64,000 nucleotides of DNA, taken from the NCBI GenBank assembly GCA_017409825.1, contig JAFQRZ010000018.1, forward strand, positions 1-64,000, read 5' to 3'. This document shows positions 1-64,000 of this stretch, piece by piece; within the stretch, counting starts at the first letter, position 1, and each line of letters starts with the position of its first letter. The position numbers and the translations under genes are program-made. This DNA comes from Agathobacter sp. Lineage in GTDB: Bacteria > Bacillota > Clostridia > Lachnospirales > Lachnospiraceae. The notes under the pieces are model-generated. The model searched no databases. It was given only the letters and a program-made list of their open reading frames with translations, and was not told the origin of the DNA.

Positions 1-56
1 AGATAACTACGAATTATCCTTCAAAAACAATATTATACTATATGTACTATCAAACA

Positions 57-704
57 TTAATTCTCGTTGTTAGCGAATAACCTCTTTGCTTTTTCGACAA
101 CTTCTTTTCGCACCTTAATGGCATCCCTGCCCATCATTGCAAGGAAAACAAGTTCAACTCCCAATAAGATTATCAACAAATTCGAAAACACCCTTATATC
201 TTCATATGTACTCCACGCTTCACAAAAACGATATCCTAAGAAAACACTAATTGCAATACATATAGGAACTTGAGCTCCTGTCGTTAAAACAGCAAATCCT
301 AACTTTTTAAATGTACTGATATCTCTCATACCTTGATTCATTAAAAATACTTTTTCTCCCACAATATTATTTATCTTAGCCTCTAAATGCTGCAAATATC
401 CATTATTAATAAAAATACGAACCGTATATTTAAGCAAATTATAGAAAATAAAAAGACAGAAAAATGGCAATAATAAATACAATTTTGATATACCACTTTC
501 TATTGATTCTAAATAATAAATCAATATACCTAACGCAGCTAAAGGAATATCCACACCAGCTAAAAATTTTTCTTGGATACTATTGTTCTCCGCAGTGATG
601 TATTTAATTTGCTCTAAATACAAATCAACTTTTGTGATTTGTAAATCGGATAATCTTTTCTCTTGTGTAAGTTTTTCTTTTGTAGTTTTTTCACTCATAT
701 TCAT
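57..704 (-). CDS. Four-helix membrane protein of unknown function
   Basis: I do not recognise the family. The 215-residue protein has a charged soluble N-terminus (about residues 1-45), hydrophobic segments near 50-65 and 72-97, a soluble loop, two more helices near 135-157 and 168-192, and a basic C-terminal tail. It could therefore be an inner-membrane sensor or effector. Met3 has slightly better SD spacing (GGTG seven bases upstream) than Met1. It is the last gene of the AT-rich accessory block, downstream of the ATPase/HNH pair, but it has its own promoter with the palindrome at 773-786. Small multi-helix membrane proteins near ATPase/nuclease pairs are often effectors of defence systems; that role is inference only. 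Confidence 0.7.
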   Translation of the reverse strand: MNMSEKTTKEKLTQEKRLSDLQITKVDLYLEQIKYITAENNSIQEKFLAGVDIPLAALGILIYYLESIESGISKLYLLLPFFCLFIFYNLLKYTVRIFINNGYLQHLEAKINNIVGEKVFLMNQGMRDISTFKKLGFAVLTTGAQVPICIAISVFLGYRFCEAWSTYEDIRVFSNLLIILLGVELVFLAMMGRDAIKVRKEVVEKAKRLFANNEN

Positions 705-744
705 TCACCATAATAAAAATTCTTTTGCTTCATTTATTGCATAT

Positions 745-786
745 ATTATATCATTTTTAAAATTGGAACACTTACCATATATGGTA
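745..786 (-). promoter_or_regulatory. Promoter with palindromic operator, site 1
   Basis: A perfect 14-bp palindrome TACCATATATGGTA (773-786) is followed, reading the minus strand, by 22 nt and then a consensus -10 hexamer TATAAT (750-745). No TTGACA-like -35 is present; the palindrome sits where the -35 would be, centred about 41 bases before the predicted transcription start. It drives the membrane-protein gene at 57-704. Three near-identical arrangements occur elsewhere in the window. Confidence 0.75.
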
Positions 787-848
787 TTATTAATACAAAA
801 GAGAATAAGCACAACAGACCTTGCTTAATGTCCTTCTTTAACGATAAT

Positions 849-2201
849 CTATAACAAACTCACCATATGCTTCACCTTTTTAACTAAATCATTACTCATT
901 TTATAAAGTAACGTATTCATATCCCTTTTGTCTTCAGCATCATTATCAAATTGTACACCGTAAAGAAATTCGTCTATTTTCTTTTCATCATTCAGAACCT
1001 TTTTACTTCGAAGAAAATCCATAATGTCTTTCTTGTAGTTCCCATTTTCATATTTAAAAGCCTTAGCAAGCAAAGTGCTAGCATAAGGATTGTGAGTTTG
1101 ATAGACATCTTGTAACTTAAATAATCGAATACTATTATCTACTTTGGGTTCATGCCTTTCATTTTCGACTATAATCTTAACTAATTGAATATCATCACAA
1201 TTATTCATACTATAATAATTTAAAAGAAAATTTGGATTCGTATCGTCCAACGCCTCATATGAAAACCTTAATCCTTTATCATCATCTTCCCATGGATACA
1301 AATGTTCAGCATTTTTCGTTCCTTTAAACAAAGAATTACATGCATAGCAAGAAGGAATAAGATTAAATAATGAAATCTTTAACATTGGAAATGTTGCTTC
1401 TCTTTTATAGTGATCAAATGTTGCAGTTGTTCGCTTTTCTTTTTTTAGAACAGAAATATATTGTCTATTGCAATATGGACATACACTGGTTTTCATTAGC
1501 TGTGACAATAGAAATCGATTTTCTGCTGAACTTGCAATAAAACTTTTATAATCGAATACCTCATCAAAAAAAGCATGAAAAAAATCCACTTCTTTTGACC
1601 ATTTCTTCTTTAGATATTTATAATATGTAAGATTATTATTGATAATTATTTCTTTAAAAAATCGATTTTCATTAAAGATCGTAATAAAATCAACACCCTT
1701 TTTATCTAGAAATACCGTTATAATTTCTCTCCAGTTTATATACCACTCTGAAAGCTCAATTAATCGCTTGGATGTATCCTCAGACTTGAATATAATCCTT
1801 AAAATTTGCATGCTATAAAAAAATTTGATTTCTAACATGCATTCATCTATCATAAAGATATTTTGCAAATTACTTTGCTTCACTAACAGCAATCGGCTTA
1901 ACGTCACTTTATTAGGTGTAATTCTTGTACCAGTTGAGAAAGGATATCCTAAAAACTTCTGATAATAACTTTTAAAACTAGCTCCCTCCATTAAATTAAC
2001 TATATCTGAATATTTACTAATTAATCTCTCCAACTCTCTCTGTTCAATGAGTTGTTCTATCTCAACCAATGATTTCGTTTTTAATTTATTTAAATAATTA
2101 GTCTCTTTCAATTCATTTATCGCAGATTTTTGGCTTAACATATTAAAAAAAGCCAATATCAGTATTTTTTCTTCAATTGGTGTTAATCTAATTCGTATCA
2201 T
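849..2201 (-). CDS. HNH endonuclease of Septu/PtuB-like type
   Basis: A 450-residue protein with a C-terminal-half zinc-bound HNH nuclease core: CPYC (about residues 237-240), then FDHYK with the HNH His, then NLIPSCYACN followed by KG and a downstream YPW. This cysteine-flanked HNH layout is shared by PtuB and by the nucleases paired with ATPases in retron Ec78-type systems. The N-terminal ~230 residues are helical and not recognised, so the protein is about twice the usual PtuB length. Its start overlaps the 3' end of the ATPase gene by 14 bp, implying translational coupling. Likely role: DNA or RNA cleavage by a complex with the upstream ATPase during phage infection (inference from the family). 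Confidence 0.7.
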   Translation of the reverse strand: MIRIRLTPIEEKILILAFFNMLSQKSAINELKETNYLNKLKTKSLVEIEQLIEQRELERLISKYSDIVNLMEGASFKSYYQKFLGYPFSTGTRITPNKVTLSRLLLVKQSNLQNIFMIDECMLEIKFFYSMQILRIIFKSEDTSKRLIELSEWYINWREIITVFLDKKGVDFITIFNENRFFKEIIINNNLTYYKYLKKKWSKEVDFFHAFFDEVFDYKSFIASSAENRFLLSQLMKTSVCPYCNRQYISVLKKEKRTTATFDHYKREATFPMLKISLFNLIPSCYACNSLFKGTKNAEHLYPWEDDDKGLRFSYEALDDTNPNFLLNYYSMNNCDDIQLVKIIVENERHEPKVDNSIRLFKLQDVYQTHNPYASTLLAKAFKYENGNYKKDIMDFLRSKKVLNDEKKIDEFLYGVQFDNDAEDKRDMNTLLYKMSNDLVKKVKHMVSLL

Positions 2202-4251
2202 TTTTGCTAAGCTCCTTCTCTATTGCCTTTGCTTCTAATAAAAGTTCATTTGCTTTATCTCTAAGCTCTTTAACATATCTTCTCTTATCCATATAACTAT
2301 CTAATTTTTCTTTTAAAACGGTTCTTAATACTGGTTCATCAATTACATTAATATCTCGCCACAAGACAGCAAGAGTTTTTTCTGAAACCTCACTATTCAT
2401 ATCCAATATTTTCTTATGAATTTGTTCATATTTTGTTTGTGCAAACTTTCCTATAGGAATATCTATAAAGAATGCATCTCTTAAAATATCATAATAATTA
2501 CACATAAATCCATTCTTTGGATGAAAAGCTCGCATTCCCATCGTATCTTCTATATAATTGTCACACCAATTTATTTCACTGTTGCTATGCAATTCCCTCC
2601 ACTCTTTTGAGCATAAACAAAATACATTCGAGCGAGGAAAGTCTGTTACTAAAAAAGGCATATGGCTAGACAAAATGATCTGAAAAACATACTGTGGATA
2701 TCGTTTGTTTAAAAGTTCGATCAATGAATATAAAAATGATTGTGTCCATCGTAAATGCAATGTAAAATCTGGCTCGTCCATAATAATCAATATACTCTTC
2801 TTTTGCTGGGCTACCTTTACTTCTTCAATTAGAGAAAATAATCTCGCAAAAACATCTTTAATCAAACTATATTCACCTGTACTCATTTCACTAAATCTAT
2901 AGTTAACAAAATAGAAATTAGATTCCTTTCCATTCAATGATTTTTCTAATTCTTTTGTTGCTTTAATAAACTCAATAACTTTCGCCTTGCTTTTCCCACA
3001 AATACTACTTAACTGCAATTTACAGGAAACTCTCGTTAAAGGATTTCCCCTAATATTTGCATTAGAAAATACTTCTACTGGAATTGCATCTATTGCAGAA
3101 ATCACTCTTTCAAAATACGCTTTTTCAGGAGTTTCAGCAAAAATTACGTCTCTAATAATCATACATAAGAAGTTATATAATTCACTGCTAGTAGGATTAG
3201 ATAAACTGTTCATAAATTCTCTACAAAGTAATAGAATACCAGTATGCTTTTCATTACTCTCTGAAATTAACCTTGCAATAAAAGTAAGCATTGCATTAAT
3301 AAAGAACACACTTTTCAAATCTGCTCCTTCATGCATTAACTTCCTATAAGCAATTCGATAGCTTCCTCTCTTACTAGATATACAATTTTCACCTAGACCA
3401 AAACATTGATATAATTCAAATAATACATCTTTAAATTCTTGATTTTGAGCTTCATAAGAAGCTGTTGCCTTGATAATAAAATTAGGATATTTACTAATAA
3501 AGTGATAATTTGTACTTTCATAATCCATAACAAGAAAATCTAAAATATCTTCTATACCAGTATCACGTTTCGTATGTAAAAGCCATTTTCTAGAAATATA
3601 TATGGAACTATTATCGTCTGATACAAGTGGTAAATAAATACATTCCATTGGAAGCATTTCTGCAAAACTCGTCTTTAAATCTTCTAGTCTATATACTTCT
3701 TTCACAGAACCATATGTAAGTAATTTTTTATTTTTGCCTAATGTAACCAACCCGCAATACCCTGAAACCTTCTCACCTCTTCTATTCCCTTCATAAAAAA
3801 CAGAAACAACGGCATTTGTATCAGATACATCTTTTGTATTTATCTCCAAAAGGTCAGAACATGTCGTTTTTACGTAAAATAACGCCTGATTCTTAATGTA
3901 ATATATTAGGATATACTTCTGCGATGTATCATGTTCAATAATTTCCGTAGCACGAGCAACTATAAGACGCAATAATGTCGTCTTTCCAACTCCGTTTTCT
4001 CCCAGCAGTAATGAAATATTGGTAATATTATTATTATCATTAATCCTCCAGAAATCATCACTATAAATCTCCTCCTTTATTTCAAGATTTATCTTTTGAT
4101 TCTGATAATCGTATGTAAAATCAAATTTTGGTGACAGATTCATTGCAAAATGCTCCATACATTTGCCATCATTTTCTTCATTCATTTTATCAAAATATAC
4201 ATACACCAACTCTACATCAGATTTCTTAATTTCTTTTACATTCATAGGCAT
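2188..4251 (-). CDS. AAA/ABC-type ATPase of Septu/PtuA-like defence pair
   Basis: A 687-residue ATPase of the OLD/RecF-like AAA type. The Walker A motif GENGVGKTT is near residues 84-92, a Ser-rich signature (MSTGEYS) precedes Walker B (ILIIMDEPDFTLH), and the switch histidine follows in LSSHMP. The region between Walker A and the signature is long and helical, and a basic helical tail ends the protein. It is followed by an overlapping HNH nuclease gene, the gene order of Septu-type (PtuAB) and related ATPase/HNH systems, where the ATPase senses and the nuclease acts. AAGGA lies only three bases before Met1 but nine before Met3 (4245), so Met3 may be the true start. The promoter carries palindromic site 2. 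PARIS and OLD systems were considered, but the partner is not TOPRIM. Confidence 0.75.
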   Translation of the reverse strand: MPMNVKEIKKSDVELVYVYFDKMNEENDGKCMEHFAMNLSPKFDFTYDYQNQKINLEIKEEIYSDDFWRINDNNNITNISLLLGENGVGKTTLLRLIVARATEIIEHDTSQKYILIYYIKNQALFYVKTTCSDLLEINTKDVSDTNAVVSVFYEGNRRGEKVSGYCGLVTLGKNKKLLTYGSVKEVYRLEDLKTSFAEMLPMECIYLPLVSDDNSSIYISRKWLLHTKRDTGIEDILDFLVMDYESTNYHFISKYPNFIIKATASYEAQNQEFKDVLFELYQCFGLGENCISSKRGSYRIAYRKLMHEGADLKSVFFINAMLTFIARLISESNEKHTGILLLCREFMNSLSNPTSSELYNFLCMIIRDVIFAETPEKAYFERVISAIDAIPVEVFSNANIRGNPLTRVSCKLQLSSICGKSKAKVIEFIKATKELEKSLNGKESNFYFVNYRFSEMSTGEYSLIKDVFARLFSLIEEVKVAQQKKSILIIMDEPDFTLHLRWTQSFLYSLIELLNKRYPQYVFQIILSSHMPFLVTDFPRSNVFCLCSKEWRELHSNSEINWCDNYIEDTMGMRAFHPKNGFMCNYYDILRDAFFIDIPIGKFAQTKYEQIHKKILDMNSEVSEKTLAVLWRDINVIDEPVLRTVLKEKLDSYMDKRRYVKELRDKANELLLEAKAIEKELSKNDTN

Positions 4252-4292
4252 AAATCCTTTTCATCTAATCTCTTCTTAAAATTAACAACATA

Positions 4293-4332
4293 CTTATATT
4301 ATTTTTCTCCATCATACTTACCAAATATGGCA
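4293..4332 (-). promoter_or_regulatory. Promoter with palindromic operator, site 2
   Basis: On the minus strand TGCCATATTTGGTA (4332-4319) matches the shared palindrome at 12 of 14 positions. It is followed after 20 nt by a -10-like TATAAG (4298-4293) about 42 bp before the ATPase start. There is no recognisable -35. Spacing is 2 nt shorter than at the other three sites. Confidence 0.6.
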
Positions 4333-4476
4333 GTAAAAGAGTTTATTTATCAGTTACCACTTTGACCATCTCTCCTAATATAAAATTCTTATTTGGAGAC
4401 ACATACTACAGAAACACTATATGCCAGATTTATTATTTTTTATTTTCTTACATTTCATAATACATTCTTTGACTAA

Positions 4477-5349
4477 TTATAAATGTCTTCGTACAATATT
4501 CGTACTCTCAACTACACAATTATGATTATACAATTCATTCTCAATAAATGAAAAAATATCATTTCTATATTGTTTATATTCAACATCCACTAAATCATAT
4601 AGTCTTCTTCCGTTGCGAGTAAACATTACATTACCGACACAAATTAGTTCTCTGCTTTCAGGTGTTCCTTTTACGTTTACAACAATATTACCAGTTCTAA
4701 GGCGTCTAGGTCCTGTTAATGCATATCCAGGATCCGAATCACAACTAATAAGGCCTAAATATTCAAGATCTTTGAGCCTATCCCAAGTTATCTTAGAATC
4801 TTTATATGCAGTATGAGCTTCAGCAATAAATATAAATGGATGAACTTTATCATAATCTAAATCAAACCAACAAAATCTACAAAGATTACAAAACGACTCT
4901 GCTTGCTTTTTATCAATTATCGATAAAGTGTGAATCAGTGATCTACTTATAGAATTGGGAGAATTTATTTCCTCTGACAATATAGCAGCAAATATTTTTT
5001 GCATAGCTTCATCAGATACCAATTTTGCCTTTTCAAAGAAAAATGAGAACCAGTCATCATCCACTTCATCAATTTGTTTCTCAGGTAAGATATTAAATGA
5101 CGCTATTTCCGCTATCTTTTTACAATTTTTATATTCCTTTATTTGTTTTTTATAATTTATAAGAAAAAACTCTTTTTCTGCAATGGAATACTTATTAGAT
5201 GCCATTACCTCCTCAATTATCTTTTTATGCCCCTCTTGAATTGCTGCATCAATTCCTCTAGCTTGCAATAGAATTTGAACAACCTCTGTTATATTCCTTG
5301 CTGCTTCTGTTGTATTTTTTACAACCTCAGATGTATCTTTTGTATTCAT
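4477..5349 (-). CDS. DUF2806-like protein
   Basis: A 290-residue soluble protein resembling the DUF2806 family, whose function is unknown. It has an N-terminal amphipathic Thr/Val-rich repeat, then LLQARGIDAAIQEGHKKI (about residues 27-44). Next comes a helical segment with WFSFFFEKAKLVSDE and IFAAILSEEINSP (about 105-135), and a C-terminal alpha/beta part that could be a wHTH-like fold. No catalytic motif is visible. It is transcribed in the same direction as the ATPase/HNH genes but separated by about 230 bp that contain the site-2 promoter, so it is probably an independent unit. Members of this family are often found in accessory islands; participation in defence is possible but unproven. 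Confidence 0.6.
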   Translation of the reverse strand: MNTKDTSEVVKNTTEAARNITEVVQILLQARGIDAAIQEGHKKIIEEVMASNKYSIAEKEFFLINYKKQIKEYKNCKKIAEIASFNILPEKQIDEVDDDWFSFFFEKAKLVSDEAMQKIFAAILSEEINSPNSISRSLIHTLSIIDKKQAESFCNLCRFCWFDLDYDKVHPFIFIAEAHTAYKDSKITWDRLKDLEYLGLISCDSDPGYALTGPRRLRTGNIVVNVKGTPESRELICVGNVMFTRNGRRLYDLVDVEYKQYRNDIFSFIENELYNHNCVVESTNIVRRHL

Positions 5350-5579
5350 ATAATCTTTTCCACCATTTCGTTTTATATCAGAACAGTTTCTTGTATTTAA
5401 AAATATTAATATAAAATGTTTTTCCTTCTTTTAAATCAGAGTATATATCCAATAAAATTCGCATTCTTATTGTTTCATGAGGAAAAGTGTCTTCCTTTGT
5501 GTCTATACCGTATTAAAAGGACTATTTTTCTTCTATCGTATTTTTTCTTAAAACAGTATTCATTTTATAAAACATATTT

Positions 5580-6182
5580 CTAGCTAACTACATATAATTC
5601 ACCCGATTTATATAAACCTTTTTTTACATTTCCGCTCGTATATGATGGTGATTCAAATATTTTTTTACTACCAGTAAATCTGTCATGAGCTATAATATAA
5701 AATTTGAGGTAGGACGTTGACGTTATAGTTAATAAGTCTTCAAGTGTAAGTTGTTTCTTCTCTGCTTTGTCTCTTATTTTTTTAGGATAAATAGGACGTG
5801 CAAATTCAGACATCATATCTGAATCATTAAAACATATTCTTATCAATCCATCCGGATTCATATTGTTTTTCTCTTTGCGTTTTTTAAAAAGTGGTCTAAA
5901 ATCATAACTTACATTTAATTCTGCTATTTGAACACTATCTTTCATCAGTAAATCTGGCATAAATAATGTACAATACAAGTACATTTCAAAAATGTCTCTT
6001 TTTCCTGTATTTCTAAATTTAACCTTATATGTATACACTTCATCCTCGTGCATAGAATCATATTTACAAATTGTATCTGCAAACTTAATCTTAGGCACAA
6101 AAATTTTATACCAAACCAATGAAACAATTGCTGATGCAATACATCCTGAAACAAATCCTAAAAATAACCCTATATAATCCAT
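5580..6182 (-). CDS. Single-pass membrane protein, third gene of the ATP-grasp operon
   Basis: An unrecognised 200-residue protein with one N-terminal transmembrane helix (about residues 4-27), followed by a basic/aromatic stretch and a beta-rich domain carrying KVKFRNTGKRDIFEM, reminiscent of immunoglobulin-like folds. Its start is 12 bp after the stop of the second ATP-grasp gene, so it is almost certainly co-transcribed with the two ligases. It could anchor, sense or export whatever the ligases make. The 230 bp between its stop and the DUF2806-like gene holds no gene that I can see. Confidence 0.65.
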   Translation of the reverse strand: MDYIGLFLGFVSGCIASAIVSLVWYKIFVPKIKFADTICKYDSMHEDEVYTYKVKFRNTGKRDIFEMYLYCTLFMPDLLMKDSVQIAELNVSYDFRPLFKKRKEKNNMNPDGLIRICFNDSDMMSEFARPIYPKKIRDKAEKKQLTLEDLLTITSTSYLKFYIIAHDRFTGSKKIFESPSYTSGNVKKGLYKSGELYVVS

Positions 6183-6194
6183 TTTTCTCTTACC

Positions 6195-7196
6195 TTATCT
6201 TATATTTTTCTTTATGTATAAAATCACTTGACGATATAGTTCTTTTACATACTCTTCTTGTTTTTGACCTGTATATGCATAATTATCTAAGCCTGGAGCA
6301 CTATTAACCTCTAACACAATATAATCATCCAAACTACTACATAAATCCTTACACATAATATCAATACCACTAAGTTTCAAATTTAAATCATGTGCAATAT
6401 TTACACATAAATTTATATAATCTTGATGAATATTTTCTGTTAAATCTAAGCATTCACCGCCAGCAGATAAATTAGAAATATATCGCAACTTACACTTTTT
6501 ACCAGTTTCTAATATGGAATCATAACTATAACCAAGTTTTTCTATATTAGTTTGTAAATCAATATCATCAAAATTAATAATGGTATCTCTTCCATTTTCC
6601 TCAAAAAACTTTTGTCTTAAAAGTAATAATTCTCTAATTGAACTTACTCCATCACCGATTATACTTAAAGGAATTCGTTGGTAAGCAGAAATAACCTTGT
6701 CCCCTAAAACAACAACACGATAGTCATTATAATCGTAATATTTCTGAATTTGGAAAGTATTTGTTGTTTGGAAAATTAATTTTGCTGTCTCAATAAATTC
6801 ATCTATATCATACACTTTATATATGCCCCGTCCTTTAGATGAATCATTCAATTTCAAAATAGCGGGATACCCTATTTCATTGATAAACTTTATGCCATTT
6901 TCCATGCTATCCTCTAACTTATATCGTTTTCTCTTTTCATCCGAATAGACAACAGTATATAAAGGAACTTTATATCCAAACAAATCCAAAAAATACGACG
7001 TTAAAGATTTATTTTTTGTAATACGAGTTGACGAGACATAATTTAAATTGAAATTTACATCTTTTATAAAGAATTTCCTTCCATCGTCAAAAATCATTAC
7101 ACCAAACATGCCCCTAGATGGCTCTTCTTTAAATATAATATTTTCCTCTTCACAAATTTTTTTAATCAATGGAAAAATTAATTGTTTTCTTAGCAT
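6195..7196 (-). CDS. ATP-grasp ligase, CphA/GshF-like (second paralogue)
   Basis: A 333-residue ATP-grasp enzyme. Family landmarks visible are the nucleotide loop ILKLNDSSKGRGIYKV (about residues 131-146), YRVVVLGDKVISAYQR, and the cyanophycin-synthetase/GshF-type IIGDGVSSIRELL. These are followed by a metal-binding C-terminus ending in GIDIMCKD and LEVNSAPGLDN. Such enzymes form an amide between a carboxylate (via acyl-phosphate) and an amine, often adding amino acids to a peptide. The N-terminus (IKKICEEENI) is nearly the same as that of the upstream protein (IKEICEEENI), so the two are tandem paralogues. Both termini differ from D-Ala-D-Ala ligase, and there is no Mur ligase domain as in CphA. 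The substrate is unknown. Confidence 0.75.
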   Translation of the reverse strand: MLRKQLIFPLIKKICEEENIIFKEEPSRGMFGVMIFDDGRKFFIKDVNFNLNYVSSTRITKNKSLTSYFLDLFGYKVPLYTVVYSDEKRKRYKLEDSMENGIKFINEIGYPAILKLNDSSKGRGIYKVYDIDEFIETAKLIFQTTNTFQIQKYYDYNDYRVVVLGDKVISAYQRIPLSIIGDGVSSIRELLLLRQKFFEENGRDTIINFDDIDLQTNIEKLGYSYDSILETGKKCKLRYISNLSAGGECLDLTENIHQDYINLCVNIAHDLNLKLSGIDIMCKDLCSSLDDYIVLEVNSAPGLDNYAYTGQKQEEYVKELYRQVILYIKKNIR

Positions 7197-7211
7197 ATTT
7201 CACCATCCTAT

Positions 7212-8147
7212 TTATTGCATCATTTCTAAAATTGCCTCTCTATATATATTCTTTGCAATCTTATAAGTATTGTCATCTTGCTGCGAGAAATGTTCCATCA
7301 TTACACCGCTGTTAATTTCTAATACTTTATACTCACCATTACACTTAACAATATCAATGGATGCAAATCTAATATTCATTTTTTCAACTACATTGTAAAC
7401 AATTTCTTGAATATTTCGTATCACAATATCAGAGTCTTCTATTACTGCATAAGACCCCTTTCCTAAGTTATGCTTCCATCCTAGATAAAATATTTCATTT
7501 TCATCTAAGATTTTATAAAAATCCTTTTGTTCCATTTCATCTAATTTTACACTTTTACCATTTTCAATTTCTTTACAAACCAAATTAGCAATACTATGAA
7601 TCCCGTCTCCAATAATATATGGACGCTGCTTCACATAAACTAATTTAATTTCACCATTTAATACTATTGTACGATATTCATTTTCAATATCATAATATGG
7701 TGATATTGCCATAGCACGTGAAGACCTTTGAACTTTAAAAGCTGCATTTTCCAATTCATATTGATTTGAAACACAATATACCGAATTTCCTCCTGTACCA
7801 TTATTAGATTTACATACTAATTTTCCATATGTGTTTAATAGTTCGGTCATAGCAAGCCAATTTCCATTTTTTCCAACATACTTTTGATTTGTTGGTGACA
7901 TAAAAAATATATGTTCAATGTTAGGTATATTTAAAGCTGACATAACTTCACTTGCTGCACTTTTGTCACAACATATTGAATGAACTGAACATGTATTTAA
8001 TCCAAATTGATATCCTAGTATATAATTGTAAACTCCATTTTTATGTAACTTAAAAATCCAATCATAAGAAAATGATTCTATTTGAATATTTTCTTCCTCG
8101 CAAATTTCCTTAATTATTTTCACAAAATTTCTTTCTGAATTTTCCAT
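7212..8147 (-). CDS. ATP-grasp ligase, CphA/GshF-like (first paralogue)
   Basis: First gene of a three-gene operon. The reading frame is open back to 8222, but that ATG lies inside the -10 hexamer of the promoter. The likely start is the ATG at 8147, preceded by a strong SD (GGGAGG). This gives 311 residues. ATP-grasp motifs: LVCKSNNGTGGNSVYCV (nucleotide loop), YRTIVLNGEIKLVYVKQRP, IIGDGIHSIANLV, and a C-terminal IDIVKCNGEYKVLEINSG metal-binding strand. It is a paralogue of the next gene, 15 bp downstream. Paired ATP-grasp ligases occur in peptide-tailoring and peptide-building pathways, but no precursor peptide gene is visible here. The promoter carries palindromic site 3. Confidence 0.75.
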   Translation of the reverse strand: MENSERNFVKIIKEICEEENIQIESFSYDWIFKLHKNGVYNYILGYQFGLNTCSVHSICCDKSAASEVMSALNIPNIEHIFFMSPTNQKYVGKNGNWLAMTELLNTYGKLVCKSNNGTGGNSVYCVSNQYELENAAFKVQRSSRAMAISPYYDIENEYRTIVLNGEIKLVYVKQRPYIIGDGIHSIANLVCKEIENGKSVKLDEMEQKDFYKILDENEIFYLGWKHNLGKGSYAVIEDSDIVIRNIQEIVYNVVEKMNIRFASIDIVKCNGEYKVLEINSGVMMEHFSQQDDNTYKIAKNIYREAILEMMQ

Positions 8148-8220
8148 CTCTACACCTCCCAAAAATATTTCTCTCGCACCTTCAAATTTACATACAATTA
8201 TCCCATTGTATTTTGGAACC

Positions 8221-8262
8221 ATTATACTCTTCTGAATTTCCCAATGCTTACCATATATGGTC
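8221..8262 (-). promoter_or_regulatory. Promoter with palindromic operator, site 3
   Basis: TACCATATATGGTC on the plus strand (8249-8262; 13 of 14 palindrome positions) is followed on the minus strand by exactly 22 nt and a consensus TATAAT (8226-8221). No -35 hexamer is seen. The predicted transcript would begin near 8214 with a leader of about 67 nt, which rules out the long reading-frame start at 8222. Confidence 0.75.
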
Positions 8263-8417
8263 GTAATCGCGTAGAAAATGAGGTCTATAGATTGTTCAAA
8301 TTACACAAAATCAACTTTTTCTTTATATTAATGCTATTAGGTTAGCTAAATTAATTGACAAATTTACACATACTAATATTAATCTAGATACAATATCTCA
8401 TGTTGTTAACCTATGTT

Positions 8418-8458
8418 CAAAAAAGCCCATGCACCTGCTCTTTCACAAGTACATGGAC
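8418..8458 (-). terminator. Rho-independent terminator-like hairpin
   Basis: Minus strand GTCCATG (8458-8452), a loop of about 20 nt, CATGGGC (8431-8425), then a run of six T. There is no recognised gene immediately upstream on the minus strand, so it may be the relic end of a lost gene, for example at an element boundary. Confidence 0.5.
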
Positions 8459-8498
8459 CTCTATATTCATCTTGATATTTAACATGTCATGTTAATGC

Positions 8499-8522
8499 TA
8501 CTACACACTTTACTACACACTT
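8499..8522. repeat. Perfect tandem 12-bp direct repeat
   Basis: TACTACACACTT occurs twice back to back. It lies in the 560-bp gene-free stretch 8223-8785, close to a 15-bp near-palindrome (TAACATG T CATGTTA, 8480-8494). The rest of that stretch holds palindromic site 3, one terminator-like hairpin and otherwise nothing I can assign. Such repeats can be recombinase or replication sites at the edge of an integrated island, but no integrase is in view. Confidence 0.5.
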
Positions 8523-8785
8523 TTTGCACTAAACTACATTATTTTACATCAAATTACGATAAGTTGTTATTTATACCAAAAGTCCATAATTCCAGTAAAA
8601 TCAAGCATTTACAGGACTTTGAAGGAGTTCTAAAATGGAAGCCACCATAAATTCAATAAACTCGTGCTTATATGCAGATTTTTCACTTACACGAAGAGAA
8701 ACTTTTCAATTTGACAGCTATGTCCCATTTTCTCTATTGTTTTTTTATATAAACTATAATTAACAAACAAAAGGAGCCTACACAA

Positions 8786-9220
8786 ATGACAAAAAACAGT
8801 AAAGAAATCAAAGAATTTATAACGGAGCATCGTGACTTTCTCGTTGCGAACAACATCGATGTCGCACACTCCACAATTAAAGACGAGTGGTTCGTGTATC
8901 AGTATCGAGAAAAATATTGTTATTATGAATTTTTTATTCAGTTCTCTACAGTTATAGAACTGGTAGATATTATTCTTGATGAAATGGAATTTGCACTATA
9001 CTGTGCGATAAAAAAAGAGGTATCCCCACCCCCATATGACGATGATACCATACTCGGCATCCTTAAACATTACTATCCGTCCAAAGATACTATTCCAGAA
9101 CTAACCACTCTTTTAGACATGGTTCTATCAAGCGAGTACGGGAAAGAATCCCGATTCTTCCATACGCTAGATAAACTATTCGTACGGAGTTCTAGAAACA
9201 AGGGGGCAAAAACCGATTAA
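8786..9220 (+). CDS. Hypothetical 144-residue soluble protein
   Basis: Not recognised. The gene has a good SD (AAAGGAG about 10 bp upstream) and ends just before a strong bidirectional terminator, which supports it being real. The protein is acidic, rich in Tyr, Phe, Asp and Glu, with no signal peptide or membrane helix. It is mostly helical with a short PPPYDDD loop and a basic C-terminus. It is one of only three plus-strand genes in the window, and is convergent with the regulator gene at 9275-9535. It may be part of the accessory island. Confidence 0.65.
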   Translation: MTKNSKEIKEFITEHRDFLVANNIDVAHSTIKDEWFVYQYREKYCYYEFFIQFSTVIELVDIILDEMEFALYCAIKKEVSPPPYDDDTILGILKHYYPSKDTIPELTTLLDMVLSSEYGKESRFFHTLDKLFVRSSRNKGAKTD

Positions 9221-9225
9221 TATCT

Positions 9226-9266
9226 AAAAATGGCTTATTACCATTATGGTAACAAGCCATTTTTCT
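9226..9266. terminator. Bidirectional terminator
   Basis: A long stem pairs AAAAATGGCTT with AAGCCATTTTT around an inner ATTACCATTATGGTAAC arm. A-runs and T-runs flank both sides, so it can end both the plus-strand gene at 8786-9220 and the minus-strand regulator at 9275-9535. Confidence 0.8.
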
Positions 9267-9274
9267 AGTTTGCA

Positions 9275-9535
9275 CTATTCTAGCAACTCTTCATCAATTT
9301 CTTTTAAAACAGTTTCAAATTCTTCTGTATCAAAAAAATCCTGTAAAGATACTTCAAATGCATTACAAATTTTCATAATGGAAGCTATGCCTGGATTTTT
9401 AGTTTTTCCATTTATGATATTCATTAATGTAGTAAAAGGAATTGCTGCTTTATATGCCAATGCATAATATGAATATCCTTTCTCCCTACATAGCTGAACT
9501 ATTCTTTCAATTAATATTGTTTGAACTTTTGTCAT
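9275..9535 (-). CDS. Cro/C1-type helix-turn-helix regulator
   Basis: An 86-residue DNA-binding protein consisting of a single HTH_XRE domain (about residues 6-66: YYALAYKAAIPFTTLMNIINGKTKNP, with the recognition helix at TTLMNIINGK) and a short acidic tail. There is no dimerisation or sensor domain. It stands between the plus-strand gene and the RHS toxin locus, whose immunity genes lie upstream on the same strand. It may regulate a neighbouring accessory gene; the target cannot be told from the sequence. Confidence 0.8.
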   Translation of the reverse strand: MTKVQTILIERIVQLCREKGYSYYALAYKAAIPFTTLMNIINGKTKNPGIASIMKICNAFEVSLQDFFDTEEFETVLKEIDEELLE

Positions 9536-9673
9536 CTGTCATTTATCCACAAGTAATACGTCTACTTTAATTGTTGCATTACGTCTAATCTAAACTACTT
9601 TTCTTGTTTCGACTAGCCCATTTGCTCAAACGTACCCTTTTTTCGCGCAAATGTCAAAGGGCCTATCCATTTT

Positions 9674-9731
9674 CTGTCATGGCTAAACGGTTTCCAAGAG
9701 CGTCATAGCCGTATAAAACGCTTTCATCGGT
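9674..9731 (-). pseudogene. Orphan RHS-repeat fragment
   Basis: The minus strand encodes ESVLYGYDALGNRLAMTENG followed by a stop. About 56 bp are nearly identical to part of the full RHS gene at 13732-13788, which reads ESVLYGYDALGNRLAMTDS. It is the scar of a displaced RHS C-terminal cassette downstream of the immunity genes, as expected where polymorphic toxin tips have been exchanged by recombination between repeats. The rest of 9536-9790 carries no gene, only one degenerate copy of the intergenic repeat described at 20329. Confidence 0.75.
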
Positions 9732-9793
9732 ATAGGATTATAAAAATGCACTTCTCACAAATATTTATTTATGAAAAGTGCATCTCTCTTTCA

Positions 9794-9991
9794 TTATTCA
9801 GTTTCTTTTGCAGTTTGGATTAATGCATCCAATTTACTCTTTGTAAAATCAATACTGTTTCTTATCCCTCTAAAAACACCAGCGTCTTGTTTATTGTAAT
9901 ATTCAGATGCTTCGATTACTACAAGCATATTGGATATTCCTTCTAAATCCATCTGGATTTCCAGTAAATCATCTTCGTTTAACTGAATCAT
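9794..9991 (-). CDS. Small helical protein beside the RHS locus
   Basis: A 65-residue acidic helical protein of unknown function. The frame is open further upstream to 10108, but that part overlaps the preceding gene. The ATG at 9991 (MIQLNEDDLLEIQ) follows purine-rich AAGGAGAG and GGAGAA and leaves the upstream gene intact. It follows the 115-residue gene by 19 bp and is probably in the same transcript. Small proteins in this position behind RHS genes are candidate immunity or accessory proteins. Confidence 0.55.
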   Translation of the reverse strand: MIQLNEDDLLEIQMDLEGISNMLVVIEASEYYNKQDAGVFRGIRNSIDFTKSKLDALIQTAKETE

Positions 9992-10010
9992 TTCTCCAAA
10001 ATTCTCTCCT

Positions 10011-10358
10011 TTATTTACCTGCAAAAAATTCTGCAAACTTTTCTGACTTTGAAGGCAATGTATAATGCTCCTTCTTGCCCTCATACTCGAAAACAAAATC
10101 TCCCCCAAAGAAACCTGCTTTGGATTTTAAGATTTTGAGTTTTGATAATTCGTATGCTCCTAGTTGCTCATTATATGAATTATCTATAGCTGCACGATGT
10201 ATATAAAGTGTATCATTATACACACTTAATATAGCAAGATTCATTGCTGCACCCACAGCACCACCAAGTATTCCTTTCTTGGTGGCATACACCATGAGTT
10301 CTCTGTCGTCTATAAGTTTATTTGATTTCATTTTGGTTATTACTTCTTGTACTTTCAT
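10011..10358 (-). CDS. Hypothetical protein with possible PH/GRAM-like fold
   Basis: A 115-residue protein preceded by a strong SD (AAGGAAGG, 6 bases before ATG). It has a short Gly/Ala-rich hydrophobic stretch (about residues 29-46: GILGGAVGAAMNLAILSVYN), then alternating beta strands (DTLYIHRA, GDFVFEYEGKKEHYTL) and a C-terminal helix SEKFAEFFAG. That pattern resembles small PH/GRAM-like domains, but I am not certain. It lies between the presumed RHS immunity gene and the 65-residue gene on the same strand. An older immunity protein is possible. Confidence 0.55.
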   Translation of the reverse strand: MKVQEVITKMKSNKLIDDRELMVYATKKGILGGAVGAAMNLAILSVYNDTLYIHRAAIDNSYNEQLGAYELSKLKILKSKAGFFGGDFVFEYEGKKEHYTLPSKSEKFAEFFAGK

Positions 10359-10486
10359 TTGTACCTTCCTTTAATTATATTTTTACCCTTATAATAACTT
10401 AGCCTTCGTAAATTTGAAACAAACTCTATCGTAAAGTGATAACTACATCACTATCTTGATATACATATGCTACGAAAATTTTCACT

Positions 10487-10936
10487 TTATAGTATTTGAA
10501 TTTTAAATTCCAATTTATCAAAATTGCTATTGAATCCAACATCATTGCATCTATAAAGTATACCTTCTTTTGTTTCTTGAATAATCATTCCACTTGAATC
10601 CGTCTGAGATTTAACTCCTCCTCTCTCTACTCCCATATCAAAAATATTGTATACACTCATCTTACCTTGACTTGATATACATTTTAATTTTACTCTCTTA
10701 GGACAAGTATCCTCCCACAAATGTATCCCCTTCGATTGGATACCATTTATTTCTATATACCCTTCTCCGATATCAATTGCAAGCCGTACCCCCTGCCTAT
10801 ACTTTGAGTTTACTTTTATAAATTCTAGAATAATTTCTTGCTCATTGTCTATCTCCAAAACATCCCAATGCACTACTTTTGTTTGATAATCAAACAAGTC
10901 ATTATATATTCTTTTTTTGCCAATTTCACTATTCAT
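10487..10936 (-). CDS. Putative immunity protein for the RHS toxin
   Basis: A 149-residue protein starting 12 bp after the RHS stop codon, with SD AGAGGAAT. Polymorphic toxin loci place the cognate immunity gene immediately after the toxin tip, so position is the main evidence. The sequence is beta-rich with several Trp/Tyr/Ile strands (VVHWDVLEID, GYIEINGI, GILYRCNDVGF) and has no signal peptide, consistent with a cytoplasmic protein that binds a nuclease domain. I do not recognise a named immunity family. Confidence 0.6.
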   Translation of the reverse strand: MNSEIGKKRIYNDLFDYQTKVVHWDVLEIDNEQEIILEFIKVNSKYRQGVRLAIDIGEGYIEINGIQSKGIHLWEDTCPKRVKLKCISSQGKMSVYNIFDMGVERGGVKSQTDSSGMIIQETKEGILYRCNDVGFNSNFDKLEFKIQIL

Positions 10937-10948
10937 TACTATTCCTCT

Positions 10949-13900
10949 TTAAGGTCTTGGACCATTATAATGTCTGTAAGGATCAATATCTGCATGTTCC
11001 CAAGGCCATACCTGCATTAAATTGTCAATACTATGTGGATTTTCAATATCGCGTCCATTTATGTGGTGCAATTCTTTAGATACATCAACTGAGTTATGTT
11101 TTGGAGCATTGCCTTTCTTCATCCGTTCCAAATTCTTACTAGAATATAAATCTGCATTATAATATGCTTCATTTTTCCAATATCTTGCTCGGACTGTACT
11201 CCATGCCGGTTCTTTTCCAGACTTTGTCAAATTATCAATTGGATCTCCAACTTTCCAACCAGTTTGCTTTTTAACAATATTTGTAGTTTCATCCACCACA
11301 TTATTAGGAGCATCTCCACCATTCGTAACAAAATTAAATGCAAAACTTGCTGCAATAGTTCCAGCATTTACATCTCCGCCATGGACTGCTGTATCAACTG
11401 TATCTACTACTGTCTCTACTGCACTTTCGAGTCCATTCTGCACCCATTTGTTACCTAGCAGTTTGACTGAGTTTGCAGCGGTACTAATAACCTGTCCTGC
11501 TAATCCCGTAATTGCACCAGTGATACTTCCAGTTAGTAAGCCATCGGCTGCCCCAGCAAAGAATCCTTCGCCCGACATCATTCCTGCTACACCACCTGCA
11601 ACAGCTCCAATTGCTGCTCCTGATGCTGCTCCTGTAAATGCCGCACCAAGTATTACCGCTGCAGCTCCACCAGTCATAACAGATGCCACTCCAAGTCCTG
11701 CTACGATCGCTACACCTGCTGCTGCTTTGCCGACTGTTTTACCAACAGACGCCCAGTCCACCTTACCAAGACCTTCCTGGATGTACTCCGCACTCGTACA
11801 TGCAGCTCGTTTAACCGCTGACTTAATTTCACTGACATGCTTTGTGGCTTTTGCAGCAACTGTTGTAAATACTTTAACTGGATCCTTCTTCGCTTCCTGT
11901 ACGAAGTTGTCTGCCTTCTGCTTGGTTTCCTTTACAACCTTCTGAACCTTCTGGATGGTTTCCTTTGGATGGGTGACTGCATGTACCACATCCTTGGCTA
12001 CTTCCTTGACCTTGGTTACTACCTTCTGCGCAGTGTCTGCTACTGCTTTTGCTGCCTTTTTGACACCGGTTTCGATTGCGTTTCCGACTTTCTTGATACC
12101 GCTGCCGATTGCCTTGCCTACATCATCCAGCCATGAGTGTCCGCTTGGGTCGATGCGGTTCACTGGGTTGTTGGATGTATAGGTGTAACGGTTTAAGGTC
12201 AGTGGGTTCGTCGTATCGCCAGCATAGGTATCTTCAGTGATAAAGTTACCAGTCTGTGGGCTGTAATAACGTGCTCTTAAGTACTGTAAGCCTGTTGCTA
12301 GGTTCGACGATTCACCATTGTAACCATAGTAGTTTACTGTATCAGGGATTCCATAGGTCAGGTTGCCGTATGGGTCATAATTGTAAGCTTCCTTGACACG
12401 TCCCCATTCGGAACTGATACGGTCGACATTTCCCTTTCCGTCGTAGAGGTAGTACTGGGTATCTCCGTATACATCTGCGGATTCGCGGTTGTAGCCGTAG
12501 GTGTAAGCGGTAGTGACTTTTCCTCTAGGGTTAAGTTCTGCAAGGACTTCCTCATTTTCACGGGTTACATCGTTGACGTATTCGGTGATGGTGTAGTCTT
12601 TTCTGTCTCTCCACGATACCAATGAAGCCAGTTCCTTCATGGCGTCCTTCGCGCTGTCGTCCACCTTGTCTGCGTTACCGCCGCATTCTGGAATCCAGAT
12701 ATCCCAGCGGTCATTGTTTTCACCTGTGTAGTCCATGGTAAAGAGGCGGTTGCCGTCTCCGTCATAGAGGGCTGCCATCAGGACTGTTCCCTGGGCTTTT
12801 ACGACTGCGAGTCGGTTCTCTGCGGTGTACTCGTAGGTCTTCTCGAAGAGACCTGTCTTCTCGCTTAAAAGGTTGCCGTCTGCATCGTAGGTGTAGGTGG
12901 TTACGTTGTCTGTCCAGAGTCTCTCGTTCTTACGGGATACGAGCTGGTTGGCTGCGTTGTATTCGTAGGTGTAGCACTCTGTCCATTCGCCGTTTACGGT
13001 CTTTACATACTTGCTTCTGTTGCCGTCTTTGTCGTACTGATAGTCATATTCAGTTATGATTCCATTTTGTAACGTTTCGGTACACTTTGTCAACTGCCAG
13101 TTTTCATCATAACGGTATTCGTAGGTGGATGTGGCAGTCATGTAGCTCCACAGGCAGTTGTCGTACTGTCCGTCACCGTCTGCGTCGTTGTGGTCGCAGA
13201 AGATGTGGTGGGCGTCATAGAATTTCTTCCATTCTTCCATGATACGGTCATACTTGTCGATATCGATATGTTTCAAAATCGTATCGAGGAAGAGGTCATA
13301 GATTTCCTCAAACCACTGGCTGACGATGGTTTCTTTTACGATTTCCTTGGTTATATAACCTTCCTCGTTGTAGATGTACTCGTAGGAAGCGGTCAGTCTT
13401 CCCGTTACCATGTGGATGGTTTCGAGCTTCGTGATGTGGTCGAGCTCGTCGTAGGTCACGTATGTCGCCAGGTAGTTTGGTCTGTAAGTAGCTACCATAC
13501 GGTTTAAGGCATCGTATTCGTATGTTGTGCTTTCGCCGTTTCGGTCTGTTACCTTGGTTAAGTTATTATTTAAATCGTATTCGTAGGTTACTGCTGTGCC
13601 GTCCGGGTAGCCGATCTGTGTTACATTGCCTCTTTCGTCGTAGGTATAGGTTACGGTCTGTCCTGCACTGTCCTTTACGCTTGTGACGCGTCCTAAGGCG
13701 TCATAGAGGTATTCTGCACCGCCGATGCTGTCCGTCATGGCTAAACGGTTTCCAAGGGCGTCATAGCCATATAAAACGCTTTCAGCGGTGGTCTCGCCAT
13801 TTGCGTTACTGTATGCTTTCTCAATCAACTGATTGAGTTCGTCGTAGTCGTATGTGACTACATTTCCACCTGCTGAGATGAGGGAGGTGAGTCTTCCTGC

Positions 13901-16900
13901 TTCATCGTACACGTAGGTTTCGGTTCTCTCTTCTCCGTCGGTACGTGAGGTCTGGTTGCCTTCTAAGTCGTATGTGTAGGTGGTTACCTTGCTCAGTGCA
14001 CTTGTATAGGTGATGAGGCTGCCCATGCTGTCGTAGGTGTAGGCTGCACTGCTTCCGCCTGCGGTTTCGACCCTGGTCATGAGGTCGAGCTCATCATAGC
14101 TGTAGTGTGTGTTGTAGCCGGCACGGTCGGTTACGGTGATGACATTTCCATGGATGTCATAGGTGTAGCCGGTGCGGTTGCCCGCCTTGTCGGTTTCTGT
14201 AATGACCTGTCCGTTGGCGTTGTAGGTGTATCCTACGTTCTGGTTCAGGGCATCCGTCTCTGTAATGATTCGGTTGCTCTTGTCGTATGCATACTTCGTC
14301 ACGTTGCCGAGTGGGTCTGTCATATCTGCTACGTTGTAGTTCGCATCGTAGCTGTATGTGGTCTTCGCTCCGCCTGGGGCGAGGACTGACGCTAAGTTGC
14401 CGACTGGGTCATACGTGTATGCTGTGATGTGACCGAGCGGATTCTTCTCTTCTACCATGCGACTTAATACGTCGTAGGTGTAGGAAGTGGTGTAACCTAA
14501 TGCATTTGTTTCGCTAATCAGGTTATTTCTGAAGTCGTAAGCATAGAGTGTGCTTCCGCCCTTCGCATTTACACTGCCTGTCATGCGTCCCAAGATGTCG
14601 TAAGTGTAGGTCGTGGTCTGTCCAAGACTGTTGCTTTCTTCCACGACATTGTCCATCACATCATAGGTGAATTCTGTGACGAAGCCGAGCGGGCTGGTCA
14701 TCTTAATGATTCTGCCTGCTTCGTCGTACTCGTAAGTATAGGTTCCGCCGTTTGCCTGTGTGAGTGCTACGACCTGGTCGTTTAAGTTCATCTCGTAAGC
14801 CGTGACGTTGCCTTTGGCATCGGTTTCACTCAGTACGTTGCCATGCTTATCGTAGGTGTATGTAGTTGACTTGCCCTTTGGAGAGATGGTTTCGACCATG
14901 TTTCCAAGACTGTCGTATCTGTACTGTGTTACTGCACCTTCTGCATCCTGGTACTTAATTAAGCTTCCGAGGGCGTCATAGCGGTACTCTTTGGTTTCGC
15001 CTTCTGGTGCAGTTTCTTTAATCAGACGTCCGAGTTCGTCGTAGACGTAAGTCGTCTGATTTCCTTTTCCATCGGTGATGGAGGTGTTGTTTCCGTTGTC
15101 ATCATAGGTGTAACGGATGGTAGTTCCGTTGGCATCTGTATGTGCTACGACATTTCCTGCTGCGTCATAGGTGTAGCGTTCTGTGCCGCCGAGTGGATTT
15201 GTCACTGCTGTTACACGGTTTAAGGCGTCATAGACATAGCTGTACTGTGCACCGTCTGCTTCTGTCATGGTAAGCTGGTTGCCTGCCTTGTCATAGGTGA
15301 ACGCAGTACGTGTACCTGCGGCATCCGTTACGGCTGTTACACGGTCCATAACGTCATATTCGTAAGTGGTTACGCCGCCGTTTGGTGCGGTTTCTGTGAG
15401 GAGACGTCCATACTTATCGTAGGTGTAGGTCTTGGTTCTGCCGAGCTGGTCGGTTTCGCTGGTGACGTTTCCTGCTGCATCATAAGTGTAGCGGAGTTCG
15501 TTTCCTGCGTTGTCCTTCTGACCTGCCACACGTCCCTGGCTGTCGTACTGGTAGGTTACGGTCAGTCCTTGTGCATCGGTCATGGATACGAGCTGTCCGA
15601 TGGCATTGTATCTCATCGTAGCTTTTGAACCATCCGGTGCTGTAAGGGAGGTATTGTTTCCGTTCTTGTCGTAGGTGTAAGTATAGACATTGCCGAGGGC
15701 ATCTGTCATCTTCACCTTGTTTCCTGCGGCATCGTATTCGTAGGTCGTAATTCCTTTTAAGGCATCCAGCGTTTCCACAAGCTGTCCGTTGGCGTCATAT
15801 CGCATGGCTGTGATATTGCCGAGCGGGTCTGTAATGGAGGTCATGTTGCCGAGAGCATCATAGGTGTATTTCGTAACATGTCCTTTTTCGTCTGTACTGC
15901 TCGTAAGGTTTCCTGCCAGGTCGTAGGTGTTCTTGGTAACCTGTCCCAAAGCATCCGTTACACTGGTCACTCTGCCGACCGCATCATAGGTATAGTATTC
16001 GGTACGTCCAAGCGGATCTGTGTAGGAAGTCTGTCTGCCTGCGGCGTCGTAGGTATAGGTGCTTATGCCGCCTTCAGGGTTCGTTTCTTTTACCTTCTTG
16101 TTGGTATGGTCATACACGTAAGTGCAGCTTCTACCACTGTCGTCGGTAATCGAAAGAAGATTACCGTTGGCATCATAGCGGTAGGTCAGTACTTCCCCGA
16201 GTCTGTTTACTTCTTTGCTGAGTCTGCCTGTGCTGTCGTATTCCTTCGTCTCATAGCTTCCATCGGCATAGATGACCTTGGTTTCGTTGCCGAGGAAGTC
16301 ATATTCATAACGTGTTACATTGCCGAGGGCGTCTGTTACCTTAACAACCTCTCCCTGGCTGTTAAATTCGGATGTTGTGGTATGACCTTCTCCGTCGGTT
16401 ATCTGAACCAGGTTGCCTGCCAAATCATATTTATAGAGCTTGGTTCCAAAGGCAGCATTGGTTTCCTTTATCACTCTTCCCATGCTGTCTCTGGTGTAAG
16501 TGATGGTATTTCCAAGGGCATCCGTCGCTTTGATTTCCTGGTTGTTTTTGTTGTATGCGAAGCTTACTGTATTTCCATTCGCATCCGTAGACTGAATGAC
16601 GTTGTAGAGCTTGTCGTATACGTAGGTCGTGGTTTTGCCTCGTGGGTCGGTACTGCTTAATATGTTGCCGAGTGCATCCAGCTTGTAGGTGGTTCTTCCT
16701 CCATCTGCTGCTATTTCCGAGGTCTTGTTTCCGTTTCTGTCATAGGTCACGGAAGTCGTATTGCCCAGCGGGTCAGTCGTGCTGGTCATACGGTTCATCA
16801 CATCATAGGTAAACTTCCATGTCTTTCCATTGCCGTCCACATAAGTGGTCTGGTTTGGTCCGTCGTAAGTGTAGGTGATGGTGACACCCCTGCCATCGGT

Positions 16901-19900
16901 CTGTGAAATCAGACGATGCAGAGAGTCGTAGGTATAGCTTACCTTGCTGCCGTCTGCCTGTGTATAGGAAACCATGTTTCCTGCACTATCATAAGTGTAT
17001 GTGACTGTTCCGCCTTCATAGCCTGTGGCAGATATCAGCTTATTCTGTGCATTATACTGATATGTCGCTACGGCTCCATCCTCTCTGGTTTCGGTTGCGA
17101 TGTTTCCGAAGCTGTCATAGGTGTATTTCTTGGTGCCTTTCGCAGTCGTTTCCGATGCGAGCTGGTTGTTGTCATTATAGACGTTTTTTACCCAGCTTCC
17201 GTCTGGATAGGTGATAGCAATGGTACGCTTGTTGTCGTCATATTTATAGACGGTCTTGTTGCCTTCGTTGTCGATGGTGGTAGTAGTATTTTCACCGTAA
17301 ATAAGTGTTGCCACGCTGCCATTGGCGTCCGTCTGCTTGATGACACGGCCCTTCTCGTCATATACGTTTTTGATTACGAGGTTGCCATTTTCATCTGACC
17401 AGCTTGTCATACGATGACTAGCATCGTACTGGTAGGTACAAGTATCACCGTTTGCATTTGTCGCTGCGATTAAGTTGTTGTTGCCATCATAATCGTAGGT
17501 AAGATTGCTTCCGTCTGGAAGTGTAATGCAGGCGATAAAACCACGGCTGTTTTGGATAATTCCAAATTTTTTCCCCGAAGGTGTCGTAATACCACTTAAG
17601 TTATAATCTGCATCATAACTTAGGGTAGTAACAAATCCATTTACATCCGTGATGGTTTTCAGTACACCATACTTATCGAAAAACAGTCTGCTCTGTGCCG
17701 CATCCGTCATCTGCCATCCTTTGACATTTACGATGCTTCCATCCTCTGCTGTTTCCTGATAGATGATTTCTTGTAATGTGTAAGTATATCCGTCTGGTGC
17801 CGTATATGTACCGTTTCCATTTGGTGTGAAGAACAGAAAACTTCCATCTCCTCGCTTGTACATCAACTCGCCATTTCCTGCTGGATACAATGCCTGGTCG
17901 TATGTAAAGCTCCAACCTCGCCCAAACATGGAGTTCATCTCTGCGGAAAGAGAGTTATAACCTCTGCCGATTTCAAATGCTCCACCCAGTTCATTCATGG
18001 AAACATCCGTCTCATCCATGTAAAAGTTACCTGTGTTTAGGTTTACTGGTTCAAATCCAAACTGACAATGCTGTCCACGTCCCATGAGCGCACCGTCAAT
18101 TTTCATCTTATCCAAATCGGTCAGTGCTGGTGGGTTGTAAGGCACTGTAGTCTTTGGATTACGGATAAACAAGGTATTACCGGCTACTACGAGGGTATCC
18201 TGTACCTGATTATCTTTCATAATGTCTTTTAAAGATACGCCATAATATTTGGCTATCTTTGGAAGAGTATCAAATTGTTTTACCTCGTAAATTAAGAAGC
18301 TGTCACTAACTACTTCTTTTCCATACTCAATCTGTCCGTTTACCTCTTTCGCTGCTACGGCTCTTATCTGATATATGGTATCCTTCTGCAAACTATCAAA
18401 TAAGGCACTCTGCCAGTTGCTTTCATTCAGTGTGTATTTCGTTGCATTCGGATAAATCTTGTTAAATTCCGTACTGTCTGGAAATGCACGTTCTGCCAGT
18501 GCCTGTGTCTCAAAAACAACACTTTGACTACTTCCAGCAGTGACGCAATAGTAAACAGTTGCATCATACTGTGCGTGCCCATCTACAAACACGCCATCAA
18601 CCTTCTGCATACCATTTAAGGTCTTTTCGGTCATTGGACGTAATTTTACGACAGTATCATCCAGTGTAAGTGTCTCTAGGAATGGGTCTACTGTAGACCC
18701 CCACTCAATTACAATCTTTGGTCCGTAATCTTTTGTCTTGTTATTTAAAATCTCGCACTGCATACCGGCTTCTTCGTAGCCTGCTTCATCCGTGGCTTTC
18801 AGGACAAATCCATAGTTAGGATAAGTTCCTTTCAGCCAATCATTTACCAGTGTTGTGATGTCAAAATCAATATAGGTATTTTCTGTGATTGCTGCATACT
18901 CCGAATCCACAAAGGTGTGCAATTTCGGCTGGTTATCCCAGGTAACACCCATATTCCATTTCTCATCCACACGGAACAATCCGATATTTGTCTTTCCTTG
19001 ACTGTAATCTGACAATTGGCTGACATGAAATGCAGCACTGATAATCCTTACATCTTTTGGGATGGTTTCCATCATGGAACCACTGTCGATTCTTACATAG
19101 GTACGACAGTTTCCATGCCACTTATCACCAATCCCACTCTTTCCACCATCATCATAGCCTACGTATGGAAATGCATTGTCGCCTATCGGCGTACCTGGAG
19201 TATTTTCTTCCACACATGCGAAACTAATGAATTGTTTCTCAACCACTACTGTCGTCGGGTCAATTCGTACTGGATACTGACGTGCCTCATCATTTAACCA
19301 TTCCTGATTTGGCTTCACTGTGAGTATCGTTTTTCCATCCTGCTCGCTAAGCTCCAGCTCGATTGCCATACTTATTTCACCGGCTGCATCTTCCATGATA
19401 GGTGCTTCGAGAATATATACTACGTCCTCTACGGTCTTTCCCTCCGGATAGAGATAGAGCTGGTTGTCCACCAGTTCTGCTTCCATTCCTGGAGCATTTA
19501 CCACATAGCGGAAGGACGTCTGACTGCTTTTCTTAAGGAGTACAATATCTTCCTTGATGCTATTGGCAATTGCGGTGTACTGCACATTGATGTTGTCGTA
19601 AACATTGTTGTACACAATCGCATTTTCTTTTACTACGGAGTGACTATAATCGCCACCCATCGGAATGACTTCCACATAGTAGTCTCCTTTTGTAACAGCA
19701 ATCCCCTCTTCTGTCGTCACCACCTTAGGGAATACCACCTTGTAGCTATTTTCCTTGTTGGTATAGCCCTCAATGGTCTTTCCCGACAACATGGTAAATC
19801 TGGTCGATTCTAACGTATTATCTACGAGATGTACTTCGCCATTTTCATCCACGTATGTCCCTGTGTTTCCCCCAAAGATAGTGACATACTGGTTTTTCCC

Positions 19901-20251
19901 TGTAACATAGGTTCTGGAATTTTCATCGTAATGTACCAGATTTTCTTTGGTAACTCCTAGTTCCTCCAGTTCCTTATCTTCGGAATAATAATCCTCTGGC
20001 TCTTTCGCATAGTAAGTATTATCCCAATCGTCATCCACCGTTTCGGTGTTTTCGCCGTCCTCGTCGTCAATGCCGAGATCTCCCAGCGAATCCCAGCCGT
20101 CTGGCCGAGACATATCCACCCAGGTATGCAGGTTATCGAAAATGCTTCCTGCAAGCCTTATCAGTGGATGCAAATCCTGAAACAGAAGTACTGCTACCAA
20201 AAGCAGTGCCACTGCTGATGTAGCAAGCCCCAATAATTTCTTCTTGCTCAT
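10949..20251 (-). CDS. Giant RHS/YD-repeat polymorphic toxin with HNH-type tip
   Basis: A 3100-residue secreted or surface toxin. In order it has an N-terminal signal-anchor helix (about residues 5-25), an Asp/Glu-rich linker and a beta domain. A DNRLRE-like domain follows (about 335-515, including VTWDNQPK and FDITTLVNDWL), then a LysM-like segment (about 655-700, YGVSLKDIM) and a long array of YD repeats (about 760-2600). Then come the RHS core signature (YLRARYYSPQTGNFITEDTY near 2654) and an Ala/Gly-rich hydrophobic region (about 2840-2920). The C-terminal tip holds ELHHINGRD (about 3060-3068) and WPWEHADIDPYRHY, an HNH/endonuclease-VII-type nuclease signature. The shell encloses the toxin in characterised RHS proteins. 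The gene is visibly richer in GC than the flanking DNA. A strong SD (AGGGGG) precedes the ATG, and an immunity candidate follows. Confidence 0.92.
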   Translation of the reverse strand: MSKKKLLGLATSAVALLLVAVLLFQDLHPLIRLAGSIFDNLHTWVDMSRPDGWDSLGDLGIDDEDGENTETVDDDWDNTYYAKEPEDYYSEDKELEELGVTKENLVHYDENSRTYVTGKNQYVTIFGGNTGTYVDENGEVHLVDNTLESTRFTMLSGKTIEGYTNKENSYKVVFPKVVTTEEGIAVTKGDYYVEVIPMGGDYSHSVVKENAIVYNNVYDNINVQYTAIANSIKEDIVLLKKSSQTSFRYVVNAPGMEAELVDNQLYLYPEGKTVEDVVYILEAPIMEDAAGEISMAIELELSEQDGKTILTVKPNQEWLNDEARQYPVRIDPTTVVVEKQFISFACVEENTPGTPIGDNAFPYVGYDDGGKSGIGDKWHGNCRTYVRIDSGSMMETIPKDVRIISAAFHVSQLSDYSQGKTNIGLFRVDEKWNMGVTWDNQPKLHTFVDSEYAAITENTYIDFDITTLVNDWLKGTYPNYGFVLKATDEAGYEEAGMQCEILNNKTKDYGPKIVIEWGSTVDPFLETLTLDDTVVKLRPMTEKTLNGMQKVDGVFVDGHAQYDATVYYCVTAGSSQSVVFETQALAERAFPDSTEFNKIYPNATKYTLNESNWQSALFDSLQKDTIYQIRAVAAKEVNGQIEYGKEVVSDSFLIYEVKQFDTLPKIAKYYGVSLKDIMKDNQVQDTLVVAGNTLFIRNPKTTVPYNPPALTDLDKMKIDGALMGRGQHCQFGFEPVNLNTGNFYMDETDVSMNELGGAFEIGRGYNSLSAEMNSMFGRGWSFTYDQALYPAGNGELMYKRGDGSFLFFTPNGNGTYTAPDGYTYTLQEIIYQETAEDGSIVNVKGWQMTDAAQSRLFFDKYGVLKTITDVNGFVTTLSYDADYNLSGITTPSGKKFGIIQNSRGFIACITLPDGSNLTYDYDGNNNLIAATNANGDTCTYQYDASHRMTSWSDENGNLVIKNVYDEKGRVIKQTDANGSVATLIYGENTTTTIDNEGNKTVYKYDDNKRTIAITYPDGSWVKNVYNDNNQLASETTAKGTKKYTYDSFGNIATETREDGAVATYQYNAQNKLISATGYEGGTVTYTYDSAGNMVSYTQADGSKVSYTYDSLHRLISQTDGRGVTITYTYDGPNQTTYVDGNGKTWKFTYDVMNRMTSTTDPLGNTTSVTYDRNGNKTSEIAADGGRTTYKLDALGNILSSTDPRGKTTTYVYDKLYNVIQSTDANGNTVSFAYNKNNQEIKATDALGNTITYTRDSMGRVIKETNAAFGTKLYKYDLAGNLVQITDGEGHTTTSEFNSQGEVVKVTDALGNVTRYEYDFLGNETKVIYADGSYETKEYDSTGRLSKEVNRLGEVLTYRYDANGNLLSITDDSGRSCTYVYDHTNKKVKETNPEGGISTYTYDAAGRQTSYTDPLGRTEYYTYDAVGRVTSVTDALGQVTKNTYDLAGNLTSSTDEKGHVTKYTYDALGNMTSITDPLGNITAMRYDANGQLVETLDALKGITTYEYDAAGNKVKMTDALGNVYTYTYDKNGNNTSLTAPDGSKATMRYNAIGQLVSMTDAQGLTVTYQYDSQGRVAGQKDNAGNELRYTYDAAGNVTSETDQLGRTKTYTYDKYGRLLTETAPNGGVTTYEYDVMDRVTAVTDAAGTRTAFTYDKAGNQLTMTEADGAQYSYVYDALNRVTAVTNPLGGTERYTYDAAGNVVAHTDANGTTIRYTYDDNGNNTSITDGKGNQTTYVYDELGRLIKETAPEGETKEYRYDALGSLIKYQDAEGAVTQYRYDSLGNMVETISPKGKSTTYTYDKHGNVLSETDAKGNVTAYEMNLNDQVVALTQANGGTYTYEYDEAGRIIKMTSPLGFVTEFTYDVMDNVVEESNSLGQTTTYTYDILGRMTGSVNAKGGSTLYAYDFRNNLISETNALGYTTSYTYDVLSRMVEEKNPLGHITAYTYDPVGNLASVLAPGGAKTTYSYDANYNVADMTDPLGNVTKYAYDKSNRIITETDALNQNVGYTYNANGQVITETDKAGNRTGYTYDIHGNVITVTDRAGYNTHYSYDELDLMTRVETAGGSSAAYTYDSMGSLITYTSALSKVTTYTYDLEGNQTSRTDGEERTETYVYDEAGRLTSLISAGGNVVTYDYDELNQLIEKAYSNANGETTAESVLYGYDALGNRLAMTDSIGGAEYLYDALGRVTSVKDSAGQTVTYTYDERGNVTQIGYPDGTAVTYEYDLNNNLTKVTDRNGESTTYEYDALNRMVATYRPNYLATYVTYDELDHITKLETIHMVTGRLTASYEYIYNEEGYITKEIVKETIVSQWFEEIYDLFLDTILKHIDIDKYDRIMEEWKKFYDAHHIFCDHNDADGDGQYDNCLWSYMTATSTYEYRYDENWQLTKCTETLQNGIITEYDYQYDKDGNRSKYVKTVNGEWTECYTYEYNAANQLVSRKNERLWTDNVTTYTYDADGNLLSEKTGLFEKTYEYTAENRLAVVKAQGTVLMAALYDGDGNRLFTMDYTGENNDRWDIWIPECGGNADKVDDSAKDAMKELASLVSWRDRKDYTITEYVNDVTRENEEVLAELNPRGKVTTAYTYGYNRESADVYGDTQYYLYDGKGNVDRISSEWGRVKEAYNYDPYGNLTYGIPDTVNYYGYNGESSNLATGLQYLRARYYSPQTGNFITEDTYAGDTTNPLTLNRYTYTSNNPVNRIDPSGHSWLDDVGKAIGSGIKKVGNAIETGVKKAAKAVADTAQKVVTKVKEVAKDVVHAVTHPKETIQKVQKVVKETKQKADNFVQEAKKDPVKVFTTVAAKATKHVSEIKSAVKRAACTSAEYIQEGLGKVDWASVGKTVGKAAAGVAIVAGLGVASVMTGGAAAVILGAAFTGAASGAAIGAVAGGVAGMMSGEGFFAGAADGLLTGSITGAITGLAGQVISTAANSVKLLGNKWVQNGLESAVETVVDTVDTAVHGGDVNAGTIAASFAFNFVTNGGDAPNNVVDETTNIVKKQTGWKVGDPIDNLTKSGKEPAWSTVRARYWKNEAYYNADLYSSKNLERMKKGNAPKHNSVDVSKELHHINGRDIENPHSIDNLMQVWPWEHADIDPYRHYNGPRP

Positions 20252-20328
20252 TGTAAAAACCCCCTTTTTTCGTAATTGTTTTACTTTAATGTTACAATTT
20301 TCTCTCCAAAGATTTCAGTGGCTTCGCT

Positions 20329-20416
20329 CGAACGCAGGCGATTTTTGCACAAACGCAAAAAAGAAGCAGATTTTCTGTCGAAAATCTGCTTCTTTTTCTC
20401 GAATTCTAAGAATATG
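20329..20416. repeat. Intergenic repeat, copy A, with embedded terminator
   Basis: An ~88-bp block (GAACGCAGGCGATTTTTGCA, an ACAAACGC element, then a strong hairpin and TCTAAGAATATG) recurs almost unchanged at 22421-22509. Its 5' third recurs at 24701-24730 and, more diverged, at 9624-9654. Copy A lies between the lipoprotein gene and the RHS gene. Confidence 0.7.
20357..20398 (-). terminator. Terminator of the peptidase-lipoprotein operon
   Basis: The perfect stem GAAGCAGATTTTC / GAAAATCTGCTTC has A-runs and T-runs on its two sides. It sits 47 bp beyond the stop of the lipoprotein gene and upstream of the RHS start, so it should isolate the RHS gene from the operon before it. Confidence 0.85.
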
Positions 20417-20444
20417 TCCAAAATGGGGAGAAACTATTTCATCA

Positions 20445-20906
20445 TTAATTCCCCAAATCATCTTCTAGCATAAACTTGCCTAATCCAATTCTTGTATCGC
20501 CATCATCATATATTACATTCATCGTATATTCCGATAATTCCTGTTTATTCGTAATACTATCATCCGTGAATACAATAAATACTGAACCAACATATCCTTT
20601 AGAAAAAACACTTGCATCATTACATACTGCGGTTCCTTCTCTATCGTAATCCATAGCATCAACATTATATCCATTCAGCAATATCTCAAAATTCTCTAAT
20701 GTTACTGCATTAAAATTCAAATCCATTACTACAACTATTTTCCCATCTTCTTTTGTTGCACTAGTTATTTTTAATGTCTCATTTTTTAAAAGTGATATTT
20801 CTGCACCTATTCTTATACGTGTTTCTGGAGTTCCAACTACACCACAAGCAATTAACATTGATAGAGAAAACATAAATATAAATAATATTCCACTATATTT
20901 CCTCAT
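20445..20906 (-). CDS. Small lipoprotein
   Basis: A 153-residue protein with a lipoprotein signal peptide: a basic start, a hydrophobic core, and lipobox LIAC (Cys at about residue 21). The mature part is beta-rich (KIVVVMDLNF, FIVFTDDS, MNVIYDDGD) and not recognised. Its start is 12 bp after the stop of the papain-like peptidase gene, so the two form an operon under the c-di-GMP riboswitch. It may be a partner or inhibitor of the peptidase at the cell surface; that is inference. Confidence 0.7.
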   Translation of the reverse strand: MRKYSGILFIFMFSLSMLIACGVVGTPETRIRIGAEISLLKNETLKITSATKEDGKIVVVMDLNFNAVTLENFEILLNGYNVDAMDYDREGTAVCNDASVFSKGYVGSVFIVFTDDSITNKQELSEYTMNVIYDDGDTRIGLGKFMLEDDLGN

Positions 20907-20918
20907 ATATATCCTCCT

Positions 20919-22178
20919 CTACCTAACCTGGGTAAATGAACCAATTGCCAAATAATTTGTAAAATCAAAATATCTTGCCTCATTTTCCCAATTATCATTT
21001 AGCTGCATTAATTGAACATACGAGTAAAAGTTAATACCTAAAACCGTTGTTGTCTTTGTATATGTCCTATATCCTGTAACAACTGTTGAATGTGGGCCAT
21101 ATGATGTACTATTTGCCATATTCCAAATAATTGGATTTCCGCCATTTATTTCTTTTACAACTTGATCTTCATATGTCCAAACAATAATATCCTTTGTTGT
21201 CAAATTATACCCGTACTGTTTAGCCACACCCTTTATAATATCGCCAATATCAAACGGATTCAAAGCACTTACTTCATATCCATAATTATCAATTGCATAT
21301 TGTCTTACTGCTAAATATAAATTTGGTAATGACTTTGGTGTTTCAACCTCATAGTCACTTCTATTTTTATATTTTGCATAGAAGGAATCTTTTGTTGCAT
21401 AGTAATTTGTTTTAGAAGATGACATAGACAGGTTCGAACATTTCCCAGTAAGCTGTAGATAATTTAGCAATGAATAGCACGAAGATAGTACACAATTTTC
21501 TTCTGATCTTTTTCCAGTATCGGTAAGCTTATAATATATAGTTAAATCCCACTGTTCCATATATTCATATTTATTCAGGGACTTACTACCACCGCTTTTT
21601 ACTACATAACCGCTACCATATCTATCTTTCACATACGCATCTGGACTATAAATACAACCATCCGTTCCATCACTTTGTCCATTATACGATTTGCCAAGGC
21701 CTTCACGAATATAATCTTCTAAATCACTTTCACTCATTCGATTGAATTCAAATGGCAAATAATTTCCATCTTCGCCCAGATACAGAAAACCATCGTATAT
21801 GCTATAATAAGTATATTTCAACTCCTTAAGATATTCAAGGTCTCCTTTAGTTTCAAATGCCTGAACAGAATAATCATCTACAATAATCATATAGCCATTA
21901 TTATCATTAAAATCAACATACAAACCTTCTTGGTCAGTTGAAACCACATATACTGGTATCATTTTTTCACATGAAGTTGCTTCAAATTTTAATGCTTCAT
22001 CTTGAACCTCTTTATTGTACTCATCTGCAAAAAATTCTAGATTATCAATAATAAACTCCGCTACAGATTCACAATCAGATGCCACATATTCGTGTATATT
22101 TGCTTCGTTTATTACCCCACTTGAAGTCCCATTTACTGTTGTAATAGCTGCTAATATTAATGCTATTATTTTTTTCAT
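20919..22178 (-). CDS. Secreted papain-like (C39-like) peptidase, candidate
   Basis: A 419-residue exported protein with a cleavable-looking signal peptide (MKKIIALILAAITTVNG). A propeptide-like region follows (about 70-110: VYVVSTDQEG, GYMIIVDDY), as in streptopain-type proteins. The C-terminal half holds a papain-fold triad in order: Cys in ENCVLSSCYSLLNYL (about 232), His in YGPHSTVVTGY (about 367), Asn in LNDNW (about 396). SD GAGGAGAAG precedes ATG. The leader carries a c-di-GMP-I riboswitch with its own terminator, and the next gene is a lipoprotein. Function by analogy: a surface or secreted protease whose production follows the motile/sessile switch. The peptidase assignment rests on motif order only. 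Confidence 0.65.
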   Translation of the reverse strand: MKKIIALILAAITTVNGTSSGVINEANIHEYVASDCESVAEFIIDNLEFFADEYNKEVQDEALKFEATSCEKMIPVYVVSTDQEGLYVDFNDNNGYMIIVDDYSVQAFETKGDLEYLKELKYTYYSIYDGFLYLGEDGNYLPFEFNRMSESDLEDYIREGLGKSYNGQSDGTDGCIYSPDAYVKDRYGSGYVVKSGGSKSLNKYEYMEQWDLTIYYKLTDTGKRSEENCVLSSCYSLLNYLQLTGKCSNLSMSSSKTNYYATKDSFYAKYKNRSDYEVETPKSLPNLYLAVRQYAIDNYGYEVSALNPFDIGDIIKGVAKQYGYNLTTKDIIVWTYEDQVVKEINGGNPIIWNMANSTSYGPHSTVVTGYRTYTKTTTVLGINFYSYVQLMQLNDNWENEARYFDFTNYLAIGSFTQVR

Positions 22179-22245
22179 TATCTTCTCCTCCTATTATTCT
22201 AGTTAATGTGTCAAATAACCTCTTTCCAATGGAATCCCCCTCTCT

Positions 22246-22284
22246 AAAAATAAAAAGGCTGCAATGAAAACTATCATTGCAACC
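22246..22284 (-). terminator. Riboswitch expression-platform terminator
   Basis: Minus-strand stem GGTTGCAATGATAG / CATTGCAGCC followed by TTTTTATTTTT. It begins directly after the aptamer. Its 5' arm (GGTTGC) can alternatively pair with the aptamer's first strand (GGCAAACC), so ligand binding and termination may be mutually exclusive. Confidence 0.85.
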
Positions 22285-22357
22285 GAACCATCATTGTAGC
22301 GATTCGCTACTTTAGACTTCTAGCTTTGCGTCCCTACATTTCCATAGGTTTGCCAAA
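22285..22357 (-). ncRNA. Cyclic-di-GMP-I (GEMM-I) riboswitch aptamer
   Basis: Reading the minus strand, the conserved GEMM-I landmarks appear in order: GGCAAACC, a short hairpin with a GAAA-type loop (CCTATGGAAATGTAGG), and GGGACGCAAAGC. The strand ends with AGTCTAAAG, the hairpin GTAGCGAATCGCTAC, and AATGATGGTT. These match the c-di-GMP-binding pocket and its tetraloop-receptor pair. It stands about 107 bp before the peptidase start, followed at once by an intrinsic terminator. Confidence 0.9.
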
Positions 22358-22420
22358 ATTAACTTAATTAAGCTATCTATAATTTACTATTTCTGTCAGA
22401 GTGATACTAGCCCTCTTACG

Positions 22421-22509
22421 CGACCGCAGGTAATTTTTGCACCAACGCAAAAAAGAAGCAGATTTCTTGTCGAAAATCTGCTTCTTTTTCTCGTTTCTTA
22501 AGAATATGC
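22421..22509. repeat. Intergenic repeat, copy B, with embedded terminator
   Basis: Nearly identical to 20329-20416: CGACCGCAGG..AATTTTTGCA, CCAACGCAAAAAAG, then the GCAGATTT..AAATCTGC hairpin and CTTAAGAATATG. The hairpin (22449-22491) is the terminator of the LytTR regulator gene. The repeat runs into the last codons of that gene. Confidence 0.7.
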
Positions 22510-23196
22510 AATTTTGGAATTATATTCGAAATATTTTTCCTTCATCTCCGTATACTTCCTCGTGCTTATCATTGCTTTTGTACCATTTGCAAAATAAGCA
22601 TACAACCTATCAATCTTGCGGACACGCTCAAGATTTACCAAATAGGATTTATGACAGCGGTAGAAACCACAATCCTTTAGTTCCTCTTCCACCTCTTCTA
22701 GACTTCTGTTGCTAATGTAGTCTCTTTCCATGGTATGTACGATGATATTTCGCTTATCTGTTTCAATAAACAAAATATCTTTTGCTCGTATATGCATTTC
22801 TGCCATATTCACCACATGGAACACAACAACATGGTCTTTCTTTGGCAACTCATCAATCGCACTAAGTGCTTCTTCTACTTCATCTACAATAAATTTTTTG
22901 TCGATATAACGAAACGCATTTACCATATAACCGCGTCTGCTTAATTCTACATGTGTCGTTAGAAATACGATGATGGCATCGCTATTGTTTTGCTTATAGC
23001 GTTTGACGGTCTCAAAACCATCCATCTCTCCCATCTCGATGTCCATAAATACCACATCATACTTGCCTTGGTTATAAAAGCTCTCACCACAATCAAATTG
23101 GTCTATCAGTGGTGCTTTTGGTCCATAGTGTTTTTTGATTAATTCTTCTACACATACACGCCAATTTTCCTGGTCATCTACAATTGCAATTCTCAT
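22498..23196 (-). CDS. LytTR-family response regulator (AgrA-like)
   Basis: A 232-residue transcription regulator. The receiver domain (1-120) has the phospho-acceptor Asp in YDVVFMDIEMGEMDG (about residue 53) and the conserved Lys in YIDKKF. The LytTR DNA-binding domain (about 130-230) has ILFIETDKRN, LEEVEEELKDCGFYRCHKSYLVN and the terminal KYTEMKEKYFEY. ATG overlaps the stop of the kinase gene by 4 bp. It acts with the adjacent kinase. LytTR regulators usually activate from sites just upstream of -35. The palindrome in front of its own operon makes it the leading candidate for the shared regulator of the accessory genes. Confidence 0.9.
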   Translation of the reverse strand: MRIAIVDDQENWRVCVEELIKKHYGPKAPLIDQFDCGESFYNQGKYDVVFMDIEMGEMDGFETVKRYKQNNSDAIIVFLTTHVELSRRGYMVNAFRYIDKKFIVDEVEEALSAIDELPKKDHVVVFHVVNMAEMHIRAKDILFIETDKRNIIVHTMERDYISNRSLEEVEEELKDCGFYRCHKSYLVNLERVRKIDRLYAYFANGTKAMISTRKYTEMKEKYFEYNSKIAYS

Positions 23197-24494
23197 AGCA
23201 TTTCCTCATTTTCGTTCATCATCATAATCATTACTTTGAAGTGCTGATTATCGGTAGAAATAGAGAGATATCCTCCATTCTTTTCTACACATTCTCTTAC
23301 GTTACTTAGCCCATAGCCATGCCCCAAACTATCTTCTTTAGTAGTTTTGAATATGCCATCTACTTCATTCAGTTCATTTACATAGTCATTTTCTACTGTA
23401 AGAAGTACCTTGTTTTCGATGTACTTGATATGCACCTCAACAATTTTTCCTTCGGCTTCTGACTCTGCACGAATTGCATTGCTCAGCAGATTGGAAAATA
23501 CTGTACAAATATCATACGCCGTGATATAACATTCCAGCGGAAAATGTCCACTTACCTTGAGTGTAATTCCTATTTCCTTTGCTTCTGTGTAGAAACGATT
23601 GAGTATCGCATCTGCTATACCATTGTTTACGCTAATTTGATTATTAAACGAAGATACTTTTTCATTAATATTACTTAAATACTCTTCCGCATCCTCATAC
23701 TTTCCTGTGTTTATCAGATTTTCTAAGAGCAACAGATGATTCTTGATATCATGACGAAATTTTTTCGTTTCATATTCTCTTTTTTCTAAATATTGGTAGT
23801 GTTCGTTTTGGCTTTCTAGGAACTGTTTTGCTAGCTTTTCATTTTCTTTATGTACATTTCTTGTTACTAGCATGTTAATTAAAAGGACTAATTGAATGAG
23901 AAGTCCGATTACCACACACCAGTAGGAGAAGACTACGATGAGTCTTCTCTCGACTTGAAGAGTATCTAATATAAATTCACCCAAAATTATAGTTACAAAT
24001 GAATCGAAAAACATTATGATTATGAACAATAACCAATATTTGGCACCAATGTTTTTAATTCCGATCTCATATTTATCTTTATAATATTTTCCAATTACTT
24101 GTATAACTAATAAAATAAAGCATAAACTAATAATCCGTACAATATTATCTGCCTCGACAATTTTCAATAAAGAAATTATCTCTGTTGAAATCACATCAAA
24201 CAACTTTGACAGCATAGATAATACTGCAGCACTTCCAAAGTATAATCCTAAAATACTTTTCCAGCTTTCTTTAAACCAGACTTTTCCTACCGCAGTGATA
24301 CTTACTATATGCACCATAATCTTTAACACTGCATCGAAATATATTAATGCTATTACAGACACACAAGCAATTGCAAATAGCATTCCTTTTTCATATTTTA
24401 ATTCTTTTCGTCTATAATTTAAAAACAATTCCCCTATGCTTATTACACACAAGAAATATACAAATGTATTAATTAGCTCTAGTAGCAGTTCCAT
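23193..24494 (-). CDS. AgrC-like sensor histidine kinase
   Basis: A 433-residue kinase with about six N-terminal membrane helices (residues 5-215), a coiled linker and a GHKL-type catalytic core. The phospho-acceptor His lies in KFRHDIKNHLLLLENL (about 247) and the N box in NLLSNAIRAESE. The G box is LGHGYGLSNVRECVEKNGG. This is the AgrC/peptide-sensing family layout. No agrB or agrD gene, nor any other obvious pheromone gene, is next to it, so the ligand is unknown. SD GGAGGGG precedes ATG. The promoter contains palindromic site 4. Confidence 0.9.
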   Translation of the reverse strand: MELLLELINTFVYFLCVISIGELFLNYRRKELKYEKGMLFAIACVSVIALIYFDAVLKIMVHIVSITAVGKVWFKESWKSILGLYFGSAAVLSMLSKLFDVISTEIISLLKIVEADNIVRIISLCFILLVIQVIGKYYKDKYEIGIKNIGAKYWLLFIIIMFFDSFVTIILGEFILDTLQVERRLIVVFSYWCVVIGLLIQLVLLINMLVTRNVHKENEKLAKQFLESQNEHYQYLEKREYETKKFRHDIKNHLLLLENLINTGKYEDAEEYLSNINEKVSSFNNQISVNNGIADAILNRFYTEAKEIGITLKVSGHFPLECYITAYDICTVFSNLLSNAIRAESEAEGKIVEVHIKYIENKVLLTVENDYVNELNEVDGIFKTTKEDSLGHGYGLSNVRECVEKNGGYLSISTDNQHFKVMIMMMNENEEML

Positions 24495-24517
24495 TCTATC
24501 CCCTCCAGAATTATATT

Positions 24518-24561
24518 ATTTTATCATAAATTCCAGAGAAACCACTACCGTATATGGTAGT
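24518..24561 (-). promoter_or_regulatory. Promoter with palindromic operator, site 4
   Basis: TACCGTATATGGTA (24546-24559), extended to ACTACCGTATATGGTAGT, is followed on the minus strand by 22 nt and TAAAAT (24523-24518), upstream of the AgrC-like kinase gene. A second -10-like TATAAT lies 8 nt further on. The 22-nt spacing equals that of sites 1 and 3. Confidence 0.7.
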
Positions 24562-24700
24562 AAATTAATAACCAATAAGCCACTTAAAAAATTCTGCCCA
24601 TACGTCAAACATCTCTTTATTCCCCTTTCGTTTTAACCCTTGTCAATTCGCTACGGGGAATAAAAATAATTGTGAATTTTTTAAAAGTAAATAGCATTTG

Positions 24701-24730
24701 CGTGAACGCAGGTGATTTTCGCACGAACGT
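24701..24730. repeat. Intergenic repeat, partial copy C
   Basis: GTGAACGCAGGTGATTTTCG then CACGAACG matches the 5' third of the repeat at 20329-20416 without its terminator hairpin. It lies in the divergent gap 24495-24893, which otherwise holds palindromic site 4 and the promoter of the Rpn-like gene. Confidence 0.6.
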
Positions 24731-24806
24731 TTATTTAATATATCCAAATTCACATATATGAATTTATGAAAGCTATACAAACATTTTTATTTTTTCTCAT
24801 TTTTCC

Positions 24807-24886
24807 TTGCAACCGTATGGCATGCTGAGCTACAATATATATGACATTGAGACTCCTTTCTCAAAAGACTAAATCTTTTAGAAAGG
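24807..24886 (+). promoter_or_regulatory. Promoter and leader hairpin of the Rpn-like gene
   Basis: TTGCAA, an 18-nt spacer and TACAAT form a plausible promoter (about 24807-24836). The leader contains CTTTCTCAAAAGA / TCTTTTAGAAAG (24856-24886). This stem includes part of the SD (GAAAGGA) of the following gene, so it could limit translation. Confidence 0.5.
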
Positions 24887-24893
24887 ACTACAC

Positions 24894-25772
24894 ATGAGTA
24901 GAACTGTAGAAATTACCGCCACAGCAGGTAAAAAGCTGCAGTGGCATCAAGCATTTTATGCAAGCATTCAAATTGAGTTTGAAAAAGAAGCCGAGAAACT
25001 TATTTTTGAAAACGAGCACCATCTCGGTACTCAACCCAAACGCATAGATGTAGTAATCATAAAAAAAGATGATAATACATCTATTGAAAAGAACATTGGA
25101 AAAATCTTTCGCAAGCATAATATTATTGAATATAAATCTCCTAAGGATTATATTAGCATTAATGATTACTATCTTGTATATGGTTATGCTTGTCTATATA
25201 AATCAGATAAATCTCCGGAATCAGAAATTAATATTGAAGACATCACAATCACCTTAATCAGTCGCCATTTTCCTAAGCATTTGATATCACATTTGAAAAA
25301 GGTACATAGGTATGATGTTCAACTTGTTGAGCCAGGAATATATTACATTAACGGAGATTTCTTTCCGATTCAGCTTTTAGTTACAAAAGATTTAACCGAT
25401 GAACAAAATCTTTGGTTACATAATTTAACCAACGATATCCAGGACCCTTCTGTAGTAGACACTCTTATTTCCGAATACGAAAAACATCAGAAAAACAACT
25501 ACTACAAATCAGTTATGGATATCATCGTGCACGCAAACAAAGAAGCATTCAAGGAGGTGACTGTCGTGTGTAAAGCATTAGAAGATCTGTATTGGGAAGT
25601 TCATGGCGAACGAATCATGCGAGAGCAAAAGGAGGCTCTAGACAAGGCGGTAGCTGAGGCTGTTGCTGAAGCCGTTGCTGAGGCTGTTGCTGAGGCTGTT
25701 GCTGAGGCTGTTGCTGAAAAAGATGCTTACATTAAGCAGCTTGAAACTCAATTAGGAATTGCAACTGTGTAA
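24894..25772 (+). CDS. Rpn-like PD-(D/E)XK nuclease-family protein with variable AVAE tail
   Basis: A 292-residue protein of a Lachnospiraceae-typical family related to Rpn/transposase-like PD-(D/E)XK nucleases. The putative active site is KRIDVVII (Asp near residue 52) with IIEYKSP (Glu/Lys near 80). The middle is mixed alpha/beta, and the C-terminal helix reads EAL..KEALDKAVAE. The tail consists of six AVAE units encoded by 12-bp repeats and a final coiled segment (KDAYIKQLETQL). Repeat-number change would keep the frame and alter coiled-coil length. It is the only gene of its unit, ended by the terminator at 25832-25864. The cellular role is unknown. Confidence 0.7.
   Translation: MSRTVEITATAGKKLQWHQAFYASIQIEFEKEAEKLIFENEHHLGTQPKRIDVVIIKKDDNTSIEKNIGKIFRKHNIIEYKSPKDYISINDYYLVYGYACLYKSDKSPESEINIEDITITLISRHFPKHLISHLKKVHRYDVQLVEPGIYYINGDFFPIQLLVTKDLTDEQNLWLHNLTNDIQDPSVVDTLISEYEKHQKNNYYKSVMDIIVHANKEAFKEVTVVCKALEDLYWEVHGERIMREQKEALDKAVAEAVAEAVAEAVAEAVAEAVAEKDAYIKQLETQLGIATV
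25650..25721 (+). repeat. In-frame 12-bp tandem repeat (six units)
   Basis: Units of GCTGTTGCTGAG and close variants encode AVAE six times near the C-terminus of the Rpn-like protein. Near-identical units favour slippage, with each event adding or removing four residues. Confidence 0.85.
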
Positions 25773-25831
25773 GTGAAGAAGCAAGAAGTGTTTAGGCATC
25801 GCTATTTGACTAAACACCAAATACGTCCAAC

Positions 25832-25864
25832 AAAAAAGACATGGTATCGCAACCATGTCTTTTT
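25832..25864. terminator. Bidirectional terminator
   Basis: AAAAAGACATGG, a short loop and CCATGTCTTTTT. It separates the plus-strand Rpn-like gene from the convergent nucleoside kinase gene and can serve both. Confidence 0.85.
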
Positions 25865-25890
25865 CATTGGCCAACTTGGCTAAATAGGTT

Positions 25891-27588
25891 CTATACATTA
25901 AAACAACTTCCACCAATAAACTCTCTCGCCAACGAATTCTGTGCAATTCCTTCTGTTGGAAGTGCTAAGAAGTAATCAAGGAACTTCAGAAGTCGTTTCG
26001 CTTCCTTGTATTCCTCGCAATCTCTTGGAATTTGGAATAGCAGTGGTTCTGCAAAGGTTTTGAGCACTGCGATTTCGTACACCAATGCAGAGTTAAACAT
26101 CACATCTGCACTTTCCTGGAATGGGAAGATATATTTTTCTTCACCGCGACGAACGGAATACCACATACGCAAGGTTTCCTGCGCTGGAGTATTACGGGTA
26201 CGTGCATCACGCACCATACGACGAAGAAGTCTTCCGTCTGTCGTTGGCAATGGATTGTGTTCATCAATCGATAGCGGTGCCAACGCAGAAAGATAAATTC
26301 GGAATTTGCTTTCACTTGGCAAGGAATATGACAACTTGTCATTCAAGCCGTGAATTCCTTCGATAACCAGTACATCATCTGCCTCAAGCTTTAATTTCTT
26401 GCCACGATACTCTCGTTTACCTGTCTTGAAATTAAAGGATGGCATATCTACGGTCTCTCCATTTAAGAGACGTGTCATATCAATATTAAACTGCTCCACA
26501 TCAATACACTCGAGACATTCAAAATCATAATTTCCATTCTCATCCCTTGGACTCTTTTCACGATCTACATAATAATCGTCCAAAGCGATTGGGTGTGGAC
26601 GAAGTCCCTTGGCACTGAGCTGAATCGACAAACGATTTGAGAAGGAGGTCTTACCCGATGAGGATGGGCCTGCAATCATGATAAACTTCTTGTTTCCATC
26701 CTGTGCAATCTGTGCTGCAACATTTCCGATACGCTGCTCCATAAGAGCTTCCTGCAGAAGGATAATTTCATTTCCTCTGCCCTGTGCAATCGCTTCGTTT
26801 AAAGCTCCAATCGTGCCTACGCCAAGCATACGGCTCCATTCCTTCGCCTCGTCCAGTGTATGATACAGTTTCTTGGAAGTGTTTAATGGTTCTACTACTT
26901 CACTATTTTGATTTGGGAACATGAGCACAAAACCGTCTTCATAAATCTTCAAATCAAAACATTTCAGATAGGAAGTGGATGGAACCATATATCCATAATA
27001 ATAATCAATAAAACCATCTAACAAATAAATGTTTACGCTAGAACTGCGACGATAGGTCATAAGCAATTCCTTGTCATGCATCTTAAAGTTGCGGAACATC
27101 TCTCTTGCTTTCTCTGTCTTGATAACACATTTCTCAATGGTATGATTTTCCTCTACCAAACGCAGCATTTCTTTCTTCAATTCCACGATATCATCTTCGT
27201 CAATCGCATGTGAACACTGTTCAACTACTCCATTTTCCTTTGGCTGTTTCTCTAATTCACAATAATAGCTTTCACCCAAGGAATGAAGCACTCTTACACG
27301 CACCTGATTTAACCAAAGATTGTACACCGCCTTCTGCAAAAGAAGGGTTACACTTCTACGATACGCACGCTTTCCATCTCGTTCTGTCATGGTCACGAAC
27401 TCAACTTCGCAATCACAGTCCACCACATTATTTAATTCACGCAGACCATTGTTTACAGACGCAAGCACGATTTTGTCCTTGTAGTGTGTCTGATATTTCT
27501 CTGCTAAAGACAGAAAACGAGTGTCCTCAGCCACTCGTTCTGTAAAAAATTCATTTTTGATTTTGATAATAACATTATATTCCTGCAT
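25891..27588 (-). CDS. Uridine kinase-family nucleoside kinase with TGS-like N-terminus
   Basis: A 565-residue protein. The C-terminal half is a phosphoribulokinase/uridine-kinase P-loop domain: GPSSSGKTSFSNRL (about residues 305-318), HPIALDDYYVDRE, and VLVIEGIHGLND. The N-terminal half looks like the TGS and tRNA-synthetase-like editing domain found in this clostridial kinase family. It phosphorylates a nucleoside with ATP; the exact substrate cannot be told. The start overlaps the trmK 3' end by 14 bp, so it is the last gene of the dgt-dnaG-rpoD-trmK cluster. Confidence 0.85.
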   Translation of the reverse strand: MQEYNVIIKIKNEFFTERVAEDTRFLSLAEKYQTHYKDKIVLASVNNGLRELNNVVDCDCEVEFVTMTERDGKRAYRRSVTLLLQKAVYNLWLNQVRVRVLHSLGESYYCELEKQPKENGVVEQCSHAIDEDDIVELKKEMLRLVEENHTIEKCVIKTEKAREMFRNFKMHDKELLMTYRRSSSVNIYLLDGFIDYYYGYMVPSTSYLKCFDLKIYEDGFVLMFPNQNSEVVEPLNTSKKLYHTLDEAKEWSRMLGVGTIGALNEAIAQGRGNEIILLQEALMEQRIGNVAAQIAQDGNKKFIMIAGPSSSGKTSFSNRLSIQLSAKGLRPHPIALDDYYVDREKSPRDENGNYDFECLECIDVEQFNIDMTRLLNGETVDMPSFNFKTGKREYRGKKLKLEADDVLVIEGIHGLNDKLSYSLPSESKFRIYLSALAPLSIDEHNPLPTTDGRLLRRMVRDARTRNTPAQETLRMWYSVRRGEEKYIFPFQESADVMFNSALVYEIAVLKTFAEPLLFQIPRDCEEYKEAKRLLKFLDYFLALPTEGIAQNSLAREFIGGSCFNV

Positions 27589-28318
27589 TTTTTATCGCCC
27601 CCAATATTGTATATGCAGATTCATTCAAAGATATTTCTTCTAATACTTCCTGTTTACGTTTGGCAATCTTTTTTGACTCTGGCTGTTTTTCTAATTCTTT
27701 TAGAATCTTTTCCAACTGCTTGTGCTGTTTTACCAGGAACTTTCGAAGTGACGGATTCCCGTTTTTGAGAAGCATAGGACCATACATATCGCAGGCACGA
27801 ATCGCCTCTTCTGGGATGTTTCCCCAAAATTCATCCTCTTCCACGGGCACCACCTTCATCATCGGGTAGTACTTCCCGTCCTCAATCACCATATCTTCAT
27901 CTACAATTTTAAATTTATTCTCCCGAAGGAACTGTCTCACTTTTTCCAACTCAGACTGTGGCTGCAATATCAATTCTTTGACATTTCGACACACTTCCAT
28001 GCCGCCAGATAAAATATGAATAACCAGCTCGCCTCCCATCCCAGCGATAAGGATGGAATCCACTTCGCCTACCTCTAGTTTCTTTACCCCATCCGAAAGG
28101 CGGGTTTCGATGAATTCCTCCAACTGGAATTCGGCAATATGCTCACAGGCCCTCTTTAACGGACCCTTATTGATATCCATCGCAATTGCCCTTGGTATTT
28201 TCTTCCGTTGCACCAAGGAAATTGGCACATAACCATGATCTGTACCCACATCAGCAAGTACATTTCCCGGTGTCACCATGGATGCAACGGCCCTCATTCG
28301 TTTCGATAATTTAATCAT
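27575..28318 (-). CDS. trmK: tRNA (adenine22-N1)-methyltransferase TrmK
   Basis: A 247-residue class I SAM methyltransferase. The N-terminal motif LSKRMRAVASMV is followed by motif I VLADVGTDHGYVPI (about residues 20-33), AIAMDINKGPL, and the catalytic-loop ILIAGMGGELVIHIL (about 90-104). A C-terminal coiled region follows, which is typical of TrmK. It methylates N1 of A22 in the D-loop of certain tRNAs. The start codon is one base after the rpoD stop, the conserved Firmicute arrangement. Confidence 0.92.
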   Translation of the reverse strand: MIKLSKRMRAVASMVTPGNVLADVGTDHGYVPISLVQRKKIPRAIAMDINKGPLKRACEHIAEFQLEEFIETRLSDGVKKLEVGEVDSILIAGMGGELVIHILSGGMEVCRNVKELILQPQSELEKVRQFLRENKFKIVDEDMVIEDGKYYPMMKVVPVEEDEFWGNIPEEAIRACDMYGPMLLKNGNPSLRKFLVKQHKQLEKILKELEKQPESKKIAKRKQEVLEEISLNESAYTILGAIKNAGI

Positions 28319-28319
28319 C

Positions 28320-29573
28320 TTACTCTAAGTAATCTTTGAGCTTGCGGCTTCTGCTTGGATGGCGGAGCTTACGAAGCGCTTTTGCCTCAATCTGACGAAT
28401 ACGTTCACGGGTTACGTTGAATTCCTTACCTACTTCTTCCAAAGTACGTGCACGTCCATCTTCCAAGCCAAAACGAAGAGTAAGTACCTTCTGTTCTCTA
28501 TCTGTTAAAGTGCTAAGCACTTCTTCTAATTGTTCTTTTAACAAGGTAAATGCAGCTGCATCTGCTGGCACAGGCACATTGTCATCCTTGATAAAGTCGC
28601 CAAGATGTGAATCTTCTTCTTCACCGATTGGTGTTTCCAAAGATACTGGTTCCTGAGAAATTTTAAGGATTTCGCGAACACGGTCTACTGGCATATTCAT
28701 TTCTGCAGCGATTTCTTCTGGAGATGGTTCACGACCAAGTTCCTGAAGGAGCTGTCTTGAAACACGGATTAATTTATTGATAGTTTCTACCATGTGTACT
28801 GGAATACGAATCGTTCTCGCCTGGTCAGCGATTGCACGAGTAATCGCCTGACGAATCCACCATGTAGCATAGGTAGAGAACTTGTACCCTTTGCGGTAAT
28901 CGAATTTTTCTACAGCCTTAATAAGACCTAAGTTACCTTCCTGAATCAAATCAAGAAAAAGCATACCACGGCCAACATAACGTTTTGCGATACTTACAAC
29001 CAGACGAAGGTTTGCTTCTGCAAGACGTTTCTTTGCTTCAGAACCTAAATCCACATCATTCTGGAGATTTGCAATTTCATCTTTCAATTCCTGGATTTCA
29101 GCATCTTCTGCTTCTTCCATACGTTCTTCCAAAATCGCAATTTTTTCGGTAGCAACCGCACCTGCTTCCATCTTCTGTGCAAGTTCAATTTCTTCTTCTG
29201 CACTTAAAAGTGGAACTTTACCGATTTCTTTTAAGTACATACGAACAGGATCTTCTACACTTACACCTTCTGGTACAGAAAGGTCGATTTTTTCTACTTC
29301 TACATCGTCTTCTTCACTTAAAATGATTTCATCATCATCGTCGTCATCATCGCTGATTCGTAAAACGTCGATTCCATTGTGATCCAGGTAGTCTAATACA
29401 AGCTCCATTTTTTCAGCTTCCAAAGGCATGTCCTTGAAGAAGTCGCTGATTTCCTGGTATTCCAAGATGTTTTTCTTCTTTTTACCAAGTGCGAGAAGCT
29501 CAATTAACTTTTCCTGAAACTTCTGTTTCATTTCTTCTGTTTCTACTACTGGTGTTTCGTTTTTCTTTGCCAT
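28320..29573 (-). CDS. rpoD: Primary sigma factor RpoD/SigA
   Basis: A 417-residue housekeeping sigma factor. Region 1.1 ends in an acidic linker ([15 protein letters not shown]). Region 1.2 is [16 protein letters not shown], region 2 includes [20 protein letters not shown] (about 235-254), region 3 [14 protein letters not shown], and region 4 [20 protein letters not shown] (about 380-399). It directs RNA polymerase to TTGACA/TATAAT promoters. Between dnaG (38 bp upstream) and trmK, it is in the standard Firmicute macromolecular-synthesis operon. Confidence 0.98.
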
Positions 29574-29611
29574 TTTTGTTTCATCCTCTCAGGTTATTTA
29601 CTATTTTGTCC

Positions 29612-31393
29612 TTAATTAATGGAAATATGCAGTTTTTCCAGTTCTTGCAACTCCTTGCGTTCCTTGATAAACTGCATCATCGCATTGATATCGGTTGGAT
29701 TTGCATGTGCTTCCCGAAATTCAATGCTGTTTTGTTTTACGCGGATAATGGTTTCCTTCAATGCTTTTTCCATTTCTCCTTGGGTTTCTACCTCATGGAT
29801 ACGCGCATTGAAAAGTCCTGCCACTTCCTTTTGTTCCTCTTCATCCTCGAACATACTGATGATTTTCGCAGGATTCACTGCTCCGTCCATCTTAAACTGC
29901 TCGAACAAGGTTGTCGCAACCTTATGGTACAGCTCCTCCGTAAAATCATCAGGCGAGATGAGATTGGAAACCTTCCCAAAAAGTCTGGTATCTTCAATGA
30001 GCCATGTGAGGAGCAGTTTCTGTGACTGCTTCTTTCCGTCTTCTTTTTTCTTATTCTCATGGATACCACTTTTTAGCTGAGTTGGCTTACTTACAACGCC
30101 GCCTTTCATGGCGAGGTTATTTACCAGCTTCCGCAAGTCATCAAAACTGATATTGTATTTCCCTGCAACCGCTTCGATATAATTGTTTCTCTCCAATTCC
30201 TCCGAGAAACCAAGAAGCTTCTTTGCAATTTCATTATAAAATGCAGTCTTGGACTCTGGGTCCTTCATATCATAATCCTTTTGCATAATACGGATTTCAA
30301 ACATAAATGAGTTCTCCGCATTGTCAATGCGTTTCTGATATTCCTCAGCCCCCATTGCCTTGATAAACTCATCTGGGTCCTTATATGGCTGCATATTAAT
30401 AATCTTGGTCACGATTCCGACCTCTTTCAAAATCGGAATGGCACGAAGTGCCGCCTTTACACCAGCACCATCGCTATCGTAGGTTAAGTATACTTCCTTG
30501 GTATAACGCTTGAGCAGATTCGCATGCCCACTCGTAAGTGCGGTTCCCAAAGATGCTACCGCATTGTCAAAGCCTGCCTGATGCAAAGCTATGACGTCCA
30601 TATATCCTTCGCACAAAAGCAATTGGTCTTTTCTCGTACTTCTGGCGATATTTAATCCGTAAAGATTACGGCTCTTATCAAATACTTTGGTTTCTGGCGA
30701 ATTCAAATACTTCGGCTCACCATCTCCCATCACACGGCCACCAAACCCGATGACATGGTTGTGCACATCCATAATTGGAAACATCGCACGATTCCAAAAC
30801 TTATCATGCCCACCACGTACCTCATCGTAGGTAATCAGCCCCGATTCTTTTAAAATCTCATCTTGATATCCTTTGCTCTTGAGATATCGGTACAAATCAT
30901 CGCTATACTGGTCCGAATATCCTAATCCAAACTTCTGCATAGTTTCATCGGACAATTCTCTATTTTTAAAATAGGTATATGCTTTCTGTCCTCTCTGATG
31001 GCGCAGCAAGGAATAAAAATATTTCGCCGCTTCCTTATTGATTTCCAAAAGCAATGCTCGCTTGTCCGCTTCTTTTTTCTGTGCCGCAGACATCTCCTGC
31101 TTCGGCAGTTCTACCCCTACCTTGTCCGCCAAGGTCTGCATAGCTTCTCCAAAGGTAAAATTCTCATACTGCATCAGAAAAGTAAATACATTTCCGCCTG
31201 CACCACAACCGAAGCAATAATACATCTGCTTGTGTGGACTTACGGAAAACGACCCCGTCTTTTCATTATGGAATGGACAAAGTCCAAAATAGGTATTCCC
31301 CTTTTTCTGAAGGCGTACATAGCCGCCGACGACATCCACGATATCATTTCGTGAACGCACTTCTTCAATTAATTCATCTGAATAAAATGCCAT
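29612..31393 (-). CDS. dnaG: DNA primase DnaG
   Basis: A 593-residue primase. The N-terminal zinc ribbon has CPFHNEKTGSFSV and YYCFGCGAGG (about residues 38-66). The RNA-polymerase core and TOPRIM domain have LLCEGYMDVIAL (about 260-271) and YDSDGAG. A C-terminal helicase-binding helical domain follows (about 450-593). It makes RNA primers for replication together with DnaB. It lies 22 bp after dgt and 38 bp before rpoD. No anomaly seen. Confidence 0.98.
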   Translation of the reverse strand: MAFYSDELIEEVRSRNDIVDVVGGYVRLQKKGNTYFGLCPFHNEKTGSFSVSPHKQMYYCFGCGAGGNVFTFLMQYENFTFGEAMQTLADKVGVELPKQEMSAAQKKEADKRALLLEINKEAAKYFYSLLRHQRGQKAYTYFKNRELSDETMQKFGLGYSDQYSDDLYRYLKSKGYQDEILKESGLITYDEVRGGHDKFWNRAMFPIMDVHNHVIGFGGRVMGDGEPKYLNSPETKVFDKSRNLYGLNIARSTRKDQLLLCEGYMDVIALHQAGFDNAVASLGTALTSGHANLLKRYTKEVYLTYDSDGAGVKAALRAIPILKEVGIVTKIINMQPYKDPDEFIKAMGAEEYQKRIDNAENSFMFEIRIMQKDYDMKDPESKTAFYNEIAKKLLGFSEELERNNYIEAVAGKYNISFDDLRKLVNNLAMKGGVVSKPTQLKSGIHENKKKEDGKKQSQKLLLTWLIEDTRLFGKVSNLISPDDFTEELYHKVATTLFEQFKMDGAVNPAKIISMFEDEEEQKEVAGLFNARIHEVETQGEMEKALKETIIRVKQNSIEFREAHANPTDINAMMQFIKERKELQELEKLHISIN

Positions 31394-31415
31394 ACGCCCT
31401 CCTTATTTTTTCGCT

Positions 31416-32429
31416 TTAAAAGCCATCTACCTGCCAAGCTTCCGGTAAGTAGAATGCGGTGAATCGGTTGATAGCAAACTGGTCAGTCATGCCCGATATA
31501 AAATCGCACATCACACGTCCCTTGGACTCTCCGTCCTCAATCATCTGCAAAAACTTCGGTGGCAATAACTCCAAATGCTCCATGTAATAATGATAGAGCT
31601 GTCGAAGCATCGTTTCCGCCTTAACCTCTTCACTCTTCGCCACCGGATTCAAATAGAGATTCGTAAACATAAATCCGCGCAGCTCCTTCAGTGCACCTGC
31701 ACATTCCTCGGACATGATGATGTCATCCTGTCCCATACTATTTATAATAATGTCATGAATCAGACAATCTAATCTGCTTCTCGTGTCAAAACCTAAGGTT
31801 TTTCGAATTTCCAATGGGATATCCTCTTCGCAGAGAATCTGAGCACGAATTGCATCATCGAAATCGGAATTCACATACGCAATCTTGTCGGAAAGTCTTA
31901 CAATACGCCCTTCCAAGGTATGTGGCATTCTGCCTGTCTGATGATTCAAAATCCCATCACGCACTTCCCAGGTCAGGTTCAAGCCTTCCCCGTCTTTTTC
32001 TAATTTCTCTACAATGCGCACACTTTGTTCGTTATGCTTGAAGCCACCTTCATAAACATCATTCAAAAGACGCTCTCCCGCATGTCCAAAAGGTGTGTGT
32101 CCCAAATCATGTCCCAACGCAATCGCTTCTACCAAATCCTCATTCAACCGCAAGGCTTTGGCTATGGTACGGGCATTCTGAGATACCTCAAGTGTATGTG
32201 ATAATCTCGTGCGATAATGGTCTCCCTTTGGAGTCAAAAATACCTGTGTCTTATTTTTCAAACGGCGAAATGCTTTACTATGTAAAATACGGTCCCTGTC
32301 CCTTTGGAACACTGGACGAATATCACATTCCGGTTCCTCTCTATCACGTCCCCTGCTATTCGCACTAAGGCAGGCATAAGGACTTAAGGTTTCCTTTTCC
32401 ATTTCCTGAATTTGTTCACGTATCGTCAT
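31416..32429 (-). CDS. dgt: dGTP triphosphohydrolase (HD domain)
   Basis: A 337-residue HD-domain hydrolase of the Dgt family. The metal site is visible: H in RLSHTLEVSQNARTIAKAL (about residue 77), HD in LGHDLGHTPFGHAGE (about 108-121), and a later D in LSDKIAYVNSDFDDA. It removes triphosphate from dGTP or related dNTPs and so affects dNTP pools, and it precedes dnaG in many Clostridia. The start is fixed by ATG after AAGGAGATT. Upstream of it lies the large palindrome at 32479-33094. Confidence 0.93.
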   Translation of the reverse strand: MTIREQIQEMEKETLSPYACLSANSRGRDREEPECDIRPVFQRDRDRILHSKAFRRLKNKTQVFLTPKGDHYRTRLSHTLEVSQNARTIAKALRLNEDLVEAIALGHDLGHTPFGHAGERLLNDVYEGGFKHNEQSVRIVEKLEKDGEGLNLTWEVRDGILNHQTGRMPHTLEGRIVRLSDKIAYVNSDFDDAIRAQILCEEDIPLEIRKTLGFDTRSRLDCLIHDIIINSMGQDDIIMSEECAGALKELRGFMFTNLYLNPVAKSEEVKAETMLRQLYHYYMEHLELLPPKFLQMIEDGESKGRVMCDFISGMTDQFAINRFTAFYLPEAWQVDGF

Positions 32430-32478
32430 GTTAATCTCCTTTATAACAGACCAAAGAACAGCCTACATAATAAATATT

Positions 32479-33094
32479 CCGTATCCATTGCCGATTTCCT
32501 TTTTTATTTTCGATTTTTCTACAAAATTTTTAGTTGTGCCTTTTGAATTCGTACTTTCCTCTCTTGCCCCAGTGTTTCGTGCCCGCATTTCTCCTCTGTT
32601 AAGAAAAACTTGTATTTTCTAAGAAACTTCTTTCTCACTTATTTGATTATTTATGTCTTCCAAATGTTCGAACAATCTGTGCTACGTTGTCCGTGTGCAC
32701 AAAGACACTCTTACGAAGATTTCGTTGTTTCTCTTATGTGGGCAGGATTATAAAATGTCATGAGCCATGCAAACTGTCTGACGCACTGTTTTTGTGCGGA
32801 GTTTTTGCATGGCTCATGTTAATATCAACTTTATAAGACTGCCCACATTAGAGAAACAGAAATACGAGTACAGTGTCTGCTGCACAACGGACAACGTAGC
32901 ACAGATTGTCGAAGCAGTTGTAAGACACAAAATTTAAGTGAGAAAGAAGTTTCAAGAAAATGCAAAATTTTTCTTAAAGGCTGCAAAATGCGAGCACGAA
33001 GCACTGGGGCAAGAGAGGAAACAATAATGAAAGAAGGTACAACTAAAAATTCTCTAGAAAGGCAAAGAAAACACCGTATCGGCAATGGATACGG
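32479..33094. repeat. ~616-bp imperfect palindrome (long inverted repeat)
   Basis: Two arms of about 280 bp face each other around a central hairpin at 32759-32818 (CATGAGCCATGC / GCATGGCTCATG). Matched blocks run outward: ATGTGGGCAG / CTGCCCACAT; ACAATCTGTGCTACGTTGTC (about 32672) with its complement at about 32889-32908; CTTCTTTCTCACTTA / TAAGTGAGAAAGAAG; CTCTTGCCCCAGTG / CACTGGGGCAAGAG; and CCGTATCCATTGCCGAT (32479) / its complement (33078-33094). All share a midpoint near 32788. I estimate roughly 80% arm identity by eye. Open frames inside are mirror images of each other and not credible genes. It could be a fold-back (MITE-like) mobile element or a large structured RNA. Confidence 0.9.
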
Positions 33095-33097
33095 TGT
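33071..33097 (-). terminator. Terminator of the NlpC/P60 gene
   Basis: Minus strand ACACCGTA, a loop containing TCCATTGCCGA, then TACGGTGTTTTC. It lies about 13 bp past the stop and coincides with the outer end of the right arm of the large palindrome. Confidence 0.7.
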
Positions 33098-33109
33098 TGT
33101 ATGTTGTTC

Positions 33110-34264
33110 TTATGGATTAGGTAATACGCGGCGGATGCCAAGCGGTTCCTTGTAAAATACAGGACGATTGCTTGTGATGCCCGCTTTGGTAGACTGTGCT
33201 TCTACAATCTTACCATTACCAATGTAAATTGCTACATGTCCGATACCCTCGCTGTTTCTTGGATAAACGACGATATCACCCGGTTTCATCTCATCTTTGG
33301 ATACTGGAACGCCTTCATATAAGAACGATAATGAATAACGAACTAAATTGTAGCCAAAGTATTTATATACCTGATGTACAAAACCAGAACAGTCACAGCC
33401 CTTTGTCAAACTATTTCCACCCCATACATAAGGGTTACCAACGAACTGAAGCGCATAATTTACAAGGGTTTCACCCGATACATTCTTTCCACCCGGATAA
33501 GAAGAATTACTATTTCCAGCCTGCTGCTGACGAATGATTTCTTCCTGTTCCTTAATGGTCTTCTTGTATGCTTCTGCCTGCTTCTTCGCAGATGCTAACT
33601 GTGCTGCAAATTCATTCTGTGCATCTTCTAAGCTTGCAATCATGGACTCGATTTCCATCTGCTGTCCGAGGAAGGTTTCCTGTTTCATCAGAAGCTCATC
33701 CATCTTAACCAGAAGCAACTCTTCCTTTTCCTCAATCTGAGCAACCGTCGCTTTATACTGCTCGGTCAATTCTCTGTCAGCCTTATAAATCGTGGAAATA
33801 TATTCGACACGATTCAGCATATCTGCAATGCCATCTGACTCAAAAATTGCGGTCCACATACTATCATTACTGCTATTCTCGTACATGAACTTGATACGAA
33901 TCTTCATCGCTTCATACTGTTCCTGAGCGTCTACTCTTGCAACCTCCAGCTCTGCCTGTGTCTGCTCAATTTCAGCCTGAGTACCAGATATTTCTGATTT
34001 CAACTCATTCTGCTTGGTCATCAAACTAGACAGTTTCTTACGCACATCCTTGATTTCGCCTTCCACTTCTTCCTGCTTATCCTTGATATCGTTCATCTGA
34101 TCTTCGACATCTTTTAAGTTTTCTTCGGCTTCCTCTTTTTTATCCTGAGCACTTGTACCATATACACGCTCGGCTGCGTATGGAAGACTCACCAAAAATG
34201 TTGCAACTAAAAATAATGCTATTAACTTTTTGTGTTTTCTAAAAAATATATTTAACTTCTTCAT
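33110..34264 (-). CDS. Secreted NlpC/P60 peptidoglycan hydrolase with coiled-coil domain
   Basis: A 384-residue exported protein. A basic N-terminus and signal peptide (residues ~12-31) precede a long coiled coil (about 38-250, Glu/Lys/Gln heptads) of the PcsB/CwlO type. A Ser/Gly linker leads to a C-terminal NlpC/P60 domain with catalytic Cys in GCDCSGFVHQVYKYFG (about 294) and His in GIGHVAIYIGNG (about 348). It cleaves cell-wall stem peptides (D-Glu to diamino acid bond). The coiled coil in relatives binds FtsEX to switch activity. Single-gene unit with its own terminator. Confidence 0.92.
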   Translation of the reverse strand: MKKLNIFFRKHKKLIALFLVATFLVSLPYAAERVYGTSAQDKKEEAEENLKDVEDQMNDIKDKQEEVEGEIKDVRKKLSSLMTKQNELKSEISGTQAEIEQTQAELEVARVDAQEQYEAMKIRIKFMYENSSNDSMWTAIFESDGIADMLNRVEYISTIYKADRELTEQYKATVAQIEEKEELLLVKMDELLMKQETFLGQQMEIESMIASLEDAQNEFAAQLASAKKQAEAYKKTIKEQEEIIRQQQAGNSNSSYPGGKNVSGETLVNYALQFVGNPYVWGGNSLTKGCDCSGFVHQVYKYFGYNLVRYSLSFLYEGVPVSKDEMKPGDIVVYPRNSEGIGHVAIYIGNGKIVEAQSTKAGITSNRPVFYKEPLGIRRVLPNP

Positions 34265-34313
34265 ACCCTTATCATACTGTATCCAAAGGTCGATGTCAAA
34301 TTCCTAATTCTTC

Positions 34314-34550
34314 CTATTTTAAAATATTGAAAAATACAAGAATAGCTAAAATAATACCTACTGCACAATAGATGCTTAATACCCAGCCTAACACGCCAAA
34401 CACAAATCCAACCAATGGAATGTTATCTAAAAGGCCAAGTACAAGACCACCTACCAAATGTACCACTGCGTAAATAAGAATCGCAATAATTAAACCTTTT
34501 ACATCCTTTGCCTGCATTGCATGTGGGAATAATTTTTTAATCATATCCAT
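34314..34550 (-). CDS. Small two-helix membrane protein
   Basis: A 78-residue protein with two strongly hydrophobic helices (about residues 18-40 and 44-75) separated by a short loop NIPLVGFVFG, and a basic N-terminus. A good SD (AAAGGAGAT) precedes the ATG. The family is widespread in clostridia without assigned function. It follows the tRNA-Leu(CAG) gene after a terminator and precedes the hydrolase gene by 50 bp. Confidence 0.7.
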   Translation of the reverse strand: MDMIKKLFPHAMQAKDVKGLIIAILIYAVVHLVGGLVLGLLDNIPLVGFVFGVLGWVLSIYCAVGIILAILVFFNILK

Positions 34551-34573
34551 ATCTTTAAATCTCCTTTCAAAAA

Positions 34574-34600
34574 CAGAATGGATAGGTATCCCTATCCATT
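34574..34600 (-). terminator. Terminator after tRNA-Leu(CAG)
   Basis: Minus-strand hairpin AATGGATAGG GATA CCTATCCATT followed by CTGTTTTTG, 8 bp past the tRNA 3' end. Confidence 0.75.
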
Positions 34601-34607
34601 CATTCTA

Positions 34608-34690
34608 TGCAGGAGATGGGATTTGAACCCACACGATATTGCTACCACTGGCACCTGAAGCCAGCGCGTCTGCCGTTCCGCCACTCCTGC
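34608..34690 (-). tRNA. tRNA-Leu (anticodon CAG)
   Basis: The 83-nt cloverleaf starts GCAGGAG and ends CTCCTGC plus discriminator A. The anticodon stem CTGGC/GCCAG encloses loop TTCAGGT, giving anticodon CAG. A long variable arm (class II tRNA) is followed by the T-arm GTGGGTTCAAATCCCAT. CCA is not encoded. Confidence 0.95.
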
Positions 34691-34754
34691 TCAACGTGAA
34701 TACATTACCACATTCCCCCAAAAATGTAAAGCAAAAGTTATTCCCACGTTTATT

Positions 34755-35735
34755 TTAGTAATTTGTAATATTTTCCTCCGTATCAATAATAATGATACAA
34801 TCTGTGCGAAGCAAACGCATCACCTGAACCATATTTTCTTCTGGAATTGCAATACAGCCTGCAGTTGTACCAACCGTAGGTGTTGGACAATGAAGGAAGA
34901 TTGCACACCCTACGTATGGAACACAATCTTCATTGTAATTGAGCGCCAACGCATAATGATAATCTGGAACATATTTATACAGATGCTCCGAAGATGACCA
35001 ATCCACCTCTACATCATTGGTAGAAACACATTGATTATAATACTTGGATGTTGGATCATCTACCCAATGATGACTCTCATCTACCTGCAAATATGGCAAT
35101 GCCGAAAGTCCCGGATTCTCCTTAATCCCAAATGCCGCCATAAAGCGATATATACCGATTGGCGTTTTTCCATCGCCTTCCTTCTGCTTTCCTAAGCCAG
35201 CCCAGCCAATCCGTCCGGCTGCTGAAAAATTCTCAATCCAAACTCCATCCGAATTCTTTGTATGCATAGAAACTGTCGCATGAGTACCATTTCCCTCAAC
35301 CACAATCATCTGTGTTGTATTCTTTGCTGCATCCAAATCCTTTACCCAGCTTGATGGCATCTCATCTACCAGATACTCATTACTTACATATCCTATTGCC
35401 CCATTATACTCGATTCGATACCAGCCAGTTTCCTTACACTGCCCTGTAACCTGTACCTCCTGCGTCTTCGCTAATCCCCCCAGCTTCTCACCATCCGTAT
35501 TAGGCAACGCCCTTACATTTACAGCCGCTGTCGTATACATAACCGTATCCAAATCAGTATATGTGAATCCTGATACCTCACTTCCGGCTTCGGTAGAATC
35601 TTCTTCCGTATCCAACTGTTCCGTCTGCTGTGTATCTTTTTCTTTGTCCGGCTCTCCTGTCTTACCACAGCCCACCAACAGACACAGAACCGCCATTATC
35701 ATAAATACTCTCTTTGCCAATGTTTTTCTCCTCAC
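34755..35735 (-). CDS. L,D-transpeptidase lipoprotein with SH3b domain
   Basis: A 326-residue protein with lipoprotein signal (lipobox LVGC, Cys about 23), an acidic Thr/Glu-rich linker and a bacterial SH3 domain (about 62-124, ending YNGAIGYVSNEYLV). The YkuD-type L,D-transpeptidase domain (about 140-320) carries FLHCPTPTVGTTAGCIAIPE, with the His and the catalytic Cys of the H..G.C signature. It would make 3-3 cross-links or attach proteins to peptidoglycan outside the membrane. It starts 24 bp after the deacetylase-like gene and probably shares its promoter. Confidence 0.9.
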   Translation of the reverse strand: MRRKTLAKRVFMIMAVLCLLVGCGKTGEPDKEKDTQQTEQLDTEEDSTEAGSEVSGFTYTDLDTVMYTTAAVNVRALPNTDGEKLGGLAKTQEVQVTGQCKETGWYRIEYNGAIGYVSNEYLVDEMPSSWVKDLDAAKNTTQMIVVEGNGTHATVSMHTKNSDGVWIENFSAAGRIGWAGLGKQKEGDGKTPIGIYRFMAAFGIKENPGLSALPYLQVDESHHWVDDPTSKYYNQCVSTNDVEVDWSSSEHLYKYVPDYHYALALNYNEDCVPYVGCAIFLHCPTPTVGTTAGCIAIPEENMVQVMRLLRTDCIIIIDTEENITNY

Positions 35736-35759
35736 TACATAATAGAATAGTATATTTAC

Positions 35760-36797
35760 TTAATCCCATGGATATGCATCCAAACTCTGAAAGGTATAGC
35801 CTTTTTCACGAGCATAATCTATAATTGCTCCCAATGCCTCAACATTATCATTTGAGACCGTATGCAATACAATCACCGCACCTGGGTGAAGTCGACTTGT
35901 AACCGTATCGAAACTATAATCCCCACCTTGCTGCTCATTTCGGTCCCAATCTCGATACGCCACAGACCAAAACACACATCTATGTCCCACACTTGCTGCA
36001 AGTTCTAATGCATTCTCGGAATAATATCCACCTGGAAAGCGGAAATATCGACACTCATATCCATAATTATCTTTCAAAAACTTGTCAACACGATAGATTT
36101 CCGAAGCCATCTGGTCACGTGTAAGTGTTGGAAAATCTGGATGCGTTGCAGTATGATTTCCCAAAATATGTCCTTCTTCAATAAAACGTTTCGTCAGATG
36201 CGGATTCTTCTTAAAATATCCCAGCTCCCCAAAGAAAGCCGCTGTTACCCCTTTTTCCTTCAACGTATCCAATATCTTCATGGTGTTATTATTATATTCA
36301 TATCCGCAGGAAAATGTCAGATACAACACCTTTTCCGTAGATTTCAAATCAATGGATAATGCATCTAAAAAACCGAGGCCATCAAAATATCCCTGCATAT
36401 TTACCGAATCTACCGGACGCTGCTCATTTGCAGCAACACCATACGCATAGCCATTTCTCACGTTGGATAATCCTCTGGTATTATAAGGATCATATACATA
36501 ATACCCACTCGCCCAAGACTCCATCACAACTGGAGCCGGAGACGCTACCTGCACTTGAGTTTCTGGCTCCTGCTCGGGTTGTGACTCGTTTTCCGGTTTT
36601 ACCTCAGGTTCCGTCATAAGCTCTGTTGCACTTTCTGACTCCGTCATGCGCTCCGTTTCTGTTGTCATCTCTGCTCCAATCGATTCCGACCCATGCTCTG
36701 CATTTTCTCCACTCTCTTGCTTTGCTCCACAACCACTCACGAGCATTGCTATAAGCATAGCAACGATAAGCAAGGTGGCATATATTCGTCGTTTCAT
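35760..36797 (-). CDS. Polysaccharide deacetylase-like lipoprotein lacking the motif-1 Asp
   Basis: A 345-residue lipoprotein (lipobox LVSGC) with a long Glu/Thr/Pro-rich linker (about 25-85) and a PdaA-like NodB domain (about 145-345). Motif 2 is intact (HILGNHTATHPDF, the zinc-binding H..xxH), as is motif 3 RYFRFPGGYYSE. Motif 1, normally TFDxG with the catalytic-base Asp, reads TFSCGYEYNN here. The family removes acetyl groups from N-acetylmuramic acid or GlcNAc in the wall. The Ser-for-Asp change suggests reduced, altered or absent catalysis. It is co-directional with the L,D-transpeptidase gene 24 bp downstream. Confidence 0.85.
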   Translation of the reverse strand: MKRRIYATLLIVAMLIAMLVSGCGAKQESGENAEHGSESIGAEMTTETERMTESESATELMTEPEVKPENESQPEQEPETQVQVASPAPVVMESWASGYYVYDPYNTRGLSNVRNGYAYGVAANEQRPVDSVNMQGYFDGLGFLDALSIDLKSTEKVLYLTFSCGYEYNNNTMKILDTLKEKGVTAAFFGELGYFKKNPHLTKRFIEEGHILGNHTATHPDFPTLTRDQMASEIYRVDKFLKDNYGYECRYFRFPGGYYSENALELAASVGHRCVFWSVAYRDWDRNEQQGGDYSFDTVTSRLHPGAVIVLHTVSNDNVEALGAIIDYAREKGYTFQSLDAYPWD

Positions 36798-36860
36798 GAT
36801 ATTACTCCTAAATTATTTAAACACATCTATGTATAATAATATCTTTTCATAAAAATACAA

Positions 36861-36956
36861 TTATGCAGATTCGCCTACTTTTTTGAATTTTTCCAATCTG
36901 TAATGATCTTCTTCATCTAATTCTTTTACATCATAGTATTTTCTATCTAAAATGGA
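36861..36956 (-). pseudogene. Orphan 31-codon reading frame
   Basis: In the 373-bp gap 36798-37170 the minus strand encodes a protein-like stretch containing YYDVKELDEEDHYRLEKFKK and ending VGESA-stop, but no usable start codon. A promoter-like AAGACA, 18 nt, TATAAT (about 36959-36988) lies just before it and may serve the deacetylase-lipoprotein operon. It is either the 3' scrap of a lost gene or chance. Apart from the terminator at 37070-37104 nothing else is seen in this gap. Confidence 0.3.
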
Positions 36957-37069
36957 TTATAGCACACACGAGGATGTACTGTCTTTAATTTTTGTTTCAT
37001 TTTTTACTATAACAGAAACAAGGTCACACCTCAATCACACCTACAAGTCATCAAATTTGACAAAGAAAA

Positions 37070-37104
37070 AAACCTTGAGTCCGCTTAACTCAAGGGTTTC
37101 AACT
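37070..37104 (-). terminator. Terminator of the methyltransferase gene
   Basis: Minus-strand stem AAACCCTTGAG / CTCAAGGTTT followed by TTTTTC, about 67 bp beyond the stop at 37171. Confidence 0.85.
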
Positions 37105-37170
37105 TAAAATATTCAATGCGGAAAACTGAAATTTTACTTTTATTTGGTACACTTAAAATAAACCAAATGC

Positions 37171-37983
37171 TTACAGACTCAAATGAATCATTTTTACCAT
37201 TCCTAGCAAATCAGAAAATATCATGCTAAACTTTGTAGAAAACTTAAGCCCTTTCTTGCTAATATGGCTATAAAATGTTTCTTCTGCAAGCACCTTTACT
37301 TTGCTGTCAACTTTTGCAGCTAATTCAGTTGCTGAATCCACATAAAAGAACATCTTTGCTTCTTCATGTCCTACAGTCTTCATGTGTTTTTTCTGCATCA
37401 TCATCATGCCACTTTTATTAACGGTATCAAACAAGATTTCGATATCTCCATAATTCATAAGCAGTTTGATAAGGTCTAAAACATTCTCTTCCTCAAAATA
37501 ATAAAAAAGTCCACTTGCCACAACTAAAAGTGGTTCAGTAGGATGTTCAGAACGAATTTCTTCAATCCACTCTTCTTCAAAGGCACTACCAGCGATATAC
37601 TTTTCTCTTTCTGTTTCTGGTAACAGTTCCTTACGATACTCTATTACATGAGGCAGGTCTACACTATACCATAAAGTACGTCCATTATCATTTCTGTAAT
37701 ATGTAGTTTCCAAACCACAACCGAGCTGCACAATAATGCCCTGCGATTTTCGTTCTATAAAGTCTTCGATATATCTATCCACATTTGCAGAACGTGATGC
37801 CGAAGCAAGATATGTATACTGTGTCTGTGTATCATGCTCAATCAAACCTTCTGGCATTTTACTTTTAAGTTCTAACGATTTTTTATCATATAATATATGC
37901 TTACAATTCTCACTGGCATAAATTCTGCCAAGCATGGGTACATATAAGGTATCTTCTACAACTCCAAGCTTTGAATCTTTCAT
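37171..37983 (-). CDS. Class I SAM methyltransferase, leucine carboxyl methyltransferase family
   Basis: A 270-residue protein of the LCM/TcmP-like O-methyltransferase family. The SAM motif is IVQLGCGLETTYYR (about residues 84-97), followed by WYSVDLPHVIEYRKELLP and YIAGSAF. An acidic post-motif LLVVASGLFYYFEEENVLDL (about 150-169) is also present. The bacterial members act on small molecules, often in secondary metabolism. It is a single-gene unit between the YeiH transporter and the envelope lipoproteins, with a terminator after it. Substrate unknown. Confidence 0.85.
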   Translation of the reverse strand: MKDSKLGVVEDTLYVPMLGRIYASENCKHILYDKKSLELKSKMPEGLIEHDTQTQYTYLASASRSANVDRYIEDFIERKSQGIIVQLGCGLETTYYRNDNGRTLWYSVDLPHVIEYRKELLPETEREKYIAGSAFEEEWIEEIRSEHPTEPLLVVASGLFYYFEEENVLDLIKLLMNYGDIEILFDTVNKSGMMMMQKKHMKTVGHEEAKMFFYVDSATELAAKVDSKVKVLAEETFYSHISKKGLKFSTKFSMIFSDLLGMVKMIHLSL

Positions 37984-38131
37984 TTACTATATCTCCTTTG
38001 TTAGTTTTAACTAACTCATTTTAGCATATATGAAAAAAAATGTAAAGACGGTAGATTTCTTCACAGATTTTTTCATTCAGTCGCACCAAAAAATTCAAAT
38101 TCATCGCTCTATATTACTAAAACTTTTACTC

Positions 38132-39160
38132 TTACCATATTCCCATGACACTTTGTAATACAAGACTGACAATTGTTATTCCTATCCAACAACTCGCTCC
38201 CATAATAATGGGTTTTCCACCAGTTCTAATAAGTTTAATGATATCCGTGTTCAATCCTATTGCCGCCATCGCCATTACAATAAAAAACTTACTAAGTTCT
38301 TTAAATGGTGTAAAAAAGCTAGTTGACACTCCGCAACCAACAGCTATTGTAGTAATAAGTGATGCACCTATAAAGTATAGAATAAAAAATGGGAAAATTC
38401 TCTTTAACTCCACTTTCTTTCCCTCTTTTCCAGACTTCTTTGTGCGGAAAAATGCCAATACTAATGTAATAGGGATAATTGCGAGTGTTCTGGTTAATTT
38501 TACCGTGACAGCCTTATCCAAAGTCAACGACCCTAGACCCCACATACTATCCCATGTTGAAGCCGCTGCTGTTACGGAAGATGTATCGTTTATTGCTGTT
38601 CCTGCAAAGATACCAAATGCATCTCCTGAAATCGTAGAAAAACCAAGTATTGTTCCTAATGGTGGAAATAAAATTGCTGCCAATACATTAAAAAAGAAAA
38701 TCACCGAAATTGCCTGTGCAACCTCCTCGTCATCCGCATCAATTACGGATGCTGTTGCCGCAACCGCAGAACCTCCACAAATAGATGAACCACAACCAAT
38801 CAATGTTGAAATATTTCCTGGAATATGTAACACCTTATGTAACACAAATGCTATCAAAAGCGAGATAGTTATCGTACACACAATAATTGGTAGCGACTGT
38901 ATTCCCGTCTGATATACCACACCCAAGTTTAAACCAAATCCAAGCAATATAACTGCCCATTGTAATATTTTCTTGGAAGTAAATTTGATACCTCCTTCAA
39001 ATACACCTTTCTCTTTCCAAAACAAAGTGATTATCATACCAGCGATAATCGCAATTACAGCACCACCAATAATTTCAAATTGCTTTCCCAAAAACCATGA
39101 TGGAACTGCAATCGCAAAGCATAATAAAATACCTTTCCAATTTTTAATAACATCTTTCAT
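38132..39160 (-). CDS. YeiH/UPF0324-family membrane transporter
   Basis: A 342-residue polytopic membrane protein with about ten helices. It carries the family-typical IGCGSSICGGSAVAA (about 121-135) and FAGTAINDTSSVTAA (about 188-202) re-entrant-like segments. Homologues are annotated as putative sulfate exporters or anion transporters without firm substrate. It is a single-gene unit; the 148 bp before the methyltransferase start shows no strong hairpin. Confidence 0.88.
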   Translation of the reverse strand: MKDVIKNWKGILLCFAIAVPSWFLGKQFEIIGGAVIAIIAGMIITLFWKEKGVFEGGIKFTSKKILQWAVILLGFGLNLGVVYQTGIQSLPIIVCTITISLLIAFVLHKVLHIPGNISTLIGCGSSICGGSAVAATASVIDADDEEVAQAISVIFFFNVLAAILFPPLGTILGFSTISGDAFGIFAGTAINDTSSVTAAASTWDSMWGLGSLTLDKAVTVKLTRTLAIIPITLVLAFFRTKKSGKEGKKVELKRIFPFFILYFIGASLITTIAVGCGVSTSFFTPFKELSKFFIVMAMAAIGLNTDIIKLIRTGGKPIIMGASCWIGITIVSLVLQSVMGIW

Positions 39161-39231
39161 ACTCTCACCACCAACTTCAAATTTGTTTTTCTAATCATTA
39201 TATCACGTTTTCTAACATGAACAATCATATT

Positions 39232-39845
39232 TTATTCTGTTTTTTTAATTGTGATATATGTTGTTTCCATTCCGCGCTCTTCATCTTTTACCTTTTTAAT
39301 CTTCACAAGGTCTTTATTCTTGGTAAGAAGCAACTCCATAAATTTCAAATCTTCTTCAAATAGCGTTTCACTTTGTGGCTTGGCTAGGTTCTTCCTGTAC
39401 AAATAGCGGTGCTGTCCTTTTGACATGGTAATTAGTTCTTTGGTTATGTACTTTGTGATGTAGTTGCTCACTTTTTCGGTGCTTTCTATTTTAGTGGTGG
39501 TAATGAAACCATATTTGAAACTACGCTTATTGATGTTATAGATTTCTTTCCCATTTTTGACAATGCCACTATTTTCAAATTTCAACTTATCACAATTAAC
39601 ACCGATACCATGAAAATGCCAGCGTCCGCTTTTGTGCAACTCTGGAACAAATAGATATTTAAAATCTGGGCTTTGGTCTTTTACATTTTTTAGAAACTGA
39701 TAGACACGATTATAACATTGTTCATAGTTAAAACTATCTACTTGTTCAGGGTCAAAAGTGATAGTGAAAAACCAACCACCACTCCAATCATTTGCAAACG
39801 CATATTCATAAACTATTTTTCCTAGTGGAAGATGGGGTGAGACGG
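39232..39845 (-). pseudogene. 5'-truncated rolling-circle replication initiator (HUH Rep)
   Basis: The minus-strand frame is open from about 39845 to the stop at 39232 with no proper start. It encodes WFFTITFDP, then YLFVPELHKSGRWHFHGIG, whose HFH is the metal-binding HUH motif. Further on, VSNYITKYITKE holds the likely catalytic Tyr. These are the landmarks of plasmid-type Rep proteins common in Lachnospiraceae. The N-terminal part is missing, cut off at the palindromic region next to tRNA-Leu(UAA), so this is the remains of an integrated plasmid or mobile element. Confidence 0.8.
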
Positions 39846-39847
39846 AT

Positions 39848-39952
39848 TAAGAAAAAGGTCCAGCGAACCTTTTTCCCGTCGAACCGACCGACGAAGCCAC
39901 TCCGTGGCGAGGAGACCTTGAACCCTAGGTTCAAGGGACTCCTCGCCATGTG
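39848..39952. repeat. Nested palindromes between the Rep remnant and tRNA-Leu(UAA)
   Basis: Three adjacent inverted repeats lie here: AAAAAGGT..ACCTTTTT (about 39852-39874), an accgac/gtcg cluster, and a strong one at about 39905-39949. The last pairs GGCGAGGAG with CTCCTCGCC and CCTTGAACC with GGTTCAAGG. Such structures are typical of rolling-circle origins or recombination sites; their place at the broken 5' end of the Rep gene fits an element junction. Confidence 0.6.
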
Positions 39953-39963
39953 AAAACAAAAAA

Positions 39964-39992
39964 AACTCAGACGATTACTCGTCTGAGTCCTT
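39964..39992 (-). terminator. Terminator after tRNA-Leu(UAA)
   Basis: Minus-strand ACTCAGACGA GTAA TCGTCTGAGT followed by a run of T, 11 bp beyond the tRNA 3' end. Confidence 0.85.
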
Positions 39993-40002
39993 TTGTTTTC
40001 AA

Positions 40003-40086
40003 TGCGGAAGATGGGACTTGAACCCACACGTCTATACAAACACAAGATCCTTAGTCTTGCCTGTCTGCCAATTCCAGCACTTCCGC
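40003..40086 (-). tRNA. tRNA-Leu (anticodon TAA)
   Basis: 84-nt class II tRNA: acceptor GCGGAAG / CTTCCGC, anticodon stem CAAGA/TCTTG around CTAAGGA giving TAA, a long variable arm, and the T-arm GTGGGTTCAAGTCCCAT. CCA is not encoded. It is the likely integration landmark for the adjacent replicon remnant. Confidence 0.95.
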
Positions 40087-40166
40087 ATACGCGCTACGAT
40101 TTCTCGCAGCGACTTGGTTATAATAGCAAATCATTTTTCTTTTGTCAATAGGTATTTTTATTTTTT

Positions 40167-42785
40167 TTACAAATAAATTTTTTCAAACTCTTTTACAGGC
40201 ATTGGTTTGCCATAGTAATAGCCCTGAATCATGTCTACATTCATATCCTTCAGCACTTCGAGCTGCTTGCGCTGCTCTACCCCTTCTACGCAAACCTGTA
40301 CGCCGATGGTTTTGGCCAATTCGGAAACCATCTTAACGAATGCGCCTGCGAATTCATCCTCTGACAAAGGTTCCACGAAACATCTGTCAATCTTGATTAC
40401 ATCAATCGGCATTTCGCGGATATGATTCAAAGAAGAATATCCCGTTCCGAAATCATCTAGAGCTACACATACCCCTAAGTCCTTTAAATTCCCGAGCACC
40501 TTCTTCATACGGCTCATATCATTGATTGCAAGGCTTTCCGTTACCTCTAAGGTTACGTTCTTTGGATTGATTTTCACACGGTCTAAAACCTGTTTCACTC
40601 TCGCCACGAAATCGGGCTGAAGAAGCTGGATAACCGAAATATTGACATTCACTTTATAGTCTGGATGTCCACAATCATTCCAATACTTGCAACGCTTCAC
40701 TGCTTCGTATAAAACATGTTCTCCGATTGGATTGATAAGTCCCAGATATTCTGCCAATGGAATAAAGTCACTCGGTGGTATAAATCCTAACTCGGTAGAA
40801 TTCCAACGTACTAAGGCTTCTGCTCCACAGCAAGGATTGCCTTCTTTGCCATGTACAATGATTGGCTGATAGTAAACCTCGAATTCATTGCAGGAGTTCA
40901 AGGTTGCACGACGCATATTCTGTTCCAAATCCAAACGATAAATAGAACTATCCTCTACTTTTTCGTTGTAGAATTCCACACAGTTTTTGCCCTTTTTCTT
41001 GGCGGTCTGCAATGCCATATCTACTTTTCTGGTCAAGTCATCTACGTTATTTCCATCGGTTGGGAAACAAACAACACCCATACTCATCGTACAATAATAA
41101 TCTTCATTTTTCAGGAACCATGGACGTTCAAAGATTTCTCGCAAATCTTTACAGATACGGCTTAATTCCTTATAGGCGTCTCCGTGTACGATTACGGCAA
41201 ACTCATCCCCACTGATACGATAACAGTTGCTTTCAATCCCCTCAATGCGAGGCAGATTATGTGCAATCGCTTTCAACAGGGTATCCCCATACTGATGTCC
41301 CAAACCATCATTGATATTCTGGAAATCATCCAAATCGATACAAAGGAACGCACCTTCACTGCCTTTTTTCTCTGCATCCTTGATGCACTGTTCCAAATCC
41401 TGCTCACAACGCATACGATTGTAAAGTCCTGTCAAATTGTCATTGCTAATCTGACGCTCTATCTTCTGCTGATACAATTTTTTATCGGTAATATCGTAAA
41501 TCGTACCAAGGCTTACTGTTCGGCCGTCAATCCAGCTAAGTTCCACCTGGTTCATATCCAGCCAAAGATTATTTCTCTCTAAATGCACCTCAGTCTGTGG
41601 TATCACACGCTGCACATTCTGTTCAGAAAAGAAATACTGCTGCAAGCCATTGTGATCCATGTCCTTCGCAATTAATTCACGGAATCTCTGGTTCATGTAA
41701 AGGACTTCTTTATTGTCATAGTCTACCACATAAATGGCACAACCTACATTCTCCAAAATCGCTTCCATAGAAGCATACGAACCTGCTAAGGAGGTCTTCG
41801 CAATACGACGCTCCAAAATTCCTTGTAACACACGTTTCACATCATTGATGAACTTGATATCTTCTATGCTCCAGGTACGTTCTTTTTCAAACTCATAAAA
41901 GCACAGATACATATCATTTCGCTCATTGATTTCAATCGGCTGGAACACACCTGCCATCAAATGATAACGGATAAAGAAGTTTTCCAAATCCTCTCGCATC
42001 ATTGAATCCGAAGAAAGCATATATGGCTTTCCATCGAAAAACGGAAGCTTCGCCACTGGTTTCCCCTGAATCTTTTCACCCAAGCTCCACGTCTTTTCTG
42101 CGCTATATTCACATAAGGCATCTACTGTTTTTTCATCGTCTTTTATCTGAATCAAACAGCCACCCTGAATATCCAAAACCTCGCAAACCTCGCGAACCGC
42201 ATGGTCCACAATCTGAGAAAACTCTTCCTCTGACTCCATCATACGCACGACTGTGGCCATTGCCTCGCTACGATGCAACTGTGTTTTATACTTTTCTTCC
42301 GCAGCCATTGCCTGCTCCATAGCCTCATGAGCAGAAATTTCATGTTCTTTGATGATAAATATCTGACGAGACAATGCTTCCAAAAAAGCCATAGAACGAT
42401 AAAAATGGTTCTCCGTCGTTCTACAAACACAATCTGGCACCTGGATATCATCTGGAATCTTTTCTTCTATCACCGCAACCACTACCCAGATAATCGCAAC
42501 TGAACCATTCACACGATTAATAATGGCACACTGCTTCAAAAAAGGCACATCCATATCGATTTCCACGATGGTTTCCACTTGGCTCATCGCAACAGCCTGA
42601 AATAGTCTTTCTCCAACATCTGCCGGACGATACTGATTCAAGAATGCTTGCTCTTCTTCACTTCCATAATGTGAAGTCAGCACATTCCGTTCGCGATCCA
42701 CACATGCCAGATACACATCATTGGCTCTGCAAAAGTGTTTTTGTAATTTTTCTAGCAATTCTTTGTCTATGAGATTTTTTCTCAT
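40167..42785 (-). CDS. GGDEF-EAL cyclic-di-GMP turnover protein with GAF and PAS domains
   Basis: An 872-residue cytoplasmic protein; no membrane helix is seen. Domains: an uncharacterised N-terminus with a helical linker, GAF-like (about 170-340), PAS (about 350-445), GGDEF (about 450-610) and EAL (about 625-870). The GGDEF signature reads SGDEF, a variant known in some active cyclases, and DLDDFQNINDGLGHQYGD is present. The EAL domain keeps AEALVRW, EVTES and DDFGTGYSS, so phosphodiesterase activity is likely. The sensor domains suggest small-molecule or redox control. Its product or substrate, c-di-GMP, is the ligand of the riboswitch at 22285-22357. It starts 4 bp after the HEAT-methyltransferase stop. 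Confidence 0.93.
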   Translation of the reverse strand: MRKNLIDKELLEKLQKHFCRANDVYLACVDRERNVLTSHYGSEEEQAFLNQYRPADVGERLFQAVAMSQVETIVEIDMDVPFLKQCAIINRVNGSVAIIWVVVAVIEEKIPDDIQVPDCVCRTTENHFYRSMAFLEALSRQIFIIKEHEISAHEAMEQAMAAEEKYKTQLHRSEAMATVVRMMESEEEFSQIVDHAVREVCEVLDIQGGCLIQIKDDEKTVDALCEYSAEKTWSLGEKIQGKPVAKLPFFDGKPYMLSSDSMMREDLENFFIRYHLMAGVFQPIEINERNDMYLCFYEFEKERTWSIEDIKFINDVKRVLQGILERRIAKTSLAGSYASMEAILENVGCAIYVVDYDNKEVLYMNQRFRELIAKDMDHNGLQQYFFSEQNVQRVIPQTEVHLERNNLWLDMNQVELSWIDGRTVSLGTIYDITDKKLYQQKIERQISNDNLTGLYNRMRCEQDLEQCIKDAEKKGSEGAFLCIDLDDFQNINDGLGHQYGDTLLKAIAHNLPRIEGIESNCYRISGDEFAVIVHGDAYKELSRICKDLREIFERPWFLKNEDYYCTMSMGVVCFPTDGNNVDDLTRKVDMALQTAKKKGKNCVEFYNEKVEDSSIYRLDLEQNMRRATLNSCNEFEVYYQPIIVHGKEGNPCCGAEALVRWNSTELGFIPPSDFIPLAEYLGLINPIGEHVLYEAVKRCKYWNDCGHPDYKVNVNISVIQLLQPDFVARVKQVLDRVKINPKNVTLEVTESLAINDMSRMKKVLGNLKDLGVCVALDDFGTGYSSLNHIREMPIDVIKIDRCFVEPLSEDEFAGAFVKMVSELAKTIGVQVCVEGVEQRKQLEVLKDMNVDMIQGYYYGKPMPVKEFEKIYL

Positions 42786-42789
42786 TGGT

Positions 42790-44271
42790 TTACCCCTTGT
42801 ACCCCATAATTAATAAATAAAAATCATTCTTTGGCTGTAAACAGGTTTCCTGCAAAAGTGCAAACTCCTTCTGCAGACGTAGCTGTTTTTTCACAAAGCC
42901 AATCTCATTCGTATACATAATAATCACAGCATCTTTGGTCAAATGCGTCTTTGCTTTCTCAAAAAATGCACCATAAAACGCATCCATTTCCTGCTTACTT
43001 TTCATACCTCTTAACGGCATATTCGTCACGATTTCGTTAAACAAATACTCATGCTTGAAATCCATAAAATCACGATGAATATAGTTTACACGCATACCTG
43101 CTGCTTCGGTATTTTCTCTCGCATAAGCAATCGCTTCTCCATAGATATCCGTACCATACATTTCTCTGGCAGGCACCTTTTTGTTTCGCTCGATTAACAT
43201 AGTCCCCACTCCACAAAATGGGTCCATAATCTGTGCATCTTCTTTCAAATAATCCTTCGCAAGCTCCATGATTAAAGCTGCAGTCGAAGGATGAATGGAT
43301 GCTGCTATCGCATTCTTGCGATAATCAAAACGTGGATTCTTTATCGTCAAAAGACGCAAGCAAGGGAAGAATAAACCATCCTTGTTTGCAATCAAACGAA
43401 GCTCTACTTCATAATCGCTGGTAGAATTGATAAGCTGTCCCTTAGACAGGCTTTCCAGCTCTGTCGCAAGCTTTCTGGTAAATACACTACGTTTTTCCAA
43501 ATCCATTGCGCTCTTACATTCGATACGGAAATAGTACTCACCATCCTCTTTATGAACACTGTTCAATAACTCAAGAATATTGCTATCCCAAATCGCTTTT
43601 GCAGCTTCCACTGGATTGTCTGACAAATAACCTTCGATGTTCAATGGAAATACCATTTCACGATAGGTACGAAGCTGCATCAGTTTCTCTAACTGCTCCG
43701 TTTCGACCAGCACTCCCAAAGGATGTACACTTGCAACACCACAATCAATCGTTCTGCGAATCGTTTCACGCTGCGTACGATTCGTAACCAAAAGCACCTT
43801 TACCTTTTTATCTTTGATATCCGGTGTGTGACGACGAATGCCTTCTTCGCGTATCACGAGCTTTCGAAGTGCTCGGATTTCTTCATCCACATGCTTTTTA
43901 TTTTCTGGTTCAGGTTCTGTTTCCAACAGTTTTGCCAATGCTTCCTTCCATGCCGCAAGCTTGTCCCCTGTATCTAATTCTGCCAATGCCTGCAAATAAG
44001 ATGCACGAACAAACAAGGTCTGTTCCGATACATAGGCTTCATACAATGCCTCTAATGCATTCTGATACACCAAATCGCCCAATAAAAGTGCGGCATTCTT
44101 TCGGGTCTTAGCATCCTCATGTTTGAGGAAGGATAAAAACAAGTCCTCTTGCTCCATCACCTGTTTCAGAACCATTGCCTTTTTATCCACTTCTTTTACC
44201 ATCTGGCGAAGCGCACTCAAATTTGCTCTTATATTATTATGTTCTGTTAATTCCTTTAAAATCTTTTCCAA
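42790..44271 (-). CDS. HEAT-repeat fused class I methyltransferase (UPF0020/TRM11-like)
   Basis: A 493-residue protein with N-terminal helical HEAT-like repeats (about 1-150: KHEDAKTRKNAALLLGDLVY), a middle alpha/beta domain, and a C-terminal Rossmann methyltransferase (about 300-490). The SAM motif is IMDPFCGVGTMLIERN (about 340-355). Motif IV, normally N/D-P-P-Y in N-methyltransferases of RNA or DNA, reads TNMPLRG here. The likely substrate is RNA or protein, but the NMPL variant leaves it open. It is in an operon-like series: amidase gene 18 bp upstream, GGDEF-EAL gene 4 bp downstream. Confidence 0.8.
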   Translation of the reverse strand: MEKILKELTEHNNIRANLSALRQMVKEVDKKAMVLKQVMEQEDLFLSFLKHEDAKTRKNAALLLGDLVYQNALEALYEAYVSEQTLFVRASYLQALAELDTGDKLAAWKEALAKLLETEPEPENKKHVDEEIRALRKLVIREEGIRRHTPDIKDKKVKVLLVTNRTQRETIRRTIDCGVASVHPLGVLVETEQLEKLMQLRTYREMVFPLNIEGYLSDNPVEAAKAIWDSNILELLNSVHKEDGEYYFRIECKSAMDLEKRSVFTRKLATELESLSKGQLINSTSDYEVELRLIANKDGLFFPCLRLLTIKNPRFDYRKNAIAASIHPSTAALIMELAKDYLKEDAQIMDPFCGVGTMLIERNKKVPAREMYGTDIYGEAIAYARENTEAAGMRVNYIHRDFMDFKHEYLFNEIVTNMPLRGMKSKQEMDAFYGAFFEKAKTHLTKDAVIIMYTNEIGFVKKQLRLQKEFALLQETCLQPKNDFYLLIMGYKG

Positions 44272-44289
44272 AAGAGTACCTCTTTCGTA

Positions 44290-45006
44290 TTATTTTTTGA
44301 CACCATTTTCGTCGATATACTTTTCTACATCCAATTTAAAATCTTCCCAGGCACTTTCGTGCTCTACGAAATACTTCGGACATATCTTTCCGGTAACATC
44401 ATAATGACGTATGATGTCCTCTATCTTCAAATCATATTCTCCAACCAGCCATGCCACTAAATGAACCAGAGAATCGTATGTCTTCTCATTGAATCTCCCC
44501 GCATCATTATCGATACAGCATTCAATCGAAATTGTATCCGCATTTCGCTCATTGGAAGCATACGCAATTTCCTCCAAAGGGATACATTGGATAATCTCTC
44601 CAGATAAACCTATGATGTAATGACTGCTCGCCTTCGTAATTTTCGACTCCTTCAAGCCTTCGAAATAATTGCGGTTCTGCATGGCAGTCGTTCCTGGATT
44701 ACCTGTATAATGCACAACAATGCCATTTACCTTTTCTAACTTCGTCCCCGGACGTGAATATTCATTCACTGTCAAAAGCTGAGGATTGACCACTGGAGCA
44801 TCTTCTACTCTCTGCATCAGCACGCCTTCCTTGCTGGCTTCCTTTTCATTCGCTTTCGCCTTTAAAAAGATGGCTGCAATCGACAGAAAGCTAATTACCA
44901 CTGCCGAACAAAGAGCCACATGCCACAAAAGCTTTCTTCTTCTCTGACGCCTTCTGGCACGAAGTCTTTCTTTTTTCAATTCATTTACTCGTTCAAAATT
45001 TTCCAA
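44290..45006 (-). CDS. Membrane-anchored N-acetylmuramoyl-L-alanine amidase (Amidase_2)
   Basis: A 238-residue protein with an Arg/Lys-rich cytoplasmic N-terminus (RRRQRRRK), one membrane helix (about 28-50) and an Amidase_2/PGRP-type domain (about 75-225). The zinc ligands are visible: His in VVHYTGNPGT, His in IIRHYDVTGK, Cys in ICPKYF. It cleaves the MurNAc to L-Ala bond of peptidoglycan on the outer face. It follows sdaAA by 17 bp and may be co-transcribed with the serine dehydratase genes. Confidence 0.9.
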   Translation of the reverse strand: MENFERVNELKKERLRARRRQRRRKLLWHVALCSAVVISFLSIAAIFLKAKANEKEASKEGVLMQRVEDAPVVNPQLLTVNEYSRPGTKLEKVNGIVVHYTGNPGTTAMQNRNYFEGLKESKITKASSHYIIGLSGEIIQCIPLEEIAYASNERNADTISIECCIDNDAGRFNEKTYDSLVHLVAWLVGEYDLKIEDIIRHYDVTGKICPKYFVEHESAWEDFKLDVEKYIDENGVKK

Positions 45007-45023
45007 TTTATGATTTGCAGCAA

Positions 45024-45893
45024 CTATAATGAGGTGATACGTTCTCTCATTTCTATACCTGTTGGAGTCGCTGCAAGCCCTCCTGTTCCTGTTTCTCTTA
45101 CGTTTTCTGGCATCGCTCTGCCGACTGCACGCATCGCATCAAATACTTCATCTGGTGGAATCTTACTAATCATGCCCGCCAACACCATATCGCAGGAGGT
45201 CAAAGCATTTACCGCACCTACGACATTACGTTTGACACATGGTACCTCTACCAAACCCGCTACCGGGTCGCAGGCAAGTCCCAATAAATTCTTCATCGCA
45301 ATTGCTGCCGCGTGTGCGATACCACTTGCATCTGCACCATTCAAGTATGCAATCGCACCTGCTGCCATGGATGATGCAGAACCGATTTCCGCCTGACATC
45401 CACCTGCTGCACCTGCTAAAAATGCACGATGTGCAATGACACCACCGATACCCGCTGCGACAAACATCGCCTCTGTCATCTGCTCATCGGTATATCCTTT
45501 TTCTTCCTGTACCGTGATAAAAACGGCTGGAATAACACCACAGGAGCCCGCTGTTGGTGCTGCAACGATACGTTTCATACATGCATTGGATTCACCCATT
45601 TTAATGGCACGTTCAATCACACGTCCGATGAAATCACCGCAAACCAATTTGCCTGCAATTCTCGCATCGTGTACCTTTTTACCATCCGTACCAACCAAAC
45701 CACTTCGTGACATAAGCGTATCTTCATAGGCCTTGTCCGATTCTTTCATAACTTCATACATGCGTTTCATTCTGTTGAAGGACTCTTCCTCTGAAATATC
45801 CAATTCCACACAGTCATCCTGCATGACTATTTTCCAAAATGGCAGATTTTTCTCTTTCTCTGCTACGATAATATCTTCCAATGATTTAAACAT
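45024..45893 (-). CDS. sdaAA: L-serine dehydratase, iron-sulfur-dependent, alpha subunit
   Basis: A 289-residue catalytic subunit converting L-serine to pyruvate and ammonia with a 4Fe-4S cluster. Family motifs include MSRSGLVGTDGKK, RIVAAPTAGSCGVIPAVF (about 107-124, with a cluster Cys), GGCQAEIGSASSMAAGA and LACDPVAGLVEVPCVKRN. Length is normal for the split two-subunit form. It lies 12 bp after sdaAB, with which it forms the functional heterodimer. Confidence 0.95.
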   Translation of the reverse strand: MFKSLEDIIVAEKEKNLPFWKIVMQDDCVELDISEEESFNRMKRMYEVMKESDKAYEDTLMSRSGLVGTDGKKVHDARIAGKLVCGDFIGRVIERAIKMGESNACMKRIVAAPTAGSCGVIPAVFITVQEEKGYTDEQMTEAMFVAAGIGGVIAHRAFLAGAAGGCQAEIGSASSMAAGAIAYLNGADASGIAHAAAIAMKNLLGLACDPVAGLVEVPCVKRNVVGAVNALTSCDMVLAGMISKIPPDEVFDAMRAVGRAMPENVRETGTGGLAATPTGIEMRERITSL

Positions 45894-45905
45894 GATTTTC
45901 CTCTC

Positions 45906-46565
45906 CTACTTTAAGCTTAAGTATGTAACACGAACGATTCCATTTAATCCCTCTAATGCACCTACCACATCTTCTGGAACCTCTTTATCACATTCGATAA
46001 CCATTACAGCATCTTCCCCTCTTCTGGAACGATACAACTGCATTGCACCGATATTGATATTCTCTTCTGCAAGGAAAGTCGTTACCTGCTGCACCTGTCC
46101 TGGAATATCCTTGTTGCGGATAACTAATGTAGGATGATCCCCGCCAAAACTTACGGCAAGTCCATCAATCTCTGTGATTTCGATACGTCCCCCACCAATC
46201 GAGCAGGCTACGATTTCACGATGTCTGCCATTCTTTCCATCTAATACCAGTTTCACACTGTTTGGATGCACATCTCCCAAATCAATTGGGAAAAATCCAT
46301 ACGCCATCTCTCGAATATCCGCTTCTGCATAACTACGTGGAATCCGTGCGTCGTCTACGGGCATCCCCATAAGCCCCGCCAACAACGCCTTATCTGTACC
46401 ATGTCCTTTTCCTGTCAACTGGAACGAACCATGGAAATAAATCTTCGCAACCTTGATATCACTGCCTACGAGTTTTCTCGCCACATTCCCAATTCGCACT
46501 GCCCCCGCTGTGTGAGAACTGGATGGTCCAACCATAACTGGCCCAATAATATCGAATAAATTCAT
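45906..46565 (-). CDS. sdaAB: L-serine dehydratase, iron-sulfur-dependent, beta subunit
   Basis: A 219-residue subunit starting MNLFDIIGPVMVGPSSSHTAGA, the family's usual N-terminus. The ATG at 46565 follows GGTGGGG; the frame extends 14 codons further upstream but without homology or better SD. The N-terminal part is the SDH beta domain and the C-terminal ~75 residues form an ACT domain (VIRNKDIPGQVQQVTTFLAE) that may bind serine as regulator. It is the first gene of the sdaAB-sdaAA-(amidase) unit. Confidence 0.95.
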   Translation of the reverse strand: MNLFDIIGPVMVGPSSSHTAGAVRIGNVARKLVGSDIKVAKIYFHGSFQLTGKGHGTDKALLAGLMGMPVDDARIPRSYAEADIREMAYGFFPIDLGDVHPNSVKLVLDGKNGRHREIVACSIGGGRIEITEIDGLAVSFGGDHPTLVIRNKDIPGQVQQVTTFLAEENINIGAMQLYRSRRGEDAVMVIECDKEVPEDVVGALEGLNGIVRVTYLSLK

Positions 46566-46680
46566 AAACCCCACCTTCACTTTCCACTGTGTCATGTAAA
46601 AGGGCACAGTTTTCCATAATCTATCAATTTATTGTACCACATTACAATATAATTATCACTAAAAAAATAAATGATTTCAT

Positions 46681-46770
46681 TAAGAATTGAGACTTTCTAT
46701 ATACTACGAAATCAGCCTGCTATAATTTAGCAGGCTGATTTCATACTTTATGAGTGTCCCTCAATTCTTA
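46681..46770. repeat. Nested inverted repeat / possible terminator or MITE
   Basis: Outer arms TAAGAATTGAG (46681-46691) and CTCAATTCTTA (46760-46770) are exact complements. They enclose a strong inner hairpin GAAATCAGCCTGC / GCAGGCTGATTTC (46708-46742). It lies 20 bp past the stop of the BlaR1-like gene. It may simply terminate that gene, but the perfect outer ends are also what a tiny transposon relic would show. Confidence 0.7.
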
Positions 46771-46789
46771 TTCAAATGTATTATCATAA

Positions 46790-49486
46790 TCAATCTATTG
46801 ATTGCCAATCTATCATATTGCCCAATCGTTCAAGGCGGTAGACACCATCTTTTTCAATCAAGATGTGGTAGAAATTACCAGGGGACCCTTGGGCTATGAA
46901 TGAAATCAAGCCATCTTCTGTAACAGGTTCGCCCACATCTATAGCTTCCTGCATGGTTACTAAATCAGAGCCTTCGTATGCATAATATCCTTTCAAAAAA
47001 GTTATCAGCCACATATCTTCGGAAATTGGAACCAGCTCTTGTTCTGGTATTGCATAATCTGTGATTACATAAGAACGATAATCTGATTCTACCATTCTTG
47101 CTTGTATCATCTTCTCAATCATTTTGTACAAAGCATCGCTCTCATCTTCTCCTACACCAGCACGATAGAAAATCACATCACAGCTTGCAGGCACACCACA
47201 GCCTATGGCATTTGGACCATGGGTGCAATTATCAATTCTTTGCAGCTTACTTCCATCATATTCCGTATACCACTGAGAATAATCACTTGAAAGCTGTGTT
47301 TCAAACCAGCCCTTAACTACATCATAATTCGAAAAATACTCCCAATACAATGTCAGCTCCCATTTCTCAATTCCAACCTGAGAATATTCCATATCAACTG
47401 CATCATAAAACTCCTTTACTTGGTCATCTTCATTTCTTGCCCATACATAATCGTAATATGTATTTGCAGGAGTTTCCTCTTCTTCTGAAATGATATAGTC
47501 TGGAGTTGACACATCATAAGATACCAATATCATCGCATTCTCAATCCAAGGCTCAAATCCCGCTTTAAATTGCGGAACTACATCCTCTCTCCGTTGTCCC
47601 TCTTGCCAATACTCCCATCTAAATGGGTCACAACAAAAACTCACTTTATCACTCTGCACCACAACCATTTCAGTGTTTTCTAAACACATTACCGAGTAGG
47701 CATAATCTGCTAATCCCCACATTTCGTACATCTTCGAATATACAAGGTAATCCTTTCCATCTTTTTCGGATAATACAAAGGTGCCGTTTTCGGAGTGTGA
47801 ACTTGCCGCAACATCACTAGTATATACAGGTTCCGAATCATACATCTTATCTTTATTGCCCGTAAACACCTTAATATAGGCTCCATTATGAGCCACATCC
47901 AACACAGCCCGGCCTTCTTCTGCCACGGTCATGACTTTTACCAAATCATCGTATCCATCATGATTCAAATCCGCCGTAGTTTCATAGATACATTGTTCGT
48001 ACTTTTTCTGCGCACTTTGATCCGATTCCGTAATAGGCACCTTCCCTTTTTCATTTACCGTATCCACGATGTAATGCCAAAGCTCTGGACTGTCGATAAT
48101 CAAAGACTTACCACCTGGGGCGAATTTCGGCATTTTGGTAGAACCACCATAAAGAACAGTTCCATCCTCTAAACATTTCAGAATCACTTCATCTCCACCA
48201 CTTAAGAAATAAAGGTGATATTCTTCATATTCACCCACCGTCTGCTTTCTACGATAACAATCTTCTTCTGGAATTGCACGCAACAACTCACATAACTTTC
48301 CAAATTCTTCCTGAGTTGGATAATAATATAATTCCGTAGGCGCAAGTCCTTTGTTTATTCTAAAATGTTGAAATTGTGCACTATTTATCGTATCCGCCCA
48401 TTCCGAGAAACTCGCATACTCTTGCTTTGCTCCTGTAAAGGTCCATGCGATTACCGCTTGGAAAATAAATACCAACAAAACAATTGTAATTACCGCCATC
48501 TTTGGTTTCTTGGCAATCAAGGCGATACGTTCTTTGATACTCTTTCCACTACCTGTCATGGTGGTAGCTGTAATTAAAACAGCCGGTCGTTTTTCACAGG
48601 TTAAACCAATCAGTGTACGCCCATAAGCTGCTCGCTCTGTTTCTCCTAAGCGTTCAATCGTAGCTTCATCACATGCCAGTTCTGCATCATTACGAGAAAG
48701 AAATGCTGCACACCAAACCAATGGATTGTACCAATGAAGTATCAGACAAATCACCCGCACCGTCGACCACAAAAAATCATAGTGACGATAATGTGTGCTC
48801 TCATGCTCCAATACATGACGCAGACACGCCTTATTATCCATAACTTCTTTGGTTACATAAACCGAAGGCTCAATCCACCCGTATAAGCAAGGAGTCTCTA
48901 CGACCTCCGTCTGATATACTGGAATTATATTTGCCACATAAGGCGACTTAAATCCTAAGCCTGTATCCTCTAAAACCTCGCCAACCACACCAAGGTATAC
49001 CCTGCTTTTTTTCAATTTCCAGAAAAACTGCAAATTCGTTGCAACGAACCAAAGTCCCAGCACTACCATCCCTGCAATCCAAATCATCTGCAGGATTTCT
49101 TCTGGCGTATATCCGCCACGCATGGTATCTAGCACTTCATCCTCTATCGTTTCCGATAGGTCCGCCTCTGGAATCTGATTGATATCGATGCCCTGCTCAT
49201 AATATTTATCTGCAACACTATCAAAAGCTTCCTCATAACTCATATTAGGAAGTGGTGCCTGCACAAACTCTTCCATCTGCTGACCTTCTACCGTATCTGC
49301 GGCAGAATCCAGCCAGTTGCCGATACTCATTGCTGTTTCCCCGAACGAAAACGGATACAACAAACGAATCAACACCAGAAGCCACAAACCATACTGCAAA
49401 CGCAGGCTGATTTTTCCCTTTAACACAAAACGAAGTGCTATCACAATCAAAATAAGTAGCGAAGAGGTAATTATCCAATTCAACAT
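46790..49486 (-). CDS. BlaR1/MecR1-like M56 metalloprotease sensor
   Basis: An 898-residue membrane protease. Four or so N-terminal helices flank the M56 zinc site HVLEHESTHYRHYD (HESTH, about 227-231), with downstream NDAELACDEATIERLG. A further helix (about 340-362) leads to a large extracellular part. That part is not a penicillin-binding domain: no SxxK/KTG motifs are seen, and one segment reads DLNHDGYDDLV, an FG-GAP/calcium-loop-like element. In the BlaR1 paradigm, signal binding outside triggers the protease to inactivate the BlaI repressor. It overlaps nothing and starts 2 bp after blaI. Confidence 0.88.
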   Translation of the reverse strand: MLNWIITSSLLILIVIALRFVLKGKISLRLQYGLWLLVLIRLLYPFSFGETAMSIGNWLDSAADTVEGQQMEEFVQAPLPNMSYEEAFDSVADKYYEQGIDINQIPEADLSETIEDEVLDTMRGGYTPEEILQMIWIAGMVVLGLWFVATNLQFFWKLKKSRVYLGVVGEVLEDTGLGFKSPYVANIIPVYQTEVVETPCLYGWIEPSVYVTKEVMDNKACLRHVLEHESTHYRHYDFLWSTVRVICLILHWYNPLVWCAAFLSRNDAELACDEATIERLGETERAAYGRTLIGLTCEKRPAVLITATTMTGSGKSIKERIALIAKKPKMAVITIVLLVFIFQAVIAWTFTGAKQEYASFSEWADTINSAQFQHFRINKGLAPTELYYYPTQEEFGKLCELLRAIPEEDCYRRKQTVGEYEEYHLYFLSGGDEVILKCLEDGTVLYGGSTKMPKFAPGGKSLIIDSPELWHYIVDTVNEKGKVPITESDQSAQKKYEQCIYETTADLNHDGYDDLVKVMTVAEEGRAVLDVAHNGAYIKVFTGNKDKMYDSEPVYTSDVAASSHSENGTFVLSEKDGKDYLVYSKMYEMWGLADYAYSVMCLENTEMVVVQSDKVSFCCDPFRWEYWQEGQRREDVVPQFKAGFEPWIENAMILVSYDVSTPDYIISEEEETPANTYYDYVWARNEDDQVKEFYDAVDMEYSQVGIEKWELTLYWEYFSNYDVVKGWFETQLSSDYSQWYTEYDGSKLQRIDNCTHGPNAIGCGVPASCDVIFYRAGVGEDESDALYKMIEKMIQARMVESDYRSYVITDYAIPEQELVPISEDMWLITFLKGYYAYEGSDLVTMQEAIDVGEPVTEDGLISFIAQGSPGNFYHILIEKDGVYRLERLGNMIDWQSID

Positions 49487-49488
49487 AA

Positions 49489-49872
49489 TCAGTTCCCTCC
49501 TTCCATATCTTTTAGCATCGCATACAACTCATCAATCTCAGCCTTCGAAAGCGCCTGCTTTTTCGTTATCGCAGAAAGCATCAGGCTGATGCTGCCATTG
49601 TATACGCGTTCCAGAAAATCCTCCGTTTCCTGTAATGCCGCATCCTCACGGCTTACGATTGGGTGGAACAATTTTTTCTTACCTTTGCTGTCACTTGCTA
49701 TTGCGCTCTTTTCCTCCAAACGTCGCAGAAGTGTCAGCGTCGTACTACGATTCCAGCCCATACGTTTTTCTAACAGTTCCGTTGCTTCACGTCCTGTCAT
49801 GCAACCATTTTCCCACAAGCATTCCATCACATTCCATTCTGCACTTGTAAGATTGATATGGTTATTTTCCAT
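49489..49872 (-). CDS. BlaI/MecI/CopY-family repressor
   Basis: A 127-residue winged-helix repressor starting MENNHINLTSAEWNVMECLW; the upstream ATG at 49893 adds seven residues without homology. The family core GREATELLEKRMGWNRSTTLTLLRRLEEKSAI is the DNA-binding wing-helix, followed by a C-terminal dimerisation helix. It should bind the palindromes at 49898-49958 and repress itself and the M56 sensor gene 2 bp downstream. Confidence 0.92.
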   Translation of the reverse strand: MENNHINLTSAEWNVMECLWENGCMTGREATELLEKRMGWNRSTTLTLLRRLEEKSAIASDSKGKKKLFHPIVSREDAALQETEDFLERVYNGSISLMLSAITKKQALSKAEIDELYAMLKDMEGGN

Positions 49873-49897
49873 ATTGTTCCTCCCCCTTTTCACAATC

Positions 49898-49958
49898 TGT
49901 TTACTTCTGTAAACAAATTATAGCACCTAGTGTTTACATTTGTCAACACTAGGTGCTA
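49898..49958 (-). promoter_or_regulatory. Promoter with two BlaI-type operators
   Basis: Minus strand: TTGACA (49946-49941), 18 nt, TATAAT (49922-49917). One palindrome, TGTTTAC TTCT GTAAACA (49898-49915), lies just downstream of the -10. A second, longer inverted repeat (49921-49958, arms TAGCACCTAGTGTT / AACACTAGGTGCTA) spans -35 to -10. TGTTTACA/TGTAAACA cores fit the TACA..TGTA BlaI-family operator. Confidence 0.85.
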
Positions 49959-49964
49959 TTCCCC

Positions 49965-50729
49965 TTATCTCATCTTATTCCATACAAATAAAATTCCATA
50001 TATCACAGGCTGATGCAGCATGTAAATAATTAAAGAATTACGCCCTACCCAGCCCAATGGCTGGCAAATGGACTTTGCCATGATTTCTTTCGTCGTTGTC
50101 TTTCCTCGTCCCGCTTTTCCCTTGAACACGACACTATAGGTAAAATATCCTACTGCATACATAAAAAACCAAGGAAGCAGTGAAAAGTAATCCGTCGACC
50201 AAAAGCCTAACTGCGTAAAGCCAAGATATGTTCCAAATAAACTACTGTACAACACATCTGGCAATTCAACCATTTTCATGCCCGCGAAACCCAAGTATCC
50301 ATCATTCACTGGATACACAAATAAGAAAATCACAAAGCTTGCAATCGCCCCCAGCCAAGGGTTGATTTTCTGGAACACTTTGTGGCATGGAATCATCAAA
50401 AGCATACACGAACCAAGCAAAGTCAGCACCCCAAAAATCACGCGAGAATCCGGCATAAAGATAAGCGTCACCACCGTAATCAAAAGACCTGCACCAAATA
50501 CTTCCAGTCCTCGTTTTAAGTTATGCTTGCTCATCTGCCAGCAAAATCCAGAGATAAAAATAAAACTCCAGCATCCCCACTGCTGCCAGATATGTGCAAA
50601 ATCTGAACGAAACCACTGCCAGTTTTGCCCAAATATATATACCAAATCCCAAATTCCGTGATAAATAATCATATTCACAATCCAAAAGCCACGATATTCA
50701 TCGATCAAATGTAGTCTCTTTGTTTTCAT
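49965..50729 (-). CDS. DUF1624-type membrane protein (heparan-acetyltransferase-like)
   Basis: A 254-residue polytopic membrane protein of the DUF1624 family. It starts with RLHLIDEYRGFWIVNMIIYHGIWDL (the conserved R-D-x-x-R-G near the N-terminus and the His in the first helix), followed by about seven helices. Relatives are predicted membrane acyltransferases. It is divergent from trxA, sharing the spacer with the TGTGAC palindrome at 50775. Confidence 0.8.
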   Translation of the reverse strand: MKTKRLHLIDEYRGFWIVNMIIYHGIWDLVYIFGQNWQWFRSDFAHIWQQWGCWSFIFISGFCWQMSKHNLKRGLEVFGAGLLITVVTLIFMPDSRVIFGVLTLLGSCMLLMIPCHKVFQKINPWLGAIASFVIFLFVYPVNDGYLGFAGMKMVELPDVLYSSLFGTYLGFTQLGFWSTDYFSLLPWFFMYAVGYFTYSVVFKGKAGRGKTTTKEIMAKSICQPLGWVGRNSLIIYMLHQPVIYGILFVWNKMR

Positions 50730-50774
50730 GCTTTATCCTCTTTTCTTTTCATAAGAATTATATTATCATTGAAC

Positions 50775-50789
50775 TGTGACAAAGTCACA
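50775..50789. promoter_or_regulatory. TGTGAC-AAA-GTCACA palindrome in divergent promoter region
   Basis: A perfect 15-bp inverted repeat between the DUF1624 gene and trxA. A -10-like TATACT (50810-50815) on the plus strand places it close to the -35 position of trxA. It resembles CRP/FNR-family sites (TGTGA..TCACA) but with a 5-bp instead of 6-bp centre. Confidence 0.6.
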
Positions 50790-50892
50790 TTCTTTTTCCA
50801 AATTTATGATATACTATATTTTGTAAACAAGATGTGTTATGATACTTTTAAATCACACATACGAATTTGATTATAAAAAAGGAGAATAAATT

Positions 50893-51210
50893 ATGGCAGA
50901 AGTAATTTTAACAAAACAGAATTTTGAAGCAGAAGTATTAAATAGTGATATTCCAGTATTGGTAGATTTCTGGGCGAGCTGGTGTGGACCATGCATGATG
51001 CTCTCTCCAGTAATTGCAGAACTTGCAGAAGAATTGGAAGGCAAAGTGAAGGTTGGAAAAGTGAATGTAGATGAACAGAACGAACTCGCTATGGAGTATC
51101 GTGTTGCCAGCATTCCTACTCTTTTACTCTTCAAGAATGGCAAATTAGAAAAGACTTCCGTTGGTTTCATGCCAAAGCAGGAAATCATCGCAAACCTCGG
51201 ATTAAATTAG
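50893..51210 (+). CDS. trxA: Thioredoxin
   Basis: A 105-residue thioredoxin with active site FWASWCGPCMML (CGPC at about residues 30-33), the cis-Pro loop RVASIPTLLLFKNG, and full normal length. It reduces protein disulfides using thioredoxin reductase. SD AAGGAG precedes ATG. It is a single-gene unit on the plus strand with its own terminator; no trxB is nearby. Confidence 0.97.
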   Translation: MAEVILTKQNFEAEVLNSDIPVLVDFWASWCGPCMMLSPVIAELAEELEGKVKVGKVNVDEQNELAMEYRVASIPTLLLFKNGKLEKTSVGFMPKQEIIANLGLN

Positions 51211-51218
51211 ACATGCAA

Positions 51219-51252
51219 AAATGCTCAGGAAATTAATTTCCTGAGCATTTGT
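51219..51252. terminator. Bidirectional terminator after trxA and the KdpE-like gene
   Basis: AAATGCTCAGGAAATT / AATTTCCTGAGCATTT followed by GTTTTATT. It sits between the convergent trxA and response-regulator genes. Confidence 0.85.
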
Positions 51253-51253
51253 T

Positions 51254-51955
51254 TTATTCCTCACTGATTCTATAACCTACACCAAGCTCATTGATAATAT
51301 ATTTATTATCCCCTGGTTTGGAACCAAGTTTTTTGCGAATATTCGCCATATTTACCTGAAGCTTTTTTACACCGCCGTCGTCAGTTGGTCCCCATATTTT
51401 GCGGATGATTGCCGCATAAGTAAGTACCTTCCCTGGATTCTGCGAAAGAATTTCTAAAATATTGTATTCGGTTCTCGTTAATCGAATTTCTTCACCTGCA
51501 ATATATACCAAACGTCTTGCATAATCGATTTCCATGTCATGCAAACGGAATTTTCCATCCAATACACTTTCAATTTCAGAAGAACGTCTGTTACGAAGTG
51601 CAGCACGCACTCTTGCCAAAAGCTCTGCATTTCCAAATGGTTTGGTAATATAGTCATTCGCCCCCAAATCCAAAGCCAAAACCTTATCATTTTCATCACT
51701 ACGAGCAGAAACGACAAGAATTGGAGTTGCATCTGTCTTGCGAACCTCTTTGATGTATTCGAGACCGTCTCTATCTGGAAGTCCTAGATCTAAAATAACC
51801 AAATCTGGTACATAGGATAATGTCATCATAATCGCATCTCGACAGGTTCCTACGGACACAACCTGAAATCCGTTTGTAGTCAAACTTGTTTCTAATAAAT
51901 TACAAATATTCGCTTCATCTTCAATTACCAATATCTTATATTTATTATTACTCAT
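51254..51955 (-). CDS. kdpE: OmpR-family response regulator, KdpE-like
   Basis: A 233-residue regulator. The receiver domain has the phospho-Asp in LVILDLGLPDRDG (about 56) and ANDYITKPFG. The winged-helix DNA-binding domain (about 135-230) has RLTRTEYNILEILSQNPGKV and RKKLGSKPG. The sequence is most like KdpE, which controls potassium uptake. It overlaps the kinase gene by 8 bp. No kdpFABC genes lie in the window, so targets are elsewhere or different. Confidence 0.88.
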   Translation of the reverse strand: MSNNKYKILVIEDEANICNLLETSLTTNGFQVVSVGTCRDAIMMTLSYVPDLVILDLGLPDRDGLEYIKEVRKTDATPILVVSARSDENDKVLALDLGANDYITKPFGNAELLARVRAALRNRRSSEIESVLDGKFRLHDMEIDYARRLVYIAGEEIRLTRTEYNILEILSQNPGKVLTYAAIIRKIWGPTDDGGVKKLQVNMANIRKKLGSKPGDNKYIINELGVGYRISEE

Positions 51956-53021
51956 CCTCTTCCTCCATTTCTAAAGAAAAACCAAATACAGCACCACCTT
52001 CTGGTCTGTTTTTTGCATATATTTCTCCACCATGGGCTTTGATAATGGTAGAACAAACAGATAGACCAATTCCCATATTATTACGTGTACCATCTGTTGG
52101 TGTATTTTCTCTTTCGATATAGCCACTAAATATCTTAGCTAGTTTTTCCTCTGGAATACCACAGCCATTATCTAGCACCTCGAAAATCGCTTTGTTTTCT
52201 TCTTCCCTCACAACTAATTGCAACTCTGTCATACCTTCCGCGTGAATCAATGCATTTTCCAAAATATTAATCAAGACCTGTTCGATCAGCATTGGATCCA
52301 TTGGGATACTAATAAACTCATCCGGAATTTCAACCTTCACCTCTTGTTCTGGATAATGCTTGTTAAACTTCACAATAACTGCATCGATTAACTCATCCAA
52401 AACGGTTGGCTCTTTTGCAACATGTGCAACTCCATCATCAATTCGTGTTACGGACAGGAGATTTTCCACCATACGAATCAGCCACTGGGAGTCCTCGTGA
52501 ATCTCTTTTAAGAGCTTCACCTGTCGTTCTTTACTAAGCGAATCATAATTTTCCAAGATAACCGAAGTTGAACCATAAATGGATGTCAACGGGGTACGCA
52601 AATCATGCGAAACAGCACGAAGCAGATTGCCTCGCATTCGCTCCTTCTCGCTTTCTGCTTTGATTTTTTCCTGTTGCTTAATCTGCGTTGTTAGTGTACT
52701 TGTCATAATGGCAATCACGAGCATAACCAATGCCGCAAACATATTCACAGGTGTAATAAAGTCAATTTCAAAATATGGTGCCGTAAACGTAAAGTTTACC
52801 AGCATAACGCCTATCAAGGATGCTACTACACCCCAAACATAGCCCTCTGTTCGTAAGGACACGAAGAACACCCCCAACACGAACAACGTTGGAACCAGTG
52901 TATCCGTATCAAATACGAACTGCATATAATAACTAAGGAAGTAGGTCAGTACAAGTATAAACACCGTAAAGAACAAATCCTTTATAATCTGCTTATATTT
53001 TGCCATAGCTACTTCCTCCAA
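51948..53021 (-). CDS. Sensor histidine kinase, truncated-type KdpD
   Basis: A 357-residue kinase with DUF4118, the four-helix membrane domain of KdpD (about 15-115), then HisKA with RAVSHDLRTPLTSIYG (His about 140) and HATPase_c (NILENALIHA, VLDNGCGIPEEKL, GIGLSVCSTIIKAHGG). The N-terminal KdpD and universal-stress domains of full KdpD are absent, as in several Firmicute short forms, so the potassium/c-di-AMP input described for full KdpD may not apply. Confidence 0.88.
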   Translation of the reverse strand: MEEVAMAKYKQIIKDLFFTVFILVLTYFLSYYMQFVFDTDTLVPTLFVLGVFFVSLRTEGYVWGVVASLIGVMLVNFTFTAPYFEIDFITPVNMFAALVMLVIAIMTSTLTTQIKQQEKIKAESEKERMRGNLLRAVSHDLRTPLTSIYGSTSVILENYDSLSKERQVKLLKEIHEDSQWLIRMVENLLSVTRIDDGVAHVAKEPTVLDELIDAVIVKFNKHYPEQEVKVEIPDEFISIPMDPMLIEQVLINILENALIHAEGMTELQLVVREEENKAIFEVLDNGCGIPEEKLAKIFSGYIERENTPTDGTRNNMGIGLSVCSTIIKAHGGEIYAKNRPEGGAVFGFSLEMEEEDE

Positions 53022-53030
53022 ATTTACTAA

Positions 53031-53071
53031 AATATGGGTATGATTTATATAAAAATAACCATACCCATATT
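53031..53071. promoter_or_regulatory. Perfect 12-bp inverted repeat before the KdpD-like gene
   Basis: AATATGGGTATG (53031-53042) and CATACCCATATT (53060-53071) are exact complements 10 bp upstream of the kinase start codon. The 17-bp AT-rich centre could hold a -10 element. It may be an operator or a leader hairpin. Confidence 0.55.
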
Positions 53072-53135
53072 ACTATACCTATGATTTTTTTCTTCGTCAA
53101 CGGAGTTAAACACTTCTTTACTGCTTCTTAACCGA

Positions 53136-53609
53136 CTATTTTATCTCAAATTCAACCGCAAGCGCGTAGTTTCTGCCAACACCTTCTTTATCCCATTCTT
53201 GCCACACTTCCTGCACAAATCGGTAACGTCCTTTCGGCAACCGTCCCAATCCTGCCCAGCCATAGGTTTTCTGTTGTGGTGCTTTATTGGAAACAATGTA
53301 TGCAATATCGGGGTAAGTCAGATTATTAGCTTTCGGTATAAGTCTATACCATCCATCCTCCCGCCAAATCTCAAATTGATGATAAGTCCCATATCGCATT
53401 GAGGTTTCTCCTGTATAAGCATATTCAACAGTAATGGTTTTTTCCTTTTGGGAAAGCTCAACCATTTTCAGGGTCCCCATCGGGAAATCATTCACAACAT
53501 TGTAGTCTGACTTTTCGCCAATTTCTGGAGCTGTCAAAATCAGATATCCTGCAATAACTGCTAAGCCAAGCACTACTATCAGAATGCCTAATATCCACTT
53601 TTTCTTCAC
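53136..53609 (-). CDS. Membrane-anchored Ig-like (Big-type) domain protein
   Basis: A 157-residue protein starting at GTG (53609), chosen because GGAGGGGGG precedes it and the longer frame from 53690 overlaps the serpin gene. The N-terminus KKKWILGILIVVLGLAVIAGY is a signal anchor. The extracellular beta domain has ITVEYAYTGETSMRYGTYHQFEIW and WAGLGRLPKGRYRFVQEVW, like immunoglobulin-like domains of secreted Firmicute proteins. It is the last gene of the sigma/anti-sigma/serpin operon, perhaps part of the same envelope-stress response. Confidence 0.7.
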   Translation of the reverse strand: MKKKWILGILIVVLGLAVIAGYLILTAPEIGEKSDYNVVNDFPMGTLKMVELSQKEKTITVEYAYTGETSMRYGTYHQFEIWREDGWYRLIPKANNLTYPDIAYIVSNKAPQQKTYGWAGLGRLPKGRYRFVQEVWQEWDKEGVGRNYALAVEFEIK

Positions 53610-53638
53610 ACTAATTCCCCCCTCCGCAAAAAATGAAA

Positions 53639-54961
53639 CTATTCTACCGAATTTACCACACCGATAAACATTGGCTGATTGTTTTCGCAATCAATTATCA
53701 TATACAGGAATGGGCGGTCTAACCGAACTTCATGGCTTTCATCATAAAATCCCATGCCTTCGTCTGCCGCTTCAACAACCGTGGCTGCACCAGCCTTAGT
53801 ACCTACTGGGGATACCTCGATGAATGTTTTATGCAAGACTCTAGTAATATAAACATTCCCCCTGGTCGAAGTCACCATGTTAGAAAAATCCGCCTTGCTT
53901 TCATCAAACGCATCCATCATTCCCATCTCTTTTAACAACGCACTCATCTCCACCTTGTATTCGTACGAAAATTGTGGGATGTATGCATTTACCATAGCAT
54001 TCTGCGGATTAGAAAGCAAGCTCTGTAACTGTTCTCCAGATAAAGACTTCACATATTCCGCAATCGATATCCCTTCGTTTGGAAGCAACGCTACAAATGC
54101 ATAATTTCTGTCCTTGTAATACTTGATAAAGCCTTTTGCCATCTCATCCGTCAAGTACAAACTCTCGTCTGAGTGCATCATATCTACCGTTTGCTTTTTT
54201 CCAGCAGCCGTGGTAAACTCCGCATTTTTCCAAATCTGGATGCTATCATATTTCTCTTCCCACTCGGCCTCAAACACTAATGCATTGATGAGATACATGA
54301 CCGCATCTGGCGGAATCTTGTCTAAGATGTTCGGAATCATACCATCTGTCTTCTTCGACACCCAATCATTGATACTAAGTAATGTAGCACTATTGAAAGC
54401 TGTTTCATAGAGTTCTGCCCCATAAAACTCTTCATTAAACTGTAAAAATGCTTCATTCACGGTAACACGCTCATCATTCGTAAACCAGATGGAATTCGCC
54501 ATTTTCACTTCATCGGAAAGTTTTTCTAAACACTTATTATTGTAAACATGTAAGTTCGCTCTAGAAACGCCAAACATCGTTTCCATCTGAGATAACGTTT
54601 CTCCCTCTGCTCCAAAAGAGGTCATTCCTAAGGCACTCAGTACAGAGACCGGAGAAATCAAGATATTCGTATCCGATTCGCCCCATACAGAAATATTCTC
54701 TTCCAGCAATCGCAAGGAAAAATCCGCTAATGCGGTATTTGTCGCTTCTTCGTCGTATCCATCAAATGCAATCACCGAATTATCAAAGCAATATTTCTCT
54801 AGGGTTCTATCATTCTCATATAAACTCTTAGTTGCACTATCCTTCTGCCCTTTTAATGGCAGGTCTTTTCCAAACCCATGATTACAGGCGGCAAGGGAAA
54901 AGGCTAGACAAAGCACAAGACCAAGTGCAATCATTCGCTTGTTTAAAAAGCACTTCTTCAT
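53639..54961 (-). CDS. Serpin-family lipoprotein (serine protease inhibitor)
   Basis: A 440-residue serpin with lipoprotein signal peptide (lipobox SLAAC, followed by NHGFG). Start chosen at 54961 (MKKCFLNKRM), with GAGGGGG upstream; the frame extends 10 codons further. Serpin fold landmarks are SVLSALGMTSFGAEGETLSQM, MANSIWFTN, WVSKKTDGMIPNIL, YLINALVFEAEWEEKYD and FLYMIIDCENNQPMFIG. The hinge is VGTKAGAATVVEAAD. The small-residue hinge suggests an inhibitory serpin that traps proteases at the cell surface. It is co-transcribed with ECF sigma and membrane anti-sigma-like genes. Confidence 0.92.
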   Translation of the reverse strand: MKKCFLNKRMIALGLVLCLAFSLAACNHGFGKDLPLKGQKDSATKSLYENDRTLEKYCFDNSVIAFDGYDEEATNTALADFSLRLLEENISVWGESDTNILISPVSVLSALGMTSFGAEGETLSQMETMFGVSRANLHVYNNKCLEKLSDEVKMANSIWFTNDERVTVNEAFLQFNEEFYGAELYETAFNSATLLSINDWVSKKTDGMIPNILDKIPPDAVMYLINALVFEAEWEEKYDSIQIWKNAEFTTAAGKKQTVDMMHSDESLYLTDEMAKGFIKYYKDRNYAFVALLPNEGISIAEYVKSLSGEQLQSLLSNPQNAMVNAYIPQFSYEYKVEMSALLKEMGMMDAFDESKADFSNMVTSTRGNVYITRVLHKTFIEVSPVGTKAGAATVVEAADEGMGFYDESHEVRLDRPFLYMIIDCENNQPMFIGVVNSVE

Positions 54962-54983
54962 AGTACGTACCCCCTCACTATAA

Positions 54984-56051
54984 CTATTCACTTGTTTTCA
55001 AAATATCTACTACAGCTTCATAAATTTTTTCATCAATCTTTACGCACACCTGATCCAATCCATAATAGGAAACGTAGCCATCCCTGAGTAGCAGGAAATG
55101 TAGCGGAACATCTTCTTTTGTTGTGATATAGAGATGATATACTGCTTCCGCCTTTGCATTTGTGGAAATATTCTTTTTCAAGACAAATTTATTTTCACCA
55201 TAGGAAGCCAAGAATTTGTCAAAAATTTCCCTATGTTCGTCTGAGATAGTCGTTGGTTCTTGCTTTGTTTGATACTGTTTTTCCCACTCTTCTCCTGTCA
55301 AATAAGAAACCTGCTTAAATTCTTCCTCCATACCCAATCGGTCTGCCAGCAGCTCCCAGCCTCTACCTAATGTAATGCCATTATTATGCACAAAGGTTTC
55401 TACAACTCCATCTTCATACACGGTACAAAGCATGAATTCTGGATTTATCCCTTTTACTTCATAAAATTCTGCTTCAATGCTTCCAGCGAATTCTACGTAG
55501 CCATCTTTCGATGTCCACTCATCAATCAGCCCAGTGGAAGTGCACACATAATCACCAACTACATCCTTCGTCATATAATCACAGGTCTGCACATAGCATC
55601 GGCCTTCATAAATAAAGAACCCTATCATATCACTGGCTAGACCATTTTCTTTTTTTAAATTTACATTTAATGCAGGAATTGTAATTGCACTTTCTTCCGC
55701 CTCTGCATCTATACCATCTGAAATGTTGCCATCAAGCAGGTCTTTTACTTCCTCATTCTCCATATCCTCGTCTGCATCATTTTTCAGCCCCGCCTCTGCA
55801 TCTTTTGATTCTACATTCACAAACCCTATACTAAAGATGTCTTTTTCCAAACCTAAATTCCACACTGCTCCGGCGACAAAAAAAACACATACACTTGCCG
55901 CTAATGCCGTCCATTTTTTCCAAGAATATATTTTCTTAGGTATTTCTTTTTCTACTACACCACCACGCAGCTCTTCTACTTCTTCTATCAACGCATCATC
56001 CAAAAGATTCAAGGCGTCATGGATGATTTCACTTCTATTTTCCTCTCTCAT
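54984..56051 (-). CDS. Membrane anti-sigma-like regulator
   Basis: A 355-residue protein starting at 56051 (MREENRSEIIHDALNLL), with AGGAGGG before it. The ATG overlaps the sigma-factor stop by 4 bp, the usual coupling of ECF sigma and anti-sigma genes. A cytoplasmic acidic N-terminus (about 1-40) precedes one membrane helix (about 48-68). The large extracellular domain is not recognised. The likely role is to hold the sigma factor inactive until an envelope signal; this rests on context and topology. Confidence 0.75.
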   Translation of the reverse strand: MREENRSEIIHDALNLLDDALIEEVEELRGGVVEKEIPKKIYSWKKWTALAASVCVFFVAGAVWNLGLEKDIFSIGFVNVESKDAEAGLKNDADEDMENEEVKDLLDGNISDGIDAEAEESAITIPALNVNLKKENGLASDMIGFFIYEGRCYVQTCDYMTKDVVGDYVCTSTGLIDEWTSKDGYVEFAGSIEAEFYEVKGINPEFMLCTVYEDGVVETFVHNNGITLGRGWELLADRLGMEEEFKQVSYLTGEEWEKQYQTKQEPTTISDEHREIFDKFLASYGENKFVLKKNISTNAKAEAVYHLYITTKEDVPLHFLLLRDGYVSYYGLDQVCVKIDEKIYEAVVDILKTSE

Positions 56052-56614
56052 ATATAGTATCCCTCCTGTTCCAGATAGGTTTTTAAACCACATCTCGTAC
56101 GGTACAGCATGCTCTTCGCCTTCGATTCACTCATGCCACAATACTTCGCCACATCCTTCAGTGAATCCAAGAAGAAATATCTACCAATAAACAGTGCTCT
56201 TGCTTCAGCAGAAATAGTTTTTAAATAGCCATTGATTGCTTTCGCCAATTCCTCTGCTTCGAGCTGTTCGTCCGTAGTGCGACCGTTCGAAACCACATCG
56301 TCCAATTCCGATAGAGAAAATGTGTATTCGGACGGAATACGCTTGTCCCTACTCTTTTTACGCAGAACATCAATCGCTACTCGACGCGTAATTTTCGCCA
56401 AAAAAGTAGACAATACACTTGGTCTATGTGGAGGCATAGACTTCCATGCGTACATATATGTATCATTGACCGTCTCCAGACTGTCTTCCATATCCGTCAA
56501 AATATTATATGCGATTTTCGTAAGATATCTGCCATACTTGGACTGCGTTTCCGCTACCGCAGACTCATCCCTGTTCCAATACAGCTCCACAATTCTCTCA
56601 TCCGTCATGGACAT
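56048..56614 (-). CDS. ECF-type RNA polymerase sigma factor
   Basis: A 188-residue sigma-70 family protein with region 2 (ETQSKYGRYLTKIAYNILTDMEDSLETVNDTYM; core-binding LAKITRRVAIDVLRKKSRDKR) and region 4 (RYFFLDSLKDVAKYCGMSESKAKSMLYRTRCGLKTYL). It drives the downstream anti-sigma, serpin and Ig-like genes and probably itself. SD AGAGGAG precedes ATG. Confidence 0.92.
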   Translation of the reverse strand: MSMTDERIVELYWNRDESAVAETQSKYGRYLTKIAYNILTDMEDSLETVNDTYMYAWKSMPPHRPSVLSTFLAKITRRVAIDVLRKKSRDKRIPSEYTFSLSELDDVVSNGRTTDEQLEAEELAKAINGYLKTISAEARALFIGRYFFLDSLKDVAKYCGMSESKAKSMLYRTRCGLKTYLEQEGYYI

Positions 56615-56659
56615 TTCTCCTCTTTCACTATAGGTCCCTATACCATATATCTCGTTAAA

Positions 56660-57154
56660 TTATGGGGATGGTTTTATTTTTTTTAAATCATCTAGTAATT
56701 CTGGTGTTGCTGCATTTGAACTAGAAATAACACTTCTTCCCAGCTTTGCTTCTAACTCTTTTCTCGCATTACCTGCAATTTCTTCTAATCTGTCTTTACC
56801 AACCTTTGCCAACCATAGTTTAAATGGTTCTGCTTTTTTTGATGGAATAGATTGGATAATTCGAAGAAGTTCTTCTGCATTTGCGACATCTGTTAAATAG
56901 CTTTTTCCGTCCTTAGGTGATTTTAATTTCAGTTGGTTACAATTTGTAACCAACTCATTGCCTTCTTTTATCATCCTGTGTTTTGTTACTTTCCAATAAT
57001 TTTTGGCAGCATTGTAATCCACTGCATCTGTAAGCGCCCCAACTACATCCACAATCGAAAAATACCATTCTTCATTTTCAGCATCCCATACTGATCTAAT
57101 TTCTTGATTTTCAAATAATAGTAATTTTTTGTTATTTATCTCTGACATGTTCAC
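56660..57154 (-). CDS. Bro-N domain (phage antirepressor-like) protein
   Basis: A 164-residue protein with a Bro-N domain: IRSVWDAENEEWYFSIVDVVGALTD (about 17-41), YWKVTKHRM, YLTDVANAEELLRIIQSIPS and a C-terminal Lys/Glu helix. Bro-N proteins are typical of phages and mobile elements, where they act as DNA-binding antirepressors, and also occur as stand-alone chromosomal genes. Its start overlaps the HTH gene by 23 bp, so the two are a translationally coupled pair, perhaps toxin-antitoxin-like or a phage remnant. Confidence 0.8.
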   Translation of the reverse strand: MNMSEINNKKLLLFENQEIRSVWDAENEEWYFSIVDVVGALTDAVDYNAAKNYWKVTKHRMIKEGNELVTNCNQLKLKSPKDGKSYLTDVANAEELLRIIQSIPSKKAEPFKLWLAKVGKDRLEEIAGNARKELEAKLGRSVISSSNAATPELLDDLKKIKPSP

Positions 57155-57362
57155 CCCTACCTTCCTTTATCTCCATCAATTCCTCGTACTTTAACATATA
57201 CGCCAATAACCTTGGCACATACTCTGGCGGCGTACGTCTTCCAGCCTCCCAGTCTTCAAGTGTACGAATCGGAATTCCAGTATACTCTGAAAATTCCCTT
57301 CTATTCATTCCTATACTTCCCCTAAGTTCTTTAATTCTATTTGCTGCATTCATATAATACAC
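57132..57362 (-). CDS. Small helix-turn-helix protein (XRE/antitoxin-like)
   Basis: A 76-residue protein with one HTH: GMNRREFSEYTGIPIRTLEDWEAGRRTPPEYV (about 18-49), then a short helix. The pattern is that of HigA/MqsA-type antitoxins and small regulators that read their own operator. It is the first gene of a pair with the Bro-N protein. No clear RelE-type toxin lies beside it. Confidence 0.8.
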   Translation of the reverse strand: MYYMNAANRIKELRGSIGMNRREFSEYTGIPIRTLEDWEAGRRTPPEYVPRLLAYMLKYEELMEIKEGRGEHVRDK

Positions 57363-57447
57363 CCCAACTTATTTTTCTACATTATAACACATACAGGTAA
57401 GTAACGCAATGCGTGGTTTGTGTGAATTCAATATAAAAGGAGTGGCC

Positions 57448-57610
57448 TAAGCCACTCCCATCATTTTTAATATCCAATACCCTAACCCCAGCACCCAGCT
57501 AGAGAAAATCCCATACAAAATCACTGGTCCAGCAATTCGGAATATCTGACAGCCTATACCAAACACCTGTCCCTCCCATTCTGTCAAGCATAGTACAAAA
57601 ATATATATTC
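57448..57610 (-). pseudogene. C-terminal remnant of a membrane protein
   Basis: The minus strand encodes a stop-terminated hydrophobic tail (GCQIFRIAGPVILYGIFSSW, then VLGLGYWILKMMGVA-stop) but no N-terminal part. It begins abruptly near the group II intron remnant upstream, suggesting the intron or a deletion broke the gene. Family not recognised. Confidence 0.6.
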
Positions 57611-57639
57611 AGAAAACTGAAAGTTTCAAGTGTTAGACA

Positions 57640-57756
57640 AATTGGAATTTGACGCTCCATCAGTCGAGTAGACTAATGCCTCACAACATTAGCCCCTCAC
57701 AGAACCGCACGTGCGGCTTTCCCACATACGGCTCCTCATAACAACATTCTTTTCTA
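57640..57756 (-). mobile_element. Group II intron 3' remnant (domains V and VI)
   Basis: Minus strand GAGCCGTATGTGGGAAAGCC then GCACGTGCGGTTC is a domain V stem with its GAAA-type loop and AGC triad region. It is followed by a domain VI-like stem (CTAATGTTGTGAGGCATTAG) and an end near CTACTCGAC. The upstream reading frame is the tail of the intron-encoded protein. The 5' part of the intron is absent. Confidence 0.8.
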
Positions 57757-57905
57757 GAATAACTTAACATATATCTTTGGCTTTGCTAACGGATACACTT
57801 TCAACATCTCAATATAGCCATCCCATGTATAACTCTGTTTGTGGCTTCTTCGATTAAGAACCTTAAATAAATATCGTTGTACAAAATGTAGAAATGCTCC
57901 TACTT
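57754..57905 (-). pseudogene. C-terminal fragment of group II intron reverse transcriptase/maturase
   Basis: About 49 codons on the minus strand, reading FVQRYLFKVLNRRSHKQSYT, WDGYIEMLKVYPLAKPKIYV, KLF-stop. The NRRS..Q.YTW..Y..ML...PLAKP pattern is the maturase/DNA-binding end of group II intron proteins. The frame is cut off at a stop codon near 57905, so nothing functional remains. Confidence 0.8.
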
Positions 57906-57941
57906 AAATGAATTGAATTATAATTTTACTGTACACAATTT

Positions 57942-58607
57942 CTACTCGTCCCAACTAAAATTTTCTTTTCCAGCCCCTAATTCAAAATGATATTTCACAA
58001 GTCCAATATCAGCACCACTAAAGATACTTTCTTTGTTTGCAGTGATTACTACCTTGCTTCCTACCCCCCTTATAGTGAACTCCTGCTTATTAAGTGCAGT
58101 AGGGGCTAACAGTGCTGCATTCACTCCATCTATAAACCATGCTGGAATTTCACCTATATAACTTGCCACATCTTCATATGTTTTTGATTTGTGTGGAACT
58201 CCTTGTGTTGCACCATATCCTACACCTATTACACCAATAACTTTTTTACCATTTGATTTTTTATTTAACTTTCCTCTGTTGAATGTTCCTCCAACCCACC
58301 ATGTATTGAGTCCAAGTGTCTGAGCATAAAGCATTATATCCGCACCACACTTACCAAGATTTTCATCCAATTCTGGTGTGTCATTTCCTTGTAGCACAAA
58401 GAAATTTTGAACACCCTTGGCTAAAATCAATTTGATTAGAGAATTAAAAGCCGATGTATCATTTATTCTAAGTTCTACTGCAACACCATACTTTTCATTA
58501 TTCTCTTTCACACGCGTATTCAATTTCTGGACAATATCTTCTGGCATTGACTTATCCAGATACTTACGTACCATATGCCTTGCTTTCATTGCTTCTCTTA
58601 AATCCAT
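57942..58607 (-). CDS. Nitroreductase-family protein
   Basis: A 221-residue flavoprotein of the nitroreductase superfamily. The N-terminal MDLREAMKARHMVRKYLDK carries the family's FMN-contacting Arg pair, and GADIMLYAQTLGLNTWWVGGTFNRG (about 107-131) and IGVIGVGYGATQG follow. A second repeat, WFIDGVNAALLAPTALNKQEF, suggests the two-repeat TM1586-type fold. It probably reduces nitro compounds or quinones with NAD(P)H. It is a single-gene unit between the intron remnant and the GH3 terminator. Confidence 0.85.
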   Translation of the reverse strand: MDLREAMKARHMVRKYLDKSMPEDIVQKLNTRVKENNEKYGVAVELRINDTSAFNSLIKLILAKGVQNFFVLQGNDTPELDENLGKCGADIMLYAQTLGLNTWWVGGTFNRGKLNKKSNGKKVIGVIGVGYGATQGVPHKSKTYEDVASYIGEIPAWFIDGVNAALLAPTALNKQEFTIRGVGSKVVITANKESIFSGADIGLVKYHFELGAGKENFSWDE

Positions 58608-58637
58608 ATCTAAAACCTCCTAAAACAGTTTTTTAAA

Positions 58638-58676
58638 AAGAATCCCCCAGCTTTATATTTAGCTGGGAGATTCTTA
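58638..58676 (-). terminator. Terminator of the glycosidase operon
   Basis: AAGAATCCCCCAGCT / AGCTGGGAGATTCTT with a short AT loop, 15 bp beyond the GH3 stop. The arms pair over about 14 bp with one bulge. Confidence 0.75.
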
Positions 58677-58690
58677 GGGAAATATAGGAA

Positions 58691-61672
58691 CTACTTCTTA
58701 AGTGATTTTCTGTATTCTTTATATCCCATATATTCTTCTGTTTTACTAAACTGTACTCTACGAACAATATAGATTACTAAGCAAGCAAGGAATGCGACTA
58801 CACAAATTGTACGAATTGTTTCAATTGTTGTAATAATCTGTGCATCTTTTGCTTTTACAGTTGTTTCTGGACCAACATTGTTCATAGCAAGAGAATTTGC
58901 TACCGTATAAAGGTTACGATGTGCTGCTTCTCTCATAGCATTTACTGCTACTGGATCATTTGCATATTCAAGAAGGTCATCTACCTTGCCATTCATCATA
59001 TCATCATAAGCAGAACTTCCTGCCATAACACCACTAATAGCATCCATATGATTTCTACAGTTATCTGAAATAATCATACCTTCGCAACCCCATTCGTTAC
59101 GGAGAATTCCTGTGATTAAGCCATAGTCAGAGCCTGACCATGTAGTACCCCATCTTGTGTATGAAGTCATAACACCTGATGCATTTTCATCTTCAAATGC
59201 ATTCTGGAATGCTTTTAAGTAAATTTCACGAATTGCCTGTTCGTTTGCCCAAATAGAAATACCTACACGTTCATTTTCATGATCATTAAGTGCAAAGTGT
59301 TTGATAACTACTTTTACACCATATTCTTCGATACCACGAACTTCGTACTGTGTCATGATGTTAGAAAGGAATCCATCTTCTGAGAAATATTCAAAGTTTC
59401 TTCCTGAGTAAGCAGTTCTGTGAATATTGCTACCTGGTCCGTAAAGAACCGCGTAACCATTGTCCACACAGTCATTACCTACTACCTTGCCTACTTCGTA
59501 AACAAGTTCTTTATTAAATGTAGCTGCCATTACATCTTCTGATGTTAATGGAACCGTATCAATCTTCGCACCGAATTTAAATAATGAAGCGGTTAATCCC
59601 TGTGGACCATTTTCATCACGAGAACCCGGTGCATCTACAGATTCGATTGGCATCGTCCAATGGAACGCATCACCGATGAGTGTAGCCATTTCTTCTACAG
59701 ACATCTGGTCAAGTAATGCTTCCCACTTAGGATCGTTGTAATCAAGTCCCATCATGTCATAAAGTTTTAATCCATTATCTGCACCCGTTGTTGGCATTTC
59801 CATTGCATCATAATCTTCGCTATGATAAATCAGTGCATCTAAGTCAGCAATCATCTGTTCTGTTAAGTTGACTTTGATAATGTCTGTAGGATATGTTCCT
59901 GCCCAATCATTTCTAGAAAGGTATGTTACATTTACATTGTCATCACCTTCGTAGTAATTTAAGTCAGTATCAGCTACCTGATTTGTAATCGCTGTTCCAT
60001 TGTCTGAAACTGCATATGTTTCTGCATCGAATTTGTCGTTTACATATTTATATGTAAATGCTACATTTCCATCTGCATCCATTGCAGAGTTTGCTGTAGT
60101 ATAACCTTTTGCTGCTAAGATGTTATTTACCGCATTATGAGCATCTGTTGCTACTGTTAAGTAATAGTCGCCATCCTCTAAAATGTATGTGCCTTTGCCA
60201 TTTGCATCATAAGAAGCCAATTCTTTTCTTTCTACTTCTATGGTTACTACTTCTGATTGTCCTTTTTCAAGGATATTCGTTTTTCCAAAACCAACTAACT
60301 GTACAGACGCCTTTTCTACACCATTTTCGATATCATACTGCGTGTATGGAGACTGACCATAAATCTGAACAGTTTCTTTACCTGCCATATCACCTGTATT
60401 TGTTACTTTTACAGATACTTCAAACACATCTTTTTCTGCATTGAAATTTACAGTGTAATCACTGTATTCAAATGTTGTATAAGATAAACCATAACCAAAT
60501 GGAAACGCTACATCTGCATGATAGTCATATCCTGCGGTATTTCCTTTGCCCATTACTACGTCTTCGTATCTGGTCTCGTAATATTTATAACCTACATAGA
60601 TACCTTCCTGGTAAATCATATAAGTATCTGCTGTATCAGGAAGTCCGCTTTCTTCCCAGCCACCATATACAGTTGGTGTAAAGTTTACCATTGCTGGAGC
60701 AGAATAGTTGTCATAGCAATATGTAACAACCAAACTACCCGATGGATTTACATCGCCTGCTAAAATATCAGTAACAGCATTGAGACCTGTACCTACGCCA
60801 CCAATCCAAAGGACTGAATCCACGCCATAAGGATTTCCCTGTAAGAAGTCCATTTCAAGAGCATTCGATGTATTTACTAAAACAATGATTTTCTTAAATA
60901 CACCTGCATCTTTTAATGCCTTTACATTTTCCATCATCTCTTTTTCTACATCATCCAATTCTAAGTAATTGAATTTTGTAAACTGTAAGTCATCATCTTC
61001 CCCACCTACACGTGAGATTACTACAACAGCTGCATCACCATATTCAGCAAAAGAATCTTTCACTTCATCTGTGTATACAGACCAAGGCACTTCTGCGATA
61101 GTTGTTTCTGCTGATGAGAAGAGACTTGCTTCTACACGTACATATTCGCTAGCTTCACCTTCAGCATAAAAGTTCCAAAGTGTTTCATTTACTTCGAAAC
61201 CTGATTTTTCTGCTGCCTGTTTTAAATTATCACAAGCTGAAGCATCAATATTTGCAGAACCTGTTCCACCATACACTACATTTACAGAACTACTTGAAAA
61301 CAAACTAATTTTGTTTCCTTTTTCCAAAGGCAACGCATTATTTTCATTTACAAGAAGTGTTGCACCTTCTGCTTCGGTACGATATACCACTTCTTCCCCT
61401 GCCGCCAAACGTTCTTCTGTAGTAGCATAATCTCCATCAAAATAGATGGCGTTTTCATCTGGATTTTCTAATTCCCAGAATGTGTCCCCAGTAATGATTG
61501 CAAAGGTATTGTCTGCCATATTTGCAATAAAACATACCAACACCATGATTACCATGAGAAATGCAAAAATTGGTGAAAGTGCTTTCCAAGGCTGTACATA
61601 TTTTCTTTTAGCCTTTTTGTAAGCTTTCTTTCTGGTTTTCATTTCAACTTTTAAAGCCTTCTTGTCTTCCAT
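58691..61672 (-). CDS. Domain-permuted GH3 beta-glucosidase anchored at both ends
   Basis: A 993-residue GH3 enzyme in the permuted order known from Ruminococcus albus and Butyrivibrio beta-glucosidases. The usual C-terminal alpha/beta sandwich comes first (about 95-370: EGATLLVNENNALPLEKG), then a fibronectin-III-like domain (about 400-500). The TIM barrel is last (about 640-930: ESVDAPGSRDENGPQG, LYGPGSNIHRTAYSGRNFEYFSED, KHFALNDHENER). The nucleophile Asp is in MIISDNCRNHMD. One membrane helix lies at about 38-58 and another near the C-terminus (about 962-982), so the catalytic part would loop outside. It starts 24 bp after the GH79-like gene; both form a MarR-controlled unit. Confidence 0.92.
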   Translation of the reverse strand: MEDKKALKVEMKTRKKAYKKAKRKYVQPWKALSPIFAFLMVIMVLVCFIANMADNTFAIITGDTFWELENPDENAIYFDGDYATTEERLAAGEEVVYRTEAEGATLLVNENNALPLEKGNKISLFSSSSVNVVYGGTGSANIDASACDNLKQAAEKSGFEVNETLWNFYAEGEASEYVRVEASLFSSAETTIAEVPWSVYTDEVKDSFAEYGDAAVVVISRVGGEDDDLQFTKFNYLELDDVEKEMMENVKALKDAGVFKKIIVLVNTSNALEMDFLQGNPYGVDSVLWIGGVGTGLNAVTDILAGDVNPSGSLVVTYCYDNYSAPAMVNFTPTVYGGWEESGLPDTADTYMIYQEGIYVGYKYYETRYEDVVMGKGNTAGYDYHADVAFPFGYGLSYTTFEYSDYTVNFNAEKDVFEVSVKVTNTGDMAGKETVQIYGQSPYTQYDIENGVEKASVQLVGFGKTNILEKGQSEVVTIEVERKELASYDANGKGTYILEDGDYYLTVATDAHNAVNNILAAKGYTTANSAMDADGNVAFTYKYVNDKFDAETYAVSDNGTAITNQVADTDLNYYEGDDNVNVTYLSRNDWAGTYPTDIIKVNLTEQMIADLDALIYHSEDYDAMEMPTTGADNGLKLYDMMGLDYNDPKWEALLDQMSVEEMATLIGDAFHWTMPIESVDAPGSRDENGPQGLTASLFKFGAKIDTVPLTSEDVMAATFNKELVYEVGKVVGNDCVDNGYAVLYGPGSNIHRTAYSGRNFEYFSEDGFLSNIMTQYEVRGIEEYGVKVVIKHFALNDHENERVGISIWANEQAIREIYLKAFQNAFEDENASGVMTSYTRWGTTWSGSDYGLITGILRNEWGCEGMIISDNCRNHMDAISGVMAGSSAYDDMMNGKVDDLLEYANDPVAVNAMREAAHRNLYTVANSLAMNNVGPETTVKAKDAQIITTIETIRTICVVAFLACLVIYIVRRVQFSKTEEYMGYKEYRKSLKK

Positions 61673-61696
61673 CTTTTTCCTCCTCTGTTCCCTTTA

Positions 61697-63202
61697 TTAC
61701 ATCACGACAAACGCACAGTTACCTGGTTTTAACTCAACACTACCAGCACGAATTGTACGTCCCTTTAGCTCTGGTAATGCATCATTTTCTCCAAGCACAA
61801 GTGGTTCATCGTTTAAGTACATAACTGTAGAACGCATATTACCATTTCCGCTTAATACATATAGTTCTGCGTCCTGTTCCAATTCTACAATAGTCGTATC
61901 TGTCCAAGAATTGTTGATTACTAAATATACCTTTTTGTCTGCATCTGACTTATGATTATGTGCATACACATGTGCACCTTCCACCACTGGAATTCCTGTA
62001 TCAAATACAGTAGTTCCCATCAAAGTATTCCACAGTAAAACTGCAAAGTAGTTTGGTCTAGGTTCAAAGGTTCCATGCTTTAAGAATCCATAATCCGAAG
62101 ATGCCAATGTGTTATGGAATATAACACCCTTAGTCACAGCTGCAAATCCACCAAGCTCATTTAAAGTGCGAACAACATCCAAATAAGTAGATGCCCATGT
62201 ACATCCACCCGCTCCTGCATCACCAGCTTCTGTCACCCAGATTTCTCCTCCTGGACAGTATGTGTCGACCACTGGCAACGTACAGCGTGCTGCCTCAACA
62301 GGGGTCGCTAAATATGCTTCTGACATCGCTTTGTCTGCTCCCCAATGCATATGTGGAACCATCTGTGCCATACGTTCTGAAATGCCGTTATAGCAATGAT
62401 AACTAAATACATCGAGTGGTTCTTTTGTGCCATCCATCAGCATCTCTGTGGTACAAAGATTAAACATAGATGCAATGCCGCCTGCTTTTTCTTTATTGTC
62501 TTCTGCTGTACCAGAGTTTCCGCATGGCCCTACTAGCAAACATTCTGGATAGTTTGCACGTACCCATGCAAAAAAGATATCCTGATCTCTTGCATACGCT
62601 GGAGCATCGTATCCCTTTGGACCACCACTGGTTGCCATCATATTTGGCTCATTCATAAACTCTGCAGCCAAGATTGGAACACCATATTCTTTACTAAAAG
62701 AAAATAGCTTCTCTGCTTCAACCTGTGTCCATGGCTCATCCGTACTATGAATACCGTCACAGTTAGATACCGAAACCATAAGTTTTCCGTCTACTGCTTT
62801 TACAAATTCTAAAACTCCAATCCACTGGTCTTTGGTCAGGACATTGTCAAATCCTTCTGGTGCTACTCCATTTGTAGTTCCATCAAAATCGTAATATGTC
62901 TTAGTTGCCCAAGTGCCTGATACACGAACCCACGCTGGTCCAAATGCTTTTGCCAGTTTTCGAATTCTTTCATTGTACAAATCTACAGGTGGATATACCT
63001 GCATCATACCTTTTTGAATTTCCATGAAATCACCACTGCTCAAGTCCAAAACAAATGGTTCTGTTCCCGCAATCTGTGCTTCTGTGTAACCTTTCCAAAA
63101 AGTTCCGCCCGTTACTTCCGCAAACTCTACGTTATAAGACATCATCATAGGATTGCCTTCATGTAGCTCTTTTAAGTTTGTTGTACTAAGTGTAATCTTC
63201 AT
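61697..63202 (-). CDS. GH79-like glycoside hydrolase (clan GH-A)
   Basis: A 501-residue cytoplasmic hydrolase starting at 63202 (MKITLSTTNLKEL, after AAGGGAGAAGG); the frame extends nine codons further upstream. It has a TIM-barrel layout: ARVSGTWATKTYYD-like strand, VGVLEFVK region, the acid/base Glu in AAEFMNEPNMMA (about 195) and the nucleophile Glu in IWVTEAGDAGAGG (about 322). A C-terminal beta domain follows. The pattern is closest to GH79 beta-glucuronidase/heparanase-type enzymes. No signal peptide is seen, so it may act on sugars imported or trimmed by the GH3 enzyme. Confidence 0.75.
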   Translation of the reverse strand: MKITLSTTNLKELHEGNPMMMSYNVEFAEVTGGTFWKGYTEAQIAGTEPFVLDLSSGDFMEIQKGMMQVYPPVDLYNERIRKLAKAFGPAWVRVSGTWATKTYYDFDGTTNGVAPEGFDNVLTKDQWIGVLEFVKAVDGKLMVSVSNCDGIHSTDEPWTQVEAEKLFSFSKEYGVPILAAEFMNEPNMMATSGGPKGYDAPAYARDQDIFFAWVRANYPECLLVGPCGNSGTAEDNKEKAGGIASMFNLCTTEMLMDGTKEPLDVFSYHCYNGISERMAQMVPHMHWGADKAMSEAYLATPVEAARCTLPVVDTYCPGGEIWVTEAGDAGAGGCTWASTYLDVVRTLNELGGFAAVTKGVIFHNTLASSDYGFLKHGTFEPRPNYFAVLLWNTLMGTTVFDTGIPVVEGAHVYAHNHKSDADKKVYLVINNSWTDTTIVELEQDAELYVLSGNGNMRSTVMYLNDEPLVLGENDALPELKGRTIRAGSVELKPGNCAFVVM

Positions 63203-63240
63203 CCTTCTCCCTTTCCTTTCAATATTCAATTAGAAAACGC

Positions 63241-63313
63241 AATAGTTAAGTACTTAACTATTATATTACATATAATACTATCTCCCAAACATATAGTCAA
63301 GCACTTAACTATT
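63241..63313 (-). promoter_or_regulatory. MarR-operated promoter of the glycosidase operon
   Basis: Minus strand: TTGACT (63300-63295), 17 nt, TATTAT (63277-63272). A perfect 22-bp palindrome (63241-63262, half-site AATAGTTAAGT) lies just after the start point. An imperfect copy, TAGTCAAGCACTTAACTA (63294-63311), covers the -35. A weaker copy (TTAATTACTTAACAGTTA, about 63859-63876) lies before the MarR gene, which fits auto-regulation. Confidence 0.85.
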
Positions 63314-63338
63314 AAACTGCTATCTATTCGTATACATA

Positions 63339-63375
63339 AAAAAACTGCCACATTTCTGTGACAGTTTCTTCTTTT
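63339..63375 (-). terminator. Terminator of the MarR gene
   Basis: Minus strand AAACTGTCACAG AAA TGTGGCAGTTT followed by TTTT, immediately past the stop of the regulator gene. Confidence 0.8.
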
Positions 63376-63379
63376 AGGA

Positions 63380-63841
63380 CTATTCTTCATCTATGTCTTG
63401 TTCTCCCATAGCATCAGCCATCTTGTTAATCATCGCTATGAAATGGGATATATCTGTTTCTCCTATTCCTTGAATAACCTTTTCAAATCTATCGAAAAAC
63501 TCCTGATTTTTCTTTTGGTAAACTTCTTGCCCCGCTTCCGTTAGAACAACAATGATATTACGACGATTATTCACATCGACCTCTCTCGTAAGATAACCCC
63601 TTTTCTCAAGCGAATTTAACATTTGAGATACCGCAGCTTTACTTACCGAAAGATACTCTCTTACTTCTGTTAGTGCCATTGGATTATATGATTCTTTCGT
63701 ATTCTCTGCAACCTCACGCATAAGAATAAACTCAGACATTGTAATATTGGCATTATCTAAGTCACGTCCCAAGCCACGATTCATCATTTTCTTCAATCGA
63801 AACATTGCCTGTACCAATTCGTTCTGTATCTCTTTTGACAT
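63380..63841 (-). CDS. MarR-family transcriptional regulator
   Basis: A 153-residue winged-helix dimer. DNA-binding core: LTEVREYLSVSKAAVSQMLNSLEKRGYLTREVDVNNRRNIIVVLTEAG (about 57-104), with helical dimerisation segments at both ends. It stands directly upstream of the GH79-like/GH3 unit on the same strand, with its own terminator between. The TTAAGTACTTAA palindromes at its own and the glycosidase promoter are the likely targets. The inducer may be a glycoside or an aromatic aglycone (inference). Confidence 0.93.
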   Translation of the reverse strand: MSKEIQNELVQAMFRLKKMMNRGLGRDLDNANITMSEFILMREVAENTKESYNPMALTEVREYLSVSKAAVSQMLNSLEKRGYLTREVDVNNRRNIIVVLTEAGQEVYQKKNQEFFDRFEKVIQGIGETDISHFIAMINKMADAMGEQDIDEE

Positions 63842-63931
63842 ATATATCCTACCTCAATAATTAATTACTTAACAGTTATAAATATAAAACATAGTCATAA
63901 AATTTGCAAGGACAGAACCTATCATTAACGC

Positions 63932-64000
63932 TTAATCAAAAATCTCTTTCATAATACCATTCTCCATATCATCAATACTGTAAATCGTATCCATGACCTC
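63932..64000 (-). CDS. 3' end of an unidentified gene (partial)
   Basis: The minus strand reads EVMDTIYSIDDMENGIMKEI then FD-stop, open to the window edge. Too short to identify. The 90 bp between its stop and the MarR start hold the weak MarR operator copy. Confidence 0.5.
   Translation of the reverse strand, partial: EVMDTIYSIDDMENGIMKEIFD

Follow-up and report, generated by a model that had tools for sequence, protein, structure and literature searches.

A palindromic promoter element centred at -41.5 links scattered defence and accessory genes of an Agathobacter genome to a candidate self-regulating mini-XRE protein

Four palindromic promoters in one stretch of DNA

Why should four unrelated minus-strand transcription units within 64,000 nt of an Agathobacter contig (the whole stretch analysed, hereafter the window) be preceded by the same 14-bp palindrome at nearly the same distance from the -10 box, and which protein would read it? 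The original prediction had placed such palindromes upstream of four genes, at 22, 20, 22 and 22 nt from their -10 boxes, and both the positions and the spacings proved correct. The first operator (TACCATATATGGTA, 773..786, minus strand), which has no mismatches, lies 22 nt before a TATAAT on its 3' side (745..750, minus strand), in the promoter of a gene for a 215-aa protein (57..704, minus strand) that looks by eye like a membrane protein and belongs to no Pfam family. The second, weaker operator (TGCCATATTTGGTA, 4319..4332, minus strand; two mismatches) stands 20 nt before TATAAG (4293-4298) in the promoter of an ATPase pair, comprising (i) an AAA ATPase (2188..4251, minus strand) that matches the PADLOC candidate PDC-M62A (6e-42) and resembles the Septu protein PtuA (1e-11), and (ii) a 450-aa partner (849..2201, minus strand) with no Pfam family, which matches PADLOC PDC-M62B (5e-41) and, weakly, PtuB (4e-5). 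With its spacing of 20, this site falls outside the 13 pattern matches described below and is the weakest of the four window members.

The third operator (GACCATATATGGTA, 8249..8262, minus strand; one mismatch), located 22 nt before TATAAT (8221-8226), forms part of the promoter of an ATP-grasp operon. This operon contains an ATP-grasp-like ORF (7212..8222, minus strand), whose RimK and YheCD matches are both below the cut-off; a RimK-type ATP-grasp protein (6195..7196, minus strand); a 200-aa protein without a Pfam family (5580..6182, minus strand); and possibly a DUF2806 protein (4477..5349, minus strand). Because the annotated start of the ATP-grasp-like ORF, at 8222, overlaps the -10 box, translation probably begins at 8147 instead, with an in-frame ATG that follows GGGAGGTG. 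The fourth operator (TACCATATACGGTA, 24546..24559, minus strand; one mismatch) lies 22 nt before TAAAAT (24518-24523) in the agrCA promoter, which precedes the genes for an AgrC-like GHKL histidine kinase (23193..24494, minus strand) and an AgrA-like LytTR response regulator (22498..23196, minus strand). The latter probably does not itself act through the palindrome, and a better view of AgrCA is as one of the targets of whichever protein does. At ≤3 mismatches, the window as a whole contains 11 palindrome matches where 3.65 would be expected, a count that 0 of 100 shuffles attained.

A fixed spacing of 22 nt defines a promoter class

The operator reads TACC-ATATAT-GGTA, a 14-bp palindrome that occupies positions -48 to -35 and is centred at -41.5. 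The 2.8-Mb genome (G000) contains 57 palindrome matches at ≤2 mismatches, against 29 for a reversed control, and a scan of it for the palindrome followed by N22 and TATAAT gave 13 matches, against none for the reversed control. A peak in spacing at 22 nt bears out the earlier argument that equal spacing marks a functional element. The motif is also far from being equally frequent and randomly spaced outside promoters: among the 51 distinct sites in the matches listed, a -10-like hexamer occurs at exactly 22 nt in 14 of the 28 intergenic palindromes (both orientations counted), or 13 without a hairpin that we dropped, but in only 1 of the 23 palindromes inside long ORFs. Each of the other spacings between 10 and 35 accounts for at most 3 of the intergenic palindromes listed. 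The dropped site, C36:40652, which had counted among both the 13 and the 14, is a conserved hairpin (GAACTAC..GTAGTTC) in G000 and in the sister Agathobacter MAG G007; hence, 12 promoters were kept in G000, and these are spread over seven contigs. An exact palindrome at C23:40286 has no -10 box at 22 nt.

In 10 of the 12 kept promoters, the best TTGACA match 16-18 nt before the -10 box differs from that hexamer at 3 to 5 of its 6 positions, indicating that most of the promoters lack a clear -35, whereas the remaining two have a -35 with merely 2 mismatches. The predicted absence of a -35 hexamer is, therefore, the rule for these promoters, with two exceptions. An extended -10 (TGn) is present in 7 of the 12 G000 promoters, in all 11 of G007 and in both of G039, and in none of the three G100 promoters.

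We conclude that the palindrome, 22 nt and TATAAT constitute a real promoter class. A centre near -41.5, a fixed spacing and a weak -35 in 10 of 12 promoters are features of sites used by class II activators, and from this geometry we infer a regulator that would bind as a dimer and activate, which agrees with the dimer-type site near -41 proposed at the outset. The original prediction had further envisaged an island of unrelated accessory and defence genes under common control. Of this, the common control is supported and would reach far past the window, but the island is not, given 12 sites on seven contigs.

Among 98 relatives, a palindrome-N22-TATAAT match was found in eight genomes: 13 matches in G000, 11 in G007 (which is 71% complete), two each in G039 and G072, and one each in four others. 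The two promoters of G039, TACCTTATCTGGTA and TACCTTATAGGGTA, both have an extended -10. A genus-level scan gave a match in 4 of 62 genomes and an order-level scan in 40 of 392; outside G000, the latter set yields 41 matches and the control about 38, so that these matches are background. The exact form occurs in nine stretches of a genome contig database, with four in Agathobacter sp. RGIG4703, three in the MAG CANRVD01 (our G100, with 3 sites), one in a Bacilli MAG, where the site lies at the record's second base, and one in a Thermoplasmata MAG. Lipoprotein genes amid phage-tail-like genes on one viral contig are likewise preceded by two exact copies and by variants.

Genes behind the promoters

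Elsewhere in G000, the sites precede genes for (i) a NACHT-domain protein (Pfam, 6e-11), (ii) a dCTP-deaminase-like protein and an 817-aa deaminase (PADLOC dCTPase, 2.7e-119), (iii) a restriction-modification operon of a C5 methyltransferase and a GHKL/REase-like protein on contig C7, and (iv) a helicase and DUF2971 operon (PADLOC PDC-S31, 2e-48). The link of the site to the last two operons is looser, as the first sizeable ORF begins 298 nt (restriction-modification) and 474 nt (helicase) past it. Further targets are DUF6765 and DUF2589 proteins, a lipoprotein (named by eye), a small XRE gene and a membrane protein that we take to be DUF4190-like. Read as a list, the targets feature defence genes prominently, and PADLOC alone is not specific, since strong matches were also obtained for 2 of 10 control window genes. 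The G007 sites precede genes that by eye encode lipoproteins, exported proteins and a metalloprotease-like protein, and one G100 promoter precedes a gene for a 133-aa secreted protein, which is reminiscent of lactococcin 972 but has no Pfam match.

A mini-XRE family with palindromes at its own genes

Candidate regulators were sought in the XRE, LytTR and Crp families. Of these, we focus on a single-domain XRE protein of ∼85 aa (Pfam HTH_26; 9.7e-9 for the 85-aa XRE1), hereafter mini-XRE, which has four paralogues in G000 and which matches seven solved sequences, including SinR (PDB 1b0n, 3qq6) and C.BclI (0.0019). The promoter of the XRE1 gene itself (C4:139763) reads TACCATATTCGGCA-N4-AACCATATACGGTA-N22-TATAAT, with the two palindromes 18 bp apart. 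Upstream of XRE2 (C4:182343) lies another 18-bp tandem, TATCAAATATGGTA-N4-TGCCGAATACGGTG, whose second site is weak (score 8.3) and which has no -10 box at 22 nt. Among the 24 stretches scanned, an 18-bp tandem occurs elsewhere only in the dCTP-deaminase promoter, and the XRE1 gene comes after the dCTP-deaminase operon. A homologue in G416 is likewise preceded by an 18-bp tandem, followed by N22-TACACT. The window contains an 86-aa mini-XRE paralogue (9275..9535, minus strand) that is 58-59% identical to a contig C4 paralogue with palindromes in its promoter; no palindrome was found upstream of this window copy, and no operator of its own was found upstream of the G100 copy.

Members of the family (E up to 1e-12) are present in 64 of 392 genomes of the order Lachnospirales. 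We surveyed up to 200 bp upstream of 77 distinct XRE genes (75 stretches; about 15 weaker family matches were left out) for palindromes of the pattern NNNN-ATATAT-NNNN, which occur upstream of 16 genes (200 shuffles averaged 0.73 and never gave more than 4) and are absent from the upstream regions of the other 61. Their half-sites vary and include GTCT, AGTG, TAAG, TACG, GGCC and TACC. Among the 19 of 23 family palindromes with room for a -10 box, TANNNT stands at exactly 22 nt in 11 (p = 3e-11 against a background of 4%, an optimistic value, as related genes are not independent) and at 21 nt in a further three.

The recognition-helix region of these proteins correlates with the half-site (Mantel r = 0.35, p = 2e-4, n = 19), and still does so with the set collapsed to 16 (r = 0.31, p = 0.003), in a test that does not fully remove shared ancestry. 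The operators of XRE1, XRE2 and the G416 homologue, whose centres are not all ATATAT, were added to this test by hand. By eye, the K in STIKSIL goes with AGTG, the Y in STIYSML with TACG or TAAG, and the H in TTLLHIM with TACC.

Proposed regulator and alternatives

It seems likely to us that the palindrome serves as operator for a self-regulating mini-XRE protein that controls these genes jointly. In the mechanism we propose, the mini-XRE protein would bind the palindrome as a dimer centred at -41.5, recruit RNA polymerase to promoters that mostly lack a clear -35 and often have a TGn extended -10, and control its own gene through two operators 18 bp apart. In the window lineage, the TACC operator would have multiplied to at least 12 promoters, thereby placing acquired genes under one self-controlled switch, namely defence-type systems, the ATP-grasp operon, AgrCA and lipoproteins amid phage-tail genes. 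Consistent with this, a profile search found strong homologues in G100 as well as in G039, whose sequence is one of the rows of the query alignment; these two genomes have three and two TACC promoters, respectively. Presence of the family does not by itself predict TACC promoters, as 64 of the 392 genomes carry it and G000 alone of that set has more than two. The wider proposition, of a C-protein-like XRE family (∼80 aa) that uses a helix/half-site code to control accessory genes of Lachnospirales from -41.5 and whose operator, in one Agathobacter lineage, was copied onto at least a dozen acquired operons to form a unified, self-controlled immune and competition regulon joined by phage-borne lipoprotein genes, has in our estimation an even chance of being right.

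Our preference for activation follows from the position of the operator. Many XRE autoregulators are repressors, and the mini-XRE protein might instead keep the accessory genes off until it is removed; at the divergent homologue loci L275, L290 and L341, a second palindrome is indeed seen by eye near the start of the divergent gene. Repression is nonetheless unlikely, since the site lies 5' of the -10 box, most of the promoters lack a clear -35 and the fixed 22 nt fits contact with RNA polymerase.

Similarly doubtful, on a search of the XRE, LytTR and Crp families, is a role for another regulator, such as one common to G000, G007 and phages. In its favour, G007 has no close mini-XRE homologue (best identity, 34%), which the mini-XRE account must attribute to the 71% completeness of that MAG, and a phage CI-like XRE is common to G000, G007 and one viral contig. 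However, mini-XRE genes are where palindromes of this geometry sit, and the CI-like XRE was rejected because none of its three upstream stretches contains a TACC site, the best score being 2.2.

A 14-bp palindrome at -41.5 is also the classic class II geometry, which a Crp/Fnr-family activator would suit, and G000 and G007 each encode one high-scoring Crp-type protein, the two being alike by eye. We judge such an activator very unlikely, given that no Crp-type match in G100, a MAG of unstated completeness, exceeded the cut-off and that the Crp stretches L188, L189 and L231 contain no palindrome scoring 8 or more. The regulator that was originally proposed, the AgrA-like LytTR protein, is the least plausible of all: although the agrCA operon has a site, LytTR proteins usually bind direct repeats, the two found in G007, which has 11 promoters and is 71% complete, match that of the window with identities of just 27% (239 aa) and 32% (91 aa), none of 30 LytTR stretches has a site scoring 14 or more (the stretch of the window gene ends before the 24546 site), and in many genomes it is a different family, mini-XRE, whose own genes are preceded by palindromes of the same geometry.

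Comparison with known regulators

The mini-XRE protein resembles SinR in its HTH sequence; SinR, which represses biofilm genes, is longer, with a 111-aa chain. CI proteins of the lambda/434 type activate from a site near -42 and share with the mini-XRE protein, for which dimerization is predicted, an XRE dimer on a 14-bp AT-centred palindrome next to the -35 position, whereas the 85-aa mini-XRE has no space for more domains and its putative regulon is chromosomal.

A close likeness is to the controller (C) proteins of restriction-modification systems (C.PvuII, C.Csp231I and C.BclI), which are also small, single-domain XRE proteins with defence targets and which have paired palindromic operators at their own genes, as seen at some mini-XRE genes. 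C proteins are under autogenous control (PMC3695507, PMC3115060), as we propose for the mini-XRE protein; they activate and also repress their own gene (PMC3695507) and have paired sites there (PMC3115060). At 85 aa and with a single XRE domain, XRE1 agrees with C proteins in size and domain content, and two own-gene operators occur at XRE1, at XRE2 (the second weak) and at the G416 homologue, but not at the window or G100 copies. The two differ in that (i) the C-protein box is GACTtatAGTC, whereas the mini-XRE operator is TACC-ATATAT-GGTA; (ii) a C protein has a linked restriction endonuclease gene, whereas XRE1 lies beside the dCTP-deaminase operon, with the restriction-modification target on another contig (C7); and (iii) a C protein serves one locus, whereas the mini-XRE operator is found at at least 12 scattered promoters. 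With no adjacent endonuclease and another operator, the mini-XRE protein is not a C protein by membership, but by analogy it probably works like one, on a scattered regulon.

Among regulators of defence genes, RptR is similarly a small self-regulating protein with repeated palindromes, but it has another fold and a 6-bp site overlapping the -10 box, and it represses one local island (PMC12255303). BrxR, CapW and CapR are likewise dedicated to defence systems, but they are repressors of the WYL type and act on the BREX and CBASS systems which they accompany (as cited in PMC12255303). Our literature search, whose coverage mostly excluded subscription papers and preprints, found no description of the motif or the regulon. 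Bacterial defence regulators are known mainly as one per locus. If our reading is correct, one self-controlled mini-XRE protein would be the common switch of a scattered arsenal that includes a dCTP-deaminase cassette and a NACHT protein along with a restriction-modification operon, a helicase system and a quorum-type kinase. The promoter signature of palindrome, 22 nt and -10 box would then make the regulon readable from sequence, and the helix/half-site correlation would offer directly testable operators for many small, unnamed XRE proteins of gut bacteria.

The family elsewhere in the order

To the extent tested, the mini-XRE protein of other members of the order would run a local circuit at its own gene, sometimes adjoining an SLOG gene or an agr locus. 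By eye, 12 of 17 regular-expression matches around the 77 XRE genes are a divergent FTGHR-type gene, and two of three tested were assigned to YpsA/SLOG by Pfam. In G394, AgrB/AgrD-like genes flank the XRE gene on one side and a LytTR regulator gene does so on the other (Pfam identified AgrB and LytTR, and AgrD was recognised by eye); a similar agr-type neighbourhood surrounds one of the three XRE genes of G415 (L337). The AGTG-type operator AGTGATATATCACT revealed no second regulon in the 392 genomes: 17 have a match, one each, and in the four examined (G307, G335, G359 and G228) it is the XRE gene's own promoter. As the AGTG operator with a -10 box occurs once in each of these four XRE genomes, at the XRE gene itself, the circuit looks local there. 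No relative of XRE1 was found in the viral contigs; relatives do occur in 18 plasmid and 21 phage records, all at <60% identity.

The 3100-aa RHS-repeat protein encoded on the minus strand of the window (10949-20251), downstream of the AgrC/AgrA-like pair and two exported-looking proteins, contains 41 RHS-repeat stretches, DUF6531, and LysM. It has the appearance of a polymorphic toxin used in competition between bacteria, and the stretch at 10487-10936, which had no match in Pfam, may be its immunity gene.

Mini-XRE, the ∼85-aa candidate regulator of TACC promoters (the palindrome, 22 nt, and a -10 box), has a divergent SLOG (YpsA)-type neighbor in 12 of the 77 homologue genes from Lachnospirales, as counted by eye (L275, L290, L299, L341, and others), and palindromes lie in the intergenic gap in several of these loci. 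It also occurs within two agr loci (L276 of genome G394 and L337 of G415), flanked by AgrB/AgrD-like genes on one side and a LytTR regulator on the other.

A CI-like XRE gene precedes phage-tail-like genes in L041 (4535-18001; contig C23 of the source genome), L084, and L387, where lipoprotein genes with TACC promoters are interspersed among them (names assigned by eye). No head genes were recognized by eye within the stretches fetched, and these clusters are possibly tailocins or prophage remnants. C23 also carries, 3′ of a lysA-like gene, a perfect palindrome with matching flanks (C23:40286; L041 4287-4300), with no -10 box at 22 nt on either strand. In genome G100, two neighboring modules (L116 and L120) may form a bacteriocin locus: FtsX-like permeases, an ABC ATPase, a TACC promoter, and a small protein that looks secreted occur in each. 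The one such protein compared with Pfam gave no match.
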